Source of the DNA: Lewinella sp. 4G2
GTDB taxonomy: Bacteria > Bacteroidota > Bacteroidia > Chitinophagales > Saprospiraceae
Assembly (NCBI RefSeq): GCF_001625015.1
Contig: NZ_LVWJ02000014.1
Span: 1,984,001-2,048,000 of the forward strand
Reading direction: 5' to 3'
Length of the DNA stretch: 64,000 nucleotides
Positions 1 through 64,000 of this stretch are shown here, piece after piece. The notes beneath the pieces were generated by a model, which made no database searches, was not told the origin of the DNA, and worked only from the letters and a program-made list of their open reading frames with translations. A program made the translations under genes and the position numbers. The stretch's first letter is position 1; the number at the start of each line of letters is the position of its first letter.

Positions 1-1383
1 GACAGCGCCCAGTGCCAATTGGATATCGCGAATGTGGTAAGGAATCTCCGGCTTGCCGTACCGCGTCCACATAAGTTCCATCAGGTCGTCGAGGCGTTTG
101 CCGCGGCGGCGGAGTTCGAGGTCCAACGCTAAACCGATGGTGGAGCCGTAGGAGTAGTAGCTGACGAAGGTGTTACCGAAATTATCCGGGTCGTTCGCCG
201 TGGCCGCATCCACGAAGGGGGCCTGCTGGCTCATCGCGATTGGGCCGCGATGGTTCCGGCCGGGGCTGTTCAGGACGTAATTGAGTTGCCGCGTCATGCC
301 CTCCGCGTAATCTTCGGCGGTGAGGATGCCGGCGCGGACGAGCGTCAGGTCATCAAAATAACTGGTGAACCCTTCGGCAAACCACAGTTCCCCACTCCGG
401 TTGGCGTGGTCGAAATGGAAGGGTTCCAAACTCGCCGGGCGAATGCGTTCCACGTTCCAGCAGTGGAAAAACTCGTGGCTTACCGTCCCGATTAGGCGTT
501 CGGCGGCATCCGCCAGGCTAAGGGGGGCGGAGCAGATGGTGGAGTTGCGGTGCTCCATGCCGTCGCCGCCAATCCAGGGGTTGTAGGCACAGAGGAAGGT
601 GTAGCGGCCGTAGTCAAATTCGGGCAACTCCCCGAAGATCTTTTGTTGCTCCAGTACGGTCGCTTCCGTCCAGGCTACGTAGTCATCGAACTCCTCCCGC
701 GTGCCCTCGTGCATCATGGCGACTTCGATTTGCTGGGTTTTTCCGTCCGGGTTGGTTACGGTAAAGGCATCGCGCATGATGGTCCCCACCAGGGTAGGGG
801 AGTCGTAGAAATAATAGTAGTTTGGTGCGGCGCTGGCGCGGGTGCCAACCGATGGGCCAGTAACCGGGACCAACTGGCTGGCCATGGACCAATCCGGCCG
901 CTGACCCTCCTTAATCTTCAGTAAGACCGGCCGGTCGTTGAGTTCCTCCCCGTAAATGAACGTGGCCGGCATGTTGAGGTGCAGCTTACGGTCATCCACT
1001 CCGGAATACGTACCGTCACCACCATTCGCGAAAAGGGTGTAGGTAAGCCGGACGGCCCCACCGTGCCCCGCCACCTGCCATTCGGCAATGTCGCCGGGGT
1101 GGACGGCGATCTCCCGCCCGTCAGCGCCGTAAGCCTTCAGGTCGTAAACGTTCTTGGCGAAATTGTGCTGAGCGTAGCGGCCCGGGCTGGCCTGTGGCAT
1201 CCGCAGTGTGAATACGCCGGGCGAGACGGCCGGGAAATCCACGGTGATCTTTAACTCGTGTTGCTGGACGTTCTCCAGATCGAGCGTGTACGTGATGGTG
1301 CCGGGGTGGTTCACCACCCAGTCCAGTTGTGCAGTCAGGGGAAGAAAGGCAGCGAGCGCCAGGGCGAGCAAAAGGGTTCTCAT
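1..1383 (-). CDS. M61 family metallopeptidase (glycyl aminopeptidase-like), 3' part missing
   Basis: Exported zinc aminopeptidase of MEROPS family M61. The ATG at 1383 opens a signal peptide (MRTLLLALALAAFLPLTAQ). A beta-rich N-terminal region follows, then the zinc motif HEFFH near residue 302 with the family-typical continuation NVERIRP, then ELWFAEGFTSY, which should carry the third zinc ligand. The frame is still open at base 1, so about 461 residues are visible and the C-terminal PDZ-like region usual in M61 lies outside. The gene at 1440-2045 lies 56 bases upstream on the same strand and could share its transcript. The family call rests on the HEFFH context. The substrate cannot be told from sequence. 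Confidence 0.9.
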   Translation of the reverse strand, partial: MRTLLLALALAAFLPLTAQLDWVVNHPGTITYTLDLENVQQHELKITVDFPAVSPGVFTLRMPQASPGRYAQHNFAKNVYDLKAYGADGREIAVHPGDIAEWQVAGHGGAVRLTYTLFANGGDGTYSGVDDRKLHLNMPATFIYGEELNDRPVLLKIKEGQRPDWSMASQLVPVTGPSVGTRASAAPNYYYFYDSPTLVGTIMRDAFTVTNPDGKTQQIEVAMMHEGTREEFDDYVAWTEATVLEQQKIFGELPEFDYGRYTFLCAYNPWIGGDGMEHRNSTICSAPLSLADAAERLIGTVSHEFFHCWNVERIRPASLEPFHFDHANRSGELWFAEGFTSYFDDLTLVRAGILTAEDYAEGMTRQLNYVLNSPGRNHRGPIAMSQQAPFVDAATANDPDNFGNTFVSYYSYGSTIGLALDLELRRRGKRLDDLMELMWTRYGKPEIPYHIRDIQLALGAV

Positions 1384-1439
1384 GCGGGAAAGCGTAAGGG
1401 ATTGAGGAGTAGCCCAAAGGTAAGCCACGCCCCCGGCTA

Positions 1440-2045
1440 CTAGAACCGATATCCGATCCGCCAAGTGATGTTGGTACCGGTATCCACCGTGTAACCATTG
1501 GCGTTGCTCGCCCGGTCAACGCTGACGTCGATACCCGCCGTAATTTCAAGGTCAAGGTGGTCCGAAAGTTGCTCCCGCATACCCCAGCGAGGGGTGACGT
1601 AAGTGCGGGCGCTGAAGTTCCGGTCGTCCCCCTCGTCAGCGTCCAGGAAAAGGGTATAACCGGTGCGGCGCAGGACGCGCAAGCCCAGAAAGCCGCCACT
1701 GTTGTTGGAAGTGATCTTGCCCTTAGCGGCGCGCTTGGCCAGGTTATAGTAATAACGGCCCTCAGCACCCCCGTAGAGGTAAGCGGTACGGTTCGTACCG
1801 TTGAACCAGCGTAGTGGCGTGAAGGCGGCAATCGGGTTAGCGGAAATGCCACCCACTACTTGCATGGTGTAAGATGATTCGCCAATCCGGCGTTCGTGAA
1901 TAACCTCCATGGCCCGGAGGTTAGTCTGGATACTGGTAAAACGTTGCGTCAGGTAATCAGCGTTCTTTTCCGACGAGATGGCGTCCTGCGCATTGAGGTT
2001 GAGGAAGCCGATGATACAAATAAGGAAGATAAAAATACGGGTCAT
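1440..2045 (-). CDS. Small secreted beta-barrel-like protein, function unknown
   Basis: A 201-residue protein with a clear signal peptide (MTRIFIFLICIIGFLNLNAQ). It then alternates short polar and aromatic strands and ends in RIGYRF, a C-terminal aromatic residue typical of outer-membrane beta-barrels. I infer a small porin-like or DUF481/DUF3078-type barrel, but recognise no family motif. It precedes the M61 peptidase on the same strand. The 5' side (2046-2272) holds a long hairpin and then a repeat array, so its promoter probably lies within about 100 bases of the start; I saw no convincing TAnnTTTG there. Confidence 0.7.
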   Translation of the reverse strand: MTRIFIFLICIIGFLNLNAQDAISSEKNADYLTQRFTSIQTNLRAMEVIHERRIGESSYTMQVVGGISANPIAAFTPLRWFNGTNRTAYLYGGAEGRYYYNLAKRAAKGKITSNNSGGFLGLRVLRRTGYTLFLDADEGDDRNFSARTYVTPRWGMREQLSDHLDLEITAGIDVSVDRASNANGYTVDTGTNITWRIGYRF

Positions 2046-2140
2046 GTCTCAAGGGTGTAGTGCGTACCGGGGGAGTGTGAAGGCCAAGTCAAGTACGCGG
2101 GTTAACGGGTTGAATACGTCGTAAAGAAGCGGCGAAATCT

Positions 2141-2182
2141 TTAACGAAACCAGCCCCCGCACCCGGTTTGCGGGTTCGTTAA
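2141..2182. promoter_or_regulatory. Nested inverted repeat upstream of the 1440-2045 gene
   Basis: The outer arms TTAACGAA and TTCGTTAA are perfect complements. They enclose a second stem, CCCGCA with TGCGGG. There is no T-run, so it is not an intrinsic terminator. It lies about 95 bases upstream of the start of the small secreted protein and could be an operator or the edge of the adjoining repeat array. Function is not established. Confidence 0.4.
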
Positions 2183-2272
2183 CGGTGGTTTAAATGGATT
2201 TTAAGAGAAATTGGGTGACTTAAATGATTGTGGTTCGTGGTGGGGGAATAATCTGTGGGGATTTCGGTTCAG

Positions 2273-2749
2273 CCGGACGCTCGCAGGACCTCCTACGTCG
2301 GACGCTACGAGGACCTGGATAGTTTGGAAGTTGATTAGATTATCACCACCTGTAGAGGACCTCGTAGCGTGGTCAAAACGCGCGCAGCAAGTTTTGAACT
2401 CCTGCGAGCGTCCGGTTAATCTGCGGGATTGTGGTTCAGCCGGACGCTCGCAGGACCTCCTTCGTCGGACGCTACGAGGACCTGGAGATTTGGTAGTTGA
2501 TTAGATTGTCACCACTTGTTGAGGACCTCGTAGCGTGGTCAAAACGCGCGCAGCAAGTTTTGAGCTCCTGCGAGCGTCTGATTAATCTGCGGGATTGTGG
2601 TTCAGCCGGACGCTCGCAGGACCTCCTTCGTCGGACGCTACGAGGACCTGGAGAGGGTTGAAAATTGATTAATATTCTACTACTTTTTAAGGACCTCGTA
2701 GCGTGGTCAAAATGCGCGCAGCAAGTTTTGAGCTCCTGCGAGCGTCCGG
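2273..2749. repeat. Family A tandem array: three branched-hairpin units (A1-A3)
   Basis: Units lie at 2273-2415, 2440-2580 and 2606-2749, with a period of 166-167 bases and a conserved 24-base spacer. Each unit folds the same way. An outer 16-bp stem pairs CCGGACGCTCGCAGGA with TCCTGCGAGCGTCCGG. An inner 14-bp stem pairs CGCTACGAGGACCT with AGGACCTCGTAGCG. A side hairpin, TCAAAAC with GTTTTGA, lies between the two right-hand arms, and a small TCC/GGA arm lies on the left. The apical region is AT-rich and variable. Frames across the array are spurious. Related units occur at 20407-20556 and 48402-49047. Confidence 0.85.
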
Positions 2750-2787
2750 TAGGAACTGCACAGACCCTAAAATAGAGTCGGAGCACT

Positions 2788-2823
2788 AAAAAAGCCTTCC
2801 GGAATCATTTCCGGAAGGCTTTT
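2788..2823. terminator. Bidirectional intrinsic terminator
   Basis: GCCTTCCGGAA and TTCCGGAAGGC form an 11-bp stem with a 3-base loop, flanked by six As on the left and Ts on the right. Read on the minus strand it gives a T-run 25 bases after the stop of the foldase gene at 2848-4971, which it should terminate. Confidence 0.85.
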
Positions 2824-2847
2824 CACTAAGGAAGTTGCTCCTTGCTC

Positions 2848-4971
2848 TTAGCGGCAGTCAGTGCTGGCGCGGTCATCTTCTACGTCCACTACGAGGCGGA
2901 GGGCGGGGAGGATGCCACCGGCGGCCTGGCCACGCGTGCGGCTGTTCATCTGCGTACGGGCGGCGGGGAGGCTACCGGAGGTACCACCGGCAGCGTCTGT
3001 AGTCGCTTCGATGACGAAGACGCCCGTATTACCCACTACGGTTACTGGCTGGCCAACGGTTGCTTTCGCGGCGGCGGCGATCACCTTCGGCTCGGCACCG
3101 ACGAGGGGCAGGCTGTTAAGGCTAGGGTTCGTCGTTACGGAATCGACCTTCACTTCGTACTGTGCGGCAACGTCAGCTACGGACTTACCCGCCCAGTCAG
3201 CTTTTGCTTTCTGGCCAACGACGCGGTTGCGTACCTGTGGCGTAACGGCTTCCTTCACGGCGGCTACGGGAGCAACACCGGCGGGGATGACTTCCTTCAC
3301 GGCTGCTACGACGTACTTGTTTTCGTAGAAAAGCTGAGGATCAGTAAAGCGGTAAACGCGACCACTGAGGTCACCCGCGTCAGCGGCGAAGGCCCAGCAC
3401 ATCATGTCTTTTACTTCCTGGCCAGTACCGAGGCCGGGGAGGTTGTAGGTAGACATCCGCAGTGGGTTGGTCGTCGACACGTCCAGGCCGGACTCTTCGA
3501 GCGCGGAGATGGAGGACTTACCGTTGATGAATTCCTGGGCCGTTGCGAGGCGGAGGTCTTCCGTTTCGGAAGAAGGCACGATTGGCTCCACTACGGTAGC
3601 GATCTTAGCGCGGGTGCTCGTTGAACGGCTACGCTCCATGATCTCCACGAGGTGGACACCGTAGGAGGTGCGGACTTTGTACAGTTTACCGACGTCGCCA
3701 GTACGGAAGAGTACGGCGTCGAAGGGGCGGACAAACTGGCCGGGAAGGACCTTCTCATAAACACCACCGTTGTCTTTGGAGCCGGGGTCTTCGCTGAACT
3801 CCTCGGCGAGGGCGGCGAACTTGCGGCGGCTGCGGCTGAGGACGGTCATCAGGCTATCCACCTTGGCGTCGGCAGCTTCGAACTGCTCGGGCGTCTGGGC
3901 GCTGATGAGGATGTGGCGGGTCTTGGCGCTGTCGGACATCACTACGCGGTCCACCAGTTTCACGAGGCGCATGGTGCCATCCTGCTGGTAAGGGCCGTAG
4001 ATGTCGCCAATGGCCATGGTTTCGAGTACCTGGTCGGCTACTTCTTCACCGATCTGGGTGCGGGGCTGGTAGTTGCCGGTGTAGGTGCCACCGTTGGCTA
4101 CGGCGAAGAGGCTGTCGCCATCCACGCTATTGTCGGCGCGCCAGTCGGCGGCGATCTCTTCGAGGTCGGTACGGAGTTTGGTTACGTCCTCGGGGGATGC
4201 TTCCACGTCGTACGTCACGTACTGGATTACGCGGGTTTCTTCGGGGTTGTTAAATACGCTCTGGTTCTCATCGATGTAGGCTTGTACGTCGGCGTCAGTG
4301 ATGGTAGCGTCATCCGCACCGAGGGCGGTGAAGGGTACTTTGGCGACGGCGATCTTCCGGTTGCCCAGTTGGGCGTCGGCGAAAGTCTGGGCCTGCCAGC
4401 TCGGCGCGTACATGGCCTTCGTGACGAGGGCGCCCATTTTTTCCTGCAGGCGGTTCGTTACCACGTTACGGCGCTGGTATTTCCAGATCGTGCGGATGTT
4501 GGGGTTGAGTTCACCGTTTTCGATGGCTTCATCGATGGTTGCATTCTCGATGTGGCCCTGGATCTGCGTAAGTAGCTGACGGTTCAGCTGGCCCGTCTGC
4601 GGGTCGGAGAGGTTCTGGCGGACGACGGGGCTCGGGTTGGGGCCGAACTCGAGGTCGCGTACTTCTTCTTCGGTTACGGCGAGGCCGATCTCGTTGGCTT
4701 CTTCGGCGAGGATGCCCTCGTCCACGTAGAATTGCCAGAGGTTATCCCGGTTCTGGTAAGCGTCGCCGCCACTGAAAGCACCGTTTAGCGTGCGTTCGAA
4801 GTCGTTGCGGTCGATCTCCCGTTGGCCAACGCGGCCCATGATCTGCTCTACGGGGCCGATGGGGCCGTTGGCGCCACTCGTCATTTCCGAGAGGATAAAG
4901 AGCGCAATACCACCTCCGATGAAGAGGAGGACGATCAGCGGGTTGTTTCTAATTCTTCCAATCAATGCCAT
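2848..4971 (-). CDS. ppiD: Membrane-anchored peptidyl-prolyl isomerase, PpiD/SurA type
   Basis: A periplasmic folding factor for newly exported and outer-membrane proteins. Of its 707 residues, the first dozen are cytoplasmic, then one transmembrane segment (about 13-30, NPLIVLLFIGGGIALFIL) anchors it. A SurA-like helical chaperone region with ENEIGLAVTEEEV follows, and a parvulin (PpiC) domain lies near 345-445 (TRHILISAQTP, FSEDPGSKDNGG, TSYGVHLVEI). Long inter-domain helices and a low-complexity C-terminus complete it. The ATG at 4971 puts the anchor at the right distance. It stands alone, with a strong terminator behind it and a GC-rich hairpin region (about 5043-5085) in front. PpiD and the Bacteroidota SurA-like proteins are hard to tell apart without alignment. 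Confidence 0.9.
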   Translation of the reverse strand: MALIGRIRNNPLIVLLFIGGGIALFILSEMTSGANGPIGPVEQIMGRVGQREIDRNDFERTLNGAFSGGDAYQNRDNLWQFYVDEGILAEEANEIGLAVTEEEVRDLEFGPNPSPVVRQNLSDPQTGQLNRQLLTQIQGHIENATIDEAIENGELNPNIRTIWKYQRRNVVTNRLQEKMGALVTKAMYAPSWQAQTFADAQLGNRKIAVAKVPFTALGADDATITDADVQAYIDENQSVFNNPEETRVIQYVTYDVEASPEDVTKLRTDLEEIAADWRADNSVDGDSLFAVANGGTYTGNYQPRTQIGEEVADQVLETMAIGDIYGPYQQDGTMRLVKLVDRVVMSDSAKTRHILISAQTPEQFEAADAKVDSLMTVLSRSRRKFAALAEEFSEDPGSKDNGGVYEKVLPGQFVRPFDAVLFRTGDVGKLYKVRTSYGVHLVEIMERSRSTSTRAKIATVVEPIVPSSETEDLRLATAQEFINGKSSISALEESGLDVSTTNPLRMSTYNLPGLGTGQEVKDMMCWAFAADAGDLSGRVYRFTDPQLFYENKYVVAAVKEVIPAGVAPVAAVKEAVTPQVRNRVVGQKAKADWAGKSVADVAAQYEVKVDSVTTNPSLNSLPLVGAEPKVIAAAAKATVGQPVTVVGNTGVFVIEATTDAAGGTSGSLPAARTQMNSRTRGQAAGGILPALRLVVDVEDDRASTDCR

Positions 4972-5222
4972 ATTGCAAAATGCTTTAGCGAGATGCCCAC
5001 CGTGAACGGCGGGTCTTTCAGTGATTCTTCGTTAACTAAATAGCCAAAGGAAGGCCCGCCTTTGGAAGGAGGGCCCTTTGGGTGCGCGAAGATACAACGG
5101 AAATTATTACGTAAGACGCTTCTTTCCCCGTCCTTATATATACGTGCGCGTCGTTTGGCTTACCCCGCCGCAACATTTTTTCCGCCGTCGCGTCCCACAT
5201 AAGTGATCAAACAGCTCATTTT

Positions 5223-5597
5223 ATGACGGACGCCCAACGGCTCTCCCTGCGCCCAACCCTTTCCCTGGCACCTGCGGCAGCGCCCGGAGAACAGTTTCAG
5301 AACGACACGCTCCGCCCCGTAGCCAAGCAGCAAAACGATCTGCTCGTAGCGGCTTTCCGGCTTTTTTTGAAGAAACGCAAAGTGAATTTCAGCAGCACCG
5401 CCATGGCTGCCCGTTTCGCGAAGGTGAAGGAGCTCGTGGCGCGCGATAACCGCCTGCGGGGCTTACTTTTCGGCATTATTATTGGCGGTTTCACCACCAA
5501 AGAAATGCAGTATTACGTGGAAAATGAAGGTGAGGTAAATCGACGGCTTACCAACTTATTGACCGAGAGGCTGCTAGCCGTTGCCCGTTCTGCGTAA
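5223..5597 (+). CDS. Small protein of unknown function
   Basis: A 124-residue protein with no signal peptide and no family I recognise. The first 30 residues are Ala/Pro-rich and look disordered. The rest is predicted helical, with a short hydrophobic stretch near residue 83 (LLFGIIIGGF) too short to be a certain membrane segment, then charged helices. Its codons read well through to the stop and the start ATG follows a 250-base gap, which supports a real gene. Residues about 16-21 (APAAAP) are encoded by a copy of the dispersed 18-bp motif, so the N-terminal linker may be partly an inserted sequence. Confidence 0.6.
   Translation: MTDAQRLSLRPTLSLAPAAAPGEQFQNDTLRPVAKQQNDLLVAAFRLFLKKRKVNFSSTAMAARFAKVKELVARDNRLRGLLFGIIIGGFTTKEMQYYVENEGEVNRRLTNLLTERLLAVARSA
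5267..5285 (+). repeat. Dispersed 18-bp motif, copy 1 (in frame as APAAAP)
   Basis: An exact GCACCTGCGGCAGCGCCC with one extra G in front, inside the disordered N-terminus of the gene at 5223-5597. Confidence 0.85.
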
Positions 5598-5769
5598 AGT
5601 TCCGTTACTGCCCGCAATCCGACAATACGATACATACGGGCGCTGACGCGGGTACCGTGTTGATAGGCAAGCAATTATTCGTAGCAATATTGTTAACTTC
5701 GTTGACCTAATGCCCCGTGGTTACACCCCACCGAGGTGATTTGACCTGCTTTGTAATACTTCGAGATTT

Positions 5770-5825
5770 ACTCAATTGGTAGAGTTGGCTGGCCTCCGGG
5801 CCGGTAGTTGTTTGGTCTGATCGCT
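5770..5825 (+). other. tRNA-like fragment (D-arm and anticodon-arm resemblance)
   Basis: ACTCAATTGGTAGAGT is a textbook D-arm with a 4-bp stem, and it is followed by CTGGCCTCCGGGCCGG, which resembles an anticodon arm. The acceptor ends do not pair and no T-arm can be folded, so this is not a working tRNA. It may be a remnant or chance. It lies about 55 bases upstream of the secreted protease gene. Confidence 0.25.
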
Positions 5826-5879
5826 TCGGAATTGTTGTTGGCTACGGTGGCTTTTCCTCAGTTTGACACAGTCTTTCTC

Positions 5880-8800
5880 ATGAAGCATATTTACCTGTTT
5901 TGCCTGCTACTCTGTAGTGGGTTGATGACCGCCCAGTACGCGCCATTCACGGCAGCGAATTCACCCGCCAGTACGGATCTCTCCCCGCGCGCTCAACCGG
6001 CAAAAGCGAGCTACTACGAATTACCGGACGCCGCCCAGCTCGGTGAACGCATTGGTAATGCACCGCTCTATAACGTTGGCGGGTCGGGTGAAGAACTCGT
6101 GCTCTCCCTGCCTTCGCCCGACGGTGAGCTGCACCGCTTCCGCATCGTTCGCTACCAGATGATCAGCCCCGAACTGCAGGCCAGATACCCCAAAGCGGTT
6201 ACGGCGGATGGCTGGGACGTGGACGCACCCTATCGCCAGATCTCCCTTACGTGGACGGTCCAGGGACTGCGCGCCAGCATCCTCGGGGGTAAAGAAGGCC
6301 GTTGGTACGTGGAACCCGTTTACCAACGCGACCAGTCGGTTTACCAAAGTTTCTACACCGCAGACGTGCCCCTGCCCCTCGGCGAATTCTCCTGTGAAAC
6401 GACGGCCGATAAGGACCTGATCAACGAACTCAGTGAACTCGTGAGCGACGTGAAAATGGTGGGTGACTGCCAGCTACGCGAATACCGCCTGGCCCTGGCC
6501 TGTACGGCGGAGTACTTCAACGAAATTGCCGGCATCTCCTACAACGGAGACACCCCCCCGACGCCTACTGCCGCCAACGAAGCGGACGTGATCGCCGAGA
6601 TGATGACGGCCATCGACCGCGTGAACCAGATCTTCAAGCGGGACCTTGCCATCCAGCTCAACATCATGAACCTACCCGTAGCCGGTGGTGGCGTGGAATT
6701 GGTGTACAGCGGCGACGTGGACGCTGACCCCTACACGAACAGTAGCGGTAACACCATGCTCACTGAAAACCAGACCACGACCGACGCCGTGATCGGTACG
6801 GCGAACTACGACATTGGCCACGTCTTCAGCACCGGCGGTGGTGGTATCGCCAGTTTGCGATCCCCCTGTACAACGAACTTCAAGGCCCGCGGCGTAACCG
6901 GCCTGCCGAACCCCGTCGGTGACCCCTTCTACATCGACTTCGTCGCCCACGAGATTGGCCACCAGTTTGGGGGGACGCATACCTTTAACTCTACCGACGA
7001 GAACTGTGCCACCCGCCAGTCGGATTTTGCCTACGAACCCGGTGGTGGTACGACCATCCAGGCCTACGCTGGTATCTGCGGCGTTGCGGCCAACATTCAA
7101 CTGAACTCAGACCCATACTACCACGCCGGTTCCATCCAGCAGATGGCTGCCTACATGGAAGAGATGGGTGGGGGCGCCAGCTGTGCCGTCATCACCAGCA
7201 CGGTGAATACGGAACCCGTCGTGACGGTGCCTGCCCCTAGCTACACCATCCCCATCAATACCCCTTTCGTGCTCGACGCAGCCGCGACGGATGCTGACGG
7301 AGAAGCCCTTACTTACTGTTGGGAGCAATTCGACTCCGGTAGCACACCTGTATCCGGCGTACCCAGCGGTTTTGAGGCTGACGGCCCCTTGTTCCGCTCC
7401 TACCCACCCGTCCCCGAAACGGATCGTTACTTCCCCGCGTTAGCGACGGTCGTGACGGGTTCCGGATCTGAATGGGAAGTGCTACCCCAACGCGCCCGGA
7501 TGATGAACTTCATCGTGACGGTCCGCGACGGCGCCACCGGCGGCTACGGCTGTACGGTGCAGGAAACCGTAGCGATTGACGCCGTTGATACGGGTGATAG
7601 TTACGCGGTTACGAACCCAAATGGCGGTGAAGCCTGGCCTGCGGGCGACGAAGTTCCCGTAGCTTGGAACGTAGCCGGAACCGACGGTACACCCATCAAC
7701 TGTACGATGGTAGAGCTCGTGCTTTCTACCGACGGCGGGGTGACCTTCGACCAATCCCTCGGAACCTTCCCCAATACGGGTACGGCCACCGTGATTGCCC
7801 CCCAGGTCACCGAAACCGATGCCCGCCTCATGATCCGCTGTGATGGCAACATCTTCTACGACGTCAGCGATGCTGATTTCTCAATTGAGCAAACGGATTA
7901 TAGCCTTACCGGAGTAGTGACTGAGCTGGATAACTGTGGTGGCGATGACCCGCTGACGGGCTACGAATTCAACGTAGAAGCCCTCCAGGGTTACGTCGGC
8001 GCGGTGAACCTCTCCGCCATCGATCTGCCCGGTGGCGTAATGGCAACCGTGGATCCCAGCACCGTCACCTTCACTGCCGGTGGCGCTACCGAGATTCCGG
8101 TGATGGTCTCCCTGAGTAACATCAGCGGCCTGGCGAACGGCGACTACGACTTCAACATCCAGGCGGTGGATGCACTCGCCAACACTAAGCAGCTGCCCTT
8201 CAAACTGACGATCGATGGTGACTTTGGTATCAACGAACCGGAAGAAGGCGACGTCATTCCGGATGATATAAACGGTGGAAGTACTGTTCCGGTGAGTTGG
8301 GATGCCGTACCCGGAGCTACTGGTTACATCGTGCAAACCACTTTCGGTAATTTGGGCATTAACAATCCCAACCAAACGAGCACTAGCGTAATTTTTGGCC
8401 CAACTGCCGATGGCACCCCATTCACCATATCCGTCCGGGCCGAACCTAATGGAGAGACGACCTGTGAAGTAGACATCATTCTCGGCGTGGTTGTCCCCAT
8501 GGGTACGACGCTTAGTGCAACGGGTTCCCCCCTCTTCGAATGTGAAGGCCGTGATACGGAGAACGAGTTCATCCTGCAGTTCAACAACGGTGATCTGACC
8601 GGGCCCGTCAACCTGGAAGTAACGGATGCGCCCGCCGGCTTGGTCCTCAACTTCAACACCAGCACGCTGGCCGACGGGGAATCCGCCCTCATCACCCTCG
8701 ACGGTGAGGAAACCCTGGCAGCTGGTGACTACTCCATCATCATCACGGCTACGGATGGGAATATGGCTACGGAAGCCATTGAGTTGGTGCTGAGCTTGCA

Positions 8801-9665
8801 GGCGGATCCCATTCCGATTGTGCAGCCGCGATTGGACCAGGAGTATCAGATCCTTTCGACACTTGGTTGTGCAAGTACCAATGGCCAAGTTGCGGATCTA
8901 CGATTTGAAATTGAAGCCTACCCCGGGCCGGAAACGGTGGTTAGTTACACCTACGTAGTAAGTGTTGGAAACGGCGCTTTTAACCCTATGGAGATTACGC
9001 CTGGCGTAGAGACTGGTTTTGGCGCTTGCGCTGAGGATGGTGATGCTTTCTCCGTGACTTTCTTCGCCGAATTAGATGACGGAACGATTTTAGAGTCCTG
9101 CCCCCGTAACTTCTTCGCGGCGGATAATCCTCGGGGCCTCCCTGTGGAGTGGTTGTCCTTCGAGGCTGGGGTGGCCGGCAAAGCCATCCAACTGGACTGG
9201 TCCGTGGTGCAGGACGATGCGCACGCTGATTTCACCGTAGAACGCAGTACTGATGCAGCCAGTAACTGGCAATCGCTGGGCCAGGTAGCCCGCGTTGGCC
9301 AGGACGGCATCGCTAGCTACGGCTACACCGATACCGACGTAGCCGCCGGAATGCTCTACAACTACCGTATCCGCCAGAACGACCTGGATGGTAGTACTGA
9401 TTACTCTGAGATCAGGTCCGTCACCTTGGATGGCGCGCGCACCGTCCAGGTATTCCCTAACCCGGTGGCGAAAGTGGTCACCGTCCGCACGGCTGGTGAC
9501 GCAGACTTCGAACTGCTGACGGCCCTGGGCCAGGTGGTCCGGACCGGCCGCATCGTGAATGGCAGCGTTGATATTGATTTGACCGAACTTCCCTCCGCCA
9601 TCTACCAACTCGTAGTGACGGATGAGGCCGCGGAACGGCAGGTCGTACGGATCGTGAAGCGGTAG
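5880..9665 (+). CDS. Secreted reprolysin-like (M12B) metalloprotease with type IX sorting domain
   Basis: An extracellular zinc protease of 1261 residues. The chosen ATG at 5880 opens a signal peptide (MKHIYLFCLLLCSGLMTAQ); the frame extends 24 codons upstream, but those would bury the signal. A prodomain-like region precedes the catalytic domain, whose extended zinc motif HEIGHQFGGTH lies near residue 357. Three or more immunoglobulin/PKD/fibronectin-like modules follow. The last 80 residues (VQVFPNPVAKVV to VVRIVKR) form a Por secretion-system C-terminal sorting domain, so export should be by type IX secretion with cell-surface attachment. It stands alone and ends at a strong terminator. 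Substrate unknown. Confidence 0.92.
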   Translation: MKHIYLFCLLLCSGLMTAQYAPFTAANSPASTDLSPRAQPAKASYYELPDAAQLGERIGNAPLYNVGGSGEELVLSLPSPDGELHRFRIVRYQMISPELQARYPKAVTADGWDVDAPYRQISLTWTVQGLRASILGGKEGRWYVEPVYQRDQSVYQSFYTADVPLPLGEFSCETTADKDLINELSELVSDVKMVGDCQLREYRLALACTAEYFNEIAGISYNGDTPPTPTAANEADVIAEMMTAIDRVNQIFKRDLAIQLNIMNLPVAGGGVELVYSGDVDADPYTNSSGNTMLTENQTTTDAVIGTANYDIGHVFSTGGGGIASLRSPCTTNFKARGVTGLPNPVGDPFYIDFVAHEIGHQFGGTHTFNSTDENCATRQSDFAYEPGGGTTIQAYAGICGVAANIQLNSDPYYHAGSIQQMAAYMEEMGGGASCAVITSTVNTEPVVTVPAPSYTIPINTPFVLDAAATDADGEALTYCWEQFDSGSTPVSGVPSGFEADGPLFRSYPPVPETDRYFPALATVVTGSGSEWEVLPQRARMMNFIVTVRDGATGGYGCTVQETVAIDAVDTGDSYAVTNPNGGEAWPAGDEVPVAWNVAGTDGTPINCTMVELVLSTDGGVTFDQSLGTFPNTGTATVIAPQVTETDARLMIRCDGNIFYDVSDADFSIEQTDYSLTGVVTELDNCGGDDPLTGYEFNVEALQGYVGAVNLSAIDLPGGVMATVDPSTVTFTAGGATEIPVMVSLSNISGLANGDYDFNIQAVDALANTKQLPFKLTIDGDFGINEPEEGDVIPDDINGGSTVPVSWDAVPGATGYIVQTTFGNLGINNPNQTSTSVIFGPTADGTPFTISVRAEPNGETTCEVDIILGVVVPMGTTLSATGSPLFECEGRDTENEFILQFNNGDLTGPVNLEVTDAPAGLVLNFNTSTLADGESALITLDGEETLAAGDYSIIITATDGNMATEAIELVLSLQADPIPIVQPRLDQEYQILSTLGCASTNGQVADLRFEIEAYPGPETVVSYTYVVSVGNGAFNPMEITPGVETGFGACAEDGDAFSVTFFAELDDGTILESCPRNFFAADNPRGLPVEWLSFEAGVAGKAIQLDWSVVQDDAHADFTVERSTDAASNWQSLGQVARVGQDGIASYGYTDTDVAAGMLYNYRIRQNDLDGSTDYSEIRSVTLDGARTVQVFPNPVAKVVTVRTAGDADFELLTALGQVVRTGRIVNGSVDIDLTELPSAIYQLVVTDEAAERQVVRIVKR

Positions 9666-9687
9666 GACTGCTTTTGCTCCGGACCTT

Positions 9688-9727
9688 AAAAAAGGCTCCC
9701 CTTCCTGCTGGATGGGGAGCCTTTTTT
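9688..9727. terminator. Bidirectional terminator between convergent genes
   Basis: AAAAAAGGCTCCCC pairs with GGGGAGCCTTTTTT around a 12-base loop. It serves the protease gene ending at 9665 and, on the other strand, the convergent gene ending at 9790. Confidence 0.9.
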
Positions 9728-9789
9728 AGCTTTAGGTCGGACTCAAAATGGAAGCGCTCCGTCAAAGTCCGGCAGGATCGCTAACTGCT

Positions 9790-11352
9790 TTACTGCGCCA
9801 CTTCCGCCGTCTCCGCCAGGAATTTTTGGCGGATGACTTCCTGTACGGTCACGCCCTTGATCTTCGATTCCAACCAGCTGGGGATGTCGAGGAAGGTGAA
9901 GGGACGGGATTCGAAAGGTTTTTCCTTGACGCGGTCCAGTTTCTCCTTCAGTTTGATGAATTCGCCCTTCAATTGGTCTTCCCGCGTCCGGGGCAGGCGG
10001 CGGAGGAAGCGGAAGATGAGTTGTTGGGTTTCCTGGAGGTGCTCCACCTTGGCCAAGAAGCGGTAGACGGACTTCACCTGGTACTCAACGAGTTGAACGT
10101 TGCCCATTTCGAAGTGGCAGATCAGGCTGAGGATGCGGGCGTAGGCCTGGATGTCCGACCGGTAATTCGGGCTCCGCTGGTTGATGATCTCGTTGAGGTA
10201 ATCGATGGCCGTATCGTTATCCCCGCTACCGAAGTAGAGGCAGGCGATGCGGTAATAGAAGATCATCTTGCGGTGGTCGTCCCAGTTGTACCGGTCGTCC
10301 TTCATTACCTCCATGATCTGGGGGACGAGGCCGAGCCCTTCCTTGAAGGTCCCCTCCATGTAGTGGCGGCGGATCTGGTGGTCGAACTGGTAGAGGTGGT
10401 ACAGCCCCTGTACGTTCACGTTGTTGGTGAGGTCGAACTGGTGGGGGAAGAGATCCAGCTGGGCCAACTCATCCACGAACTTGTCGTACTGCCACATGCT
10501 GAAGAGGTTCGCCAGCTTGTTGTGGATGCCCTTCAGGTAGAGGGGGGGATTGATCTGGATCATGCTCGGATTATCCCGGAAGAGTTGCAACCACCGTTCG
10601 GTGTAGCGATAGGCCTGGGGCCGTTCCTGACACATGAGGTGCATCCAACTGTGGGCCTGGCAGCAGTAGACCTTGCCCCAGAAATCGAGGTCTTCGTAAT
10701 TCCCGGCGGGTTGTTGCCCGCGGAAGAAGGATTTGACCATGAAGAAGTCCTGCTCGTTACTCACGAGACCACCTTTCAGGTAGAGGCCGTAAAGGCGGAG
10801 GGCCAGGTTGCTCCAGGCGTCGGTATCACTGATTTTTTTAGTGAGTTCCGTACACAGCAGGCTAAGCTCTTCGGCGCGGCCCTCAATGCTGCGGGTGATG
10901 TACTGGCCTTCGATGAATTTTTCAAACTGGGCGATCTCGAGGGCGACAGTATTGACTTCGGCAGTGAGGGCTCTCTTCTTTGCTTTGTCGAGAACGTCCA
11001 GCGCCTGTCGGTAAAGGCCCTTGTTGTAGAGAATGCGTGCGTAGTCGATCTGCTCGCGCAGGGTGATTTCCTCGTCCTTATTACGGTTCAGGAGGCGCAG
11101 GGAGGTGAGGAGTTGTTTGTAGAGGTGGGCCTTCAGGTTGGAGAGTTGGCTTTTTTTGATGCCTTTAATCCGTTTCAGGAGGTATTCCTCGTCGTACTCA
11201 CCCGTCCGTTCCATGATGTCAAAAAGCTGCAAAAAGAGGATCTCGGTGTTGGCTTGCTGATTACGTTTGACGAAAAGACGGAAATGCCGCTTTTCGGCCC
11301 GATTGAGGCTGGCGACAAGTTTCAGTAAGTCATCAGTTTTTTGCTTTGGCAT
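9790..11352 (-). CDS. Conserved helical (TPR-like) cytoplasmic protein, function unknown
   Basis: A 520-residue protein with no signal peptide, made almost entirely of amphipathic helices. The N-terminus (MPKQKTDDLLKLVASLNRAEKRHFRLFVKR) and helix-turn-helix pairs such as YARILYNKGLYRQALDVLDKAKKRA resemble tetratricopeptide-like repeats. The overall layout resembles long conserved hypotheticals common in Bacteroidota. No catalytic motif is visible. It is transcribed alone, away from leuA, and shares the terminator at 9688-9727 with the protease. A scaffolding role is only a guess from the fold. Confidence 0.7.
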   Translation of the reverse strand: MPKQKTDDLLKLVASLNRAEKRHFRLFVKRNQQANTEILFLQLFDIMERTGEYDEEYLLKRIKGIKKSQLSNLKAHLYKQLLTSLRLLNRNKDEEITLREQIDYARILYNKGLYRQALDVLDKAKKRALTAEVNTVALEIAQFEKFIEGQYITRSIEGRAEELSLLCTELTKKISDTDAWSNLALRLYGLYLKGGLVSNEQDFFMVKSFFRGQQPAGNYEDLDFWGKVYCCQAHSWMHLMCQERPQAYRYTERWLQLFRDNPSMIQINPPLYLKGIHNKLANLFSMWQYDKFVDELAQLDLFPHQFDLTNNVNVQGLYHLYQFDHQIRRHYMEGTFKEGLGLVPQIMEVMKDDRYNWDDHRKMIFYYRIACLYFGSGDNDTAIDYLNEIINQRSPNYRSDIQAYARILSLICHFEMGNVQLVEYQVKSVYRFLAKVEHLQETQQLIFRFLRRLPRTREDQLKGEFIKLKEKLDRVKEKPFESRPFTFLDIPSWLESKIKGVTVQEVIRQKFLAETAEVAQ

Positions 11353-11457
11353 TGTATATTGAATTCGGGTAAACTATTGGAAATCAGTAATTTGCAAGCT
11401 AGGCGCTCATCGGTTGGTACGTCATTAGGCCTCAGGATAGGGGATTTAGGGATTCGT

Positions 11458-11485
11458 TTTGATCGGGTGCTTACCCTTACATTTA
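11458..11485 (+). promoter_or_regulatory. Candidate promoter of leuA
   Basis: TTTG at 11458-11461, then 16 bases, then TACATTTA at 11478-11485. The second box matches the Bacteroidota -7 consensus TAnnTTTG except for the last base. Predicted transcription would start near 11492, leaving a leader of roughly 95 bases before leuA. Confidence 0.35.
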
Positions 11486-11507
11486 TATTCCCTGACTAAC
11501 CACGATC

Positions 11508-11555
11508 ATGTACGCCCCTTTCCTTACCATTGTAACAGGGTGCCAACAAAGATAG
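11508..11555 (+). CDS. Possible leu leader peptide (15 codons)
   Basis: ATG to TAG encodes MYAPFLTIVTGCQQR and ends 30 bases before leuA. Single Leu, Ile and Val codons fall together (LTIV), as might be expected of an attenuation peptide sensing branched-chain amino acids. The run is short, however, and no T-rich terminator follows. A small hairpin (CGCCC with GGGCG) lies between it and the leuA start. Treat as a suggestion only. Confidence 0.25.
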   Translation: MYAPFLTIVTGCQQR

Positions 11556-11585
11556 CTACGCCCACCATTCAAGGGCGGCATTGCC

Positions 11586-12740
11586 ATGAATAGCAACCAA
11601 GTTCAAATTTTCGATACTACGCTGCGTGACGGCGAACAAGTGCCCGGCTGCAAGCTCGACACCCAGCAGAAACTCGTCATCGCCCGCCAACTGGAGCTAC
11701 TCGGTGTAGACGTGATTGAAGCTGGTTTTCCCATCTCTAGCCCGGGCGACTTCAAGTCCGTCCAGGAGATTGGCCGCGCCGTGACGGAGCCCACCGTTTG
11801 TGCCCTCAGCCGTGCCGTAGCGAAGGACATCGAGGCTGCCGCCGCTTCCCTTTCCACCGCCAAGCGCCCCCGAATTCATACCGGTATTGGCACGAGCGAC
11901 AACCATATTAAGTATAAACTCCGCACGACGCCGGAGAAGATCATCGAGCGGGCCGTTGCCGCCGTCAAGCACGCCAAAAGCTTCGTGGAGGACGTAGAGT
12001 TCTACGCTGAGGACGCTGGCCGCACGGACAATGAGTTCCTCGCCCGCGTCATCCAGGCCGTGGTGGACGCCGGTGCGACCGTCCTCAATATTCCGGACAC
12101 GACTGGCTACTGCCTGCCCCAGGAATACCACGATAAGATCGCCTTCCTGCGCGACAATGTAAATGGCATCCATAAGTGTACGCTCAGTACGCACTGCCAC
12201 AATGATTTGGGCCTGGCTACGGCCAATTCCATCGCCGGCGCCCAGGGTGGTGCCCGGCAGATTGAGTGTACCATTAACGGCATCGGCGAACGGGCGGGGA
12301 ATACCTCCCTCGAAGAAGTCGTCATGATCATGCGCCAGCACGAAGGTTTGGGGCTGTACACCAACATTAACTCCAAGCTACTGCTGGAGACCAGCCACTT
12401 GGTGAGTGAGAGTATGGGCATGGTCGTCCAACCCAACAAAGCCATCGTGGGGGATAATGCTTTCGCCCATTCCTCCGGTATCCATCAGGATGGGGTGATC
12501 AAGCGTCGCGATACTTACGAGATCATCGACCCGGCGGAAGTTGGGGTGGATGAGTCGAAGATTGTCCTCACGGCCCGCTCCGGCCGCGCGGCTTTGGCTT
12601 ACCGTTTGAAGAATTTGGGCCACAACGTCACCAAAGTTCAGCTGGATGATCTTTACCAGGAGTTCCTGTTGGTAGCGGACCGGTTGAAGGAGGTGCGGGA
12701 TGCGGATTTGGAGGAGTTGGTGGGGGCTTCGGCGGCTTAG
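11586..12740 (+). CDS. leuA: 2-isopropylmalate synthase, short form without regulatory domain
   Basis: Condenses acetyl-CoA with 2-oxoisovalerate, the first committed step of leucine synthesis. The 384 residues hold the complete TIM-barrel: [13 protein letters not shown] near residue 9, NIPDTTGY near 168, the metal-binding THCHND near 203 with [15 protein letters not shown], and the HSSGIHQDG segment near 294. The C-terminal allosteric domain that brings classical LeuA to about 515 residues is absent. Feedback inhibition by leucine may therefore be missing or work differently. The related enzymes citramalate and homocitrate synthase are alternatives, but leuC, leuD and leuB follow within 9 kb. 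Its 3' end overlaps the convergent ATPase gene by four bases. Confidence 0.92.
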
Positions 12741-13987
12741 TAAAGGAAACCGAATAACCAGAGCGGAATTCGATGCGGATCGTCGGTCACGTCGGTATCA
12801 ACTACCGCGAAAGAGTTGACGTCTGTACCAATTTGCTTTCTTGTTTTACTCGGGCCGCCAATTTCAAATGTATAGGTGCCGTCTCTGCGCAAGAGGGTAA
12901 AATCTCCGGCCTTTGGTAATTTGATCTCCGTGGGCAGGATGTGCTTCTCGAAAGTGAGGTGGCGAAGTTGATTGATGAAGAAAGTCTCTCTAAGGGTTCC
13001 CACCGCCACATCAACCGGAGCCAAGGCGCGCATCAAGTTCGTGTTGTTGAGGTAGATTTTATCTGGCTTACTCAGTGCCGCTACCCCTTTGGTTACTGCC
13101 CTGAGCGAAATGACCAGGTCGGCTTCCTCGAGCATCTTCAAATACTTCAGCACCGTTTCGCGGCTCATTTGCAGGCGTTCCGCCAGTTTGCTAATGTTCG
13201 GTTTGAACGGAACGGAGGAGGCAATTGCGTAAAGTAACCGACCTAGTTTGGCGTAATCAGCCTCCCCGGAATCAATCGCGGAGGGAATATCGCTTTCCAG
13301 TACTAATTGCACGGACTCGTTGAGCTTGCTTATATAGCCCGTTGTGCCCTCCAGGCTAAATGGGTAGTAACCCAGATCGAGATAATCCCGAAAATGCTCC
13401 AGTGGTCGAAAATGGAACTGCTCGGGAATTTGCCTGGCGGTTTCCACACTATTTTTCAGCAGTTCCTCAACGGATAGAACCGGTAGATCCTGGATGCCTT
13501 TCGCCAAAATTAGGTACTCCCTGAAGGATAGACCGGCCACTCTATGCTGGGTTGCACGGCGGCTCAAGTCCGCTTTTTGTTGTAGGATCCGAATGGCGGA
13601 GGAACCGGTGAAAGTCACCTTTAAATCCTTGCGATAAAGGTCGTATATCTGCTTGATCTCCTGCGCCCAGTCTCCACCGAACCCGTAGCGGTGCACTTCG
13701 TCGATAAACAGGTACCGCCCTCCCTGCGCTCTAAATTCTTGCGCGAACTCTAGCAGCCGGTTCCGTTGAAAGTGTAAATCGCCCAGATCAACGTATAGGG
13801 CTTCGGATGGTGGTAGATCCAGCGCTTGCAGGCGTTGCAATAGCAAGGTGGTTTTACCAACGCCACGCGCACCGAGCAAGGCATTAAGGGAGCTATCCCA
13901 GTCTATCGTGTGGTACAACGGGCGAATAAAGTCCGTGTCGGTAGAACGGACAGCATCTTCGCTTAATCTGTAAAGTCTTTCGAGCAT
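12737..13987 (-). CDS. AAA+ ATPase of the P-loop/DUF4143-like group
   Basis: A predicted ATPase of 416 residues. Walker A is GARGVGKTT near residue 40 and Walker B is YLFIDEVHR near 94. A sensor-like FTGSSA, a winged-helix segment ([25 protein letters not shown]) and a C-terminal region resembling a nuclease-fold ([21 protein letters not shown]) follow. This layout is common in a large family of mobile, poorly understood ATPases. I chose the ATG at 13987 because a good promoter box lies just upstream; a TTG at 14008 is the longer alternative. It sits inside the leu region on the opposite strand and looks poorer in G+C than its neighbours, consistent with acquisition. Its role is unknown. Confidence 0.8.
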
Positions 13988-14005
13988 TTTGCAAACGACT
14001 GATTG

Positions 14006-14013
14006 CAAAAATA
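14006..14013 (-). promoter_or_regulatory. -7 promoter box of the AAA+ ATPase gene
   Basis: On the minus strand this reads TATTTTTG, an exact TAnnTTTG match about 19 bases before the ATG at 13987. The surrounding sequence repeats TTTTGCAATC twice, which could bind a regulator. Confidence 0.5.
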
Positions 14014-14069
14014 CTTAAAATTGTCGATGCGCGATTGCAAAATGGCTGATTTTTGCCATTACCCATCGA

Positions 14070-14085
14070 CAAAACGGTCGTTTTG
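14070..14085. promoter_or_regulatory. 16-bp palindrome upstream of the ATPase gene (candidate operator)
   Basis: CAAAACG and CGTTTTG are perfect arms around GT, and the palindrome is itself flanked by two direct copies of ATCGAC. It lies about 60 bases upstream of the ATPase promoter box. The position fits an operator. No regulator gene is adjacent. Confidence 0.4.
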
Positions 14086-14102
14086 CTGATCGACATCTTG
14101 AC

Positions 14103-14960
14103 TCAACCCCCAAACACCCCATTCAACAACGCCGCCGCCCGGTACCCAGCCGCCGCCAACCGAGCCTCCACCACGGGTAAGTAATCGTGTTGGTAATCGT
14201 AGCCAAATTCGGGGAGGCCAGTATCTCGGTCCGTCCGGTTATAGAGGGTGTTGTAGAGGTCTTCGCGGAGGTCGATGGATTCCTGGATCCAGGTTTCTAG
14301 GTCGTCATTTTCCCACTCGGTCTTCCGGGAGCGGTTGTGGACGCTGGCAAAACGGGCAAATTCAGTGTAGCTCAGGCGTTCGTGCTCAATGATCTGCGTG
14401 TCCCACACGGAGTGGAGGTTGTAGCGGTCGCCGAAATACAGCACGCTGATCTTGTTGCCGCCGAGGTCGCGGTTCTTCCCCACGTGCATGGGTTGGTGGA
14501 CGTCACCCACGAAGTGAATGAGGAAGGCCAGGGCCGTCGCATCGAGGGAGCCGGCGAGGGCTTCAACCCGGTTTTCGGCCATCAGATCTTCCAGTTTTTG
14601 GCGGCAATCGCGGTCATTTTTCAGGACGCCCAGCATGAGTTCAATGCCTTCCCGCACGTCGTCCACGGCGGGTCGTTGGCGGTTGCTGGCGTCCACGTCT
14701 TGTACCGTGCGGTCGGTATTCACGGTCATGTAGTGCCAGGGTTTGGCAAAATCCCAACCCTTTACGGCCTTGATGTAGTCCGGCCAGGTACTCAGTTGTT
14801 CGAGGAGGTTGTCGCCCATCGCGGCATCCACCCGTTGGCGGGCTGTCGGTGTCAGGTTATCGTAACAGATCTTGGCTACGATCCGGTGGCCGTTCGCCCC
14901 CCACGCACCGAGGAACTGGGGGAGGAAGATCAGGAGCAGGAGGGGGATTCGGTTCAACAT
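14103..14960 (-). CDS. Secreted S1/P1-type zinc nuclease
   Basis: Periplasmic or secreted single-strand nuclease/3'-nucleotidase that cleaves RNA and DNA. The ATG at 14960 gives a signal peptide (MLNRIPLLLLIFLPQFLGA) whose predicted cleavage leaves Trp20 as the mature N-terminus. In this family that tryptophan's amino group and carbonyl bind zinc, so the predicted cut fits the catalytic requirement exactly. Other visible ligands are GHRIVA, WHYMTV, HFVGDVHQPMHVG and the LHSVWD region. Length (285) is usual for the family. An in-frame ATG seven codons upstream (14981) is possible but less good. It is divergent from the serine hydrolase at 15155. Confidence 0.9.
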   Translation of the reverse strand: MLNRIPLLLLIFLPQFLGAWGANGHRIVAKICYDNLTPTARQRVDAAMGDNLLEQLSTWPDYIKAVKGWDFAKPWHYMTVNTDRTVQDVDASNRQRPAVDDVREGIELMLGVLKNDRDCRQKLEDLMAENRVEALAGSLDATALAFLIHFVGDVHQPMHVGKNRDLGGNKISVLYFGDRYNLHSVWDTQIIEHERLSYTEFARFASVHNRSRKTEWENDDLETWIQESIDLREDLYNTLYNRTDRDTGLPEFGYDYQHDYLPVVEARLAAAGYRAAALLNGVFGG

Positions 14961-14990
14961 ATTAGGTAGTTCTTTCAACATTCAGGTTTA

Positions 14991-15007
14991 GGCGCTCGCG
15001 CAGGTGC
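14991..15007 (-). repeat. Dispersed 18-bp motif, copy 2 (non-coding)
   Basis: GGCGCTCGCGCAGGTGC, one base different from the consensus core. It forms a divergent pair with copy 3, 49 bases to the right in opposite orientation, between the nuclease and hydrolase genes. Confidence 0.7.
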
Positions 15008-15056
15008 AGGGTAATGGGTGAAGGGACAGGTCCTTGTTACTTGATCCCAAAACTCC

Positions 15057-15074
15057 GCACCCGCGGCAGCGCCC
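15057..15074 (+). repeat. Dispersed 18-bp motif, copy 3 (non-coding)
   Basis: An exact GCACCCGCGGCAGCGCCC, inverted with respect to copy 2. The two could form a cruciform in the 194-base divergent gap. Confidence 0.85.
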
Positions 15075-15154
15075 CAAGGTACGGACGTCGAGAAAAGCCC
15101 GGGATTGATCGAAGGAAGCAAAGGTGACGAATGCGCTCGGCGCAACTTGGGCCT

Positions 15155-16483
15155 ATGAAACACCTACTGACCTTATTTATCACCCTAAACCTGGCCTGCA
15201 CCATGACGCTGAACGCCCAATCTTTTGACCGGGCCCTGCTCGATAATTATTTCGACAGCCTCGCCCACCATGACCAGGCCATGGGCAGCCTCTCCATTTT
15301 TCAGGACGGAAAGGAAGTGTACGCCCGGGCCATTGGCTACGTGGATTCGGCCCGGCAGGTGCTCGCTAGCCCGACCAATGCGTACCGGGTGGGCTCCATC
15401 ACCAAGACCTTTACCGCCGTGATCATCCACAAACTTGCCGCGGAGGGAAGCCTTGCGCTCGACCAGAAATTGGCCGATTACTACCCGAATATCCCCAATG
15501 CGGACCGGATCACGCTGGATCACCTCCTGCGCCACCAGTCCGGTATCGCTAACTATACCGCGGCGGCCGACGTAGAAAGTTGGATTGGCGAACACCACGA
15601 GCCCGAGTTTTTCCTGGAGCTGATGCGGAAGGGCCAACCGGACTTCGAACCCGGCGCGGCCGTCGCCTACTCCAATTCAAACTATCTTCTGCTAGGTTAC
15701 ATTGCCGAATGGGTGGGAGAGATGAGCTATCCGGAATTACTGGCCCATTACGTTACCCTGCCTTTAGGCTTGGAGCATACCTATTATGGTGGAGCGATTG
15801 ACAGCAATAAAGGAGAGGTCCACTCCTTCTACTCAACGGGGGATGGGTGGGAAGTGGCCGAGCCCTGGGCCATGAGCTCGGCCGGCGCGGCGGGGGCGAT
15901 CACCTCCACTGCGGCCGAATTGAATACCTTCTACGGAACCCTCCTTCGAGGCGAGTTGCTACCCGCCGCCACCGTAGAAGAGATGAAACTCCTGCGTGAT
16001 AACTTGGGCCAGGGACTGTTCACCTTCCCCTTCGGTAAGCGAGTGGCTTACGGGCATAACGGCGGCATCGAAGGTTTCGAAACGCTATCCGCCCACTTCC
16101 CCGAGGAGAATGTGACGATCACCTACTTGAGTAATGGTGTCCGCCTACCAAGCAACGACGTGATGCTGGCTGCACTGACGGTGTACTTCGGCCAGCCTTT
16201 CACGATTCCTAACCTGGAGCCAGTGGCCGACCTGCCGGAAGATGCGGTGAGCGATTTGCTCGGTACTTACGCCAGCGATGGTTTTCCGCTCAAGATCACT
16301 ATCTCCCTGGAAGGCGGTAAGCTGCACGGGCGGGCGACGGGCCAGGGTGCCTTCCCCCTCACGCCGGATGCGCCGAATGAATTTGTGTACCCGGCTGCGG
16401 GTATCCGCCTCAAGTTTGATCCGAAAAACGCGGCCATGACCCTGATGCAAGCGGGGATGGTGGTGGAGATGGAGCGGGAGTGA
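15155..16483 (+). CDS. Secreted serine hydrolase, class C beta-lactamase-like
   Basis: A 442-residue exported enzyme of the beta-lactamase/penicillin-binding-protein-like superfamily (Pfam Beta-lactamase). The ATG at 15155 starts a signal peptide ending in LNAQ; the ATG at 15131 would add eight poor residues. The nucleophile motif SxxK is SITK (Ser81, Lys84), the second motif is YSN in VAYSNSNYLLLGY, and the third is represented by GHNGGIEGF. A C-terminal beta-domain (LLGTYASDGFPLKITI) resembles DUF3471-type tails. Most relatives are peptidases or esterases and not antibiotic-resistance enzymes. It lies between leuA and leuC with no evident link to leucine. Confidence 0.85.
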   Translation: MKHLLTLFITLNLACTMTLNAQSFDRALLDNYFDSLAHHDQAMGSLSIFQDGKEVYARAIGYVDSARQVLASPTNAYRVGSITKTFTAVIIHKLAAEGSLALDQKLADYYPNIPNADRITLDHLLRHQSGIANYTAAADVESWIGEHHEPEFFLELMRKGQPDFEPGAAVAYSNSNYLLLGYIAEWVGEMSYPELLAHYVTLPLGLEHTYYGGAIDSNKGEVHSFYSTGDGWEVAEPWAMSSAGAAGAITSTAAELNTFYGTLLRGELLPAATVEEMKLLRDNLGQGLFTFPFGKRVAYGHNGGIEGFETLSAHFPEENVTITYLSNGVRLPSNDVMLAALTVYFGQPFTIPNLEPVADLPEDAVSDLLGTYASDGFPLKITISLEGGKLHGRATGQGAFPLTPDAPNEFVYPAAGIRLKFDPKNAAMTLMQAGMVVEMERE

Positions 16484-16540
16484 GCGGGAGGCGTCGGCGT
16501 TTTACTGGCTTGATTTCGTAAATCGACCTTAAGCCGACTC

Positions 16541-16569
16541 TTGTCAGCGCAACGGACTGGTTAACTTTG
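16541..16569 (+). promoter_or_regulatory. Promoter of the leuCD-leuB segment
   Basis: TTG at 16541-16543, 18 bases, then TAACTTTG at 16562-16569, an exact Bacteroidota -7 box. Transcription should begin near 16576, about 70 bases before leuC. Confidence 0.6.
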
Positions 16570-16645
16570 TGACCTTGGGGAAATAGTACCCCCGGGCCCA
16601 CCCTTTCTGAAGGGCAATAGGAGCTCCGCTAAATCGATATGCGCT

Positions 16646-18037
16646 ATGCCAAAAACCCTTTTTGATAAAGTGTGGGATGCCCACGTCGTCACTGAAGTAC
16701 CCGGTGGCAACCAGGTCTTGTACATCGACCGCCACCTCATCCACGAAGTCACCAGCCCCCAGGCGTTCAACGGACTGCGCAAGCGAAACATCCCTCTCCT
16801 GCGGAAAGACCGGATCGTGGCCACGGCTGACCACAACGTACCGACCAAGGATCAGGATAAACCCATCCAGGATCCACTCGGCCGCAAGCAGGTGGCGATG
16901 CTGACCCAGAACTGCGCGGAATACGGCGTTGAACTTTACGGTTTGGGCCATCCCTACCAGGGGATCGTCCACGTAATCGGGCCGGAGTTGGGCATTACCC
17001 GGCCGGGCATTACGATGGTGTGTGGGGATAGCCATACGAGTACCCACGGCGCTTTCGGCGCGGTAGCTTTCGGCATCGGCACGAGCCAGGTAGAGCAGGT
17101 GATGGCAACTCAGTGCCTTCTCCTCACGAAGCCCAAGACGATGCGGATCAACGTAGATGGAGACCTGCAGGCTGGCGTGACGGCGAAGGACATCATCCTG
17201 TACGTCATCAGCATTCTCGGCACCGGTGGTGGCACGGGCTACTTTGTGGAGTACGCCGGCTCGGCCATCCGCGCCCTCAGTATGGAAGGCCGGATGACGA
17301 TCTGTAACATGAGCATCGAGATGGGTGCCCGCGGTGGCCTCATCGCTCCCGACCAGACGACTTTCGACTACATGAAAGACCGCGAATTTGCTCCGAAGGG
17401 AGAGAAGTGGGACGAAGCCGTCGCCTACTGGAAAACCCTCCCCACCGAGGAGGGTGCCACCTTCGATAGTGAATACCATTTCAAAGCGGAAGAGATTACC
17501 CCAATGGTGACCTACGGCACGAATCCTGGTATGGGCATGGGTGTTGGGGAATCGATCCCCGAGCACAGCTCCCTCCACGGAGACGCCGGATTGGCCAAAG
17601 CCATGAAGTACATGGGCCTCCAGAAGGGCATCAAGCTGGAAGGGATGCCGATCGATTACGTATTCATCGGGTCTTGCACCAATAGCCGGATCGAAGACTT
17701 GCGGGCCGTCGCCAAACTGGTGGATGGTAAACGGATCGCCGCCAGCGTAACGGGCATCGTCGTGCCGGGATCTCAGCAGGTGACCAAGCAGGCTAAGCTG
17801 GAGGGGCTCGACGTCGTCCTCCGTAACGCCGGCTTTGAGTTTCGCGACGCTGGCTGTTCGGCCTGCCTCGGCATGAACGAGGATAAGGTGCCGGCGGGTA
17901 AGTACTGCGTGTCCACCTCCAACCGCAACTTTGAAGGCCGCCAGGGCCCGGGGGCGCGGACGATCCTGGCCAGCCCCCTCACCGCCGCCGCCGCTGCCCT
18001 GACGGGTAGGGTGACGGACGTTCGCGAACTTGTTTAA
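16646..18037 (+). CDS. leuC: 3-isopropylmalate dehydratase large subunit
   Basis: With LeuD, isomerises 2-isopropylmalate to 3-isopropylmalate through a [4Fe-4S] cluster. The 463 residues are the family length. Cluster cysteines are visible in [13 protein letters not shown] (about residue 345) and [10 protein letters not shown] (about 407 and 410). Other aconitase-family signatures are [14 protein letters not shown] (about 131-145) and VVPGSQQV. The ATG at 16646 gives the standard N-terminus [15 protein letters not shown]. leuD starts 12 bases after the stop, so the two subunits are co-transcribed. Confidence 0.97.
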
Positions 18038-18049
18038 TCCCATAGCCCA

Positions 18050-18652
18050 ATGACCCCCTTCAAAAAACTCACCTCCAGCGCCGTCCCCCTCCCCATTGAG
18101 GATGTGGATACGGACCAGATCATTCCCGCTCGCTTTTTGAAAGCCATTACCCGGGAGGGATTTGGGGAAAATCTCTTCCGTGACTGGCGGTACAATAAGG
18201 ACGGATCGCCGAAAGCGGACTTCGTTCTAAACAACCCAACCTACCAAGGGCAGATCCTCGTCGCTGGTGCCAACTTCGGTTGTGGCTCCAGCCGGGAGCA
18301 CGCTGCCTGGGCCATTGGTGACTACGGATTCCGGGTAGTTGTCTCCAGCTACTTCGCGGATATCTTTCGGGGGAACGCGCTCAACAACGGTATACTGCCG
18401 CTCGTCGTGACGCCGGCGGTGCTCAACGAAATTTTCGAGACCATCGAGCGCGACCCAGCCGCCCGCTTTACGGTGGACCTGGAAGCAGAAGAATTTACCA
18501 ACGAAGCAACCGGTACGGTAACTTCTTTTGAGATCGACCCCTATAAGAAAACCTGCCTCATCAACGGTTACGACGATATTGACTACTTACTGAGCCAGCG
18601 GGAAAAGATCGATGCGTTTGAAGCGGCGCGGGTGGATTTTAGTTTGGCGTAG
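18050..18652 (+). CDS. leuD: 3-isopropylmalate dehydratase small subunit
   Basis: The swivel-domain partner of LeuC, 200 residues, the usual length. Signatures are [17 protein letters not shown] near residue 16, [13 protein letters not shown] near 75 and the NNGILPLVV segment near 118, all involved in substrate binding in the aconitase superfamily. It immediately follows leuC. An 81-base gap with no clear terminator separates it from the small antitoxin-like gene. Confidence 0.97.
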
Positions 18653-18733
18653 CGAGAGTTAGCGCGGGCGATGGCACGGTTGCTGGCACAACCCGTAACT
18701 TGGTCACTACGTTAGCTTATAAAATTAATCGTC

Positions 18734-18985
18734 ATGGGACTTAATCCATTGCAGCAGAAAATCATGGAGATGCTTCAGGATCTTACTAGTGAGCAAGATC
18801 TTCGAGATGTCGTTAATTTTGTCGCCGCAAAACGTGAAGCGGTTTTAGGAGGCCCTGAGGAACTAGACCTCACAGAAGAGCAAGAAAATCGACACGCTAA
18901 TTCTATAGATGATGCGCTTTCTGGCCGGCACGAAAACTTTAAAAATTGGGATGACATCAAGCATAAGTATGAGAAATGGCTTTGA
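18734..18985 (+). CDS. Antitoxin-like protein of a type II module
   Basis: An 83-residue acidic, helical protein. It has the size and composition of Bacteroidota antitoxins paired with RelE/ParE toxins: a helical N-terminal half (LQQKIMEMLQDLTSEQDLRDVVNFV) and a toxin-wrapping C-terminal half rich in acidic and aromatic residues that ends NWDDIKHKYEKWL. Its stop overlaps the start of a RelE/ParE-like frame by 10 bases, the coupling usual in such modules. The partner is broken (see 18976-19281), so this antitoxin is probably orphaned. No DNA-binding motif is certain. Confidence 0.65.
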   Translation: MGLNPLQQKIMEMLQDLTSEQDLRDVVNFVAAKREAVLGGPEELDLTEEQENRHANSIDDALSGRHENFKNWDDIKHKYEKWL

Positions 18986-19281
18986 TCCTCAAAATTGAAG
19001 ACGTTGCGGATGAGAAACTGTCCGAAATACTTCATTACAGACTTACCCAGGGCTCTCGAGCAAGCGCAACGGCGTTCATGCAAGAATTTAATTGAAAAGT
19101 TGAGGTTTTACTTAGCCACCCTGGCTCCGGCCACCTATCTAAATCGAACAAACCAGATAAGCCAAAACGGTACAAACGAATCGGAAAGAACCATCTGATG
19201 TACTACACCTACGACGAGACCTATCTTTACGTATTTGACTTTGTGAATGCCAGGGCGGCGTCCAACGAGCACGAAGAATAG
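18976..19281 (+). pseudogene. RelE/ParE-family toxin interrupted by one in-frame TGA
   Basis: The frame from the ATG at 18976 to the TAG at 19279-19281 is 102 codons, the normal size of a RelE/ParE toxin. It is intact except for a single TGA at codon 40 (19093-19095). Upstream it reads MALILKIEDVADEKLSEILH. Downstream, in the same frame, it continues KVEVLLSHPGSGHLSK, then KRYKRIGKNHLMYYTYDE and YLYVFDFVNARAA, matching the beta-sheet core of the fold. I infer recent nonsense inactivation, since no frameshift or other stop has accumulated. A sequencing error would be the other explanation. It lies between leuD and leuB. Confidence 0.75.
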
Positions 19282-19317
19282 CTCCGGCATCCCACTTATT
19301 TTACCCCACTTACCATC

Positions 19318-20376
19318 ATGCCCAACTACAACATCGCCACCCTCGACGGAGACGGCATCGGCCCCGAAGTCATCAACCAAGGCATTAAAGTCCTCAATCA
19401 GGTTGGACTGAAATTTGGCCACAAATTCCGCTTTGATTTTGCGCCCGTCGGGGCTACCGCTATCGACCAGACGGGCGTTCCCCTGCCGGACGAAACGCTG
19501 GAACTCTGTAAGCGCTCGGACGCCATCTTTTTTGGCGCCATTGGTCACCCCCGGTTTGATAATGACCCCACAGCGAAGGTGCGGCCCGAGCAGGGATTGC
19601 TGCGCCTCCGCAAAGAGCTCGGCCTTTATGCCAACCTCCGGCCCGTCGCTGGATACGACGAACTGACTCACCTCAGCCCCCTCCGCCCGGAACGCATGAA
19701 GGGCGTCGACATCCTCGTCGTGCGGGAACTCACGGGCGGGACTTACTTCGGTGATAAGGGCCGCCGCGATGGTGGCGATACCGCCTACGATACCTGCGTG
19801 TACAGCCGCCACGAGATCGAACGCATCCTGAAAGTCGGTTTTGACGTCGCCGGCAAACGCCGCGGCAAACTCACTCTGGTTGATAAGGCCAACGTGATGG
19901 AATCTTCGCGGCTCTGGCGGGAGATCACCCGCGAAATGGCCGCCAATTATCCGGACGTAGAACTCAACTTCATGTTTGTGGACAACGCCGCCATGCAACT
20001 CATCCTCAACCCCGCCCAATTCGACGTCATCGTAACGGACAATCTGTTCGGGGATATCCTATCCGATGCCTCCAGCGTGCTGGCGGGTTCCCTCGGGTTA
20101 CTGCCTTCCAGTAGTGTGGGGTCGAAAGTCGGGATGTTTGAGCCCATCCACGGCTCCTGGCCGGAAGGGGCGGGGCAGGACCGGGCCAACCCCATCGCCA
20201 CCATCCTTTCCGCCGCCATGATGTTGGACCACCTCGGGCTGGTGAAGGAAGGCGATGCTATCCGCAATGCCGTCAACGAAACCCTGGCGTCCGGGGTGGG
20301 GACGGAAGATTTGAGCCCGTCGCAGCAGGTGGGCACCAATGAATTGGGGGATTTGATTGCGGGGCGGATTGGGTGA
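19318..20376 (+). CDS. leuB: 3-isopropylmalate dehydrogenase
   Basis: NAD-dependent oxidative decarboxylation of 3-isopropylmalate to 4-methyl-2-oxopentanoate, the third step of leucine synthesis. The 352 residues show LDGDGIGPEVI near residue 8, LLRLRKELGLYANLRPV near 98, the VRELTGGTYFG loop, the VDNAAMQL and VTDNLFGDILSD metal/substrate segments near 222-246, and the adenine-binding FEPIHGSWPEGAGQDRANPIA near 275. A start ATG 37 bases after the broken toxin suggests that it still depends on read-through from leuCD or on a promoter within the toxin remnant. Confidence 0.96.
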   Translation: MPNYNIATLDGDGIGPEVINQGIKVLNQVGLKFGHKFRFDFAPVGATAIDQTGVPLPDETLELCKRSDAIFFGAIGHPRFDNDPTAKVRPEQGLLRLRKELGLYANLRPVAGYDELTHLSPLRPERMKGVDILVVRELTGGTYFGDKGRRDGGDTAYDTCVYSRHEIERILKVGFDVAGKRRGKLTLVDKANVMESSRLWREITREMAANYPDVELNFMFVDNAAMQLILNPAQFDVIVTDNLFGDILSDASSVLAGSLGLLPSSSVGSKVGMFEPIHGSWPEGAGQDRANPIATILSAAMMLDHLGLVKEGDAIRNAVNETLASGVGTEDLSPSQQVGTNELGDLIAGRIG

Positions 20377-20406
20377 TGAGCCCAGGGCTTACATTAACCA
20401 GTGGGA

Positions 20407-20556
20407 CCGGACGCTTGGAGGATCTCCTATCGTCGGACGCTCCAAGGACCTGCATTACCGTAGTTTTTTAATTCATCCGCCTCCCCCAGGTCCTTGGAGC
20501 GTCGCCAAATTTTGCGTAGCGAAGCAAGTAAAATTTGGAGTCCTTCAAGCGTCCGG
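20407..20556. repeat. Family A branched hairpin, diverged single copy (A4)
   Basis: Same architecture as A1-A3 but with different sequence in every stem. The outer stem is CCGGACGCTTGGAGGA with TCCTTCAAGCGTCCGG (one G.T pair). The inner stem is CGCTCCAAGGACCTG with CAGGTCCTTGGAGCG. The side hairpin is CCAAATTTT with AAAATTTGG. The side-loop AGCAAG is kept. The paired changes show that structure and not sequence is conserved. It fills the 220-base gap between leuB and the convergent GNAT gene. Confidence 0.85.
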
Positions 20557-20597
20557 CATGAACCGTAATTAAATCCACGAGCATTAGTGACCGCCCC

Positions 20598-21137
20598 TCA
20601 CAAATCCAACACCATAAACAAATCACAACCCGAGTGGCCCGTTGCGCCCATTGGCCCCTCCACGTAGCGGAAGCCATTTTTTTGGTAGAAGGCGGCGGCA
20701 TCCCGCATGGCGGTAACGGTCTCCAGGTACATCGTTTTGAACCCGTCTTTCCGGGCGCCTTCCAGGCATTGTTGGAGAAGGGCCTGGCCGACGCCCAATC
20801 CGCGGGCTTCGGGGAGGGCGTACATTTTGCGGAGTTCACAGACGTTGGGGTCACCACCGGTTAGGGGAGCGTACCCGGCTACAGCTACCAATTTACCTGG
20901 AGGGGGGCTTGGTTGCTTGCCCACTTCCCCGGCACCCGCGGCAGCGCCCAGATCTTGCACGACGAAATAATTGCTACGCGGTTTGGAGTAGGTGCCGTAG
21001 AGATCATCCATCTCAGGATCTTCGATGGAATAGCCCGGGCCGACGCAGCCGAACTCGGGCATGACGGTTTTGATGACCGCAGCGGCGGCGGCATTATCGG
21101 CGGCGGTGAGGGGGCGGACGGTGAGGTTTGGGGCCAC
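20598..21137 (-). CDS. GNAT-family N-acetyltransferase
   Basis: A predicted acetyl-CoA-dependent N-acyltransferase of 179 residues. The acetyl-CoA motif A is RKMYALPEARGLGVGQALLQ near residue 104, and motif B covers AAAFYQKNGFRYVEGP near 147. I take the GTG at 21137 as the start: it follows the hpt stop by one base and gives the normal N-terminal strand (VAPNLTVRPLT). A longer frame to 21212 would overlap hpt heavily. A surface loop (LGAAAGAGEVGKQPSPPPG) contains a copy of the 18-bp motif and looks like an insertion relative to family members. Substrate unknown. It is in a run with hpt and the M28 peptidase. Confidence 0.85.
   Translation of the reverse strand: MAPNLTVRPLTAADNAAAAAVIKTVMPEFGCVGPGYSIEDPEMDDLYGTYSKPRSNYFVVQDLGAAAGAGEVGKQPSPPPGKLVAVAGYAPLTGGDPNVCELRKMYALPEARGLGVGQALLQQCLEGARKDGFKTMYLETVTAMRDAAAFYQKNGFRYVEGPMGATGHSGCDLFMVLDL
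20931..20949 (+). repeat. Dispersed 18-bp motif, copy 4 (antisense in GNAT gene)
   Basis: GCACCCGCGGCAGCGCCC on the plus strand. The gene reads the complement as GAAAGA in a variable loop. Confidence 0.85.
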
Positions 21138-21138
21138 G

Positions 21139-21699
21139 TCAGAAATTTTCGGCAATTTGGTAAATACCGGGCAATTGGCGGCCAATCCCATCGTAATCGA
21201 GGCCGTAACCAACGACGAATTTGGGGGGAATCACAAATCCCGCCAGGTCGATTTTGACGTCCACCTGCTGCGCCTCCGGCTTGTGGAGCAAGGTTACGAG
21301 GGTGATGGAATTGGGGTTAAGCTCCTCCAGTTTGGGCAAAAAAGCCTGCATGGTGTAGCCGCTATCGACGATGTCCTCGATCAAAATCACGTCCTTACCA
21401 GTAACGAGGGCGGGCTCCGGGGCGAGGTGCATGCGGATCTTGCCGGTCGTCTCCGTGCCCCGATAGCTCTGGGTGCGGACGAAGCCAATCTCACCGTTCA
21501 GCCGGGAAGCACGAATGAGGTCGGCCGCGAAAACGAAGGCGCCCTTGAGCATGATGAGGAAGGTTGGCTCGCCGCCCGCCATGCGAAAGGCTAGCTCCTG
21601 GCCGAGTTGCGTCACGCGCTCCTGGATCATCTCCGGGGTGAGAAACGGCTCGAAAACATGCTCGTGGAGTTGTACGGAAGTCTGACTAGCGGAGGCCAT
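21139..21699 (-). CDS. hpt: Hypoxanthine phosphoribosyltransferase
   Basis: Purine salvage: converts hypoxanthine or guanine plus PRPP to IMP or GMP in the cytoplasm. The 186 residues show the flexible-loop region near SYRGTETTGKIRM, the PRPP signature VILIEDIVDSGYT near residue 103, and the purine-binding C-terminal stretch ending PPKFVVGYGLDYDGIGRQLPGIYQI. The first 14 bases overlap the end of the M28 peptidase gene, and a GTG-started GNAT gene begins one base after the stop, so the three are probably one transcript. Confidence 0.95.
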   Translation of the reverse strand: MASASQTSVQLHEHVFEPFLTPEMIQERVTQLGQELAFRMAGGEPTFLIMLKGAFVFAADLIRASRLNGEIGFVRTQSYRGTETTGKIRMHLAPEPALVTGKDVILIEDIVDSGYTMQAFLPKLEELNPNSITLVTLLHKPEAQQVDVKIDLAGFVIPPKFVVGYGLDYDGIGRQLPGIYQIAENF

Positions 21700-23116
21700 G
21701 TTGGTCGATTAAGTATACAAGTGAAGTGATGGCGGCGGCGCCCAATTCTAATTCTCTCTGGTTAACGGCTTCGAAGACGTCCACGTTCGTGTGGTGGAAA
21801 TCAAAGTAGCGTTGGGAGTCCGGTAGAAAACCAAGCAGTAGCCCTCCCTGACCGATGAGCCCGCTGATATCAGCGCCGGAGCCTCCGCGTTGGAAGGCCA
21901 GGCCGTAAGGTTCTAATAAAGGGAGCCACTCATTAACGCGGCTGAAGTGGCTGGTGAATACATCCTCTCGCCCCTGGGCGCTGAAGCCGCGTGGTGTGAA
22001 CCCGCCCCGGTCGCTTTCGATGGCGGCGAGGTGAAACTCCCCGGCCTCATCACTGGCCTTCCAGTAAGCTTTGCCACCGGCGAGGCCGTTCTCTTCGTTC
22101 ATGAACAAAACGCAGCGAAAGGTGCGGAGCGGGCGGTGGCCGATTTTTTCCAGTAGGGGTAAGACCTGGAGCGCATGGACGACCCCAGTGCCATCGTCGT
22201 GAGCGCCTTCGCCGAGATCCCAGCTATCGAGATGGCCGCCGACGAGGATGATCTCATCGGGGTATTCACTACCGGTCACTTCGCCAATCACGTTGTAGCT
22301 CGTTACCGGCTCCAGGTCGCGCCCGTAGGATTTAAGCTCAACTTTCACTTCCCCCTGAATGATTTGGGCGGAGAGCCAGTCGGAATCATTGGTACTCAGG
22401 CCGAGAGCGGGGATGCGGTCCACACCTTCTTCGGTGGCCACCGCACCGGTGTGTGGATTATCGTCGCGCCGGGTCGTCAGGCTGCGGACGAGTACCGCAA
22501 CCGCGCCAAGTTTAGCGGCCTCGACGAGACCGAAAACGCGGGAGCCGGCCGCTGCTCCGTAAGCGGCAAAAGTGTTGCGGAGGGCGGGGTCCATGGGTGT
22601 ATTAAGAAATACGATGCTTCCGGCGACAGTGGCTCGATCAAGAGCACGCAGTTCGTCCAGCCCGCGTACTTCGATGACCGTCCCGGCGACGCCCCGCGGC
22701 CCGGTGCCCAGCGTATTCCCCAGGCTGACGACGCTTAGCGCTTTAGGCGCCAAACCGTTGGGGCCACTGATGACGCTAGCCGTAGCCGGAGCACCGCGTT
22801 CCCAGCGCGGGACGGTGCAGGGCTGTAGGTAAACGCGGTCAAAACCGAGGGTATCCATCAGCGCTTTCATATCCCGGACCGCCCGGTCCGCCCCGGCGGA
22901 ACCCGATAGGCGTGGGCCGACGGATTTAGTAAGGTGGCGCAGCCAATCGTAGCAATCCCCTTCGGTCAGGGCTTGATCGTGGATCTTTTTGAGGGCAAAT
23001 GCATCGCTCTGCTGCGCGGTTAATTGCGTTGCACCACTAAAAAATACGAGTATGAAAACAGCCGTTTTTACGATGGCAAGTTGTCGGCCCGCCGACGAGA
23101 ATTGGAGCTTGGTCAT
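21686..23116 (-). CDS. Secreted M28-family zinc peptidase (carboxypeptidase Q-like)
   Basis: An exported dizinc aminopeptidase/carboxypeptidase. The ATG at 23116 opens a signal peptide with its hydrophobic core at VKTAVFILVFFSGATQLTAQ; the frame runs 17 codons further up but adds a charged leader. A PA-like domain with TVIEVRGLDELRAL lies in the middle. Then come the M28 ligands GGHLDSWDLGEGAHDDGTG (about residue 295), MNEENGLAGG (about 340) and ESDRGGF (about 366). A total length of 476 matches mammalian plasma glutamate carboxypeptidase relatives. Its 3' end overlaps hpt. It probably acts in periplasmic peptide use. Confidence 0.9.
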   Translation of the reverse strand: MTKLQFSSAGRQLAIVKTAVFILVFFSGATQLTAQQSDAFALKKIHDQALTEGDCYDWLRHLTKSVGPRLSGSAGADRAVRDMKALMDTLGFDRVYLQPCTVPRWERGAPATASVISGPNGLAPKALSVVSLGNTLGTGPRGVAGTVIEVRGLDELRALDRATVAGSIVFLNTPMDPALRNTFAAYGAAAGSRVFGLVEAAKLGAVAVLVRSLTTRRDDNPHTGAVATEEGVDRIPALGLSTNDSDWLSAQIIQGEVKVELKSYGRDLEPVTSYNVIGEVTGSEYPDEIILVGGHLDSWDLGEGAHDDGTGVVHALQVLPLLEKIGHRPLRTFRCVLFMNEENGLAGGKAYWKASDEAGEFHLAAIESDRGGFTPRGFSAQGREDVFTSHFSRVNEWLPLLEPYGLAFQRGGSGADISGLIGQGGLLLGFLPDSQRYFDFHHTNVDVFEAVNQRELELGAAAITSLVYLIDQHGLR

Positions 23117-23382
23117 ATTGATGGCGTTTGCACCTAACTGCGCTTTAGAATTAAAGTCGCTTTTCAATTACTGGTCGGAACATTGTTTTGCCGAAGTTCT
23201 GAATGGAGAAACAAAGGCTAAATATTCGAATTGGTAGATTTTACGTTTTAGCCGCAGTGCAAATGAATATTCCTCAAATTCTGCTCTCGGCAACTTAATA
23301 TTCTACGATTGATTCAATCCGCCAATGTCTTGCCAAGCGAAATTTTTGATGCGACCACTCGGAAAAGCGCCCTGGGGGTACT

Positions 23383-23390
23383 TATCTTTG
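23383..23390 (+). promoter_or_regulatory. -7 promoter box TATCTTTG in the gap before the lipoprotein gene
   Basis: An exact TAnnTTTG match on the plus strand, with no coding frame downstream but a terminator 100 bases later. No TTG lies at the right distance upstream, so its strength is uncertain. Confidence 0.45.
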
Positions 23391-23395
23391 AAATG

Positions 23396-23493
23396 AAAGT
23401 AAGGGGGTAATTCGCCTCCACTTTCAGATTTTAATTTGGTTTTATTTGGTTAGGGCTGAGGTGGAGCTGTGGTGGCTCTGCCTCATTTTTTTT
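23396..23493 (+). ncRNA. Candidate small RNA of about 98 nt
   Basis: It begins about six bases after the TATCTTTG box and ends at an intrinsic terminator (23458-23493), although no plus-strand gene lies upstream for that terminator to serve. The 5' end folds as GAAAGT with ACTTTC around GGG/CC pairs (23395-23425). A U-rich single-stranded stretch follows, then the 10-bp terminator stem. Only promoter, hairpins and terminator support it. No known RNA family was recognised. The rest of the 397-base gap (23117-23513) shows nothing further. Confidence 0.45.
23458..23493 (+). terminator. Intrinsic terminator of the candidate small RNA
   Basis: GAGGTGGAGC pairs with GCTCTGCCTC (10 bp, two G.U pairs) and is followed by A and eight Ts. 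Confidence 0.75.
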
Positions 23494-23513
23494 GCGGTCA
23501 GCCCATCTAATCA

Positions 23514-24062
23514 CTACCATTCCACGCGCACCATCGCGTCCACGTCGTCGCCAAATCGGTTCTCCTGCTTGGTCGTGACGATGTAGCCGAGCACCGGCCG
23601 GTAGATCATTTCGCTGCGCCCCTTGGAAAGCACGGTACCGGTTTTCCGGATGATCTTCAGTTGGATGGTCTGCCCACGTTCCTCTTCCACTTCCAAAAAC
23701 TGAGTCGTCAGCGTCGAGTCTAAGGCTTTGTACTGCGTTATTCGGTGTTGGCCACTCAATTGTTGCACGTCGGTCGCGTACTTATCCACCCACGCATTGC
23801 GGTTGATGTCTGCCCCAGCGAAGAGGCCAAGGTCCTTTTCGTAGTCGAGATCGTCCAGGATCTTCACCTCCGTCTCTCCGTTCAGCGTGATGGTTTTGTG
23901 CACGCGCAGCGGTTGGCCATTCAGCCGTTCCACCTCCGCAGCGATGTATCCCTTCAGGTCAAAAAAGTCGGCCGTCTGCACCTCCCCACCTTCGGGGGCG
24001 CTGCCGCAGGTGCTAAGCAATAGGAAAAAGAGGCAAGCTGCCAGCGGAGGGAGTATTCGCAT
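23514..24062 (-). CDS. Lipoprotein of unknown function
   Basis: A 182-residue protein with a lipoprotein signal (lipobox LLST-Cys19) followed by a Gly/Glu linker and a mixed alpha/beta domain with no motif I recognise. The DNA encoding the lipobox cysteine and the SAP residues after it is a copy of the dispersed 18-bp motif. It lies downstream of, and on the same strand as, hmgA (gap 87 bases) and could be its co-transcribed neighbour. A role in tyrosine catabolism is not implied. Confidence 0.7.
   Translation of the reverse strand: MRILPPLAACLFFLLLSTCGSAPEGGEVQTADFFDLKGYIAAEVERLNGQPLRVHKTITLNGETEVKILDDLDYEKDLGLFAGADINRNAWVDKYATDVQQLSGQHRITQYKALDSTLTTQFLEVEEERGQTIQLKIIRKTGTVLSKGRSEMIYRPVLGYIVTTKQENRFGDDVDAMVRVEW
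23996..24013 (-). repeat. Dispersed 18-bp motif, copy 5 (in frame as STCGSAP)
   Basis: GGGCGCTGCCGCAGGTGC on the plus strand. It spans the lipid-modified cysteine codon of the lipoprotein gene. Confidence 0.85.
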
Positions 24063-24149
24063 AGAGGGTAAAGGCCTGAGTACTCGGAAGGGTTCTGACG
24101 GGAGAAAGGAAAGATGGCTTCCACCCGGAATAAGGGTGAAGTAGAATGG

Positions 24150-25307
24150 CTAAGACAGCCAGGATTGGTAGTACTTACCGTCGTCAATCCCCATTCCCGC
24201 TTCGGTGATCTTGAGCGGAGCGAAGGTATCGATCATCACTGCCAATTCCTCGGTGCCGGTGTGGCCAATGCTGCCCTCGTACGTCCCCGGGTGCGGGCCG
24301 TGGGGGATGCCGCCGGGGTGCAGGGAGATGTAACCTGGCCCAATACCGGTCCGGCTCATGAAGTCGCCATCCACGTAGTAAAGCACCTCGTCCGAATCGA
24401 TGTTACTGTGGTTGTAGGGTGCCGGGATCGACTGCGGGTGGTAATCGTACAACCGCGGTACGAAGGAGCAGATGACGAATGACTTCGTCTCAAAAGTCTG
24501 GTGCACCGGCGGTGGCTGGTGGACGCGCCCCGTGATCGGTTCAAAGTTGTGGATCGAGAACCCGTAGGGGAAGTTGTAGCCATCCCAGCCCACCACGTCG
24601 AAAGGGTGGCTGGCGTAAATCAACTCGTGAAGTACGCCCTGCTTTTTGATCTTCATCCGGAATTCTCCCGTCGCGTCGTGGGTCTCCAGGTCCTGCGGTA
24701 ATTTGAGATCCCGTTCGCAAAAGGGGGAATGTTCCAGCAGTTGCCCGAAGTGATTGCGGTAACGTTTGGGCGTGTAGATCGGGTCTTTGGATTCGGCGAA
24801 GAACAGTCGGTTATCCGCTCCGTCAAACTCGATCTGATAGATCATTCCGCGGGGGATAATGAGGTAGTCCCCGTACTCAAATGGGATATTTCCCACGAGC
24901 GTGCGGAGGGTACCCGTGCCGCGGTGGACAAAAATCATCTCATCGGCATCCGCATTCTTGTAGAAGTAATCCGTCAGTGATTGCCGCGGCGCTGCTACCC
25001 CGATGGCCACACTGTCGTTGACGAGTAGGATCTTCCGGGCTTCCAGGAGGTCATCCGCCGGCGCTACGTTGAAGCCCACCATTTTACGGCTCTTCACGTG
25101 CTTGCCTTCGGCGATTTTGGGCGTCACGTCCACACTACTTACGATATCCTTCACCTGCGTTGGCCGACGGAGGTGGTAGAGAAGGGAGGACATGCCGTCA
25201 AAGCCAATTGTCCCGAACAATTGCTCGTGGTATAGCGAGCCATCCGGCTGGCGGAACTGGGTGTGGCGCTTCTGCGGGAACTTTCCGAGGTGGTGGTAGA
25301 TGGGCAT
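24150..25307 (-). CDS. hmgA: Homogentisate 1,2-dioxygenase
   Basis: Opens the aromatic ring of homogentisate to maleylacetoacetate in tyrosine/phenylalanine breakdown. The 385-residue cupin enzyme shows the C-terminal iron-site segments YNHSNIDSDEVLYYVDGDF (His and Glu ligands) and GIPHGPHPGTYEG (second His), plus conserved HNFEPITGRVHQPPP and YASHPFDVVGWDG. This is the shorter bacterial form. Divergent fahA starts 121 bases away, so the two genes for the first and last ring-cleavage steps share a control region. No maleylacetoacetate isomerase is in view. Confidence 0.95.
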   Translation of the reverse strand: MPIYHHLGKFPQKRHTQFRQPDGSLYHEQLFGTIGFDGMSSLLYHLRRPTQVKDIVSSVDVTPKIAEGKHVKSRKMVGFNVAPADDLLEARKILLVNDSVAIGVAAPRQSLTDYFYKNADADEMIFVHRGTGTLRTLVGNIPFEYGDYLIIPRGMIYQIEFDGADNRLFFAESKDPIYTPKRYRNHFGQLLEHSPFCERDLKLPQDLETHDATGEFRMKIKKQGVLHELIYASHPFDVVGWDGYNFPYGFSIHNFEPITGRVHQPPPVHQTFETKSFVICSFVPRLYDYHPQSIPAPYNHSNIDSDEVLYYVDGDFMSRTGIGPGYISLHPGGIPHGPHPGTYEGSIGHTGTEELAVMIDTFAPLKITEAGMGIDDGKYYQSWLS

Positions 25308-25401
25308 GGTTAGGGCGACTTTTGCTTGGCTTCGGAGCGGCGGGGTGGCCGTTCAGTAACGGTAACGGATAAACGGGGGGAAAGACTAAGTGCTCGTCCA
25401 T

Positions 25402-25409
25402 TACTTTTG
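25402..25409 (+). promoter_or_regulatory. -7 promoter box of fahA
   Basis: TACTTTTG, an exact TAnnTTTG match 19 bases before the fahA ATG. No good upstream TTG was found. Confidence 0.45.
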
Positions 25410-25428
25410 TCGTGACAAGATAATCCCC

Positions 25429-26619
25429 ATGCGCCAATCCTCCAGCCACGCCCTCCTTTGGGGTATTTTTTCCAACGGTAACGAATCCCCCCGCGTGGGT
25501 TTGGCCTCCGGCGACCACATCCTCGACATGGCGGCCGTCGCCGAATTGGGTCTCTTCAACTTCGACGTCAGCGTCTTTTACGAGGACCACCTCAATCCCT
25601 TCATCGCCCTCGGCAAGGAGATCACCAACGGGGCGCTGTCGCAGGTGCAAAGCTGGTTGGACGAACCGGGCGCCGGCCCTTTAGCTGACCCTTCCCTGTG
25701 GGTAGATCGGAAAACGGCAACCGTCCACCTCCCGGTAAGGGTAGGGGATTACACAGACTTCTACTCCAGTATCGAGCACGCCACGAACGTAGGTAAACTC
25801 TTCCGCGATCCGGAAAACGCCCTGCTGCCCAATTGGCGCCACCTCCCGGTGGGTTACCACGGGCGGTCCTCCTCCATCGTCGTTTCCGGGACGGACATCC
25901 GCCGGCCCCACGGTCAGGTAAAGCCGAACCACTACGACGCGCCAAAATTCGAACCCACCTCCCGGCTGGATTTTGAGTTGGAGATGGGTTTCATCATCGG
26001 TAAGGATTCGGAACTGGGAAAGCCAATCTCCACCGCCGAAGCTCCGGACTACATTTTTGGACTAGCCCTCTTCAATGATTGGTCCGCGCGGGATATCCAG
26101 AAGTGGGAGTACGTTCCCCTGGGCCCCTTCCTCGGTAAAAACTTCGCCTCTACGCTGTCGGCCTGGATTGTTCCCTACGAGACGCTGGAACCCTTCCGCG
26201 TTCCCGGCCCCAAACAAGATCCGGAAGTACTGGACTACCTACAGTATGAAGGCAATCATAACTACGACGTCCACCTGGAAGTCACCCTCACCCCCGCCGG
26301 TGGGGAGCCGACGGTGATCTCCCGTTCCAACTACAAATACATGTACTGGAATATGCTGCAGCAGTTGGCTCACCATACGGTAAACGGGTGCAACGTCCGC
26401 GTCGGCGACCTATTGGCGTCAGGAACGATCTCGGGTAAAGACGCCATGAGCTACGGCTCTTTATTAGAGTTAAGCGATGGTGGGCGGAAGGATATCGTAT
26501 TAAAAGACGGTACCATTCGCCGGTGGATTGAGGATGGGGATACGGTGACTTTCCGTGGATGGATGGAGCGGGGTGGGTTGCGGGTTGAGTTTGGGGAAGT
26601 TGTTGGGCGGATTGTGTGA
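25429..26619 (+). CDS. fahA: Fumarylacetoacetase
   Basis: Hydrolyses fumarylacetoacetate to fumarate and acetoacetate, the last step of tyrosine breakdown. The ATG at 25429 gives the usual N-terminus of 396 residues; the frame extends 13 codons up with no support. Core motifs of the FAH fold are YHGRSSSIVVSGTDIRRPHGQ near residue 142, LDFELEMGFIIGKDSELGKPI near 182, FNDWSARDIQKWEYVPLGPFLGKNF near 218, and the C-terminal GDLLASGTISG and WIEDGDTVTFRGW. A copy of the 18-bp motif encodes NGALSQVQ near residue 66. It is divergent from hmgA. Confidence 0.95.
   Translation: MRQSSSHALLWGIFSNGNESPRVGLASGDHILDMAAVAELGLFNFDVSVFYEDHLNPFIALGKEITNGALSQVQSWLDEPGAGPLADPSLWVDRKTATVHLPVRVGDYTDFYSSIEHATNVGKLFRDPENALLPNWRHLPVGYHGRSSSIVVSGTDIRRPHGQVKPNHYDAPKFEPTSRLDFELEMGFIIGKDSELGKPISTAEAPDYIFGLALFNDWSARDIQKWEYVPLGPFLGKNFASTLSAWIVPYETLEPFRVPGPKQDPEVLDYLQYEGNHNYDVHLEVTLTPAGGEPTVISRSNYKYMYWNMLQQLAHHTVNGCNVRVGDLLASGTISGKDAMSYGSLLELSDGGRKDIVLKDGTIRRWIEDGDTVTFRGWMERGGLRVEFGEVVGRIV
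25631..25648 (-). repeat. Dispersed 18-bp motif, copy 6 (inside fahA)
   Basis: GGGCGCTGTCGCAGGTGC, one base off consensus, read as GALSQV in a conserved housekeeping enzyme. Confidence 0.75.
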
Positions 26620-26643
26620 CTTCGTTTCCCTCCGGACTGTATA

Positions 26644-26797
26644 TGGAGACCCGACCTCCGGTCGGGTTAGCGCTTTAGATCGCTCTTGGTGATCTAATTG
26701 TAATAATGCGTTAGTGACTACTTGATAAGTATCAATATTCCAAATTAGCCCGACCAGAGGTCGGGCCTCCAGTATTGGCATCCGGACCGGAGGTCCG
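26644..26797. repeat. Family E: GC-rich hairpins in inverted arrangement
   Basis: Hairpins CCCGACCTCCGGTCGGG (26650-26666) and CCCGACCAGAGGTCGGG (26749-26765) are flanked by GGAG and CTCC, so the whole region can also pair end to end. A central palindrome TTGATAAGTATCAA (26722-26735) and a third hairpin CGGACCGGAGGTCCG (26783-26797) complete it. It fills the gap between the convergent fahA and gcvP stops and may double as a terminator, though there is no T-run. Confidence 0.7.
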
Positions 26798-26812
26798 AAA
26801 CCGGGGCCCCTA

Positions 26813-29707
26813 CTACCCCTGATACGCCTCAATCGGCGGGCAAGTACAAATAAAGTTCCGGTCCCCGTACCCGTCATCCACGCGGCCAACGGAAGGCCAG
26901 AATTTGTACCCCTCCCGCAAGTAAGGTAGTGGGAAGGCTGCCTGCTCCCGGGAATAAGCGTGCGTCCACTCATCAGCGGAGATCTCCGCGATGGTGTGGG
27001 GAGCATTGAGCAGCACGTTATCCTCTGCATCGGCGTCTCCCCGCGCAATGGCGTCGGCTTCTTCGCGGATCGCGATCAGCGCATCACAGAAGCGGTCGAG
27101 TTCGTCCTGAGATTCACTCTCGGTGGGCTCGATCATCACCGTACCGGCCACGGGCCAGGAGAGGGTGGGGGCATGGAAGCCGTAATCGATCAAGCGCTTG
27201 GCGAGGTCCGCCGCACCCATTACGGATTTGAGCGGGCGCAGATCAATAATGAGTTCGTGCGCACTGCGGCCCTGCTCACCCTGGAAGAGAACGGTGTAGC
27301 TCTTCTCAATCCGCTTGGCGATGTAGTTGGCGTTCAGGATGGCGTATTCGCTAGCCGCCTTCAAGCCCTTCGCACCGAGCATCCGGATGTATGCGTAACT
27401 GATCAGCAAAATGGAAGCCGATCCCCACGGAGCCGCAGAGACAGCCGTCGAGGCTTTTTGCCCACCCGTCTCCTGCAGCGGGTGCCCGGGCAGGAAGGGC
27501 GCAAGCTTCTCATTACAGCAAATCGGGCCCATTCCGGGGCCACCACCGCCGTGCGGGATGGCAAAAGTCTTGTGGAGGTTGAGGTGGCAAACGTCCGCGC
27601 CAATCCGGCCCGGGCTCGTCAGGCCAACCTGAGCGTTCATGTTGGCACCATCCATGTAGACCATGCCACCAGCTTCGTGAACGAGTTCGCAGATCTCGAC
27701 TACCCCAGTTTCAAATACCCCGTAGGTACTGGGGTAAGTGATCATGAGCGCAGAGAGATTGTCCCGGTTCTCGTCCACCTTCAATTTGAGGTCTTCAATG
27801 TCGATGTTACCCGCTTCGTCGGACTTTACGACAACGACCTCCATACCAGCCATGACGGCGCTAGCGGGGTTGGTGCCGTGGGCGGATTCAGGAATAATGG
27901 CGACGTTCCGGTGGAAGTCGCCCCGATCGTGGTGGTAAGCCCGAATGACAAGTAAGCCCGCGTATTCACCACTAGCTCCGGAATTGGGCTGGAGGGAGCA
28001 ATCCGTAAAGCCACAGATCTCCGCCAGATCACGTTCCAGTTCACTAAAGATCTGCTTGTAGCCCTGGGCCTGCGCAATCGGCGCGAACGGGTGGAGATCC
28101 GCAAATTCGGACCAGGAAACAGGAATCAGTTGCGTTGCCGCGTTCAACTTCATCGTACAGCTACCTAGCGGGATCATGCTGTGGCAGAGGCTGAGGTCCT
28201 TATTCTCCAGGCGCTTCAGGTAGCGCATCATCTGCGTCTCCGTCCGGTGGTTCTTGAAGTTGGGGTGGGTCAGGTAGTCTGACGACCGGAGCAGGCTGGC
28301 GGGAAGGCGATCCTCCACGCCCTCAATACCTCCGTCTTCAGTCAGATTGGCTCCCTGGTAGTCGAGGTTGACACCGAAGATGCGGCAGACGGCCTTTAGG
28401 TCCGTTGTCGCAACCGTTTCGTCGAAACTGATGCGGATACCACCTTCAACGGGGTAGTAAAAGTTGTACCCTTCCGCCTGGCTGCGCGCCTTGATCTGGG
28501 CCACCTTTTCGGGGCTGGCCTCCACGTGGAGGGTATCGAAGAACTCATTTCCGGCGAGGGTAAATCCACCGGCCGTCAATGCATCGGCGAAGAGGGCGGT
28601 GAAGTGGTGGGTCCGCTTCGCAATAGCCTTGAGGCCTTCCGCGCCGTGGTAGGTCGCGTAGAAGCCGGCCATATTAGCCAGCAGTGCCTGGGCGGTACAG
28701 ATGTTGGATGTAGCCTTTTCCCGGCGGATGTGTTGCTCCCGCGTCTGCAGAGCCATGCGCAGGGCATACTTCCCGTGGCGGTCCTGGCTCACGCCAATGA
28801 TGCGGCCAGGAATCTGGCGCTTGTATTTCTCCGTCGTAGCGAAGTAGGCGGCGTGCGGCCCACCGAAGCCCATCGGTACCCCGAAACGCTGGGAGTTACC
28901 GACGACGGCATCCGCTCCCCATTCTCCGGGAGGCGTCAGGAGGGTCAATGCCAGTAGGTCCGCCGCTACGATGGTAAAGGCGTTCGCAGCTTTGGCCTGC
29001 TCAACCACTGCGCGATGATCCTCTACCCGGCCATTGGCGCCGGGGTACTGCAGAAGGATGCCGAATACTTCTTCCTTACCAAAAGTAAAGCCAGCGACCG
29101 GCCGGACGTCCACCTTAATGTTCAGTGGCTCGGCCCGGGTTTTGAGGACGGCGATCGTCTGGGGCAGCACCTGGTCAGATACCAAAAAGGTTGCCACGGC
29201 ATCGCCCTTCGTACGCTTGTTGCGGGCGGCGAAGAACATGGTCATGGCCTCGGCGGCGGCGGTGCCTTCGTCGAGCAGGGAAGCGTTGGCGATGGGGAGG
29301 CCCGTTAGGTCGCTCACCATCGTCTGGTAGTTCAGCAGCGACTCCAGGCGCCCCTGGGCGATCTCCGCCTGGTAGGGCGTGTACTGAGTGTACCAACCCG
29401 GATTAGAGAACACATTGCGCAGGATCACGCTCGGCGTTATCGTATTGTAGTAGCCCATCCCGATGAAGGAGCGGAAGACTTTGTTCTTAGCCGCAATCCC
29501 CTTTAGGTGCTGTAGGTAGTAGTATTCGCTCACGGCGGCGGGCACGTCCAGCGCCTTGTGGTCACGAATGTTGGCGGGCACGGTCTGCTCCATCAGTTCG
29601 TCGAGGGACTCGACACCGACGACGTCCAGCATGGCCGTCAGCTCTCCGGCGTCGGGACCAAGGTGGCGGTGAGCAAATTGGTCGTGGCGGGGGGTAAGAG
29701 CGGGCAT
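26813..29707 (-). CDS. gcvP: Glycine dehydrogenase (decarboxylating), P-protein
   Basis: PLP-dependent component of the glycine cleavage system; decarboxylates glycine and passes the aminomethyl group to lipoyl-GcvH. At 964 residues it is the fused one-chain form (N-terminal GcvPA-like plus C-terminal GcvPB-like halves). The N-terminal F.HRHLGPD signature, the glycine-rich [15 protein letters not shown] region, and the PLP lysine in [20 protein letters not shown] near residue 713 are visible, as are [13 protein letters not shown] and the C-terminal [13 protein letters not shown]. gcvT and gcvH are not in the window, and no glycine-riboswitch-like leader was seen. It stands alone. Confidence 0.97.
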
Positions 29708-29887
29708 ACAATTACGTTTTTACGAGAAGGCGCAAAGGTAACTCCCACCCGGTGATTGGGTTGCGGCAAAGCAACACGTAAACGTCATGATTTTTGTCGC
29801 GATCAGGATCTGGCAGGGCGGGCCGTAGCAGAGGTGTTTTTTCCAATTTGTGGCTCGTGCATTCTAGCTGGGCTTAGTCTCAATTCG

Positions 29888-29905
29888 GGGCGCTGCCGCG
29901 GGTGC
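29888..29905 (-). repeat. Dispersed 18-bp motif, copy 7 (non-coding)
   Basis: An exact GGGCGCTGCCGCGGGTGC in the 265-base divergent gap between gcvP and the Uma2 gene. Nothing else was recognised in that gap. Confidence 0.85.
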
Positions 29906-29972
29906 GCAGCAATGGGACTGAGGGTAGGTGGAGTGACAAAATGCCCTATCTTAGCAACTAAGACCAACGACC

Positions 29973-30554
29973 ATGGGACAACCAAAATTAGCTAAAGTAC
30001 CTTTCGAAGACTACCTCACCATCGAGCGAAGGGATGATATGCGTTATGCGTACATCGATGGCGAGATTTTCAGCATGGCGGGCGGGACGATACAGCATAC
30101 CAGGATTTGCAGTAATGCTCACGGAGTATTACGTGATGTAACGAGAAAAACTGGAACTTGCGAACCATTTACTTCAGAAATGAAAATAGAAGTAAAAGCC
30201 CGCGGCAAATACTTCTACCCCGACGCTGGTTTAGCCTGCCCTGAGTACGTTGAATCAAAGCACCTCACCGGTGCGATCGTTAATCCAAAACTGATTGTGG
30301 AAGTAACCAGCAAAGAAAGTGCGGGCTACGATAACTCCGAAAAGTTTCGTGCTTATTGGTCAATTCCATCCGTTCACGAATACATCCTGATCGAGCAGGA
30401 GCAGCCACGCGTCACCATTTACCGCAGACGTAATGATCTGATGAAGATGGACCATTACGAGGGGCTGGACGCCGTCGTACCGCTCGAAAGCGTTGAAGGC
30501 GAATTGAGGCTGGCTGATATTTATGAGAAGGTTAGGTTTGAGGAGGAGGCGTAG
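29973..30554 (+). CDS. Uma2 family protein (PD-(D/E)XK nuclease fold)
   Basis: A 193-residue member of the Uma2/DUF820 family. The nuclease-fold core is visible as TSEMKIEV, then YFYPDAGLACPEY (the Asp ligand, about residue 83), then PKLIVEVTSKES (the ExK-like strand, about 106). Length and order match the family. These genes occur in many copies in cyanobacteria and Bacteroidota. Their biological job is not settled, although the fold suggests DNA cleavage. It reads alone, convergent with the PIN/UPF0175 pair, and appears lower in G+C than gcvP. Confidence 0.88.
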   Translation: MGQPKLAKVPFEDYLTIERRDDMRYAYIDGEIFSMAGGTIQHTRICSNAHGVLRDVTRKTGTCEPFTSEMKIEVKARGKYFYPDAGLACPEYVESKHLTGAIVNPKLIVEVTSKESAGYDNSEKFRAYWSIPSVHEYILIEQEQPRVTIYRRRNDLMKMDHYEGLDAVVPLESVEGELRLADIYEKVRFEEEA

Positions 30555-30606
30555 GCAGTTGATGCCAAAAAAACAGATGCTCGCTGCGTATAGAACGAGA
30601 GGTTGT

Positions 30607-31083
30607 TCAAATTTCTCCCAATGAATCAAGGACGTGCTTAATCAACTTATCGTTGAGCCACAATCCAATCTCTCTGAGGGCGGTAATTTTATCGGAGACG
30701 TTATCAATTAGCCCTAATTTTTTTGCTTGAATTAGCACGCCTAAAATTCCTGTGATCTGGATACCGTATTCAGTGGCAATGCTCCTTCCTAACCGCTCAT
30801 CTATTATCAGGTACTCTGCTTTTAACTCTATTGCCAGGACGATGGATTCAGATTCTCCAAGGTCCAGTTGATCCAATAACTTTTTGAGTAGGAGTTGGTC
30901 AGTGGGGTGTTTTACGATAATCCAATCAGTCTCAAAAAGAAAATCTGCCTGTGCTTGTACTCTTGACAATTCGTGATGAACACCCGGAGATATTACGATT
31001 TGTCCATAAAGGTCTTTCAGTACATCGATTAGTCCAATCTGGTATAGGTTACTGATGGCTGATGTGTCACTGACTACAATCAT
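30607..31083 (-). CDS. PIN-like (DUF3368) toxin
   Basis: A predicted ribonuclease toxin of 158 residues. The PIN acidic residues are visible: Asp6 in VVSDTSAISNL, Glu in GESESIVLA near residue 79, and Asp in IIDERLGRSIA near 96. The DUF3368 signature (ITGILGVLIQAKKLGLI) follows. Its start overlaps the stop of the UPF0175 gene by four bases, the arrangement usual for this toxin-antitoxin type. The G+C is clearly below its surroundings, suggesting acquisition. All catalytic positions appear intact, unlike the broken toxin at 18976. Confidence 0.85.
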   Translation of the reverse strand: MIVVSDTSAISNLYQIGLIDVLKDLYGQIVISPGVHHELSRVQAQADFLFETDWIIVKHPTDQLLLKKLLDQLDLGESESIVLAIELKAEYLIIDERLGRSIATEYGIQITGILGVLIQAKKLGLIDNVSDKITALREIGLWLNDKLIKHVLDSLGEI

Positions 31084-31319
31084 AGGTCAATTCCCAGGTT
31101 CTCAAGATCAGATTTCAAATCGTCTTCATCGTAATGCTGAAAGATCTTTCTTTTGCCCAGTTCCTTTTGGAATTCCAGATGATTTAAGCCAGATAATTCC
31201 CGACACTTACCAAAGCTCATTTGTTGCTTTTCGTACAAGAAGCAGGCTAGGTCGATGAGCAAATTGTTTGCCGTAGTGTCTAAGTTCTCTAGTAAGGTGT
31301 CCGAGATGACTAAGGCCAT
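31080..31319 (-). CDS. UPF0175 family antitoxin
   Basis: A 79-residue protein with the UPF0175 pattern: LACFLYEKQQMSFGKCRELSG (a helix-turn-helix-like stretch, about residues 25-45), followed by LEFQKELGKRKI and an acidic C-terminus. It is translated just before the PIN toxin with an ATGA-type overlap. UPF0175 proteins are thought to be DNA-binding antitoxins that repress their own operon. The 71-base gap to the divergent Crp-like gene would hold the operator. Confidence 0.85.
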   Translation of the reverse strand: MALVISDTLLENLDTTANNLLIDLACFLYEKQQMSFGKCRELSGLNHLEFQKELGKRKIFQHYDEDDLKSDLENLGIDL

Positions 31320-31390
31320 GATGTAAATTTGTTTGGAACTCCTTACGTAACGCTCAGGTATTCCCTTTGTTGCTATTCCAACCCGCCACC

Positions 31391-31969
31391 ATGCACCCCT
31401 ACCGCGCCTTCATCCATCGCTACCAACCGATCACGAACGAGGAATGGGCACGGATAGCGGACCTCCTCGTTAGGCGCGAGATTACTGCCGGCGATGTACT
31501 GCTACAGGAAGGAAAAGTATGCCGCCACGTCTGGTTCCTGGAACGGGGGTTGATGCGCTACGCAGTGGACGATGTCGGAACGGAGGTCACCAAGTTCTTC
31601 ACCGTAGCGCCCTACTGTTTCACTTCTCAGCGCAGCTTTAACACCCGCCAGCCGGCGGAAGAATCCATCGTTGCTCTTGAGGACGGTATGCTGTGGCAAC
31701 TCTCCAAGGACGACGTTGAGTCCCTATTTGCCCTGCCGGGTTGGAGCGCCTTCGTGCGGGCCCTTACCCAGGAGGTACAATTTTTTACCGAAGAGATCCT
31801 TCTCGACCTCCAGCGTAAATCTGCTGAGGACCGATACCGAACCCTCCTTAGTACAGGGGACCCACTACTGGAGAGAGTCCCACTCAAGTTCCTGGCCTCC
31901 TATTTAGGTATTGCACCCCAATCGCTAAGTCGCATCCGAAAAAAGATCGCCGCCGCGGGTAGAAGTTAA
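31391..31969 (+). CDS. Crp/Fnr-family transcriptional regulator
   Basis: A 192-residue DNA-binding regulator: an N-terminal cyclic-nucleotide-binding-like beta-roll (GDVLLQEGKVCRHVWFLERGLMR near residue 38), a dimer helix, and a C-terminal HTH (VPLKFLASYLGIAPQSLSRIRKKI near 162). The ATG at 31391 follows a better context than the one eight codons upstream. The effector site lacks the full cAMP-binding signature, so the ligand is unknown, as for many such Bacteroidota regulators. The SRPBCC and membrane genes follow in the same direction and may be its targets. Confidence 0.9.
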   Translation: MHPYRAFIHRYQPITNEEWARIADLLVRREITAGDVLLQEGKVCRHVWFLERGLMRYAVDDVGTEVTKFFTVAPYCFTSQRSFNTRQPAEESIVALEDGMLWQLSKDDVESLFALPGWSAFVRALTQEVQFFTEEILLDLQRKSAEDRYRTLLSTGDPLLERVPLKFLASYLGIAPQSLSRIRKKIAAAGRS

Positions 31970-32038
31970 CCTGGGTGCAGCAGCGTAGGCCACTTGAGAG
32001 ATGACCTTCGTGCCATTGAACAACCCTAGTTACTTTTT

Positions 32039-32509
32039 ATGCCTACTAGTAAGACTTCCCCACCCGAGCGACCAGCTGAACCCACCAATCGCCACTTCTG
32101 GCACAGCGTCACCACTACGGCTAGTAGTGCCGCTGTCTGGCGGGTCTGGTCCGACGTAGCCAACTGGAAAAATTGGGACGAAGGCCTCTCCGCCGCCGAG
32201 CTGGACGGCCCCTTCGAAGCCGGCGCCCGTGGGACCCTGGTCACGGATGGCCGTAAGGTGGCCTTCCAAATCGTGACCGCAATGCCAGAATCCAGTTACA
32301 CCGTACTGACACCACTACCTTTAGGGCAATTGTTTGTCCGGCGCTCCTACGCTCCAGCAACTGATGGTGGACCGGGAGGGAAGATCACCCACGAAGTCTG
32401 GTTCGCCGGCCTTTCGGCCCCGCTCTTCACCTGGATACTAGGTCGGAAGTTTCGCCCAATGCTACCTGGTATTGTTGAAAACGTAAGTAAAATTGCCACG
32501 GCCTTATGA
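32039..32509 (+). CDS. SRPBCC (START-like) family protein
   Basis: A 156-residue hydrophobic-ligand-binding fold (polyketide cyclase/dehydrase type). The N-terminal HFWHSVTTTASSAAVWRVWSDVANWKNWDEG is the family's first strand and helix, and the Gly-rich FEAGARGTL and the C-terminal helix (FRPMLPGIVENVSKIATAL) complete it. Its stop overlaps the start of the next gene (ATGA), so the two are translationally coupled. It begins 69 bases after the Crp-like gene. Ligand unknown. Confidence 0.85.
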   Translation: MPTSKTSPPERPAEPTNRHFWHSVTTTASSAAVWRVWSDVANWKNWDEGLSAAELDGPFEAGARGTLVTDGRKVAFQIVTAMPESSYTVLTPLPLGQLFVRRSYAPATDGGPGGKITHEVWFAGLSAPLFTWILGRKFRPMLPGIVENVSKIATAL

Positions 32510-32874
32510 TCTACCTCATCTACGCTGCCAACATCCTCGTTGCGGGTTGGATCAGCATTACGAGCCTCTTCTTCCCCCGCACAGCTTTAGTTACGGTATT
32601 CCAGAATACCGTAGAATACTCGGAAACCATCCGTCTGGTGGGTGCACTCTGGGGTGCTATCTTCCTACTCTCCATTGCCGGTTTATTCTTCCCGCAGCGG
32701 ATGAGTGTGGTGCTACTCTTCCAATTGATCTATAAAGGGAGTTGGTTACTTTTCGTAGCCCTGCCGGCATTTCAGAACGACCTCCCTTACCCCAAGGGCA
32801 TGGCCAATTTCTTTGTGGTTTGGGTACTGGTGCTGCCGTTTGTGATTCCTTGGGGGTATTTGTTTGGGCGATGA
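32506..32874 (+). CDS. Four-helix membrane protein
   Basis: A 122-residue, very hydrophobic protein with four likely transmembrane segments (about residues 1-24, 42-63, 67-87 and 99-120). No motif is recognised. It is coupled to the SRPBCC gene. Such pairs with a Crp-like gene recur in Bacteroidota, in my impression, but no role is known. Confidence 0.75.
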   Translation: MIYLIYAANILVAGWISITSLFFPRTALVTVFQNTVEYSETIRLVGALWGAIFLLSIAGLFFPQRMSVVLLFQLIYKGSWLLFVALPAFQNDLPYPKGMANFFVVWVLVLPFVIPWGYLFGR

Positions 32875-32948
32875 GGTACACTTTTGCGGCCATTTAAGTG
32901 CATAGTCGACGGGCTAAAATCAAATTTTGATTTAGGTATTTATCTACC

Positions 32949-33203
32949 ACTTCTTTTATAGCTAAAAGAAGCAAAAGCTTTGTCCTGTAACCGTGGCTTA
33001 ACGTGATTTCAGCAGCAGAAAGCTAAAATTTGCCAACTCGCCAACTAACTTTTGTTTCAAACTTTAAGCCTGCCGTTTGCATTTAATTCGTGGGTCATGC
33101 TTTAATCATTCGCGTGCTCAAACAATGCAAATTTCTTCGCGCTTTCTACCGCTGAAATCACTACCACGGTTAAGGGACGAATAACCTCCCACGGATTTAG
33201 GTC
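32949..33203. repeat. Family B structured repeat, copy 1
   Basis: About 255 bases. It starts with a CTTTTATAGCTAAAAG palindrome, then carries long interrupted inverted arms: AACCGTGG with CCACGGTT, GATTTCAGC with GCTGAAATC, and AAATTTGC with GCAAATTT, around an AT-rich centre. Copy 2 at 36855 keeps the pairing but changes the bases. Together with the family C repeats it fills the 603-base gap before the TIGR02587 gene; no coding frame is credible here. Confidence 0.8.
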
Positions 33204-33204
33204 T

Positions 33205-33346
33205 CTCGTCCAAAATCTAAAATCCAACGTCTAATATCCTCAAACGCCTTTCCCCCAAGTACTTATTCAATACAGGCCACGCCAATAAACCCTCCAGCAT
33301 TCTTCAGGTAGCCCGTCCAAAATCTAAAATCCAACGTCTAACTTCC
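33205..33346. repeat. Family C: two TCTAAAATC-type repeats
   Basis: Two near-identical stretches (33205-33241 and 33311-33343) read GTCCAAAATCTAAAATCC then AACGTCTAA. Related copies lie at 36661-36690, 37110-37136, 37192-37218, 48363-48394, 49084-49119, 50321-50353 and 57685-57737, in both orientations and always between genes. Confidence 0.8.
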
Positions 33347-33477
33347 TGCCATTAATCCCGAGCGTTCACTAATAAATCGGGCGGCCACATTTTGTTACTC
33401 CTAACAACACACACTACATACTTCACCTAACAAAAGTATTTGTTCGAACTACTGTTTCCAGTCGCCGTTGCAAGGGC

Positions 33478-34347
33478 GTGGCCAAACTTATAGACATCTC
33501 CCCCCTCGATAAAGTCGTTCAGTACGACGACGAGCCGGCTAAACTGTACCGGATCGAGATCCGTGACCTTTCGCGTGGCCTTTGCGGGGCGCTGTTTTTA
33601 GCCCTCCCGCTACACTATACGATGGAGATGTGGTCGCGTGCGCGGTCAATCCCGCCTTACCTGATGCTATCCATCATCCTGGTAGGATACCTGCTCAACG
33701 TTGGGTACTGCTACTATAGTAACTTTAAGGATAAACCCGCCCGGCAATCGCCCTGGTGGGATGCCCTTGAAAGCATCGGCATCGGGCTTTTCGCCAGCGC
33801 CGCAACCTTATTTCTGACGGACCAACTTACTTACCAAATGAGTTGGAGCGTGATTATTTCCTGCATTGCCATCACGTCCGTTCCGACGGGGTTCGGGGCC
33901 AGTTTGGCCAAGAGCCAGCTTAGTGCAGGTGGAGATCGGGACTTAACCAAAGGGTGGTCGCAGGACAAGAAGAAACTCATCGCCTGCCTGCTGGGAGGCA
34001 TCATGTTCGCCTTCAATGTTGGCGCCACACAGGAGCCTACGGTGATCAGTACCTCCATCAATGCATGGCAGATTATTGGTTTAATTCTATTCTCTCTCTT
34101 CGTGAGTTACCTAATGGTTTTCATGACGGACTTCGAAACACAGAAGGATGATGAGGGTACAATTCTGGGCCCCGAATGGGCTGAAATGACAATCTGTTAC
34201 TCCGTCTCCCTAATCGCCAGCGCCGCACTGCTCTTCATGTTCGGTTATCTATCCGGAGATACGCCCTTTAATCTGTCCGCTACGTGGGTGGTTGTATTGG
34301 GCTATGCAACCACGCTCGGTGGGTCCGCCGGGCGGCTCGTGATTTAA
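33478..34347 (+). CDS. TIGR02587 family (DUF2391) integral membrane protein
   Basis: A 289-residue protein with about seven or eight transmembrane segments and the family N-terminus DLSRGLCGALFLALPLHYTMEMW near residue 30. It starts at GTG 33478, since no ATG lies near the conserved start. The next gene is TIGR02588, and in many bacteria the two occur as neighbours, so a joint membrane function is likely although unknown. The pair together with the GH32 gene is bracketed by direct copies of family B. Confidence 0.85.
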   Translation: MAKLIDISPLDKVVQYDDEPAKLYRIEIRDLSRGLCGALFLALPLHYTMEMWSRARSIPPYLMLSIILVGYLLNVGYCYYSNFKDKPARQSPWWDALESIGIGLFASAATLFLTDQLTYQMSWSVIISCIAITSVPTGFGASLAKSQLSAGGDRDLTKGWSQDKKKLIACLLGGIMFAFNVGATQEPTVISTSINAWQIIGLILFSLFVSYLMVFMTDFETQKDDEGTILGPEWAEMTICYSVSLIASAALLFMFGYLSGDTPFNLSATWVVVLGYATTLGGSAGRLVI

Positions 34348-34405
34348 ATCATCTATTCGTAACCGGACACCAGTTACGCAGCTTTCTCAACTTAAATATT
34401 GCGTA

Positions 34406-34843
34406 ATGGCTAATGATAATAAAGAGGACAACTCGGATGAGCAGGGCCAATCACCTAACGAGCAAACCCCTCCGCCCACCATTCTTTCCTGGACAATCCG
34501 GGGTGTTAGTCTGCTTGTCATTTTCGGCTTGCTCATTTACTTTCTCGTAGCGGCAATTCAACCTACTGCTCCTGCGGGCGCTAACGTAGAATACAAGGTG
34601 GCGGATATCGAACAACGCGAAGGCAGATGGGTCGTCCCCTTTAAGGTGATAAACACCGGAGGGATGGGGCTTCATTTAATTAAAGTAAAGGGTACGTTGC
34701 CCGCCGAGCCGGAGGACGTGGAGAAAACAATCATCATCCCCCTCCTGGGTTCCGGGGAACGGGTTACCTCCGAGTTTCGTTTTGAGGAAGATCCCCGCGT
34801 GGCGGGCTTCGAGTTCACGGTGGAAAGCTATTTGGTCCCGTAG
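34406..34843 (+). CDS. TIGR02588 family protein
   Basis: A 145-residue protein with a charged cytoplasmic N-terminus, one transmembrane helix (about residues 30-50, GVSLLVIFGLLIYFLVAAI) and a periplasmic beta domain (YKVADIEQREGRWVVPFKVINTGG). It starts 58 bases after the TIGR02587 gene. The two are known gene neighbours and probably form one complex. No enzymatic motif. Confidence 0.85.
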   Translation: MANDNKEDNSDEQGQSPNEQTPPPTILSWTIRGVSLLVIFGLLIYFLVAAIQPTAPAGANVEYKVADIEQREGRWVVPFKVINTGGMGLHLIKVKGTLPAEPEDVEKTIIIPLLGSGERVTSEFRFEEDPRVAGFEFTVESYLVP

Positions 34844-34858
34844 ACATTTTTGAACTGG

Positions 34859-34888
34859 AATCAGCAGCATATGATTTGATATGTGGAT
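34859..34888 (+). promoter_or_regulatory. Candidate promoter of the GH32 gene
   Basis: TTTG at 34859-34862, 18 bases, then ATGATTTG at 34881-34888 (one mismatch to TAnnTTTG). Transcription would begin near 34895 and the ATG is at 34922. Confidence 0.45.
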
Positions 34889-34921
34889 ATTGGGGATGTT
34901 TATCACTCCAACATTCTCCCC

Positions 34922-36652
34922 ATGCGGTTTACCTTGTTCTTTGCGCTCGTCTTCTCCCTGTATTCCTGCGGAAGTCCAACGGCTGAGACCCCGTCCGCTT
35001 CCAATGGCTCTGCACCTGCGACAGCGCCCGCTGAATATGACGAGGAAATGCTGCAGGACGCCGACGAGCACGCGCCCCCCGGCTACTACGAAAACCTACC
35101 CACGGAGGCTTATAACCCCGGTGAATACGACGAGCGCTTCCGGCCAGAATACCACTTTACGCCGCTGGAAGGTTGGATGAATGACCCAAACGGGATGGTC
35201 TATTACGACGGCGAATGGCACCTATTTTACCAGCATTTTCCCGATAGCAACCGGTGGGGACCGATGCACTGGGGCCACGCCATCAGCACCGATCTGGTGA
35301 ACTGGCAACACCTGCCGATTGCGTTGTACCCGGACGAAAAAGGCTACATCTTTTCGGGTAGTGTCGTAGTAGACCACGCCCAAAAAAGCCCCTTCGGGAA
35401 GGACGGTGAACCGGCGATGGTGGCCATGTTCACCTACCACGATATCGAGGGCGAAAAGGCCGGACGGGCCGACTACGAAACCCAGGGCATCGCCTATAGC
35501 AACGACCACGGGCGGACCTGGACGAAGTACGCCGGTAACCCCGTCATTCCCAACCGCGGGACGAAGGATTTTCGGGACCCCAAGGTGCTGTGGGACGAGA
35601 AAACCCAAGCTTACACCATGGTCCTCGCCGCCGCCGACCACGTGGAATTCTTCTCTTCGCCGGACCTCGTGAATTGGACCTACTTAAGCAGTTTTGGGAA
35701 GGACCAACCCGAACACTTCGGCGTCTGGGAGTGCCCCGAACTCATCCCCATGACGGTGGAAGAAACGGGGGAGGAAGCATACGTCCTCATCGTCAGTACC
35801 GGCCGTGGAAACCCCAACGGTGGGGGCTCGGCGACCTATTACTATACGGGGAATTGGGACGGCAAAACCTTCACCAAATTGAAGGAAACCAGCTACAACA
35901 AACCGGGTACCAAGTGGCTCGACCACGGCCGCGATAACTACGCCGCCGTCACCTTCGCCGACGTGCCGGATGGCGATGGCCGCACCATTTTAATGGGTTG
36001 GATGAGCAATTGGCAGTACGCTCAGGACGTGCCCACCGAAGGTTGGCGCAGCGCCATGACGGTACCGCGCAACTTGCGTTTGTACAACGACCCCGACTTT
36101 GGCTACCGCCTCCACCAGGCGCCGGTGAAGGAATTGGAACGCCTCCGGGGGAAGAAGATCGAACTCGGTACGGATTATTTGGAAGATGGCATCACGACGG
36201 TTGATTTAAGCGAGTTGGCTCACCCCGGGGTGTTCGAACTTAATTTTTCGGTGGATTTACACAGCAATTCCGAAGCGCTCTACTTTACGCTGACGGACGC
36301 TGACAATAAGAACTTTTACCGCTTTGGTTTTGACCGGAATATGGAAGAGGGCAAATGGATCTTCACCAGCCGCGACCTGGCAGGATTGCGAGAATTCCAC
36401 GAAGATTTTACCAGCGAAGAGTTGACGTTTCTGGACCGACCCAGTAATAATTCCGTGATGGACATTCGTATTTTGTTTGATAAGACGAGCGCCGAGGTTT
36501 TTCTCGATGATGGCCTCGCCGTAGCCACCGATATTTTCTTTCCGACTACTGATTTTACTTATCTCGTTTTTGAGGTAAGTGGTGGGCAAAAGGATTTGGA
36601 TGGGGATTTAGGGTTTTTGTTGGAGCGGGGGGATATTTGGGAATTAAAATGA
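34922..36652 (+). CDS. GH32 fructan hydrolase (levanase/inulinase-like) lipoprotein
   Basis: Surface or periplasmic glycoside hydrolase family 32 enzyme acting on beta-fructans or sucrose. The start at 34922 gives a lipoprotein signal with lipobox SLYS-Cys. Catalytic landmarks are WMNDPNG (nucleophile Asp, about residue 87), FRDPKV (transition-state Asp, about 217) and WECPELIP (acid/base Glu, about 275). The C-terminal 150 residues are the usual beta-sandwich. Of 576 residues, the linker after the lipid anchor (APATAPAEY) is encoded by the 18-bp motif. No susC/susD, fructokinase or transporter gene is adjacent, so this is not a standard fructan utilisation locus. Confidence 0.95.
   Translation: MRFTLFFALVFSLYSCGSPTAETPSASNGSAPATAPAEYDEEMLQDADEHAPPGYYENLPTEAYNPGEYDERFRPEYHFTPLEGWMNDPNGMVYYDGEWHLFYQHFPDSNRWGPMHWGHAISTDLVNWQHLPIALYPDEKGYIFSGSVVVDHAQKSPFGKDGEPAMVAMFTYHDIEGEKAGRADYETQGIAYSNDHGRTWTKYAGNPVIPNRGTKDFRDPKVLWDEKTQAYTMVLAAADHVEFFSSPDLVNWTYLSSFGKDQPEHFGVWECPELIPMTVEETGEEAYVLIVSTGRGNPNGGGSATYYYTGNWDGKTFTKLKETSYNKPGTKWLDHGRDNYAAVTFADVPDGDGRTILMGWMSNWQYAQDVPTEGWRSAMTVPRNLRLYNDPDFGYRLHQAPVKELERLRGKKIELGTDYLEDGITTVDLSELAHPGVFELNFSVDLHSNSEALYFTLTDADNKNFYRFGFDRNMEEGKWIFTSRDLAGLREFHEDFTSEELTFLDRPSNNSVMDIRILFDKTSAEVFLDDGLAVATDIFFPTTDFTYLVFEVSGGQKDLDGDLGFLLERGDIWELK
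35012..35029 (+). repeat. Dispersed 18-bp motif, copy 8 (in frame as APATAP)
   Basis: GCACCTGCGACAGCGCCC, one base off consensus, encoding the flexible linker behind the lipid anchor of the GH32 enzyme. Confidence 0.8.
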
Positions 36653-36740
36653 TATTTTGACGTTAGATTTTAGACATTGGATCTTAGATGGTGCCTGGTG
36701 CTATTTAATTAGGTAGTAATTTCTGAAATTTGCTGGAATG

Positions 36741-36784
36741 GCTGCTCCCCTCTCCCTTGGAGAGGGGTTGGGAGAGAGGGCGCC
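36741..36784. repeat. CCCCTCTCC palindromic repeat
   Basis: CCCCTCTCC and GGAGAGGGG form a 9-bp stem around CTT, followed by another GGGAGAGAGGG. This is a common type of dispersed intergenic hairpin in many bacteria. It lies between a family C copy (36661-36690) and family B copy 2. Confidence 0.6.
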
Positions 36785-36854
36785 TGAAGCGGAATATGCC
36801 CCTTTAAACAATTAATTTTTTGGGAAAAAGGGTTTTGACTCTTCTCCCGTCTTG

Positions 36855-37218
36855 CACTTCTTTTGTAGCCAAAAGAAGCAAAAGCTTTGTCCTGTAACCG
36901 TGGCTTAACGCGATTTTCGGGTGGAAAAGCTAAAATCTGCCAACTCGCTAATCGTCGTTCGCTTTGAGCTCAAGCTTTTCGGTTGCATAATTCTGTGGTC
37001 CTTTATTCAATCTCTCGTGTGCTCGAACAGTGCAGATTTCTTCACGCTTTTCCACCCGAAAATCACTACCACGGTTAAGGGACGGATGACTGCCAGGTCT
37101 TTAGGAATCCCGTCTAAAATCTAACGTCTAAAATCCCTCCAGTAATCACTACCACGGTTAAGGGACGGATAACTTCCAGGTCTTTAGGTATCCCGTCTAA
37201 AATCTAACGTCTAAAATC
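36855..37218. repeat. Family B structured repeat, copy 2, with duplicated right end
   Basis: 36855-37104 aligns with copy 1 over its whole length. Its central arms are GATTTTCGGGTGGAAAAGC with GCTTTTCCACCCGAAAATC, a perfect 19-bp stem with bases different from copy 1. The inner arm AAATCTGC/GCAGATTT replaces AAATTTGC/GCAAATTT, a clean compensatory change. The right end plus a family C copy is then repeated (37061-37136 and 37144-37218, about 75 bases each). This fills the 610-base gap before the 1402-residue protein gene. Confidence 0.8.
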
Positions 37219-37262
37219 ACAAAGTCCTATCTTCACTCTCCCTATTACAAAACACATCTCCC

Positions 37263-40200
37263 TTGAAACACCTCAACGCATTCGTGCTCTTCCTATGTCT
37301 GCTATTGAGCAATTGCCTTGCGGGCCAGTCTACCCCCTTTCCAGGTCTTGAATTTGACAAGATCGACGTCAACGCCGAAGGGCGCAACATCACCCGGATA
37401 CACAGTCAGCACACTACTGAGTTGGGGGAGTTGTTCATCCTCTGGGATTTGAACTCGCCCGGACGGGGGCCGGTACGCTTCTACACTTTTCAGGACGGCG
37501 CATTTCAGGAGCGCGCAGTACTTAACCTGGACCCGGACGATTTTGAGCTGATCGGGATTCACGGCAACTACGTGGTTTATGATGACCGATTCGGCAACAG
37601 TGTTACCGTAGAAACACTGGATCTGCGGGACGGGACAATCAAGACTATTGTCAACCCGAACGAAGTCACGTATCCGCTGGATGGCGACCATTTTCTGTAT
37701 CCTGGCTCCAATGGCGGGACGTACATCAGCCAGGACGGGGATGACGGCTTTCGCTTTACCGGCCGGCAAATCAGTTTACACACCTTCCCCTTTGGTGATC
37801 GAAGTATCATCACCTCCTTCCGAGAAATGTGGGTGACGGACTACACGGAGGAAGGAACCGTACAACTCGACGTGTTTGGAACTGACCCGATTGCTGGCCG
37901 CACCATTGGAGACCGCTTCGTTTATTCTTTGGAGAACGGTAACCTGATGTCCACCGACGGGACGAGGGACGGTGCCATCCAGTTACTACCCTTCACCGAT
38001 AATGAAGCTACTTACTTCGTGGCCGCCTCGGACGAGAAAATATTCTTCAAATACACCTCTTCCGCCCACGGTACCGAACTATGGGAAACGGACGGCACCC
38101 CCGCCGGCACGATGCGGCTGACCGATTACGGCCCCGGCCCGCAGGATGGCATCATCGTCAACGCGCCCTTCCCGAGCTCTACCCACCCGGGCACCGTGCC
38201 TACAGAAACGGTAATTCGTGGAGGGGGAGGCACCAACCGGAATGTTTACCTGGTCAACGCCAACGGTATTACCGAGTTGTTCACCCACGAGCCGCGTAAC
38301 CTGACCAGCTTCTGGCGGCCTAAACTGATCGGGCAGTCCGCGGACGGTACTTATTTTGTCAAGGTAGAAGAGAACGGTCAGGCGGCGAGAATTATCGCGG
38401 TCAACAACGGCGTGACGACGGAGCTTTTTGCTCCCGATGACCTGCAGTTCCTCGGCGGCGAAGTCATCGTCGGTAACCACCTTTTCGCCTCCATGCGCAG
38501 CAACAACTTGGGGCGCCTCGGGCTGATGAGCGTCAATAGCCCCACTGCCGTAGTCCTTGATACCCTAAACGGAACCCGACTGTTTGCGGGTGAGGACCAC
38601 GTTTACTACAACGGTTTTTCGGATTTGGATCCAACCTTCTTCAGAACTACCCTCAGTTTTAGAAGTGCTTCCGTGACGGGGGAAGTCAAGACCTTTCCCA
38701 TCGTCGCCCTCGAGGAGTATACGAATAACTTTACCCCCTTCTTCTTTAGTCAGGAGGGCAACAACTACGCCATCGCTGATGAGGCTTTTTCCAAGGAGGC
38801 CATCTTCAGCTTGGAGGGTGGCGACTACGAGGTAGAAATTGATTTATTCGACATCACCGAGTCTTCGTTAACGGACGCTCATTACGCAACGGATAATTAT
38901 CTCTACTACGTAGAATATAGCAATAATGGAGCCGGGCCGGGCCAATTTTATGCGCTGAGCCAGCCCGATGCCACGCCCGTTCCAGTAGCACCCCAGGGAA
39001 CAGAATTTGAAGGTTTTGGTCCGTTCGTTCTGGGAGACTACTTACTGGACCAACTCCCTGACGGGGATGGGCTGTACACTTTTTTGGGGCCGCAGATAAG
39101 TGACTATAAGAAGATTGCTCCCCCCATCACTGGCCTGAGAATACTAGGGAATGCCGTTGTGCTGGATGGCTACGCTTACTTCCGAATGCGCCGGTCCTTT
39201 GGCGACATCATCTACCTCTGCCGGGTCAAACTGGAAGGGCCAGCGACGGCAGAAATTGTGCAAATCTTCACCCCCGGGCCGGACGTTGGAAGCAATCGTA
39301 GTCTTGGCGAAATGGTGGTCCACAATGGTCTCATCTACCTCCCCGCCGTCGCTGATGATACCGGGTGGGAGCTCTGGCGGACGGACGGCACCCCGGACGG
39401 CGCTGAATTCTTCCGGGACCTAAACCCCGGGCCAAATAGCGCCGACATCGGAAACGTCCGCCTGGCGGGCGATTGGTTGATTCTGGAGATGGGGCCACTC
39501 AGAGAACCCGCAGAGATCTACGTAGAGCACCTCGGTGACGGCCGCGTTTACCGCTACCCATTCGATGGCAATTTCCTTAGAGAAGTAGCTTTGGTAGGTG
39601 ACTACCTCTTCGTCGGTGCCTGGATGCGGGGCCTACTTAAAATTGATACCCGAAACGGCGAGCTAAGCACGGAGAGCGAAGAAGATATCCGGGAACTCGC
39701 CACGCTCAGTGACGGCCGCGTCGTTTACCCAAGTAGGGTAGGGGTTGCCATCACCGACGGGGTAACAACAGAAACTGCAGACGTAGCTTTTGGTGAGGCA
39801 CTCGGCCATTATCTGATCGGTAGGGGAGACCGCGTCAACTCGTCGGAGAACCAGATTGATGTGTTTAATACATTGACGGGTGACCTCATCAGCATGCCCG
39901 ACGCTTTTTTATCTAACAACAATGAACAATGGCTGAGCGTCGGGAACCAGGTCTATTTTGATGGAATTAGCCGACAGTTCGGCAATGAGATCTACTACTT
40001 CTCCCTGGGTGGTGACCTGGATAGTATCCAGGGCACAGTGTTTCTCGATCTCAACGAAAATGGTACCCAGGACGCCGATGAACCATCCGCAAATGGCGTA
40101 CTCGTATACGCGGAAACTAATGGCCGCCGTACGAGCGTGAGAACGGATGCTCAGGGTGAATTTCTGATGGTCGTCGAGGACGCTGCTTCCGCCGAAGTAT

Positions 40201-41471
40201 ACCTCGGCCGGAATGACTGCTACGGTAACCAGAGTGAGCAACGTTTCCCGGGCAATAGCGAAAACATCATCTTCTCCGTTTCCGGGCAGGCAACGAACAG
40301 CAGCGTAAACGCCCACCTCGTGACGGGGGCTGTCCGCTGTGGATTTACCGTTCCGGTTTGGGCAACCGTCACCAACACCGGTTGCGTTGCGGCTAGTTTT
40401 GACGTCACCCTGAGTGTGGACGAAGATGCCTCCGTAGAAAGCTTCACCGTTCAGCCCGACGTCTCCGAGGAGAACGTATTGACGTGGCAAAGCGTCACTT
40501 TGGAGGCCGGTCAGAGTTGGACCAACCTCGGTCAAATCCGTCAGCCAAACGAAGACCGGGTGGGTACGCCCGTCGAATACAACCTGAGCGCTATTAGCAA
40601 CGATGATGACGAAGTGGAGGACGAGTTTGACTACGCTCCTAACCTCCGCTGCGCAATCGACCCGAATGACAAACTGGTCAGCCCCAGCCGGGCAGAACCG
40701 TCGATGAGCAACTATACCCAGTTCGATGAGACGCTGACCTACACCATCCGTTTTCAGAATACGGGCAACGACTTCGCCACCACGGTGCGTCTGGAAGATG
40801 AACTCGGGCCGCAGTTTGACCTGACTACCTTCAGCCCCGTCGCGGCCAGCCATAAGTACCGCTACGCCCTGGGCGACAACGGCCAACTAACGGTCACTTT
40901 TGACGAGATCAACCTGCCCGATAGCACCCGCAGCCCGGTAGAAAGTAATGGCTTCTTCTCTTTTGACGTCCGTTTACTAGATGATTTCGTAATGGGTGAC
41001 GTGGAGAATACCGCGGCCATCTACTTCGACTTCAACCGTCCCATTATTACGAATACCGTCCAGTCCAGCATCGTGGAGTTCCTCGACGAGGACGAAGACG
41101 GCTTCAACTTCTACGACGAGTGTAATGACCAGGATGCATCCATCAACCCCGCCGCCATCGATGAGGCCGGCAACGGTATCGACGAGAATTGTGACGGGCA
41201 GGATGGTACGGTCTCCACCGGCGAAGCATTGAGTGCCCAAGTCCAGTTGTATCCCAACCCGACGACCGATTGGGTCCGGCTGGAAGATCCGCTGGGCCGG
41301 CAACTAACCGTTATTGTTATGGACCAGACCGGGCGCGAACTACTTCGCCGTGAAGTGCGTGCCGGTGAGGCGCTAAACCTGACGTCCGCCGCCGCCGGCG
41401 TTTACCTCGTGCAGCTACGTGACCCGATGAGTGGGCGGACGGGGTACCGGAAGTTGGTGTTGCGGCGGTAG
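37263..41471 (+). CDS. Large secreted multi-domain protein with type IX sorting domain
   Basis: A 1402-residue surface protein. The start is TTG at 37263, immediately opening a signal peptide (MKHLNAFVLFLCLLLSNCLAG); no ATG fits. The N-terminal 900 residues are beta-propeller-like repeats with ELWETDGTPAGT near residue 280 and ELWRTDGTPDGA near 710, a pattern seen in Bacteroidota ELWxxDGTxxGT proteins. Then follow an SdrD/B-like domain (GTVFLDLNENGTQDADEP, about 925), a DUF11-like repeat (TYTIRFQNTGNDF, about 1160), a MopE-like metal-binding stretch (DEDEDGFNFYDECNDQD, about 1275) and a Por sorting domain (from about 1325). Probably adhesion or surface binding; no enzyme motif. Confidence 0.88.
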   Translation: MKHLNAFVLFLCLLLSNCLAGQSTPFPGLEFDKIDVNAEGRNITRIHSQHTTELGELFILWDLNSPGRGPVRFYTFQDGAFQERAVLNLDPDDFELIGIHGNYVVYDDRFGNSVTVETLDLRDGTIKTIVNPNEVTYPLDGDHFLYPGSNGGTYISQDGDDGFRFTGRQISLHTFPFGDRSIITSFREMWVTDYTEEGTVQLDVFGTDPIAGRTIGDRFVYSLENGNLMSTDGTRDGAIQLLPFTDNEATYFVAASDEKIFFKYTSSAHGTELWETDGTPAGTMRLTDYGPGPQDGIIVNAPFPSSTHPGTVPTETVIRGGGGTNRNVYLVNANGITELFTHEPRNLTSFWRPKLIGQSADGTYFVKVEENGQAARIIAVNNGVTTELFAPDDLQFLGGEVIVGNHLFASMRSNNLGRLGLMSVNSPTAVVLDTLNGTRLFAGEDHVYYNGFSDLDPTFFRTTLSFRSASVTGEVKTFPIVALEEYTNNFTPFFFSQEGNNYAIADEAFSKEAIFSLEGGDYEVEIDLFDITESSLTDAHYATDNYLYYVEYSNNGAGPGQFYALSQPDATPVPVAPQGTEFEGFGPFVLGDYLLDQLPDGDGLYTFLGPQISDYKKIAPPITGLRILGNAVVLDGYAYFRMRRSFGDIIYLCRVKLEGPATAEIVQIFTPGPDVGSNRSLGEMVVHNGLIYLPAVADDTGWELWRTDGTPDGAEFFRDLNPGPNSADIGNVRLAGDWLILEMGPLREPAEIYVEHLGDGRVYRYPFDGNFLREVALVGDYLFVGAWMRGLLKIDTRNGELSTESEEDIRELATLSDGRVVYPSRVGVAITDGVTTETADVAFGEALGHYLIGRGDRVNSSENQIDVFNTLTGDLISMPDAFLSNNNEQWLSVGNQVYFDGISRQFGNEIYYFSLGGDLDSIQGTVFLDLNENGTQDADEPSANGVLVYAETNGRRTSVRTDAQGEFLMVVEDAASAEVYLGRNDCYGNQSEQRFPGNSENIIFSVSGQATNSSVNAHLVTGAVRCGFTVPVWATVTNTGCVAASFDVTLSVDEDASVESFTVQPDVSEENVLTWQSVTLEAGQSWTNLGQIRQPNEDRVGTPVEYNLSAISNDDDEVEDEFDYAPNLRCAIDPNDKLVSPSRAEPSMSNYTQFDETLTYTIRFQNTGNDFATTVRLEDELGPQFDLTTFSPVAASHKYRYALGDNGQLTVTFDEINLPDSTRSPVESNGFFSFDVRLLDDFVMGDVENTAAIYFDFNRPIITNTVQSSIVEFLDEDEDGFNFYDECNDQDASINPAAIDEAGNGIDENCDGQDGTVSTGEALSAQVQLYPNPTTDWVRLEDPLGRQLTVIVMDQTGRELLRREVRAGEALNLTSAAAGVYLVQLRDPMSGRTGYRKLVLRR

Positions 41472-41605
41472 GGTTTACGCTTGGTTGAAAGGTCAACGTA
41501 GCCGTTTGAAAACATGATTCGTGGGTCTAGGGTGTGGGTTGATCTCCGCTTCCGAATTTGTGGGTATCTGCCCGTGATAATCTGCCGTGTACGCTCGCCA
41601 TTCAC

Positions 41606-41613
41606 TATATTTG
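41606..41613 (+). promoter_or_regulatory. -7 promoter box of the 41677 gene
   Basis: TATATTTG, an exact TAnnTTTG match 63 bases before the ATG. No upstream TTG at a good distance. Confidence 0.4.
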
Positions 41614-41676
41614 AGCCCGCCCGTTTAGCTGAAAACGATTCCGTAGACGCTTTCCACTGCTCAAAAACAACTTATC

Positions 41677-42678
41677 ATGTTAAGATTTTTCATCGCGGCC
41701 TGTATGGCATCGCTGTGCCTGGGTACCGCAACACTTTCTGCTCAGGCGTACACCATTGATGATCAGATCGGTGTTGCCGCCTACGTCGAGTTAGGGAATG
41801 ACCCGGGCGCAACGCAGGTGCCTAATTCTAAGGAGGACGACGACTATGGCCTGGTCGCACTACCCTTCGATTTCACCTTTTTCGGCGTTACCTACGTAGC
41901 TGGTTCAGACGTGAGTATCGGTACGAACGGTGGCCTATTCTTCGCCGATGATTACCTAAATCTTGGAAACGACCCTTTACCCAGTGGCGATTGGACTAAT
42001 GCAGCTATCCTTGTCTTGAATGATGACCTGGACGGAAATGGAAATCTCTCGGCGCGGGGCATCTATCAGAAGCTGATTGGTACGGCTCCAAACCGCAAGT
42101 GGGTGATCGAATATAACGAATACAGTTATTTCCAGGATATAATAACTGGGCAAGAATTAAACTTTCAAATCGTTTTATACGAGGGGACTGGAGTTGTTGA
42201 TATGCTTTACCAGAACCTCGTTCAGGATAGAGTAAGTCCTGGAAACGGTGGAGCCTCGGCAACTGTAGGATTACAGAATACTGGAGGGAGTACGGCTGAC
42301 TTTGTGCAATACAGCTACAACACAATAATCCCGAACAACACCGGCGTTCGGTATACCCCGAGATCGATCCGCGTGCGCAATGAAACCACCGGAGTTACTT
42401 ACCGAAGTATCAGCGATGCCATCCCAAGCCTTCCTGACGTTGCCACCAGTACGGAAGCCGATACGGAAACCCTCCTCATCGCTGCGGATGTTTACAATGA
42501 GTCTATTGATCTAAGTAGTAAAAGGGTGGAAATTAATGTTGTCGCCTTATCTGAAATCGCCGTGCCACAACCGGCTGGACTCAGCGCCAAGCGTAACAAC
42601 GCAGCAGCTGCCCTTCGCCCAGACGCCGCAACCCGTATGCAGATGGACCGGCAAAGTAAGGTGGCGTCCGGCCAGTAG
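41677..42678 (+). CDS. Secreted beta-sandwich protein with possibly truncated C-terminus
   Basis: A 333-residue exported protein (signal MLRFFIAACMASLCLGTATLSAQ). Residues 25-235 form a lectin- or nidogen-like beta-sandwich (LPFDFTFFGVTYVAGSDVSIGTNGGLFF). Residues 240-290 look like the start of a right-handed beta-helix (TYRSISDAIPSLPD, then LIAADVYNESIDLSSKRVEINV). The last 40 residues (Ala/Arg/Gln-rich) do not continue that fold, and there is no type IX sorting domain although the layout would predict one. I infer that the 3' end was lost or frameshifted. The 200 bases after the stop contain no intact continuation. Confidence 0.7.
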   Translation: MLRFFIAACMASLCLGTATLSAQAYTIDDQIGVAAYVELGNDPGATQVPNSKEDDDYGLVALPFDFTFFGVTYVAGSDVSIGTNGGLFFADDYLNLGNDPLPSGDWTNAAILVLNDDLDGNGNLSARGIYQKLIGTAPNRKWVIEYNEYSYFQDIITGQELNFQIVLYEGTGVVDMLYQNLVQDRVSPGNGGASATVGLQNTGGSTADFVQYSYNTIIPNNTGVRYTPRSIRVRNETTGVTYRSISDAIPSLPDVATSTEADTETLLIAADVYNESIDLSSKRVEINVVALSEIAVPQPAGLSAKRNNAAAALRPDAATRMQMDRQSKVASGQ

Positions 42679-42878
42679 AAGGCATCCTCGTTCGTGGCAA
42701 TCACGTTCCTCGTTGAGGCTGAATGGAAGCGTAAACGGTGAAGTACCGGTAGCTGAGCTAGGCATGGTCGGAAAATTTGGGGCGGCACCTCCACCGGGGT
42801 GCCAACACCCCAACTTCCCCACCAATTACTACGCACTAATCCCTACCTTCACCCGCCCCAGCCAGTTAACCACGACCA

Positions 42879-44219
42879 ATGTCTTCCCGAATTCTGATCA
42901 TCGGCGCCGGCCGATCTTCCACCGCCCTTATCAATTATTGCCTCGCCAAAAGCGAAGAACTCGGCTGGAACGTCACCGTGGCCGACGCTGACCCGAACGC
43001 CGCCGCCGCCAAGGTGAACGGCCACCCACGGGGATCCACCGCCTGGCTCGACGTGACGAAGAAGAACGACCGCAACGACCTCATCAGCCGGGCCGACATC
43101 GTCATCTCCCTGCTCCCCGCCCACCTCCACATCGAGGTCGCGCAAGACTGCATCCGCCTCAAGAAACACCTCGTCACGGCCAGCTACGTAAGCCAGGAAT
43201 TGTACCGCTTGGGCGACGAGGCTCGTAGTCGCGAACTCATCTTCATGGGTGAAATGGGCCTCGACCCCGGCATCGACCACATGACGGCCATGCAGCGCAT
43301 CAACGCCATCCGCGAAATGGGGGCTAAGATCACCGCATTCTACTCCTTCACCGGCGGCCTCATCGCCCCCGAGAGTAACGATAATCCCTGGGGCTATAAA
43401 TTCACCTGGAACCCCCGCAACGTCGTCCTGGCCGGACAGGGCACGGCTCAATACCTCAACAAGGGGAAGCTCAAATTTCTCCCTTACCAGCGCGTCTTTG
43501 GCCGGCAGTGGGACGTCCACGTAGACGGCCTCGGCGAGTTCGAAGCCTACGCCAATCGCGACAGTCTCCTGTACCGGGAGCAGTATGGTTTGGATGATAT
43601 CCCAACCATCCTGCGCGGCACCCTGCGCTACCCGGGTTACTGCGACGCCTGGAACGCCCTCGTCCAGATCGGCCTCACCAACGCGGATTTCCCAATCCTC
43701 AATAGCGACCAGATCACCTACCACGAACTCATGGAGGCCCTCGCCCCGAGCGGCCCCGGTTCGGTCAAGGACCGCATCGCCCAAATGCTGGAACTCGATA
43801 CTGATGGGGACGTAATGAACCGTCTCGTTTGGCTCGGGCTCTTCCGCAAAAAGCGCATCAAACTTAAAGACGCGACTCCAGCTCTCATCCTCGAAGACCT
43901 GCTGCTTAAAAAGTGGCAACTCAAGTCCGAGGATAAGGACCTCATCGTCATGCAACACCAGATCGAATACGAACTCGATGGCCGCACGTACCGCGATACC
44001 TCGAACCTCACCATGACGGGAAAGGACGCCACGGATACGGCCATGTCCCGCCTCGTCGGCCTGCCCATGGGCATCTTCGCCCGCCTCATCGCGGAGGGGA
44101 AGATCGAGTCCAAGGGCGTCCACATACCCACGATGGCGGAGGTGTACGAGCCCGTCCTGAAAGAGATGGAAGAATACGGCATGCGGGTCGAGCACCACGA
44201 GGAGCTCATCAAATCCTGA
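42879..44219 (+). CDS. Saccharopine dehydrogenase (glutamate-forming type)
   Basis: NAD(P)-dependent enzyme acting on saccharopine or a related amino-acid adduct in lysine metabolism. The 446 residues show the Rossmann start SRILIIGAGRSSTALINYCL, the HLVTASYVSQELYRLGDEA and FMGEMGLDPGIDHMTAM core segments near residues 100-145, and the saccharopine dehydrogenase C-terminal domain (FTGGLIAPESNDNPWGYKFTWNPRNVVLAGQG). It resembles eukaryotic Lys9 more than carboxynorspermidine dehydrogenase, but the exact substrate is not settled. The flippase gene starts seven bases after its stop. Confidence 0.88.
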   Translation: MSSRILIIGAGRSSTALINYCLAKSEELGWNVTVADADPNAAAAKVNGHPRGSTAWLDVTKKNDRNDLISRADIVISLLPAHLHIEVAQDCIRLKKHLVTASYVSQELYRLGDEARSRELIFMGEMGLDPGIDHMTAMQRINAIREMGAKITAFYSFTGGLIAPESNDNPWGYKFTWNPRNVVLAGQGTAQYLNKGKLKFLPYQRVFGRQWDVHVDGLGEFEAYANRDSLLYREQYGLDDIPTILRGTLRYPGYCDAWNALVQIGLTNADFPILNSDQITYHELMEALAPSGPGSVKDRIAQMLELDTDGDVMNRLVWLGLFRKKRIKLKDATPALILEDLLLKKWQLKSEDKDLIVMQHQIEYELDGRTYRDTSNLTMTGKDATDTAMSRLVGLPMGIFARLIAEGKIESKGVHIPTMAEVYEPVLKEMEEYGMRVEHHEELIKS

Positions 44220-44226
44220 GCCGGTA

Positions 44227-45546
44227 GTGGCGGCTGATTCCACGCTCATTCGCGCCGGGCAATTCGCCCAGGTAGTGCGGCAGGGCGCCATCATTTTGGT
44301 GGCCCTCGCGTTACCCCGTCTCGGCCTTGGCCGCGATATCATCGGTGAGTGGGAAGGTCTCCTCTACGTCGGTTACATCCTCGGTTTTGGTTGGCTGAGT
44401 GGCCTGTTGCAGGCCTACCTCGTCACCGTCCGCACAACCCTCGACGCTACGGTTTATTCCCGGCGCGTCCTCACGTCCATTGCCCTCACCAGCGTGGCCC
44501 TTCTCGGCGTGGCGGCGGGTTTGCACGAGTGGTTGTTCCGGTTGCTAAGGCTCGGTACGCCGCCGGAAGGCTGGTACTGGTTCTTCGTTTTTCTGGCTAC
44601 TCAGTGGCCGAGTTTGTTCTTTGAGCAACTCCTCCAATTGCGCGGTAAACCCTTTTGGTTGGCCGGTTTTGGGGTGTTTTCTGGCCTCGGTTACGTCCTG
44701 GCAATCCTGCTGCCCCTCTACTTTGGCGGCACGCTCAGCGACTCCTTGGCCTGGCTGGCGGCCTTCGCGGGCGGTAAAGGTTTGCTCATCGTAGGTTGGT
44801 TATTGGCGGACCAAATACGAGATAGGCGGGCGCTGCCGCAGGTGCCAAAAAATGGGAAAAACAAGGACCGGCTCCGCGACCTGTGGACCACCGCCGGCCC
44901 CTTGATCCTCTACGCAACGGTAGGTGGACTAGTAACGGCCTTCGACCCCTGGTTCGTCAATTACTGGTACGGCGACGACGAATCTATCTTCGCCCTCTAC
45001 CGCTACGGTGCCCGCGACATTCCCTTTGTGACGGCGGTAACGAGCGGCATGATCGTCGTTATCCTCCCCCGGCTGACGGAAAGCGTCGGTAGCGGGCTGG
45101 CCCAACTCAAAGCTTCCTCCCGCCGCCTGTTCCACTGGATCTTCGCAGGTACCTTACTGCTCATGGTAACGGCCCCCTTCTGGTGGGCCCCGGTCTTTAC
45201 GGAGTTGTTTGCGGAGGGCTTACCACTTTTCCGCCTGTACCTATTCATCACCGTGAGCCGCCTCCTCTTCCCGATGCCGGTGATCGTCGCTCTGGGGTAT
45301 ACCCGTGGGCTCTGGCTCTTCAGCTTCTCGGAATTGGTGATGAACCTTGTATTAAGCTGGTTACTGGTACCAAGTTTAGGCCTTTGGGGGATCGTCCTGG
45401 CCACCGTCGTATCCGATATTATCAATAAGGGTATCCTGATGTATTTCCTCTACCGGAAGGCGCGGATCTTGCCCGGCCAGTATATGGATTTGCGGGTGTT
45501 TCTGGGGTGGTGCCTGGTGCTTTTTGTGGCTTACTGGGTGGGGTAG
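44227..45546 (+). CDS. Polysaccharide/lipid flippase-like membrane protein (MOP superfamily)
   Basis: A 439-residue protein with about 12 transmembrane helices, a predicted exporter of lipid-linked sugars (Wzx/MurJ-like, polysaccharide biosynthesis protein family). It starts at GTG 44227, seven bases after the saccharopine dehydrogenase stop, so the two are co-transcribed. A cytoplasmic loop near residue 205 (RALPQVPKNGKNKDR) is encoded partly by the 18-bp motif. No glycosyltransferase genes are near, so the substrate is open. Confidence 0.82.
   Translation: MAADSTLIRAGQFAQVVRQGAIILVALALPRLGLGRDIIGEWEGLLYVGYILGFGWLSGLLQAYLVTVRTTLDATVYSRRVLTSIALTSVALLGVAAGLHEWLFRLLRLGTPPEGWYWFFVFLATQWPSLFFEQLLQLRGKPFWLAGFGVFSGLGYVLAILLPLYFGGTLSDSLAWLAAFAGGKGLLIVGWLLADQIRDRRALPQVPKNGKNKDRLRDLWTTAGPLILYATVGGLVTAFDPWFVNYWYGDDESIFALYRYGARDIPFVTAVTSGMIVVILPRLTESVGSGLAQLKASSRRLFHWIFAGTLLLMVTAPFWWAPVFTELFAEGLPLFRLYLFITVSRLLFPMPVIVALGYTRGLWLFSFSELVMNLVLSWLLVPSLGLWGIVLATVVSDIINKGILMYFLYRKARILPGQYMDLRVFLGWCLVLFVAYWVG
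44828..44845 (-). repeat. Dispersed 18-bp motif, copy 9 (in frame as ALPQVP)
   Basis: An exact GGGCGCTGCCGCAGGTGC in the central cytoplasmic loop of the flippase gene. Confidence 0.85.
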
Positions 45547-45549
45547 GGG

Positions 45550-45840
45550 CCTCTGGCGGTTTTCGGGTTCATTTGCGGTATTGTTTGCCTCCGGCGGTTG
45601 CAGGGGAGAAAGAGGAGGAGATAGAGATACTGAGATTTTATACCAACATTTTTGTTTCGCAGGAGTCGGAGAGGTTGGGGAGGCCTGCGGCGCTTGCTTG
45701 CGTGAGATTTGTTCGCAAGAGAGGTAGAGCAAAAGAGAATCAGAGGCCTGCGGCGCTGCGTGACATGTCGTCCCGAATGGGCCGGCCAGGGTAGCGGTGG
45801 CACACCGTCAGGTGGCCCACTCTACTCCCGCTCCGGGTCT
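45550..45840. repeat. Family D repeat, copy 1
   Basis: About 290 bases starting right after the flippase stop. Landmarks in order are TTTGCCTCCGGCGGTT, GGGAGAAAGAGGAGGAG, an AT-rich stretch, CGCAGGAGTCGGAGAGG and CCTGCGGCGC (arms of a hairpin), a GGCCGGCC core, and GGTGGCACACCGTCAGGTGG ahead of CCCACTCTACTCC. Two more copies at 57801-58310 are in the opposite orientation. Frames across it give the spurious peptide RLGRPAA. With 45841-45998, where nothing else was recognised, it fills the 452-base gap. Confidence 0.8.
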
Positions 45841-45998
45841 TCGTTGTTCCCTCGGCTGACTTACCATAACAAGCATTTTTACTATTCCCTCACCGTTTCC
45901 GTAAACCCAAAACTCCCCGCCAACACTATCTTCGACCTCACGATCCTTCCTTAGCAAGGTGGCTAATTGGAAGCAGCTCACCGTATACCCAGGAACCA

Positions 45999-46478
45999 AT
46001 GCGCGAAAGCCTCAAACACTTCTTCATCGCCACCGGTACGTGGATGGCATTCAGTTGGGCGTCCAGCCTTCTCGTTACTCAGCTTTTGCCGGAAGCGACG
46101 GGGCTGGCCACAATGGCCAGTTACGTGCTGCCCTTTCTGTGCATCCTCATTTACGGGTTGATATTTCAGGTGGGGGAATTTCTGGAGCTCATCAAGGAGT
46201 TGCTGTTGTTACCCCTGCGCTTGTTCCGCCGGCGGAAGGAAGCGGTAGAAATGGAGGAGGCCGAGCCCAACACCCACAAGCAGGAACTCTTCGTGATTCC
46301 GCTGTGCGTAGTGATCTACGGTATCGCTGGCTTTTTGCTCAGTTTGATGCACGAAACCGGCTCGTGGGTAACCATCCACCTGTTGCTGGGGCTCGCCTGG
46401 GGCGGGATCAATTACGCTTTCTTCAAGTCTGGCATCATGACCTTTGAGGAGATCCTGCGGAGCAACGATGAATTTTAA
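45999..46478 (+). CDS. Membrane protein with four helices, function unknown
   Basis: A 159-residue protein with two pairs of transmembrane helices (about residues 8-28, 38-60, 97-117 and 124-146) around a charged cytoplasmic loop (RRRKEAVEMEEAEPNTHKQ). No family recognised. The ATG at 45999 fits, but several frames are open here. It is convergent with the DCC-family gene, with a 24-base gap. Confidence 0.65.
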   Translation: MRESLKHFFIATGTWMAFSWASSLLVTQLLPEATGLATMASYVLPFLCILIYGLIFQVGEFLELIKELLLLPLRLFRRRKEAVEMEEAEPNTHKQELFVIPLCVVIYGIAGFLLSLMHETGSWVTIHLLLGLAWGGINYAFFKSGIMTFEEILRSNDEF

Positions 46479-46502
46479 GGCGGTAGTCTTAGCCCTGACT
46501 GC

Positions 46503-47138
46503 CTAGCCACCAAAGCGTCGCCACCCCTCCCAAACCGCGAAGAGGTAGGCCGCTCCAATCCCCCAACTATCCGGTAGGATGGCACCCAGCAGCGTGGCAC
46601 CCAGCACCACCGTAGCGAAGTTGCCCAGGAAGTCCAGCCGCTCTGGGTGGAGGAAGAACCCAGTGGTGAGAAACAGCCCAAAGCCGATCGCCAGCGGGAG
46701 GGTGGGGAGGCCCAGCGCCAACACGGTCATCAGCACAAGTGCCAGGTAAGTCATCCGCCAACCGAGGTGTACGTCCGGAGCGCAATCGAAGCCCGTCGCC
46801 GGTGGTTTGGTACCGGCGATCACCCGGCGGTTGTACGTGATGAGCCAGTACAAGGGCTTGAGGGCGGCAAGGAAATAGGGGTGACGCAGTAGGGGTTTCA
46901 GGAGGGGCAGCGCACTTGCCACAACCGTAGTCATCGCATCCAGCCCGTACCGGACTTCCCCCGTCTCTTCGTCGAGGAGGGGGATTTCGTGGCGGCCTCG
47001 GTCGATGTCCAGGGTAGGCCACTCTTTGGGGCGGAGAGTGCTGAAGCCCTTCCGCTTACTCCAGTTGAGGGTCGTGAAAACACTGGTGTAGCCTTTGCAC
47101 ATGGGGCAGGCGTCGTCGTAGAGAAAGGTATTTGCCAT
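46503..47138 (-). CDS. DCC family (DUF393) thiol-disulfide oxidoreductase-like protein
   Basis: A 211-residue protein. The N-terminus carries the DCC hallmark FLYDDACPMCKGY, with a CxxC pair (Cys11, Cys14) in a thioredoxin-like fold. The second half holds three or four transmembrane segments (LALVLMTVLALGLPTLPLAIGFGLF and following). The ATG at 47138 puts the hallmark at the N-terminus as in relatives; the frame extends further up without support. A canonical promoter sits 24 bases upstream. Function unknown beyond likely membrane redox. Confidence 0.85.
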   Translation of the reverse strand: MANTFLYDDACPMCKGYTSVFTTLNWSKRKGFSTLRPKEWPTLDIDRGRHEIPLLDEETGEVRYGLDAMTTVVASALPLLKPLLRHPYFLAALKPLYWLITYNRRVIAGTKPPATGFDCAPDVHLGWRMTYLALVLMTVLALGLPTLPLAIGFGLFLTTGFFLHPERLDFLGNFATVVLGATLLGAILPDSWGIGAAYLFAVWEGWRRFGG

Positions 47139-47161
47139 GGTCGTTTCGATTGGTTGCACGG

Positions 47162-47192
47162 CAAAGCTACGGGCGAAATCACAAACTTTCAA
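47162..47192 (-). promoter_or_regulatory. Promoter of the DCC-family gene
   Basis: On the minus strand TTG, 20 bases, then TAGCTTTG: both Bacteroidota boxes at ideal spacing. The start codon is 23 bases after the -7 box. This is the clearest promoter in the window. Confidence 0.65.
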
Positions 47193-47388
47193 TTTTTTCT
47201 GAAAGTTTAGGAAGTTTGTTTTGCGAAAGGGCTTAGTGCGCTGAAGAAGTGGATTAGAGGAGGGGGGCAACCACCGATTTAGAACTACTTCCCATCCACT
47301 CATCCGCCCGGTCATTGATGGGAGGGTCAAAGTACGTCGGCCTGTGCGCCGTCCGATACACTAGAGGTGGCCCGGGCAAACTTCCCCC

Positions 47389-47405
47389 GCACCTGCGGCA
47401 GCGCC
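47389..47405 (+). repeat. Dispersed 18-bp motif, copy 10 (non-coding)
   Basis: An exact GCACCTGCGGCAGCGCC in the 434-base divergent gap between the DCC and SPFH genes. Apart from this and the DCC promoter nothing firm was recognised in that gap; a TACTTTAG at 47548-47555 may be the weak -7 box of the SPFH gene. Confidence 0.85.
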
Positions 47406-47572
47406 AACTAATTATTTTCATATCGATAATTAAATAGTAAATAGCCATTAACCGTAAGCACTTTGTTCTCTTAACACTCCCAAAACACCCTGAGTTACCA
47501 AACCCCTAAATGAATTAAAATCATAAAATAAACGCACGATCGCCGCTTACTTTAGTGAAAACCCAATACACC

Positions 47573-48352
47573 ATGCCAGTAAGATTTACCTATTTTACCC
47601 TATTCCTTCTCACTATTTCTTTTTTATCCAGTTGTACCGTCGTTCGCGAGGGGCAGGTGGGCGTGAAACGGAAATTGGGGAAATACCGCGAGCGGCCCGT
47701 TGACCAGGGGGTGGCCTTTTATAACCCGTTCACGACGACCATTCGTAAGGTGAGTACGCGGACGGAAAACATGGAGGTCGAGCTCCACCTGCCCTCCAAG
47801 GAAGGCCTCAACATCCGGGCGGCCATCTCCATCCTCTACGCGCTCGACCCGACGAAGGCCACGGACCTGCTCCGGCAGATCGGACCGCGCTACGAGCAAT
47901 CCGTCATCCTACCCGTATTCCGGTCGGCGGCGGCGGACGTCTCCGCCCGGTATTTCGCCAAGGATATGCACACCGGTGAGCGGGCCATCATCGAAGAGGC
48001 CATCCGCGAACAAATGGCTAAAAACCTGGCCCCGCGCGGCATCGTGCTGGAAACCGTCCTCATTAAATCCATCCAATTACCGGAAAACCTAGCCCGCGCC
48101 ATCGAGGAAAAACTGGAAGCGGAACAGGAAGCGTTGCGCATGCAGTTCGTCCTCCAGCAAACCCGCCAGCAAGCCGAACAACAACGCATCCAGGCGGAGG
48201 GCACCCGCGACGCCCAACTCATCATCGCCGAAGGCCTCACCCCCGAGATCCTCCGCTTCAAAGCCCTCGAAGCCTACCTCGAATTGGCGAAGTCGCCCAA
48301 TACGAAGGTGATCGTCCCAGGTGGCGATACACCGATTATGATTGAGGAGTAG
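47573..48352 (+). CDS. SPFH/prohibitin-family lipoprotein
   Basis: A 259-residue protein of the band-7/SPFH superfamily that should scaffold membrane microdomains. The start at ATG 47573 gives a lipoprotein signal (lipobox SFLSS-Cys) in place of the transmembrane anchor of most prohibitins. The SPFH core follows (VREGQVGVKRKLGKYRERPVDQG, about residue 25; LLRQIGPRYEQSVILPVFRSAAADVSA, about 103). A coiled-coil (LEAEQEALRMQFVLQQTRQQAEQQRIQAEG) and a C-terminal ILRFKALEAYLELAKSPNTKV end it. A GTG six codons up is the alternative start. Lipidation is inferred from the motif. Confidence 0.88.
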   Translation: MPVRFTYFTLFLLTISFLSSCTVVREGQVGVKRKLGKYRERPVDQGVAFYNPFTTTIRKVSTRTENMEVELHLPSKEGLNIRAAISILYALDPTKATDLLRQIGPRYEQSVILPVFRSAAADVSARYFAKDMHTGERAIIEEAIREQMAKNLAPRGIVLETVLIKSIQLPENLARAIEEKLEAEQEALRMQFVLQQTRQQAEQQRIQAEGTRDAQLIIAEGLTPEILRFKALEAYLELAKSPNTKVIVPGGDTPIMIEE

Positions 48353-48401
48353 GTTAGATGAGACACTAGACATTAGAAGTTAGATTTTAGACGGGCGGCG
48401 G

Positions 48402-49047
48402 CCAGACGTTCGGAGGAGTTCAAAGCTTGCTGCGCGCGCTTTGATCACGCTACGAGGTCCTTGGAGGGAGGTAAGGCGTTAGAAACTTTTCCATTTCATC
48501 AGGTCCTCGTGGCGTCCGACGCAGGAGGTCCCGCGAGCGTCCGGCTTGGGTGAATAATTACTTGCCTGGCCAGACGCTCGCAGGAGCTCAAAGCTGGCTG
48601 CGCGCGCTTTGACCACGCTACGAGGTCCTTGGAGGGAGGTAGGGCGTTAGCAACTTTTCTATTTCATCAGGTCCTCGTGGCGTCCGACGCAGGAGGTCCC
48701 GCGAGCGTCCGGCTTGGTGAATAATTACTTGCCTGGCCAGACGCTCGCAGGAGTTCAAAGCTTGCTGCGCGCGCTTTGATCACGCTCCGAGGTCTTTAGA
48801 GGGAGGTAGGGCGTTAGCAACTTTTCCATTCCATCAGGTCCTCGTGGCGTCCGACGCAGGAGGTCCCGCGAGCGTCCGGCTTGGGTGAATTATTACTTGC
48901 CTGGCCAAACGCCCGCAGGAGCTCAAAGCTGGCTGCGCGCGCTTTGACCACGCTACGAGGTCCTTGGAGGGAGGTAAGGCGTTAGCAACTTTTCCATTTC
49001 ATCAGGTCCTCGTGGCGTCCGACGCAGGAGGTCCCGAGAGCGTCCGG
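48402..49047. repeat. Family A tandem array: four branched-hairpin units (A5-A8), inverted
   Basis: Units lie at 48402-48544, 48570-48712, 48737-48879 and 48905-49047, each 143 bases with a period of 167-168, matching the period of array A1-A3 46 kb away although the 24-25-base spacers are different sequence. They are in the opposite orientation to A1-A3. The side hairpin is TCAAAG with CTTTGA here and TCAAAAC with GTTTTGA there. A5 has a degraded outer stem. A family C copy lies on each side (48363-48394 and 49084-49119). Confidence 0.88.
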
Positions 49048-49083
49048 CTTGGGTAGAAAAACTAATTTCTTTCACAATCCTCC

Positions 49084-49119
49084 CCGTCTAAAATCTAAAA
49101 TCTAACGTCTAAAATCCAA
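49084..49119. repeat. Family C repeat copy
   Basis: GTCTAAAATCTAAAATC, then TAACGTCTAAAATCC, five bases before the stop of the MoxR gene. Confidence 0.75.
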
Positions 49120-49124
49120 AACCC

Positions 49125-50219
49125 CTACCCCAAAACCTCCCACAAATCCTCCCACCCCTTCCGCTGGCGGACGACCACTTCCAAATACTCCCGCCAAATC
49201 GGAGCGTCCTGCTCCCGGTCCTTTATGATGGCACCAGTGAGGCTCGCCGCCAGGTGCTCCGTTTCGAGGGTGCCGGAACCGAAGTGGTGGCTCAACGCCC
49301 TAGACTGGTTCACGACCGAAATGGCCTCCGCCGTAGAGAGAGTGGACGATGGTTGCTTCACCTGCGTCCGCCCGTCCTCCGTGCGGCCGTTGCGGAGTTC
49401 GCGGAAGATGGTCACCAGGCGGGTGATCTCGTCCGCTACGTCTTTTTTGATGGGGGGCAACTCCATACCCGCCGCCGCGGCACCGCTGCGGTCGGTGACG
49501 ATCCTTACCTCTTCCTCCAGGGTCGCCGGCAGGGGCATTACGACGGTATTGAAGCGCCGCCGGAGGGCACTCGATAATTCGTTGACGCCCTTATCTCGGT
49601 CGTTCGCCGTAGCGATGACGTTGAAGCCGCGGACGGCCTGCACCTCCCGGTTCAACTCCGGCACCGGGAGTAGCTTTTCCGACAGGATGGTGATGAGCGC
49701 ATCCTGCACATCACTCGGTATCCGCGTCAGTTCTTCGAGGCGGACGATCTTCCCCGTCTGCATTCCTACCATGACCGGGCTCGGCACCATGGCGGCCTCG
49801 CTCGGCCCTTCGGCGAGGAGGCGGGCGTAGTTCCAGCCGTAGCGGAGGGCGTCCTCGCTCATCCCCGCCGTACCCTGCACCAGTAATTTGGAATCCCCAC
49901 TGATCGCCGCCGCCAGGTGTTCTGATACCCAGGTCTTCGCCGTGCCGGGTACGCCCACGAGGAGTAGGGCCCGGTCCGTTACCAAACTCGATACGGCTAC
50001 CTCGATGATCCGCCGCTCCCCGAAGTACTTGGGGGTGATCTCCGTCCCGTCCGCCAGGGTATCCCCCAACAGGTAGGTGACGACGGCGCGGGGCGAAAGG
50101 TTCCAACCCGTTGGGCGGGCGAATTCGTCCTGAGCAGCGAGGGCCTTCAGCTCGTGGGCGTAGGCCGTTTCCGCGTGGGGCCGCAGGATTTCTGGGGTGG
50201 TATTTTTTGATTTGGGCAT
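49125..50219 (-). CDS. MoxR-like AAA+ ATPase
   Basis: A 364-residue chaperone-like ATPase of the MoxR group: Walker A GVPGTAKTW near residue 88, Walker B-like KIVRLEELTRIP near 156, sensor 1 NVIATANDRDKG near 200 and the arginine-finger region SSALRRRFNTVVMP. The ATG at 50219 is preferred to a TTG nine bases up. MoxR ATPases usually sit beside von Willebrand factor A proteins, but none is adjacent here. The family C and A repeats lie directly behind its stop. Confidence 0.9.
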   Translation of the reverse strand: MPKSKNTTPEILRPHAETAYAHELKALAAQDEFARPTGWNLSPRAVVTYLLGDTLADGTEITPKYFGERRIIEVAVSSLVTDRALLLVGVPGTAKTWVSEHLAAAISGDSKLLVQGTAGMSEDALRYGWNYARLLAEGPSEAAMVPSPVMVGMQTGKIVRLEELTRIPSDVQDALITILSEKLLPVPELNREVQAVRGFNVIATANDRDKGVNELSSALRRRFNTVVMPLPATLEEEVRIVTDRSGAAAAGMELPPIKKDVADEITRLVTIFRELRNGRTEDGRTQVKQPSSTLSTAEAISVVNQSRALSHHFGSGTLETEHLAASLTGAIIKDREQDAPIWREYLEVVVRQRKGWEDLWEVLG

Positions 50220-50320
50220 GGTTGGCAAGATAGCAACTCAGGGCTATTAGAGACTTTCGATACCGGAGGGATCACAGTGATTTGGCGGGATCAGTCTGGA
50301 CCGCAGGTAAAGGCACATCG

Positions 50321-50353
50321 CGTCTAAAATCCAAAATCTAACGTATAAAGTCT
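50321..50353. repeat. Family C repeat copy upstream of the DUF547 gene
   Basis: CGTCTAAAATCCAAAATCTAACG, a variant of the repeat, between divergent genes. Confidence 0.65.
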
Positions 50354-50424
50354 CCAAAAAGGAATAATCGCCAACCCCCCAGGAAGAATCCATCACCCCC
50401 CCACGCAGCCATCCCCCCAACTTT

Positions 50425-50453
50425 GGAGTATTGGAAAACAAATAAAATACTCC
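50425..50453 (+). promoter_or_regulatory. Hairpin just upstream of the DUF547 gene start
   Basis: GGAGTATT pairs with AATACTCC around a 13-base A-rich loop, ending four bases before the ATG at 50458. It would occupy the ribosome-binding region and could modulate translation. Confidence 0.4.
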
Positions 50454-50457
50454 ACTC

Positions 50458-52005
50458 ATGTTTAGATCAATTCTTCCCCTTTTACTCGCCTTCTTCGCTT
50501 TTACTTCAGTTAGTGCGGCGGCGGCCCCCCAATCATTTATTGCTGATGCGGATGCGCTCTTTAAGCAGCACGTTCAATCCGGACGTGTTGATTACGCCAG
50601 TTTGAAAAGCTCCGGCGCTATCGATCCCCTGGTCGCTAAAATTGCTGCCGTCGATCTGAGCTCTTTATCTGGCAACGAGCGTAAGGCTTACCTCATTAAT
50701 GCTTACAATATCCTCGTCATCAATCAGGCTTTAGAAAATTACCCGCTCAAATCAGTGATGGACGTCAGCGGATTTTTCGACGGCAAGAAGCAGACCGTCG
50801 GCGGTCGTAAGTTGACGCTGAACCAGCTCGAAAAAGAGCTTTTACTGAAGGAATACAACGACGCCCGCCTGCACTTCGTCCTCGTTTGTGGGGCCACCGG
50901 TTGCCCGCCCATCACCAACTTCGCCTACACGGCTGGTAAGCTGGAGGCGCAACTGGATCAGCAAACCAAGGCCGCACTCAACGACGCTACCTTCATCCGC
51001 ACCAGCGGGTCGACGGCGCAATTGAGCCAGATCTTTGATTGGTACAAGGCCGACTTCGGGGGCAGCAAGACCAATGTCGTCAACTGGATCAATCAGTACC
51101 GCAAGGCACCCATCGCCGCCAACGCCACCGTTTCCTACTACCCGTACGACTGGTCGCTGAACAAGCCCGCCGGCAGCGCTTCCGTGGAAACGCCGACCGC
51201 CACGGACGCCACGCCCAGCAGCGGCGGCGGCAACAACGCTTCGCGCTACGTCGTCTCTTCCACCATCCCGAAGGGCAGCGTGGAGGTCAAGATCTTCAAC
51301 AACCTTTACAGTCAGGAGGCCGCCAACGAGCGGTCTTCTTTCTTTACCAGCCTTACGTCGGCCATCTATGGTGTCTCTGATCGAATCAACGTGGGCCTCG
51401 ACGTTCGGGTGCGGCGGGTGCGGTACGACCAGGAGGGCCTGGCCAGCAACTTCGACGTGCTGCGTTCCGGTGGCGATTACTCCCGCACGACCGTGGCGAC
51501 GATCGGCCCCAAGGTGCGCATTGCGCCCTTCAATCAGTTGCCCAACTTCTCCATTCAATCTGCCTTTTGGATCCCCGTCGGTGATGACCTGACCGGTGCC
51601 GAAAACGGTGGCCGCTTTGTCGACTTCGACGGCCCCACCTGGTTCACGCAGGTCTTTAATGACTTCCCGATTGGTGATAACTTCAGCTTCTTCGCCGAGG
51701 TCGATTTCAACCTGGAGGACATCGGTTCCAAGGAAGCCGGCCGCATCAACCGCTTCTCCACGCCCCTTACCGGTATCGTCAGCTACTTCCCCACGCCGAA
51801 AGCCACCATTTACGGTCTGGCCAGCTACGCGCCGTACTGGCAGTCGGAGCCCGATTACTTCTACCAGTTGGGCGCCGGCGCGAAATACCAGTTTACGCCT
51901 AATCTGGAGTTAGAGTTGCTGTACACGGCCTTCGATAACCAGTTCCTGAGCAGCGTCGATGGTAATGCGAGCACCGTCAATCTTGGTTTGCGCTTCAATT
52001 TGTAA
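50458..52005 (+). CDS. DUF547 domain fused to an outer-membrane beta-barrel-like domain
   Basis: A 515-residue exported protein (signal MFRSILPLLLAFFAFTSVSAAA). Residues about 30-225 are a DUF547 domain (VDYASLKSSGAIDPLV, LINAYNILVINQALENYPLKSV, LVCGATGCPPITNFAYTAGKLEAQL), whose fold is related to transglutaminases. A Ser/Thr/Gly-rich linker (SASVETPTATDATPSSGGG, about 240-258) joins it to about 250 residues of strand-rich sequence that ends LGLRFNL with the terminal-aromatic barrel pattern. DUF547 proteins are normally about 260 residues, so this is a fusion. A BamA-like gene follows 35 bases later. Function unknown. Confidence 0.82.
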   Translation: MFRSILPLLLAFFAFTSVSAAAAPQSFIADADALFKQHVQSGRVDYASLKSSGAIDPLVAKIAAVDLSSLSGNERKAYLINAYNILVINQALENYPLKSVMDVSGFFDGKKQTVGGRKLTLNQLEKELLLKEYNDARLHFVLVCGATGCPPITNFAYTAGKLEAQLDQQTKAALNDATFIRTSGSTAQLSQIFDWYKADFGGSKTNVVNWINQYRKAPIAANATVSYYPYDWSLNKPAGSASVETPTATDATPSSGGGNNASRYVVSSTIPKGSVEVKIFNNLYSQEAANERSSFFTSLTSAIYGVSDRINVGLDVRVRRVRYDQEGLASNFDVLRSGGDYSRTTVATIGPKVRIAPFNQLPNFSIQSAFWIPVGDDLTGAENGGRFVDFDGPTWFTQVFNDFPIGDNFSFFAEVDFNLEDIGSKEAGRINRFSTPLTGIVSYFPTPKATIYGLASYAPYWQSEPDYFYQLGAGAKYQFTPNLELELLYTAFDNQFLSSVDGNASTVNLGLRFNL

Positions 52006-52040
52006 ACGGGACTTCTCCTCACCTCAAAATTCCCCTTCCC

Positions 52041-53336
52041 GTGTTACGGCCCGTCCTGTTTTGCTTGCTCTTTTTGCTGGGCACCTGCGTCAGCGCCCAA
52101 ATCCAGCACGATTTTACGAATCTGGCGCGGACGCGGGTGCAATATATCGCCGCCCGGACCGACCTCGAATTAACGGACCAAAACGAACTACAGGATATCT
52201 CCAAAAATACCGGTACCGAGCAGTTGGATGCCATGCGGCAAACGCTCGTCAATCTGCCGGCTTTTACCGACGCGCGCTGGGAATTGGATATCAAAATAAA
52301 TAAGGACGGCACCGCCGATACCCTGGTAAATTGGACGGTAGAGGAAAGCCGGACGATCTTCCCCATCCTCAGTATCGGTGGCGTGCGGGGGAATACTTAT
52401 TACCAGGTTGGATTTAACGACATACACTTCCGGGGGCGGGGGCAGGAATTAACTGCCTTTTACCAGAATAATGATGGGGAACACAATTACCTGGTATTAC
52501 TCCGCAACCAAAATTACCGCGGCTCCCGCTGGGGCTACAGCCTCGAAAGCCGCCGCTACGCCGCCGTCGAACCGGTCTACTTCCCGGAGGCGGCCGTGGA
52601 TTACCGGTACAGCAACCAGAGTTTCGGAGCCGGCGTCAGCTTCGCCCCAACCATTGGCCAGTCGCTCACCTTCGGCCTGACGACCTTCCGGGAAAAGTAC
52701 CGCAAAATTGAGAGTGGCAACCTGGAAACACCCGGCCCCGATTTTGTGAGTCTACAGAAGTATCTCGTCAAAATGGGTTACAGTCGCAACCGGACCGACC
52801 GCTTCGCCGAACGGTTGGAAGGGACCCACCACGAAAGCAACGTCCAGGCCGTCCGCACCGTCGGTGGCAACGACAACTTCCTGATCGCCTGGCACGATTT
52901 TCGGTACTTCCAATTGCTGGGCAACCGCTCCAACCTCGCCCTGCGGCTGCGGACGGGCCTCAGCAGCAACAACGAATCTCCCTTCGCTCCGTTCGTGCTG
53001 GATAGCCAGTTTAACATCCGTGGCAGCGGCAACCGGATCGACCGGGGCACGGCCCAACTCGTCCTTAACCTGGAGTACCGCTACTCCGTGTGGCGCGACC
53101 GTAGGGAACGCTTCGCCGCCCAACTCGTCGGCTTTTCTGACCTTGGTACCTGGCGCTCCCCCGGCGGCGAACTGGCCGACCTCTGGGAACGGGAATCCGT
53201 CCGCCATTTCCTTGGTGCCGGCGTTCGCCTCATCAGCCTGAAGGCCCACAACGCCGTCCTCCGCATCGACTACGGCGTCGACGTGACCGACCGCCGCGCG
53301 AACGGGGTAGTGGTAGGCTTTGGCCAGTATTTTTAA
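52041..53336 (+). CDS. BamA/TamA-superfamily outer-membrane protein, short form
   Basis: A 431-residue Omp85-like protein. The GTG at 52041 begins a signal peptide (VLRPVLFCLLFLLGTCVSAQ). A single POTRA-like domain (residues about 40-105, LVNLPAFTDARWELDIKIN) precedes the barrel (SIGGVRGNTYYQVGFNDIHFRGRG to VVVGFGQYF, ending in aromatic Phe). BamA has five POTRA domains and about 800 residues, so this is a minimal relative, perhaps a lipase-linked or surface-protein secretion factor. It is co-transcribed with the DUF547-barrel gene. Its signal-peptide end is encoded by a copy of the 18-bp motif. Confidence 0.8.
   Translation: MLRPVLFCLLFLLGTCVSAQIQHDFTNLARTRVQYIAARTDLELTDQNELQDISKNTGTEQLDAMRQTLVNLPAFTDARWELDIKINKDGTADTLVNWTVEESRTIFPILSIGGVRGNTYYQVGFNDIHFRGRGQELTAFYQNNDGEHNYLVLLRNQNYRGSRWGYSLESRRYAAVEPVYFPEAAVDYRYSNQSFGAGVSFAPTIGQSLTFGLTTFREKYRKIESGNLETPGPDFVSLQKYLVKMGYSRNRTDRFAERLEGTHHESNVQAVRTVGGNDNFLIAWHDFRYFQLLGNRSNLALRLRTGLSSNNESPFAPFVLDSQFNIRGSGNRIDRGTAQLVLNLEYRYSVWRDRRERFAAQLVGFSDLGTWRSPGGELADLWERESVRHFLGAGVRLISLKAHNAVLRIDYGVDVTDRRANGVVVGFGQYF
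52081..52098 (+). repeat. Dispersed 18-bp motif, copy 11 (in frame as GTCVSAQ)
   Basis: GCACCTGCGTCAGCGCCC, one base off consensus, at the signal-peptidase site of the BamA-like gene. Confidence 0.8.
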
Positions 53337-53363
53337 GCTGAATAATTTAATTGGCTGATAGCC

Positions 53364-54146
53364 CTAAGCCACCACCGGCCGCTCCTCCATCACCCGCGTC
53401 AGGAAGTCGTCCATGTACGCGTTGAATTCGCCCGGCACTTCCATCATCGGCGCGTGGGCGCACTTATCGATGAAGTGCAGCTCAGAGTTCTCGATCAGTT
53501 CCTGGAACTGTTCCCCCACGAAGGGTGGGGTGATGGTATCCTGATTACCCCATACGAGGAGGGTAGGGGCCTTGATGCCATCCAACTTATGCGCCAGGTT
53601 GTGGCGAACGGCGGATTTGGCCGTCATGATGATGCGGATGCCCTTGTTGCGGTCGTTGACCGTAGAAAAGACTTCGTCGACCAGTTCCTTACTGGAAACG
53701 GCGGGGTCGTAAAAAGTGCTCTCCGTTTTCTTCTTGATGAACTCGTAGTTCTTTCGCGGTGGCAGGCTGTTGCCCATGGCGCTCTCGAAGAGGCCGGAGC
53801 TGCCCGACAGAATGATGGAAGCGATCTTTTCGGGGTGGTCCAGCGCGTACAGGATGGCCACGTGGCCGCCCAGGCTGTTGCCCATGATGTGGATCTGCTC
53901 CCAACCCTTGTGCTCCACAAAATCGTGAAGGTGGGCTACCAGGCCGGCGAGGGATACCTTACGTAGGGGCAGCGTCATAATGGGCAGGGTGGGTACGACG
54001 ACGTTGAAGCGGTCTCGGAAGTGCTCGATCTGGGCCCCGAAGTTGGAGAGGCCCCCGAAAAGCCCGTGGAGCAAGACGAGGGGCGGGCCCGAACCACCCG
54101 TCTCCAGGTATTCGAACTTTCCATCTTTTTGCATCTGATCGGCCAT
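53364..54146 (-). CDS. Alpha/beta hydrolase
   Basis: A 260-residue cytoplasmic hydrolase. The oxyanion turn HGLFGG is near residue 27, the nucleophile elbow GNSLGG near 92, the acid Asp in LLVWGNQDTITP near 202, and the catalytic His in DKCAHAPMMEVP near 232. The proteins closest in pattern hydrolyse esters or C-C bonds, but the substrate cannot be told. There is no signal peptide. It is divergent from the CrtA-like gene, 42 bases away. Confidence 0.9.
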   Translation of the reverse strand: MADQMQKDGKFEYLETGGSGPPLVLLHGLFGGLSNFGAQIEHFRDRFNVVVPTLPIMTLPLRKVSLAGLVAHLHDFVEHKGWEQIHIMGNSLGGHVAILYALDHPEKIASIILSGSSGLFESAMGNSLPPRKNYEFIKKKTESTFYDPAVSSKELVDEVFSTVNDRNKGIRIIMTAKSAVRHNLAHKLDGIKAPTLLVWGNQDTITPPFVGEQFQELIENSELHFIDKCAHAPMMEVPGEFNAYMDDFLTRVMEERPVVA

Positions 54147-54188
54147 AGTAAAGCTGCTTACGCCAAAGGAACGACAAAAAACCGGTAA

Positions 54189-54971
54189 ATGTTAGCCACG
54201 GTCCCCGCTGAAAACCTTCCCCGGCGCCTCCGCCGTAAATTTACCCGCCCCAGACCAATACGCCGCTTGCACACGACCCTCACCCTTTTCAACTACGCCG
54301 GCCTCCGGAACCGCTTCTGGGCCCTCAGCCAGATGGGCCTGGCACCCGCTCAGTTGGCCACCACGCCGGGACTGCAATTCGGCCGGCTGATGGGGAGCGG
54401 CGGTGGCAACGGCTTCAGCGTATCCCCCAACTGGGGCGTCTACGCCTGGCTCGGCCACTGGGAAAGCCGGGCGGCAGCGGATGACTTCTTTGGCGGCAAC
54501 GCATGGTACGTCGAAGCCCGCAAACGGTGCCAGGAAAGCCTGACAGTCCACCTTCTCCCCACCATGACCCACGGGGAATGGGGCGGCGGCAACCCCTTCG
54601 TGGCCGACCGTGACGCCTACGACCCCTCCGCGCCGGTGGCGGTCATCACCCGGGCGACCATTCACCCGAGTAAATTGCCCGATTTCTGGCGCTACGTACC
54701 GAAGACCTCCGCCTCGGTGTACGACCATCCGGAGCGGCTGCTCAGCATCGGGGTGGGGGAGTACCCGATCTTCATGCAGGCCACCTTCAGCCTCTGGAAG
54801 ACAGGTAAAGCCATGCAGGCCTTTGCTTACCGCAGCGACCACCACAAGGAGGTCGTCAAACTCACCCGCGAGCGGCAGTGGTATAAGGAGGAGATGTTCA
54901 CCCGCTTTGCCGTCCTGGAACTCGAGGGCAGTTGGGCCGGGCTGCGCGAGCCGGAGGCACTGTTTTCGTAG
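54189..54971 (+). CDS. Spheroidene monooxygenase (CrtA)-like protein
   Basis: A 260-residue member of the CrtA family, which introduces a keto group at C-2 of acyclic carotenoids. The family pattern is clear: FNYAGLRNRFWALSQMGLAPAQLATTPGL near residue 33, KLMGSG-type glycine-rich LMGSGGGNGFSVSPNWGVYAWLGHWES near 60-85, and HGEWGGGNPF near 124. No other carotenoid gene is in view, so this could be a pathway gene placed apart, or a family member with another substrate. The first 25 residues are Arg-rich and may not be translated. Confidence 0.82.
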   Translation: MLATVPAENLPRRLRRKFTRPRPIRRLHTTLTLFNYAGLRNRFWALSQMGLAPAQLATTPGLQFGRLMGSGGGNGFSVSPNWGVYAWLGHWESRAAADDFFGGNAWYVEARKRCQESLTVHLLPTMTHGEWGGGNPFVADRDAYDPSAPVAVITRATIHPSKLPDFWRYVPKTSASVYDHPERLLSIGVGEYPIFMQATFSLWKTGKAMQAFAYRSDHHKEVVKLTRERQWYKEEMFTRFAVLELEGSWAGLREPEALFS

Positions 54972-55141
54972 CGATTAAGGACCAGCCGTTAAAATTTGGT
55001 GGTGAACAACAATATTCTATATTTTCCCATTGAATTTGCGGTGGGTCGCGCGTACGTCGTCGGCCTATCGATTTAGGCCTTTTATTTATTGGTGGATATT
55101 GAATTACAGTTATTTCCCCACCTTTTGAGTCGTACGTCAGC

Positions 55142-55507
55142 ATGCCACAACTTTCCTGGAGCATCAACGGAGTAAACGGGATCATTTACCGCATCGGCCT
55201 CTTCCACGGGGATAAGGACCGCCACGTCGTCGTGCACTGCAACGACAAGGTGGTGGCCGTCGATTTCAGCGTGGAGGAAGCCAAGACATATTCCGTTTTC
55301 CTCGACCAGGAACTCTGCGAAGTCGCCATCGAAACGGCCGGCCCGGACCAGTATACTTACGACTGCCGCATCAACCGGGACGCCGCCACACCCCTCAACG
55401 AGAAGCGCAAACAGCACCGGGCGGAGGAGGAGAAGCGGGATCAGTACCGCGTCATCGGTTTGCTCTCCATCGGCATCATTATCCTGCTGATCTGGTTGTT
55501 GTACTAA
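55142..55507 (+). CDS. Tail-anchored membrane protein of unknown function
   Basis: A 121-residue protein with a soluble beta-rich head (residues 1-75), a basic/acidic linker (EKRKQHRAEEEKRDQ) and a C-terminal transmembrane helix (VIGLLSIGIIILLIWLLY). The stop codon TAA is formed where a MITE-like element begins; without the element the flanking bases would still give TAA. No family recognised. Confidence 0.65.
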   Translation: MPQLSWSINGVNGIIYRIGLFHGDKDRHVVVHCNDKVVAVDFSVEEAKTYSVFLDQELCEVAIETAGPDQYTYDCRINRDAATPLNEKRKQHRAEEEKRDQYRVIGLLSIGIIILLIWLLY

Positions 55508-55663
55508 GAGCTTGTTTGGGATTTTTGAGAACTGAGAAGCAATGATTTATGGTTCTGGCTAAATCAAAAATTACGCACCTAGCGGGCTAAGTAAGTAATT
55601 TTTGATAACGCCAGGTCCGTAAATGCTTGTTTCTCAGGAAGCAAAAATCCGAACAAGCTCTTA
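55505..55663. mobile_element. MITE-like element with terminal inverted repeats and TA duplication
   Basis: A 155-base non-coding element (55507-55661) flanked by TA on both sides. The termini both read AGAGCTTGTT and continue (T)GGGATTTTTG or CGGATTTTTG, giving about 20 bp of inverted repeat with one mismatch and one indel. Internal segments also pair (CTGGCTAAATCAAAAATTAC with GTAATTTTTGATAACGCCAG), so the element is one long hairpin. TA duplication and the termini fit a non-autonomous derivative of an IS630- or IS5/IS427-like transposon. No transposase is in the window. Confidence 0.65.
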
Positions 55664-55678
55664 ATTCTCCGCGCTGTT

Positions 55679-57643
55679 CTAAAGACTGCTGAGGCTCCTT
55701 AGCCACGGCTCCCGTCCACTTACGCTTTGCACCCGCGTCCGCGCCCGAATACCTTCCGCCCGCGTCGCGAAGGGGCCAAGCAAAATGCGGAAAGCCGTTC
55801 GCCCATTTACTTCGCTGATGCTGACCATGACGGGCAAGCCGTACTGTTTTTCGGCGCTTTCCACCTCCCGCAACACGTTGGCTAGCTCGGCCAGGACGCT
55901 CATCTGGAGGCCGTAACCCGTCTTCGCCTGGTTGCGCACGCTGAAGCGGTACAAACCGGTACCATTGCCAATGCGGATGGGCGTGGTAGGGCGTGCCGGG
56001 GCCGGCGTAGGTTTGGGCGCTGGCCCCGATTCAATGCGGGACGAGTTGGGCGCTCGCGCGGGTGCGGGGGGAGTGGGAACAGGAGGCGCTGGCTGTGAGA
56101 TTCCACCGGAATTCCGCAGCCGCAACGCTTCGGTAACGGCTCGTTCCGCATTGACGCGGCCGTAACCAAACTTGGTGGAGTAACCCCGCGCGTCGTACTC
56201 CCAACGGTTCCCAATCTTATCCGCCGTGGCTTCAAGAATGGACTTTACCTGCACGCTGGTAAGCTGAGGATTGGCGGACAACATGAGGGCGCAGATGCCG
56301 GCGACGAGGGGCGTGGCCGCGCTCGTGCCCCCAAAGTGTTTGTAGTTAACGCCCCGGTCGAGGCCGTCCACGTAGTACCGCCGCGCGCCGGATTGCCGGG
56401 TATTGCCCGCATCCCAACTCGCCCGCCCGGCGATGATGGGCCACCCGCCATCTGACGGTGCGACGACGCTGAGACCTTGCCCCCGGTTGGAATAACTGGC
56501 GTGGGTATCCGAACTCGTACTCGCCCCCACTGCGATGACGCCGGGGAGGGTGGCGTAGTAATTAACGGTATCCCGCCCCTCATTACCAGCCGCGAAAACG
56601 ACGACGCAGCCCTTCCCCCCGCGGCCCTGGGTGACGGCCTTGCGAACGGACCGCGCGTGCTCCGAATCCGGCCGGTAACGCGCGTCGATCGTCCCCCAAC
56701 TACAACTGATCACGTCCGCCCCGTTGCGAATGCAGTGGCTAAACATGCGCTCCGTCAGGAATTTTGAGTAGGTGAGTCCGTGGAGTGGCATCAAGCGGGC
56801 GAGGGGTGCCACCCCGACCAGACCTGTACCGTTCGCCGCCGCGACGGCAACGGTGGAGCAGGGCGTAGCGTGGTCCCCAAACCGCGAGCCGGTGGGTAAC
56901 TGATTGGAATTGCTGGAGATGTTGAGTGGCGCGACGGCCTTGCCCCGCAGATCCGGGTGGGCGAGATCAAAACCATTGTCGATCACCGCCACGGTGATGT
57001 TCGGATCGCCGAGGTTGCCGAGTAGGCGCCAGGCGGCCTTCACCCGTGCGTCGGCCCCCTGCTTGAGGGGGAAGTTGGGCACGCCCCGCAGGCTCCCCTG
57101 GTTTTCGAGGTGCCAGGCCTGGGGGAGTAAACCATCACGTGGCTCGGCGAAGTATTGATCGAGGGGCACGTCCAGATCGGGGTAAGCGTGGTGCACCATA
57201 CTCAGCTGGGAAAGCTGGCTGGCCACCCGCAACGGATTCGGGCTCTTTGGCGTGACCTGGCAGACGATGGTGCCATCCTCCCGCTCCTCCAGGATTTCCA
57301 GCGCAAAGGCGTCGAAAATCACGGACCGCTCCTCGGTACCAACCCCTTCGGCCATCTCTACGTACAGCACGCCGGTGGGCACCACGGGCCGGTTGTCCCC
57401 CTCCGCAAAATAGATGTGGGTGCCGACGGCCACGGCGTCCTCCTCCCGGGCTACGTCGAGGGCCTTATCGATGTCTTCCTCCCCGCTCAGGGTCACCACT
57501 TCAAACCCACCCAAATTAGGAATTACGTGCGCGTTGACGGCCTTAACCTCCGCGTTTTCGTTGGTTTTCTTTAAGCCCACCAGCCGGGTTGATTTACGCA
57601 GGGAGAGCGGCCCGGTTTCGGAGGGGATTTGGTAGGTTGGCAT
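55679..57643 (-). CDS. S8 subtilisin-like protease with C-terminal SPOR-like domain
   Basis: A 654-residue protein. The N-terminal 180 residues have no recognised domain. The subtilase core follows: catalytic Asp in VIDNGFDLAHPDL near 222, His in FGDHATPCSTVAVA near 256 (in the usual GHGTHVAG position), oxyanion Asn in VFAAGNEG near 355 and Ser in FGGTSAATPLVAG near 440. A Pro/Ala-rich linker (about 510-560, partly encoded by the 18-bp motif) leads to a SPOR-like domain (VMVSISEVNGRTAFRILLGPFATRAEGIRA). No signal peptide is visible from the ATG at 57643, so export is unclear; a cytoplasmic role is possible. It is a stand-alone gene. Confidence 0.87.
   Translation of the reverse strand: MPTYQIPSETGPLSLRKSTRLVGLKKTNENAEVKAVNAHVIPNLGGFEVVTLSGEEDIDKALDVAREEDAVAVGTHIYFAEGDNRPVVPTGVLYVEMAEGVGTEERSVIFDAFALEILEEREDGTIVCQVTPKSPNPLRVASQLSQLSMVHHAYPDLDVPLDQYFAEPRDGLLPQAWHLENQGSLRGVPNFPLKQGADARVKAAWRLLGNLGDPNITVAVIDNGFDLAHPDLRGKAVAPLNISSNSNQLPTGSRFGDHATPCSTVAVAAANGTGLVGVAPLARLMPLHGLTYSKFLTERMFSHCIRNGADVISCSWGTIDARYRPDSEHARSVRKAVTQGRGGKGCVVVFAAGNEGRDTVNYYATLPGVIAVGASTSSDTHASYSNRGQGLSVVAPSDGGWPIIAGRASWDAGNTRQSGARRYYVDGLDRGVNYKHFGGTSAATPLVAGICALMLSANPQLTSVQVKSILEATADKIGNRWEYDARGYSTKFGYGRVNAERAVTEALRLRNSGGISQPAPPVPTPPAPARAPNSSRIESGPAPKPTPAPARPTTPIRIGNGTGLYRFSVRNQAKTGYGLQMSVLAELANVLREVESAEKQYGLPVMVSISEVNGRTAFRILLGPFATRAEGIRARTRVQSVSGREPWLRSLSSL
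56048..56065 (-). repeat. Dispersed 18-bp motif, copy 12 (in frame as APARAP)
   Basis: GGGCGCTCGCGCGGGTGC, a variant in the core, in the proline-rich linker of the subtilase. Confidence 0.7.
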
Positions 57644-57684
57644 GGTGTGTGGGTTGGGTTTGGAAGGTAGGGGTTTTTTGGAGG

Positions 57685-57737
57685 TTGGATTTTAGATTTT
57701 AGATTTTGGACGTTGGATTTTAGATTTTAGACTTTGG
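57685..57737. repeat. Family C repeat copy, extended
   Basis: Repeated units of GGATTTTAGATTTTAG with GGACGTT between, inverted relative to the copies near 33 kb, right after the 5' end of the subtilase gene. Confidence 0.7.
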
Positions 57738-57800
57738 AATATTTTGGTGATAGAGTGAGGATCATGAATACTTGATAAATTTAACGAAAACCCGGATCCG

Positions 57801-58310
57801 GGGTAGAGTGGGCCACCTGACGGTGTGCCACCGCTACGCAAGCCGGCCCTTCGGGGCGGGATGTGACGAGTAATTTTAACTCTTTATCTCCCACTCTCTA
57901 CCTCTCCTGCGAAACAAGCGCCGCAGGCTTCCCCAACCTCCCCGACTCCTGCGAAATAGATATCGCAAAATTCAAGAACTCAGGAAATATTAAAACCAAG
58001 CCAAAATCCTCAGCAACTCTACAAACTCTTCTTTCTCCCTAGGAAACCGCCGGAGGCAAAACAGATTATCCGAAAGACTCGGCCACCGGCGGGGTAGAGT
58101 GGGCCACCTGACGGTGTGCCACTGCTACGCAAGCCGGCCCTTCGGGGCGGGCAGTTACGTAGCGCCGCAGGCCTCCCCAACCTCTCCGGCTCCTGCGAAA
58201 TAGATATCGCAAACCTCAGAAACTCAGAAAATATTAGAACCAAACCAAAATCCTCAGAAACTCCACCTCCTCTTCTCTCTCCCTTGAAACCGCCGGAGGC
58301 AAGCAGAACC
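57801..58310. repeat. Family D repeat, copies 2 and 3 in tandem
   Basis: Two units with starts at 57801 and 58093 (offset 292 bases), both opening GGGTAGAGTGGGCCACCTGACGG and running through GCCGGCCCTTCGGGGCGGG and the CGCAGG...CTCCTGCG arms to AAACCGCCGGAGGCAA. The second ends 30 bases from the stop of the alpha-2-macroglobulin gene, so in the sense of that gene the element is its 3' tail, as copy 1 is for the flippase. Together with the family C copy they fill the 696-base gap. Confidence 0.8.
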
Positions 58311-58339
58311 GCCCGAGGCAAGCCCCCCCCCGCAGGCAC

Positions 58340-61300
58340 CTACCGCACCGGTACCGACAAAATCCCCCCATTCCCATTCACCACCGGCAAATACTGCAAC
58401 TCCACCCGCGCCGGGTTCAGCGTATACGCCCCCCTGAACCGCGGCGCCAACGCAATTTTGTACGTGTATTCCCCCGCCGGCAACCGGTCGCAGAAGATGG
58501 CCACCCGGTCGCGGCGATATTCGCGGTGGACGGCGTAACTACCCTTCGCCTCCATCCGGTCCGCGTAGCTGCAACCGGCGGGGATGGGGGCTTCGATGAG
58601 GACGTATTCCCCATCCTTTTTTGCGGTGACGGTTACTTGCAGATAGGCAGTCTGGCCTTTGGTTAGCGCATCCAGCGGGCGGCCGCGCGCGTCAGTGAGT
58701 TGGGTCGAGATGGCGTAACCGTTGTCGGTGGGTTTGGCCTCCCGCTCGAAGTAGCGTTGGTAGAAGGCGCCGGGGATGGGTCCGGCACCGTCGCGACTCA
58801 GCTCGAGGGAACGAGCGGCGTCCGGCGAGAAGGAAGCGACGTAGGGAAACTCCCGCACCACCTCACTCGTGCCCGAATGGCGCACGGTAACCGTAGGCGG
58901 CCGCAGGGTTTCACTTTCCTCGATCAGGTCCGGTAGGAGATCAGCCACCAGGCGGGCGGATTCTAGGGTATTCGTCCCTAATAACGGGGTGCTGCCGGGG
59001 CGGTTCCCGTTAGGCGTCTGGCCGAGGAGGTAATTCACGGCTTCGTCGGCGGCCTCAGTAGCGCCGGTCTTGCGCAGGATGCGGTGAGCCAGCAGTGTGG
59101 CGTTCAGGCGGTTATCGAGCGGTGCGCGGTAGAAAAAGCGGCCGCGCTCGCCCCAATACCGGCCCTGCAGTTGGTGGGTAGAGGCGCTGTCCAGGATTCT
59201 GGTGACGTCCACCGTATCCCCGCGTAATTGGTGGAGACGGCTGACGGCGAGGAGCTGGAAATCGGTTTTAATGGTAATCGTGTCCACCGTCGCCATTTCG
59301 GCTTGGGTTGGCGGGCGGCCATTTTCGGCAAGTACGAGGTGGGTTTGGAGACGGTCGTTCGGCCGCATGGTTGGCAGCTCGGAAAAAAGGTAGCGGCGAA
59401 CGGGTTCCAGATGGGCCACCGGGTAACTTTTCTCCGCCGCACTCAGCGCTCGGTAGGCGTGGCGGGTGATCCAGACGGTGGAGAAAGTAGAGTTTGCCCA
59501 CCACCCGAATCCACCATCTGGCTGCTGTAGTTTTTCCAGGTGTTTGATCATTTTCCGGACGTCGCGATCCCGGTTAAAGGCTTTGCCCTCGGCCAGGCGA
59601 ATATCCCGCAGCGCGAGGAGACCCAGCAGACGGCTGGCGGTCTGTTCAGCGCAGGCGTAGGGATAGTCGGTGATGTACTCCAGGTCGCCCAGCAGTTGTT
59701 CGAGCCGGTTACCGACGATGGTCAGTTGGAGGTTTCCGCGACCGGCTTGGGTGTAGTTTTCCGGAATGCGGAGGCCTTCTTTTCCAAGCATAAAGCGTTC
59801 TCCCGCGACCATCTCGGTACCCCGTGGGTACACCCGGATATCGCGTTGCTCACCGTCGCTGGTTGGCGTTTGGTTTTGGGCGCTGCCGCGGGTGCCGGGT
59901 GCGGGGGTAGGGGAGGCCACCAGCGAAAATTGGTAACGCAAACTATCCGTCGTCTCCCCCGCACGAATGGGGAACGTTTTGGCGATGGAAGTTTGGAGTA
60001 CGGTGTCGAGCCGTGATCGCTCAATGTTATCCCCACTAAAGGCCAGACGCACCGTTCGGTCGCTCCCCGTCCGGTTGATGGCCAGCGCACGGGCTTCACT
60101 CTCGTCCCCTTGTACCAAAAACCGGGGGAGGTACAATTGAGCCTGGAGGGGGAGAAAGGATTTGGTCCGCTTACGGGTGAAACCTATCCGACGCCGCCGG
60201 TCCTGCCCCACGGCGTAGGTTTGCCAGGCAGTGATGTCGTCGGGAAAGGTCACGTCAAAAGCCGCTTCACCCCGGCTATCGGTAGCGAGGTGAGGAATGA
60301 AGGCGGCCAGGTCCGCAAAAGACTCCCGCACGTCGGGCTCTGCGTCTGCGGGAGGGAGTAGGTTGGCGGGGTTGTTGGTGGTGATGTAAACCGTCCCGTT
60401 CTCTACGTTGAGTTCGACGATGCCCTTTATGGCGGCAAAATCGACGGGTAGCTCCTGGGCGATGCCGTCGATGAAAACAGGGAGCCCTTCGGCGGGTAGG
60501 CTGGTGGCGCCGCGGATGAGGATATTTGGTGCTTCATCTACCTTTACACCGTCGACGTAATAAGTCGTGGTGTTGGTGCGGGAACCTCGGATATTGATGT
60601 TGCCAGATTCAATAATTTTAACGCCGGCAGCTTTGCTGGCGATAGTAACAATTGAACCCGTTATATCCCTTTTCAGTGTGGTGCCGTATCCTACCACAAC
60701 CACTTCCTCAAGATTAGCCCAGTCCGCTTCCAATGTGATGAGGATTTCATCCGAATTGGAATAGATCTGCCTTACGTCAATCTCCGTCGATTTATAGCCG
60801 AGATAGCTGACTAGAATAATGTGTCGCTTTGCTGGCAGATCTAAGCTAAATTTTCCATCCAGGTCGGTAACGGTGCCACGCGTTGTTCCGTCAACAAGAA
60901 GAGTAACTCCAATTAGTGGTATCCCATCTTCATTGATTACGTAACCACTAACTTCCGCACCATCAAAGTCGTCAGGTAAATCAATAAAGGTTTGCGTCTG
61001 CTCGGTCAGTGTATCACCAGGGACGTGCTTGCTTTCTAAATTTTCGGAGGGTAGTGGCGGGATATATATATCAAGGCCGACTTTATTGAAATCAACTAAT
61101 AGCAGTTGATTTGGCCGGGTAGTAATTGTAGTAGCGTACAGGTTGCCATTTTGATTTTTAAATATTAAGAAGTAACTGCCGGGTAGCAGCGTATTTATCT
61201 TGCTGCCTTCGAACTTGTACAGCGTGTTTTGATAGGTCGGAGCAATAACTATCTCACTGATTGTATCCGGTAGATTGAGCAGTTGAATGCGCGACTTCTC

Positions 61301-64000
61301 CATCGCAGGAGTAAGCTTAGGTAAATTCTTCGTACTCAGCGGTGCAATTCCGCTTTTGGGTAAGATTGGAGTTGGTAAGGCATATCTCGGAAGTCCGGGA
61401 GATTGGATGGCATTCCTTACAACTTGGCGTTGCATTCGTGCAACCTCCTCTTTTTCAAGTGAATAGAGACGATCACGATCCATTCTGACCTTATATACAG
61501 CTTTTGGCTCAAAGGGGACATTCGCCTTTCCACCGTAGGGAAAGTGAAATTCAATTAGGTCAGAATAAGTAGCTAAGCCGAGTGGAGAATGGGCTTGATA
61601 GTGGTGGCCCGTCCCGGATTGGAACATTTCATTTCTCTTGGTGCGGTAGTTGTAAACGGCCGTAGTTTCCATTTTGGTCACCGCAAAAACCCGCTTCCAC
61701 AATTCCTCAATCTCCCCCTCTTCCCACTCCGGCATCGCATCTTTCTTCCACCCGGCACCTGCGTGCAGCGCCCGCTCGAAACTTAAAACGAGTTGCTCGC
61801 CAGCATTGAAATGGAGTTTTTTGGCATACCGCGCCTCATCCGTGCGGAGGACGATATCGTGCCAGCCCGTATTCAAAGGAATGGAATAAGGGGTGGTGAT
61901 ATTCGGGTGGTACCAATACACGAGCCGATCGTCAGCGTAAACGGTGCGGATGGCGATAGGTGCGCTTTTCTCCATAATAAATGGCGCAAAATGGGCGATG
62001 GCCGCACTGTCCGGCAAAAGGGTATCAATGGAGCGTCGCAACGTCCACTCCGGCGTAGGGTAGCGGAGGCGGTAAACGGCGGCCGTATCGATTCCAGCAT
62101 TCTCGAGAAGCCACCTTGAGGCGGTCCCGGTGAATTTACGCTTATAGGTCGCCAACGCATACTTTTGCCGGCGCCGCTGCCGCTTTCTTTTTTTGATATA
62201 AGTAGGTAAAGTAACCGGAGAATCTTCAAAACGCGCGTTGTAGGTGCCCGCGCTGAGGCGCACGTTTTGGGCCGGTCGCCCCTTGTGGTCCGTCGCTTTC
62301 ACCGCCACCCGCACGGTCTCGCCGGGGCGGACTTCCTCCGGTTGCTCCATCTCCAGGTTCAGTACGTTGGGGTGTTCGGTTTCCCAGTCGTAGCGCGGAG
62401 AGGTAGTTGTGAAGGAGGCCGTTCGCCAGACGCCCCCGGCGAGGTACTGGTATTGGAGGGTGTAGGTTTTGCCGGGTGGAAAGCCGGAGAAACGTTGGTG
62501 CTTCATATCTCCATCCCACATGTACAATTCGTTCTTTACCCCTTGCCCACTTATCAGTTGCCAATTACTCCGTGGCTGATTATGAGGGTTGGGGATATGT
62601 ATTTTTATTGTATCTCTTGACCAGGCCGCTGGTGAACTTGTTGCGGGTCGCAGTTCGGATAAATCCTGGCTAACAATTTGATCTCCAAATTGAAATTCAT
62701 ATTTATATAAGAAATGGTTAATGGTCTCCGAGTAAGGCAGCGTAACCACCTCCCGCACAGTATCCAAACGCGGCGATATCCTCAGTAATTCCCCACTCGT
62801 AGCGGCGGGTTCCCCCCGGCCACGCAACTGAATTTTCAGCGAATCCGCCGCCACGTTGATGGTGGCGACTTGGGCGTAGCGCCGGTCAATCGTCATCTCC
62901 AAACTTTGCTCCTGGTATTCGCCGGAAGGGCCGGTTAGTTGCACTTCCGCCAAAACAGACAATGCATAGCCTACGGGAAAGAGGCTGTCGGGCAGGACCA
63001 GCCGGTGTTCCCGCCGGTTATCCGTCGGTTGCGTAATGGTGATCAAACTATCCGGCAAGGAAATACTTCCCGCCGTATCCACCGCAGCCGTAAACTTATC
63101 CAAATAAAGGGTCAGGCTGAGCTCGGCGTCCGGCAGGGCGAGGCCATTGACGTCCTCGGCCACCACGTCCACGTACGCGGAGTTGGGGAAACGGGTTTCC
63201 TCGGAGGCCTCCGCCGTCAGTTCGTACTCCGCCAACTCGTAATCTTCCAGCTGAAAACTGATCTCGGCGTTGACGTCCCGCTTCATAAAACCCTCCCGAT
63301 CGAAAGAAATGGTGTAGCGTTTGTCCAACGTCCAGTTGGGGTCGATGGGCCCGGCGTAGGTATACCGCCCCTTCTCCGAACGGGGAATATTTTTGATTAA
63401 CACGGGCGCGTAAGACCCCTGTTTCCGAATTACCATTTCCAGCGAATCTGCCCCCAGCGGCCGGCCCTTCGGCGAGGCCACGTAGGCACTCACCCGCAGG
63501 GTATCCCCCGGCCGGTACTTCGGCTGGCTGGTGGTGACGTAGCCAATGGCATTGCGGGGATTTATAATCGGGTAGATGTACCGCTTAAGTGGGTAGTTAT
63601 GAATCCGCCACTGTCCCCAACGAAAACCGTGTTGCACGTATTTATACGTCCGTCGCCCGATCACGTAAGGGTAGGCGATCGTCCGCCCCGGCAGGCTGTA
63701 GCGGGCGCGGCGGAGCAACCACCCGACCTTGGTTTTGTCGATATCTTCCGTAATTCGGTATAGCAACGTATCGGTGTCCACCACTACGGTCAGTAAATCA
63801 ATGTGCCAGTCCCGCCGCACGTAAGCTTGCCGCTTCTTATCGTATCGCACGCGTTTATCATCGGCCAGCACCGTAGCGTCGGCGCGATTCTTTCCATTTT
63901 TGTCAAATATCCGCGCTTCAAATTTGCCCTTCACGCCGTCCACTTGCACGGTGTGCGCATACGTATCGAAATACTGGTAATCCACTTCCGTACCGTATAT
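58340..64000 (-). CDS. Alpha-2-macroglobulin-family protein with embedded carboxypeptidase-regulatory and TonB-plug-like domains, 5' part missing
   Basis: A giant periplasmic or surface protease-trapping protein. The frame is still open at base 64000; about 1886 residues are seen, and the GTG at 63985 is not the true start. Numbering from 63985, MG2-type domains (YVTTSQPKYRPGDTLRVSAYV, about 150) come first. Near 1010 is a CarboxypepD_reg-like domain (VSGYVINEDGIPLIGVTLLVDG), and near 1095 a TonB-plug-like domain (VVVGYGTTLKRDITGSI, then NIRGSRTNTTTYYVDGV). The alpha-2-macroglobulin core follows, with the thioester motif CAEQ near 1445 (YPYACAEQTASRLL). The thioester should form a covalent trap for attacking proteases. 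Two copies of the 18-bp motif lie within it. Confidence 0.9.
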   Translation of the reverse strand: MYGTEVDYQYFDTYAHTVQVDGVKGKFEARIFDKNGKNRADATVLADDKRVRYDKKRQAYVRRDWHIDLLTVVVDTDTLLYRITEDIDKTKVGWLLRRARYSLPGRTIAYPYVIGRRTYKYVQHGFRWGQWRIHNYPLKRYIYPIINPRNAIGYVTTSQPKYRPGDTLRVSAYVASPKGRPLGADSLEMVIRKQGSYAPVLIKNIPRSEKGRYTYAGPIDPNWTLDKRYTISFDREGFMKRDVNAEISFQLEDYELAEYELTAEASEETRFPNSAYVDVVAEDVNGLALPDAELSLTLYLDKFTAAVDTAGSISLPDSLITITQPTDNRREHRLVLPDSLFPVGYALSVLAEVQLTGPSGEYQEQSLEMTIDRRYAQVATINVAADSLKIQLRGRGEPAATSGELLRISPRLDTVREVVTLPYSETINHFLYKYEFQFGDQIVSQDLSELRPATSSPAAWSRDTIKIHIPNPHNQPRSNWQLISGQGVKNELYMWDGDMKHQRFSGFPPGKTYTLQYQYLAGGVWRTASFTTTSPRYDWETEHPNVLNLEMEQPEEVRPGETVRVAVKATDHKGRPAQNVRLSAGTYNARFEDSPVTLPTYIKKRKRQRRRQKYALATYKRKFTGTASRWLLENAGIDTAAVYRLRYPTPEWTLRRSIDTLLPDSAAIAHFAPFIMEKSAPIAIRTVYADDRLVYWYHPNITTPYSIPLNTGWHDIVLRTDEARYAKKLHFNAGEQLVLSFERALHAGAGWKKDAMPEWEEGEIEELWKRVFAVTKMETTAVYNYRTKRNEMFQSGTGHHYQAHSPLGLATYSDLIEFHFPYGGKANVPFEPKAVYKVRMDRDRLYSLEKEEVARMQRQVVRNAIQSPGLPRYALPTPILPKSGIAPLSTKNLPKLTPAMEKSRIQLLNLPDTISEIVIAPTYQNTLYKFEGSKINTLLPGSYFLIFKNQNGNLYATTITTRPNQLLLVDFNKVGLDIYIPPLPSENLESKHVPGDTLTEQTQTFIDLPDDFDGAEVSGYVINEDGIPLIGVTLLVDGTTRGTVTDLDGKFSLDLPAKRHIILVSYLGYKSTEIDVRQIYSNSDEILITLEADWANLEEVVVVGYGTTLKRDITGSIVTIASKAAGVKIIESGNINIRGSRTNTTTYYVDGVKVDEAPNILIRGATSLPAEGLPVFIDGIAQELPVDFAAIKGIVELNVENGTVYITTNNPANLLPPADAEPDVRESFADLAAFIPHLATDSRGEAAFDVTFPDDITAWQTYAVGQDRRRRIGFTRKRTKSFLPLQAQLYLPRFLVQGDESEARALAINRTGSDRTVRLAFSGDNIERSRLDTVLQTSIAKTFPIRAGETTDSLRYQFSLVASPTPAPGTRGSAQNQTPTSDGEQRDIRVYPRGTEMVAGERFMLGKEGLRIPENYTQAGRGNLQLTIVGNRLEQLLGDLEYITDYPYACAEQTASRLLGLLALRDIRLAEGKAFNRDRDVRKMIKHLEKLQQPDGGFGWWANSTFSTVWITRHAYRALSAAEKSYPVAHLEPVRRYLFSELPTMRPNDRLQTHLVLAENGRPPTQAEMATVDTITIKTDFQLLAVSRLHQLRGDTVDVTRILDSASTHQLQGRYWGERGRFFYRAPLDNRLNATLLAHRILRKTGATEAADEAVNYLLGQTPNGNRPGSTPLLGTNTLESARLVADLLPDLIEESETLRPPTVTVRHSGTSEVVREFPYVASFSPDAARSLELSRDGAGPIPGAFYQRYFEREAKPTDNGYAISTQLTDARGRPLDALTKGQTAYLQVTVTAKKDGEYVLIEAPIPAGCSYADRMEAKGSYAVHREYRRDRVAIFCDRLPAGEYTYKIALAPRFRGAYTLNPARVELQYLPVVNGNGGILSVPVR
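59878..59895 (-). repeat. Dispersed 18-bp motif, copy 13 (in frame as GTRGSAQ)
   Basis: An exact GGGCGCTGCCGCGGGTGC, in a loop between beta-domains of the macroglobulin just before the bait/thioester half. Confidence 0.85.
61755..61773 (+). repeat. Dispersed 18-bp motif, copy 14 (antisense, read as ALHAGA)
   Basis: GCACCTGCGTGCAGCGCCC, the consensus with one extra base in the core. The in-frame reading still works, in a loop of the macroglobulin. Confidence 0.6.

Follow-up and report, generated by a model that had tools for sequence, protein, structure and literature searches.

A dispersed bipartite DNA site in Neolewinella that may serve as an uptake-like self-recognition marker

Why should one 18-bp word recur throughout a bacterial chromosome, both inside genes and between them? 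The question arose from a 64-kb stretch of the genome of Lewinella sp. 4G2 (hereafter the window), in which a first-pass annotation had listed 14 copies. All of these were found again, a few with starts shifted by 1 bp; seven were exact, four had one mismatch, one had two, one had three, and one had a centre longer by 1 bp (Table 1). Further sites lie at 828-, 5638- and 55729+, plus a weak one at 52123-. With up to three mismatches allowed, the window holds 17 matches, compared to a mean of 0.22 and a maximum of 2 in 100 dinucleotide-preserving shuffles, which bears out the initial statement that the word exceeds chance in 64 kb. Across the genome, the exact 18-mer occurs 454 times and its reversed-word control not once. 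The genome-wide, mismatch-tolerant count that the annotation had proposed, run here with a relaxed form (free centre base, ≤2 mismatches), returned 1,302 copies versus 110 in the control, a bigger phenomenon than first noted.

Table 1 Sites in the window, with strand and sequence context
Feature	Position	Strand	Context
Site core, exact	5268..5285	+	In predicted gene, sense; PWM 39.3
Site core, 3 mismatches, centre CGAG	14990..15007	-	Intergenic; left half of inverted pair with 15057
Site core, exact	15057..15074	+	Intergenic; right half of inverted pair with 14990
Site core, exact	20932..20949	+	Intergenic
Site core, exact	23996..24013	-	Sense, 15 bp into called gene, signal-peptide-like end; common to G019
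Site core, 1 mismatch	25631..25648	-	Antisense in fumarylacetoacetase; same codons in 15/19 genomes
Site core, exact	29888..29905	-	Intergenic
Site core, 1 mismatch	35012..35029	+	N-terminal linker of GH32 protein; site in relative L113, gap in G019
Site core, exact	44828..44845	-	Antisense, hypervariable loop of flippase-like gene; G019 site with different centre
Site core, 1 mismatch	47389..47406	+	Intergenic
Site core, 1 mismatch	52081..52098	+	Sense, reads LLFLLGTCVSAQ, signal-peptide-like
Site core, 2 mismatches, centre CGAG	56048..56065	-	Sense in subtilase gene
Site core, exact	59878..59895	-	Sense in large gene
Site core, 5-bp centre TGCAG	61755..61773	+	Inside called gene 58340-64261
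Extra site, 2 mismatches	828..845	-	PWM 24.5
Extra site, 2 mismatches	5638..5655	-	Intergenic; PWM 30.9
Extra site, 2 mismatches	55729..55746	+	Antisense in subtilase gene; PWM 27.8
Weak extra site, 3 mismatches	52123..52140	-	PWM 15.6

The 18-mer is the core of an asymmetric site of 30-40 bp, consisting, in order, of a pyrimidine tract, GCACCYGCG, a variable centre of 4-5 bp, CGCC(C) and an A-rich segment; across genomes the centre of this bipartite core spans 4-6 bp, and a fixed-length PWM misses sites with a longer one (e.g., 61755..61773). In the 4G2 genome any base may follow YGCG, and the centre is replaced in other species; this variation speaks against the odd palindrome, initially taken for the core, as a conserved feature. 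Sequences flanking the copies are unrelated. The site is read on both strands and in all sense frames; as had been argued from the window, protein selection alone does not account for the copies, and the site behaves as a maintained DNA site. HIP1 of cyanobacteria, a short palindrome over-represented in and between genes, had been offered as a parallel, and the Lewinella site is likewise an over-represented word in both settings, but it is a poor match because it is long, asymmetric and species-specific, with dialects.

Of the 21 genomes of the genus, 20 show an excess of the layout, with dialects that differ, and the relaxed search showed an excess in 17 of 20 congeners. The exception to the layout, G011, instead carries 984 copies of another word, TTGCTACTTTGNNAG, which is present at most eight times in every other genome. 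Outside the genus, the layout pattern reached at most 60 copies in 59 other genera (control 32), a few of them being mildly enriched (e.g., 24 versus 3, 36 versus 10 and 17 versus 3), and a de novo motif search in samples from five other genera (74, 31, 64, 7.6 and 65 kb, two of them small) yielded no convincing equivalent.

Constraint at the DNA level is best seen in fumarylacetoacetase, where, in 15 of 19 genomes, the site occupies identical codons with no indel and codon share is 0.90 over the site versus 0.62 elsewhere (rank 1 of 242), the strongest constraint in the gene. Genome G015 has the motif genome-wide and none in its fumarylacetoacetase. Orthologue alignments revealed further sites shared between species with altered centres. 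Among 112 mapped copies, 59 fall in genes and 53 in intergenic DNA, which makes up 16.6% of bases. For the window itself, the mixture of genic and non-coding copies stands, with the initial split of ten and four becoming nine and five under simple gene calls, and many copies do lie in tolerant places (linkers, signal-peptide ends and gene gaps), as first described. A 17.7-kb low-GC polysaccharide locus, the one such locus considered in this genome, is site-free.

Taken together, we consider it somewhat probable from these comparisons that the site marks DNA across the whole genome for self-recognition, in the manner of an uptake sequence, and that biased uptake of DNA together with recombination maintains it. 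DNA-uptake sequences, unmentioned in the first-pass annotation, are the known kind that fits best; we liken the marker to the DUS and USS in its working and do not class it among them. Cells would import DNA, a surface receptor would favour fragments carrying their own species' site, and recombination of the imported fragments would spread and repair sites wherever they are harmless; a shift in receptor preference could then rewrite sites across the whole genome. ComEC was detected in 21/21 genus genomes and DprA in 20/21, but both are widespread (10/14 and 10-11/14 control genomes, respectively) and therefore constitute weak, unspecific evidence for uptake. A secretin was found in 0/21 genus genomes, and the pilus ATPase (T2SSE) gave only partial matches of 19-25 bits, marginally above the cut-off in 11/21 genomes and none convincing. 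With ComEC and DprA retained, the secretin absent and no pilus ATPase convincing, the outer-membrane step might be carried out by a pilus-independent machine, like that proposed for Riemerella. The comEC neighbourhood, the one locus read for this purpose, offered no receptor candidate, and no HHH competence motif turned up when the sampled 17% of the 4G2 genome was searched as text, a result of little weight. We counted in favour of uptake the copy excess, balanced strands, asymmetric extended consensus, dialects, G011 replacement, codon constraint, shared sites with changed centres, intergenic enrichment and ComEC/DprA; counted against it were the missing secretin and pilus machinery of known systems, the lack of a receptor candidate near comEC, the inverted-pair geometry, the post hoc spacing exclusion, the null trends in G011 and the G015 fumarylacetoacetase lacking a site.

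The main rival, which we regard as rather unlikely, is that the sites are bound by a genus-specific intracellular chromosome-organising protein of the nucleoid or SMC type, the dialect following the protein. Such a protein would suit the DNA-level constraint, the use of both strands and the lack of gene polarity, and ComEC and DprA are no proof of competence. It would also suit the spacing, which is more even than random once a stretch with a giant gene, chosen post hoc, is set aside, but random if that stretch is kept in. When the tests of spacing and GC were run again in G011, neither reached significance, and the correlation of site density with GC in the 4G2 genome (rho 0.40) is absent there. 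The positions of the sites are permissive and vary between species, and rewriting some 1,000 targets to an unrelated word, as in G011, is hard to picture without a copying process. Should the reader prove to be a chromosome protein, it would still be highly unusual for long sites, roughly a thousand of them, to be rewritten between species of one genus.

Improbable, in our judgement, is a self/non-self mark for some other process, such as a site of modification or of protection against a nuclease, or a hotspot of recombination spread by gene-conversion drive. The bipartite core with its variable 4-6 bp centre resembles some restriction-type sites, and drive could spread copies; however, known restriction sites are much shorter, the present site also includes an extended tract, and restriction sites are not expected to amass. 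We give still less credence to a dispersed mobile element or its ends. REP/REPIN and MITE repeats likewise form many dispersed copies and inverted pairs, and close pairs of the site are inverted in 19/19 cases in the 4G2 genome and 25/28 in relatives; moreover, 5 of 24 own-site orthologue comparisons lie opposite gaps, two of these in internal linkers. Nevertheless, about half of the copies are coding, sites are common between species without indel (as in the 15 genomes above), 12 of the 24 comparisons face aligned non-site sequence, and the flanks are unrelated. The sites mostly differ by substitution, with two of the copies compared lying in linkers where a gap is found as well, so the alignments disfavour insertion of the REP/MITE kind, and the footprint of a small mobile unit, suggested at the outset, does not hold as a general rule.

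A polar replication or repair signal such as Chi or KOPS would account for the high copy number, but we see hardly any room for it given the length of the site and its strand balance, which the first-pass annotation had rightly read as speaking against such signals: exact copies number 230 forward and 224 reverse, the 112 copies mapped over 464 kb divide 50/62 (p 0.30), and nearly all sampled stretches carry both strands, the exceptions being L038 (no site) and L029 (one strand only). An apparent polarity on contig C14, with only plus-strand sites among the matches listed, is a listing effect, as sampled stretches carry both strands. Equally remote is a regulatory element or transcription terminator, to which intergenic enrichment and hairpins potentially formed by inverted pairs would be suited, but genic copies are 29 sense and 30 antisense, and density is lowest between convergent genes (6 sites in 16.0 kb versus 18 in 19.2 kb between divergent genes), where intrinsic terminators should concentrate. 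An artefact of composition or codon usage, conceivable for a GC-rich word with one Ala/Pro-rich frame, has a negligible chance of being correct and is refuted by the counts (17 versus 0.22; 454 versus 0) and by the presence of the word on both strands and in all sense frames.

Extending the uptake reading, we tentatively propose that Neolewinella may import DNA sequence-specifically without type IV pili, that the 30-40 bp bipartite site may be read by a novel type of outer-membrane receptor, and that receptor and site may have co-diverged into dialects, including the G011 replacement; uptake sequences could then have arisen independently a third time, here with machinery of their own. In the accounts cited (PMC1939737; PMC7811141), uptake sequences are known from two families of Proteobacteria, both of them pilus users, and we found none described for Bacteroidota in the open-licence literature. 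If the proposal is true, a comparable self-marker in a Bacteroidota genus without a secretin would mean that self-recognition of DNA had arisen once more, on different hardware; the genus would supply naturally replicated dialect switches, and site-tagged DNA would provide a handle for genetics in these marine bacteria.

How, then, does the site compare with known systems? Naturally transformable Riemerella, also a member of the Bacteroidota, shares ComEC and DprA; the essential genes reported from its screen include no standard pilus parts, and R. columbina prefers its own DNA, but these reports list only A/T-rich k-mers rather than a defined uptake sequence (PMC8459023; PMC7965970). The USS of Pasteurellaceae (about 1,471 copies and a 29-bp extended consensus in H. 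influenzae, with reported biases toward gene ends) is similar in its high copy number, extended consensus, both orientations and coding copies; its sequence and phylum are unrelated, and pilus machinery was not found in the Lewinella-site genomes (PMC1939737; PMC2346458; PMC12616744). Known DUS and USS combine high copy number, dialects and permissive core-genome location with absence from recent insertions (PMC3630211; PMC2397512; PMC1939737). The traits seen here include hundreds to thousands of copies far above expectation, both orientations without replication polarity, and species dialects, whereas the type IV pilus uptake machinery is not among them. The DUS of Neisseriaceae, described as rare in acquired DNA, is 10-12 bp rather than 30-40 bp with a bipartite core, and its uptake proceeds via type IV pili and ComP, whereas the Lewinella-site genomes lack the secretin. 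Like the present site, the DUS runs from hundreds into thousands of copies, has dialects with a sub-core in common, is enriched between genes and sits in permissive places (PMC3630211; PMC2397512).

The 18-mer that the first-pass annotation had seen dispersed through the window was borne out there, with 17 matches at up to three mismatches against a mean of 0.22 in shuffles; its 14 copies are present, except that one has a longer centre (see table). A genome-wide count, suggested in the same annotation, placed the exact 18-mer far above the control, with 454 copies (230 forward, 224 reverse) in 5.21 Mb (21 contigs) against zero for the word reversed. A relaxed word, which tolerates any centre base and as many as two mismatches, gave 1,302 copies against 110 for the control. 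A profile trained on 95 copies, all outside a contiguous 464-kb test region, found 112 sites scoring above 14 in that region, 104 of them above 22, against 1 in the reversed sequence. Over 864 kb (the test region together with 20 stretches, of which 17 formed the training set) it found 228 sites, about 264 per Mb.

Alignment of 107 copies from the 464 kb revealed an asymmetric site, in which a pyrimidine-rich stretch is followed by GCACCYGCG, a centre, CGCC, C and an A-rich end (AAAT); the pyrimidine preference peaks at −10 to −1 and is faint back to about −20. The centre is mostly NCAG (GCAG 106, TCAG 22, ACAG 17 and CCAG 16 of 182, with CGAG 6 times and 5-bp TGCAG twice, in a tally over the 864 kb that includes 60 kb twice). 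Because this centre varies, the asymmetric layout, rather than the palindromic core proposed earlier, is the conserved feature. Hairpin-like stretches follow some sites (see table).

Among the 20 congeners, the exact word is scarce (0 to 43 copies, any in 10 of 20), and the same search found none in 39 genomes of other genera. The relaxed word exceeds the control more than threefold in 17 of the 20, the exceptions being congeners G001 (41 versus 46), G007 (85 versus 59) and G011 (13 versus 17). Congener centres differ, being NCCG, NCCC or NCCA (three copies, G015), a 5-bp CGCCG with GCTCC in G004, and CTCCG in G007 and G001 (6 and 8 contexts), consensus forms that rest on small samples (5 to 80 kb from each genome). 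A common layout, ACCTGCG-N(4-6)-CGCC, is enriched in 20 of the 21 genus genomes (133 to 1,430 copies versus 7 to 37). G011 is the sole genome lacking this excess (20 versus 13); there TTGCTACTTTGNNAG occurs 984 times within one mismatch (control 10), with at most 8 copies in each of the other 20, in a site resembling the common layout, CRRCA-YTGCTACTTTGNYAG-CCAAAA (34 sites in 180 kb). Elsewhere in the family, in 59 other genera, copies of the layout peaked at 60 (control 32) and a few genera had a mild excess; a stricter form matched at least 120 loci in species genomes, the 80 matches listed being from Neolewinella, Lewinella and one unclassified Bacteroidia MAG. The signal is real, strong and genus-wide, and very likely reflects a DNA-level site with dialects; we found no earlier description of it among the open-licence papers searched.

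On balance, and with modest confidence, we read the site as a putative uptake marker. A surface receptor would bias DNA import toward site-bearing fragments, RecA/DprA-dependent recombination would follow, and together these would pile up sites where tolerated and keep them sharp; a shift in the receptor's taste would rewrite sites genome-wide. A structural DNA-binding protein might instead maintain the sites, but in G011 roughly a thousand targets have changed to a word unrelated to the original, which requires a per-site force. Because biased uptake would supply one, we rank the uptake marker higher.

Searches located the fumarylacetoacetase gene in 20 of 21 genomes, once as a fragment without the site region, and in 15 of the 19 covering genomes (this one and 14 congeners) the site lies at identical codons and on the same strand, without indel. 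It is missing in G001, G007, G011 and G015; three of these lack this genome's word overall, while G015 has it and encodes the most divergent protein (52%). Where this genome has Leu, whose CTG codon yields its CAG-type centre, 14 of the 15 site-bearing proteins have Arg, a single case in which the residue appears to follow the dialect. At conserved residues of these 15 genes the modal codon share is 0.90 over the site versus 0.62 elsewhere, ranking 1 of 242 windows, which is direct evidence that the DNA itself is constrained there. In a flippase-like gene, whose site sits within a hypervariable loop, G019 as the nearest relative retains a site with a different centre, and G013 carries one in the same loop in opposite orientation. 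A site-like sequence recurs at a conserved place of this gene in several congeners and may represent either another dialect copy or an effect of the protein, and one congener's loop holds a long in-frame insertion (see table).

A site was present in either partner in 32 of 138 sampled orthologue pairs. Zero-mismatch sites of this genome, in 24 comparisons that count some sites twice, were shared in 7, aligned to sequence without a site in 12 (the flippase/G019 pair is counted here solely because its site was split in the alignment) and opposite gaps in 5, two in internal linkers and three at gene ends. Since most comparisons are thus shared or aligned, the footprint of a mobile unit suggested earlier is not the rule, and insertion is disfavoured as the general origin of copies, with insertion of single copies possible.

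A simple gene caller placed 294 genes in the 464 kb (83% coding). Intergenic sequence holds 53 of the 112 sites versus 16.6% of bases (p = 4e-14); of the 59 coding sites, 29 are in sense orientation and 30 in antisense. The sense copies are spread over the three reading frames (9, 18 and 2), and 14 of them fall within the 5′-most fifth of the gene. Because their tract codes for a hydrophobic run and their core for a cleavage-like end, some sites apparently serve as signal peptides too. Density is maximal between divergent genes (18 sites in 19.2 kb) and minimal where genes converge (6 in 16.0 kb). Of the 53 intergenic sites, 39 have the core end on the side closer to a gene (p = 0.0008). All 19 pairs less than 250 bp apart are inverted, against 15 pairs of any orientation expected, as are 25 of 28 in relatives (from loci that may overlap); loss of close direct repeats through deletion is one possibility.

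Intervals look random when every stretch is included (CV 0.96 versus 0.99, p = 0.43). Once a stretch consisting largely of a 48-kb gene had been set aside post hoc, they were more even than random (CV 0.82, p = 0.011; 0.74, p = 0.002 after merging of close pairs). Counts then showed under-dispersion at the 8-kb (0.41, p = 0.0003) and 16-kb (0.44, p = 0.007) scales, not clearly so at 32 kb (p = 0.055; 0.24 merged). Even spacing was not significant for 31 sites in G011 (p = 0.36). Outside the giant gene, the widest gap between sites is 17.7 kb and covers a stretch of GC 0.42–0.47 that may be foreign DNA. Density rises with GC (rho 0.40, p = 7e-10; 216 bins of 4 kb), to which composition may contribute, and shows no such trend in G011 (rho 0.08). 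Other repeated words, such as the ACGCTCGCAGGA, TTAGATTTTAGA and GAGGCCTGCGGC blocks, cluster in a few places in the window and other stretches of this genome and, unlike the dispersed site, have long conserved flanks.

Locations of individual features (G000:C14, contig of this genome; L numbers, sequence stretches read)
Feature	Location	Description
Site copy	window 61755	centre 1 bp longer
Sense copy LLFLLGTCVSAQ	window 52065	hydrophobic run and cleavage-like end
Genes with linker gaps	window 34883; 55679	site opposite a gap in orthologue
Hairpin-like stretch	L032:6451; L032:14629; L035:14076; window 56048	resembles GTCCCGCACTCAGTCGGGGCGCC
Single open frame	G000:C14:2070861-2119220 (L208:2861 to L210:11220), beyond window	16,119 aa (48.4 kb), no internal stop; resembles giant repeat-rich surface protein; only 2 sites
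Low-GC stretch	172-184 kb of joined sequence (L212-L213, about G000:C14:2156000-2168000)	no sites; predicted surface-polysaccharide genes, named by reading proteins, not family search
Site-like GCACCCGCGAAnCCCGCC	L264-L268 and others, near locus position 2028	antisense, flippase-like gene
Insertion in G003 flippase-like loop	L271	two copies of GAGGCTGCTCGCTCCGCTCGTGA repeat

ComEC is encoded in 21 of 21 genus genomes (772 aa here) and DprA in 20, the one without it being 55% complete; both are common in control genomes as well. Secretin matches were absent from all 21, while 6 of 14 controls match, and T2SSE matches, in 20 of 21, are all short (19–25 bits, marginally above cut-off in 11) and probably P-loop fragments of other proteins. 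Given these results, neither a type IV pilus nor a type II system is evident in the 21 genomes. Riemerella, also of the Bacteroidota, is described as competent by means of ComEC, DprA, ComF, RecA and a further four proteins that do not resemble established uptake components (PMC8459023), and R. columbina as favouring its own DNA, with no uptake sequence defined there (PMC7965970). Because the pilus is missing, we do not file the site with the DUS of Neisseriaceae or the USS of Pasteurellaceae, although it would work like one of these known DNA uptake sequences.
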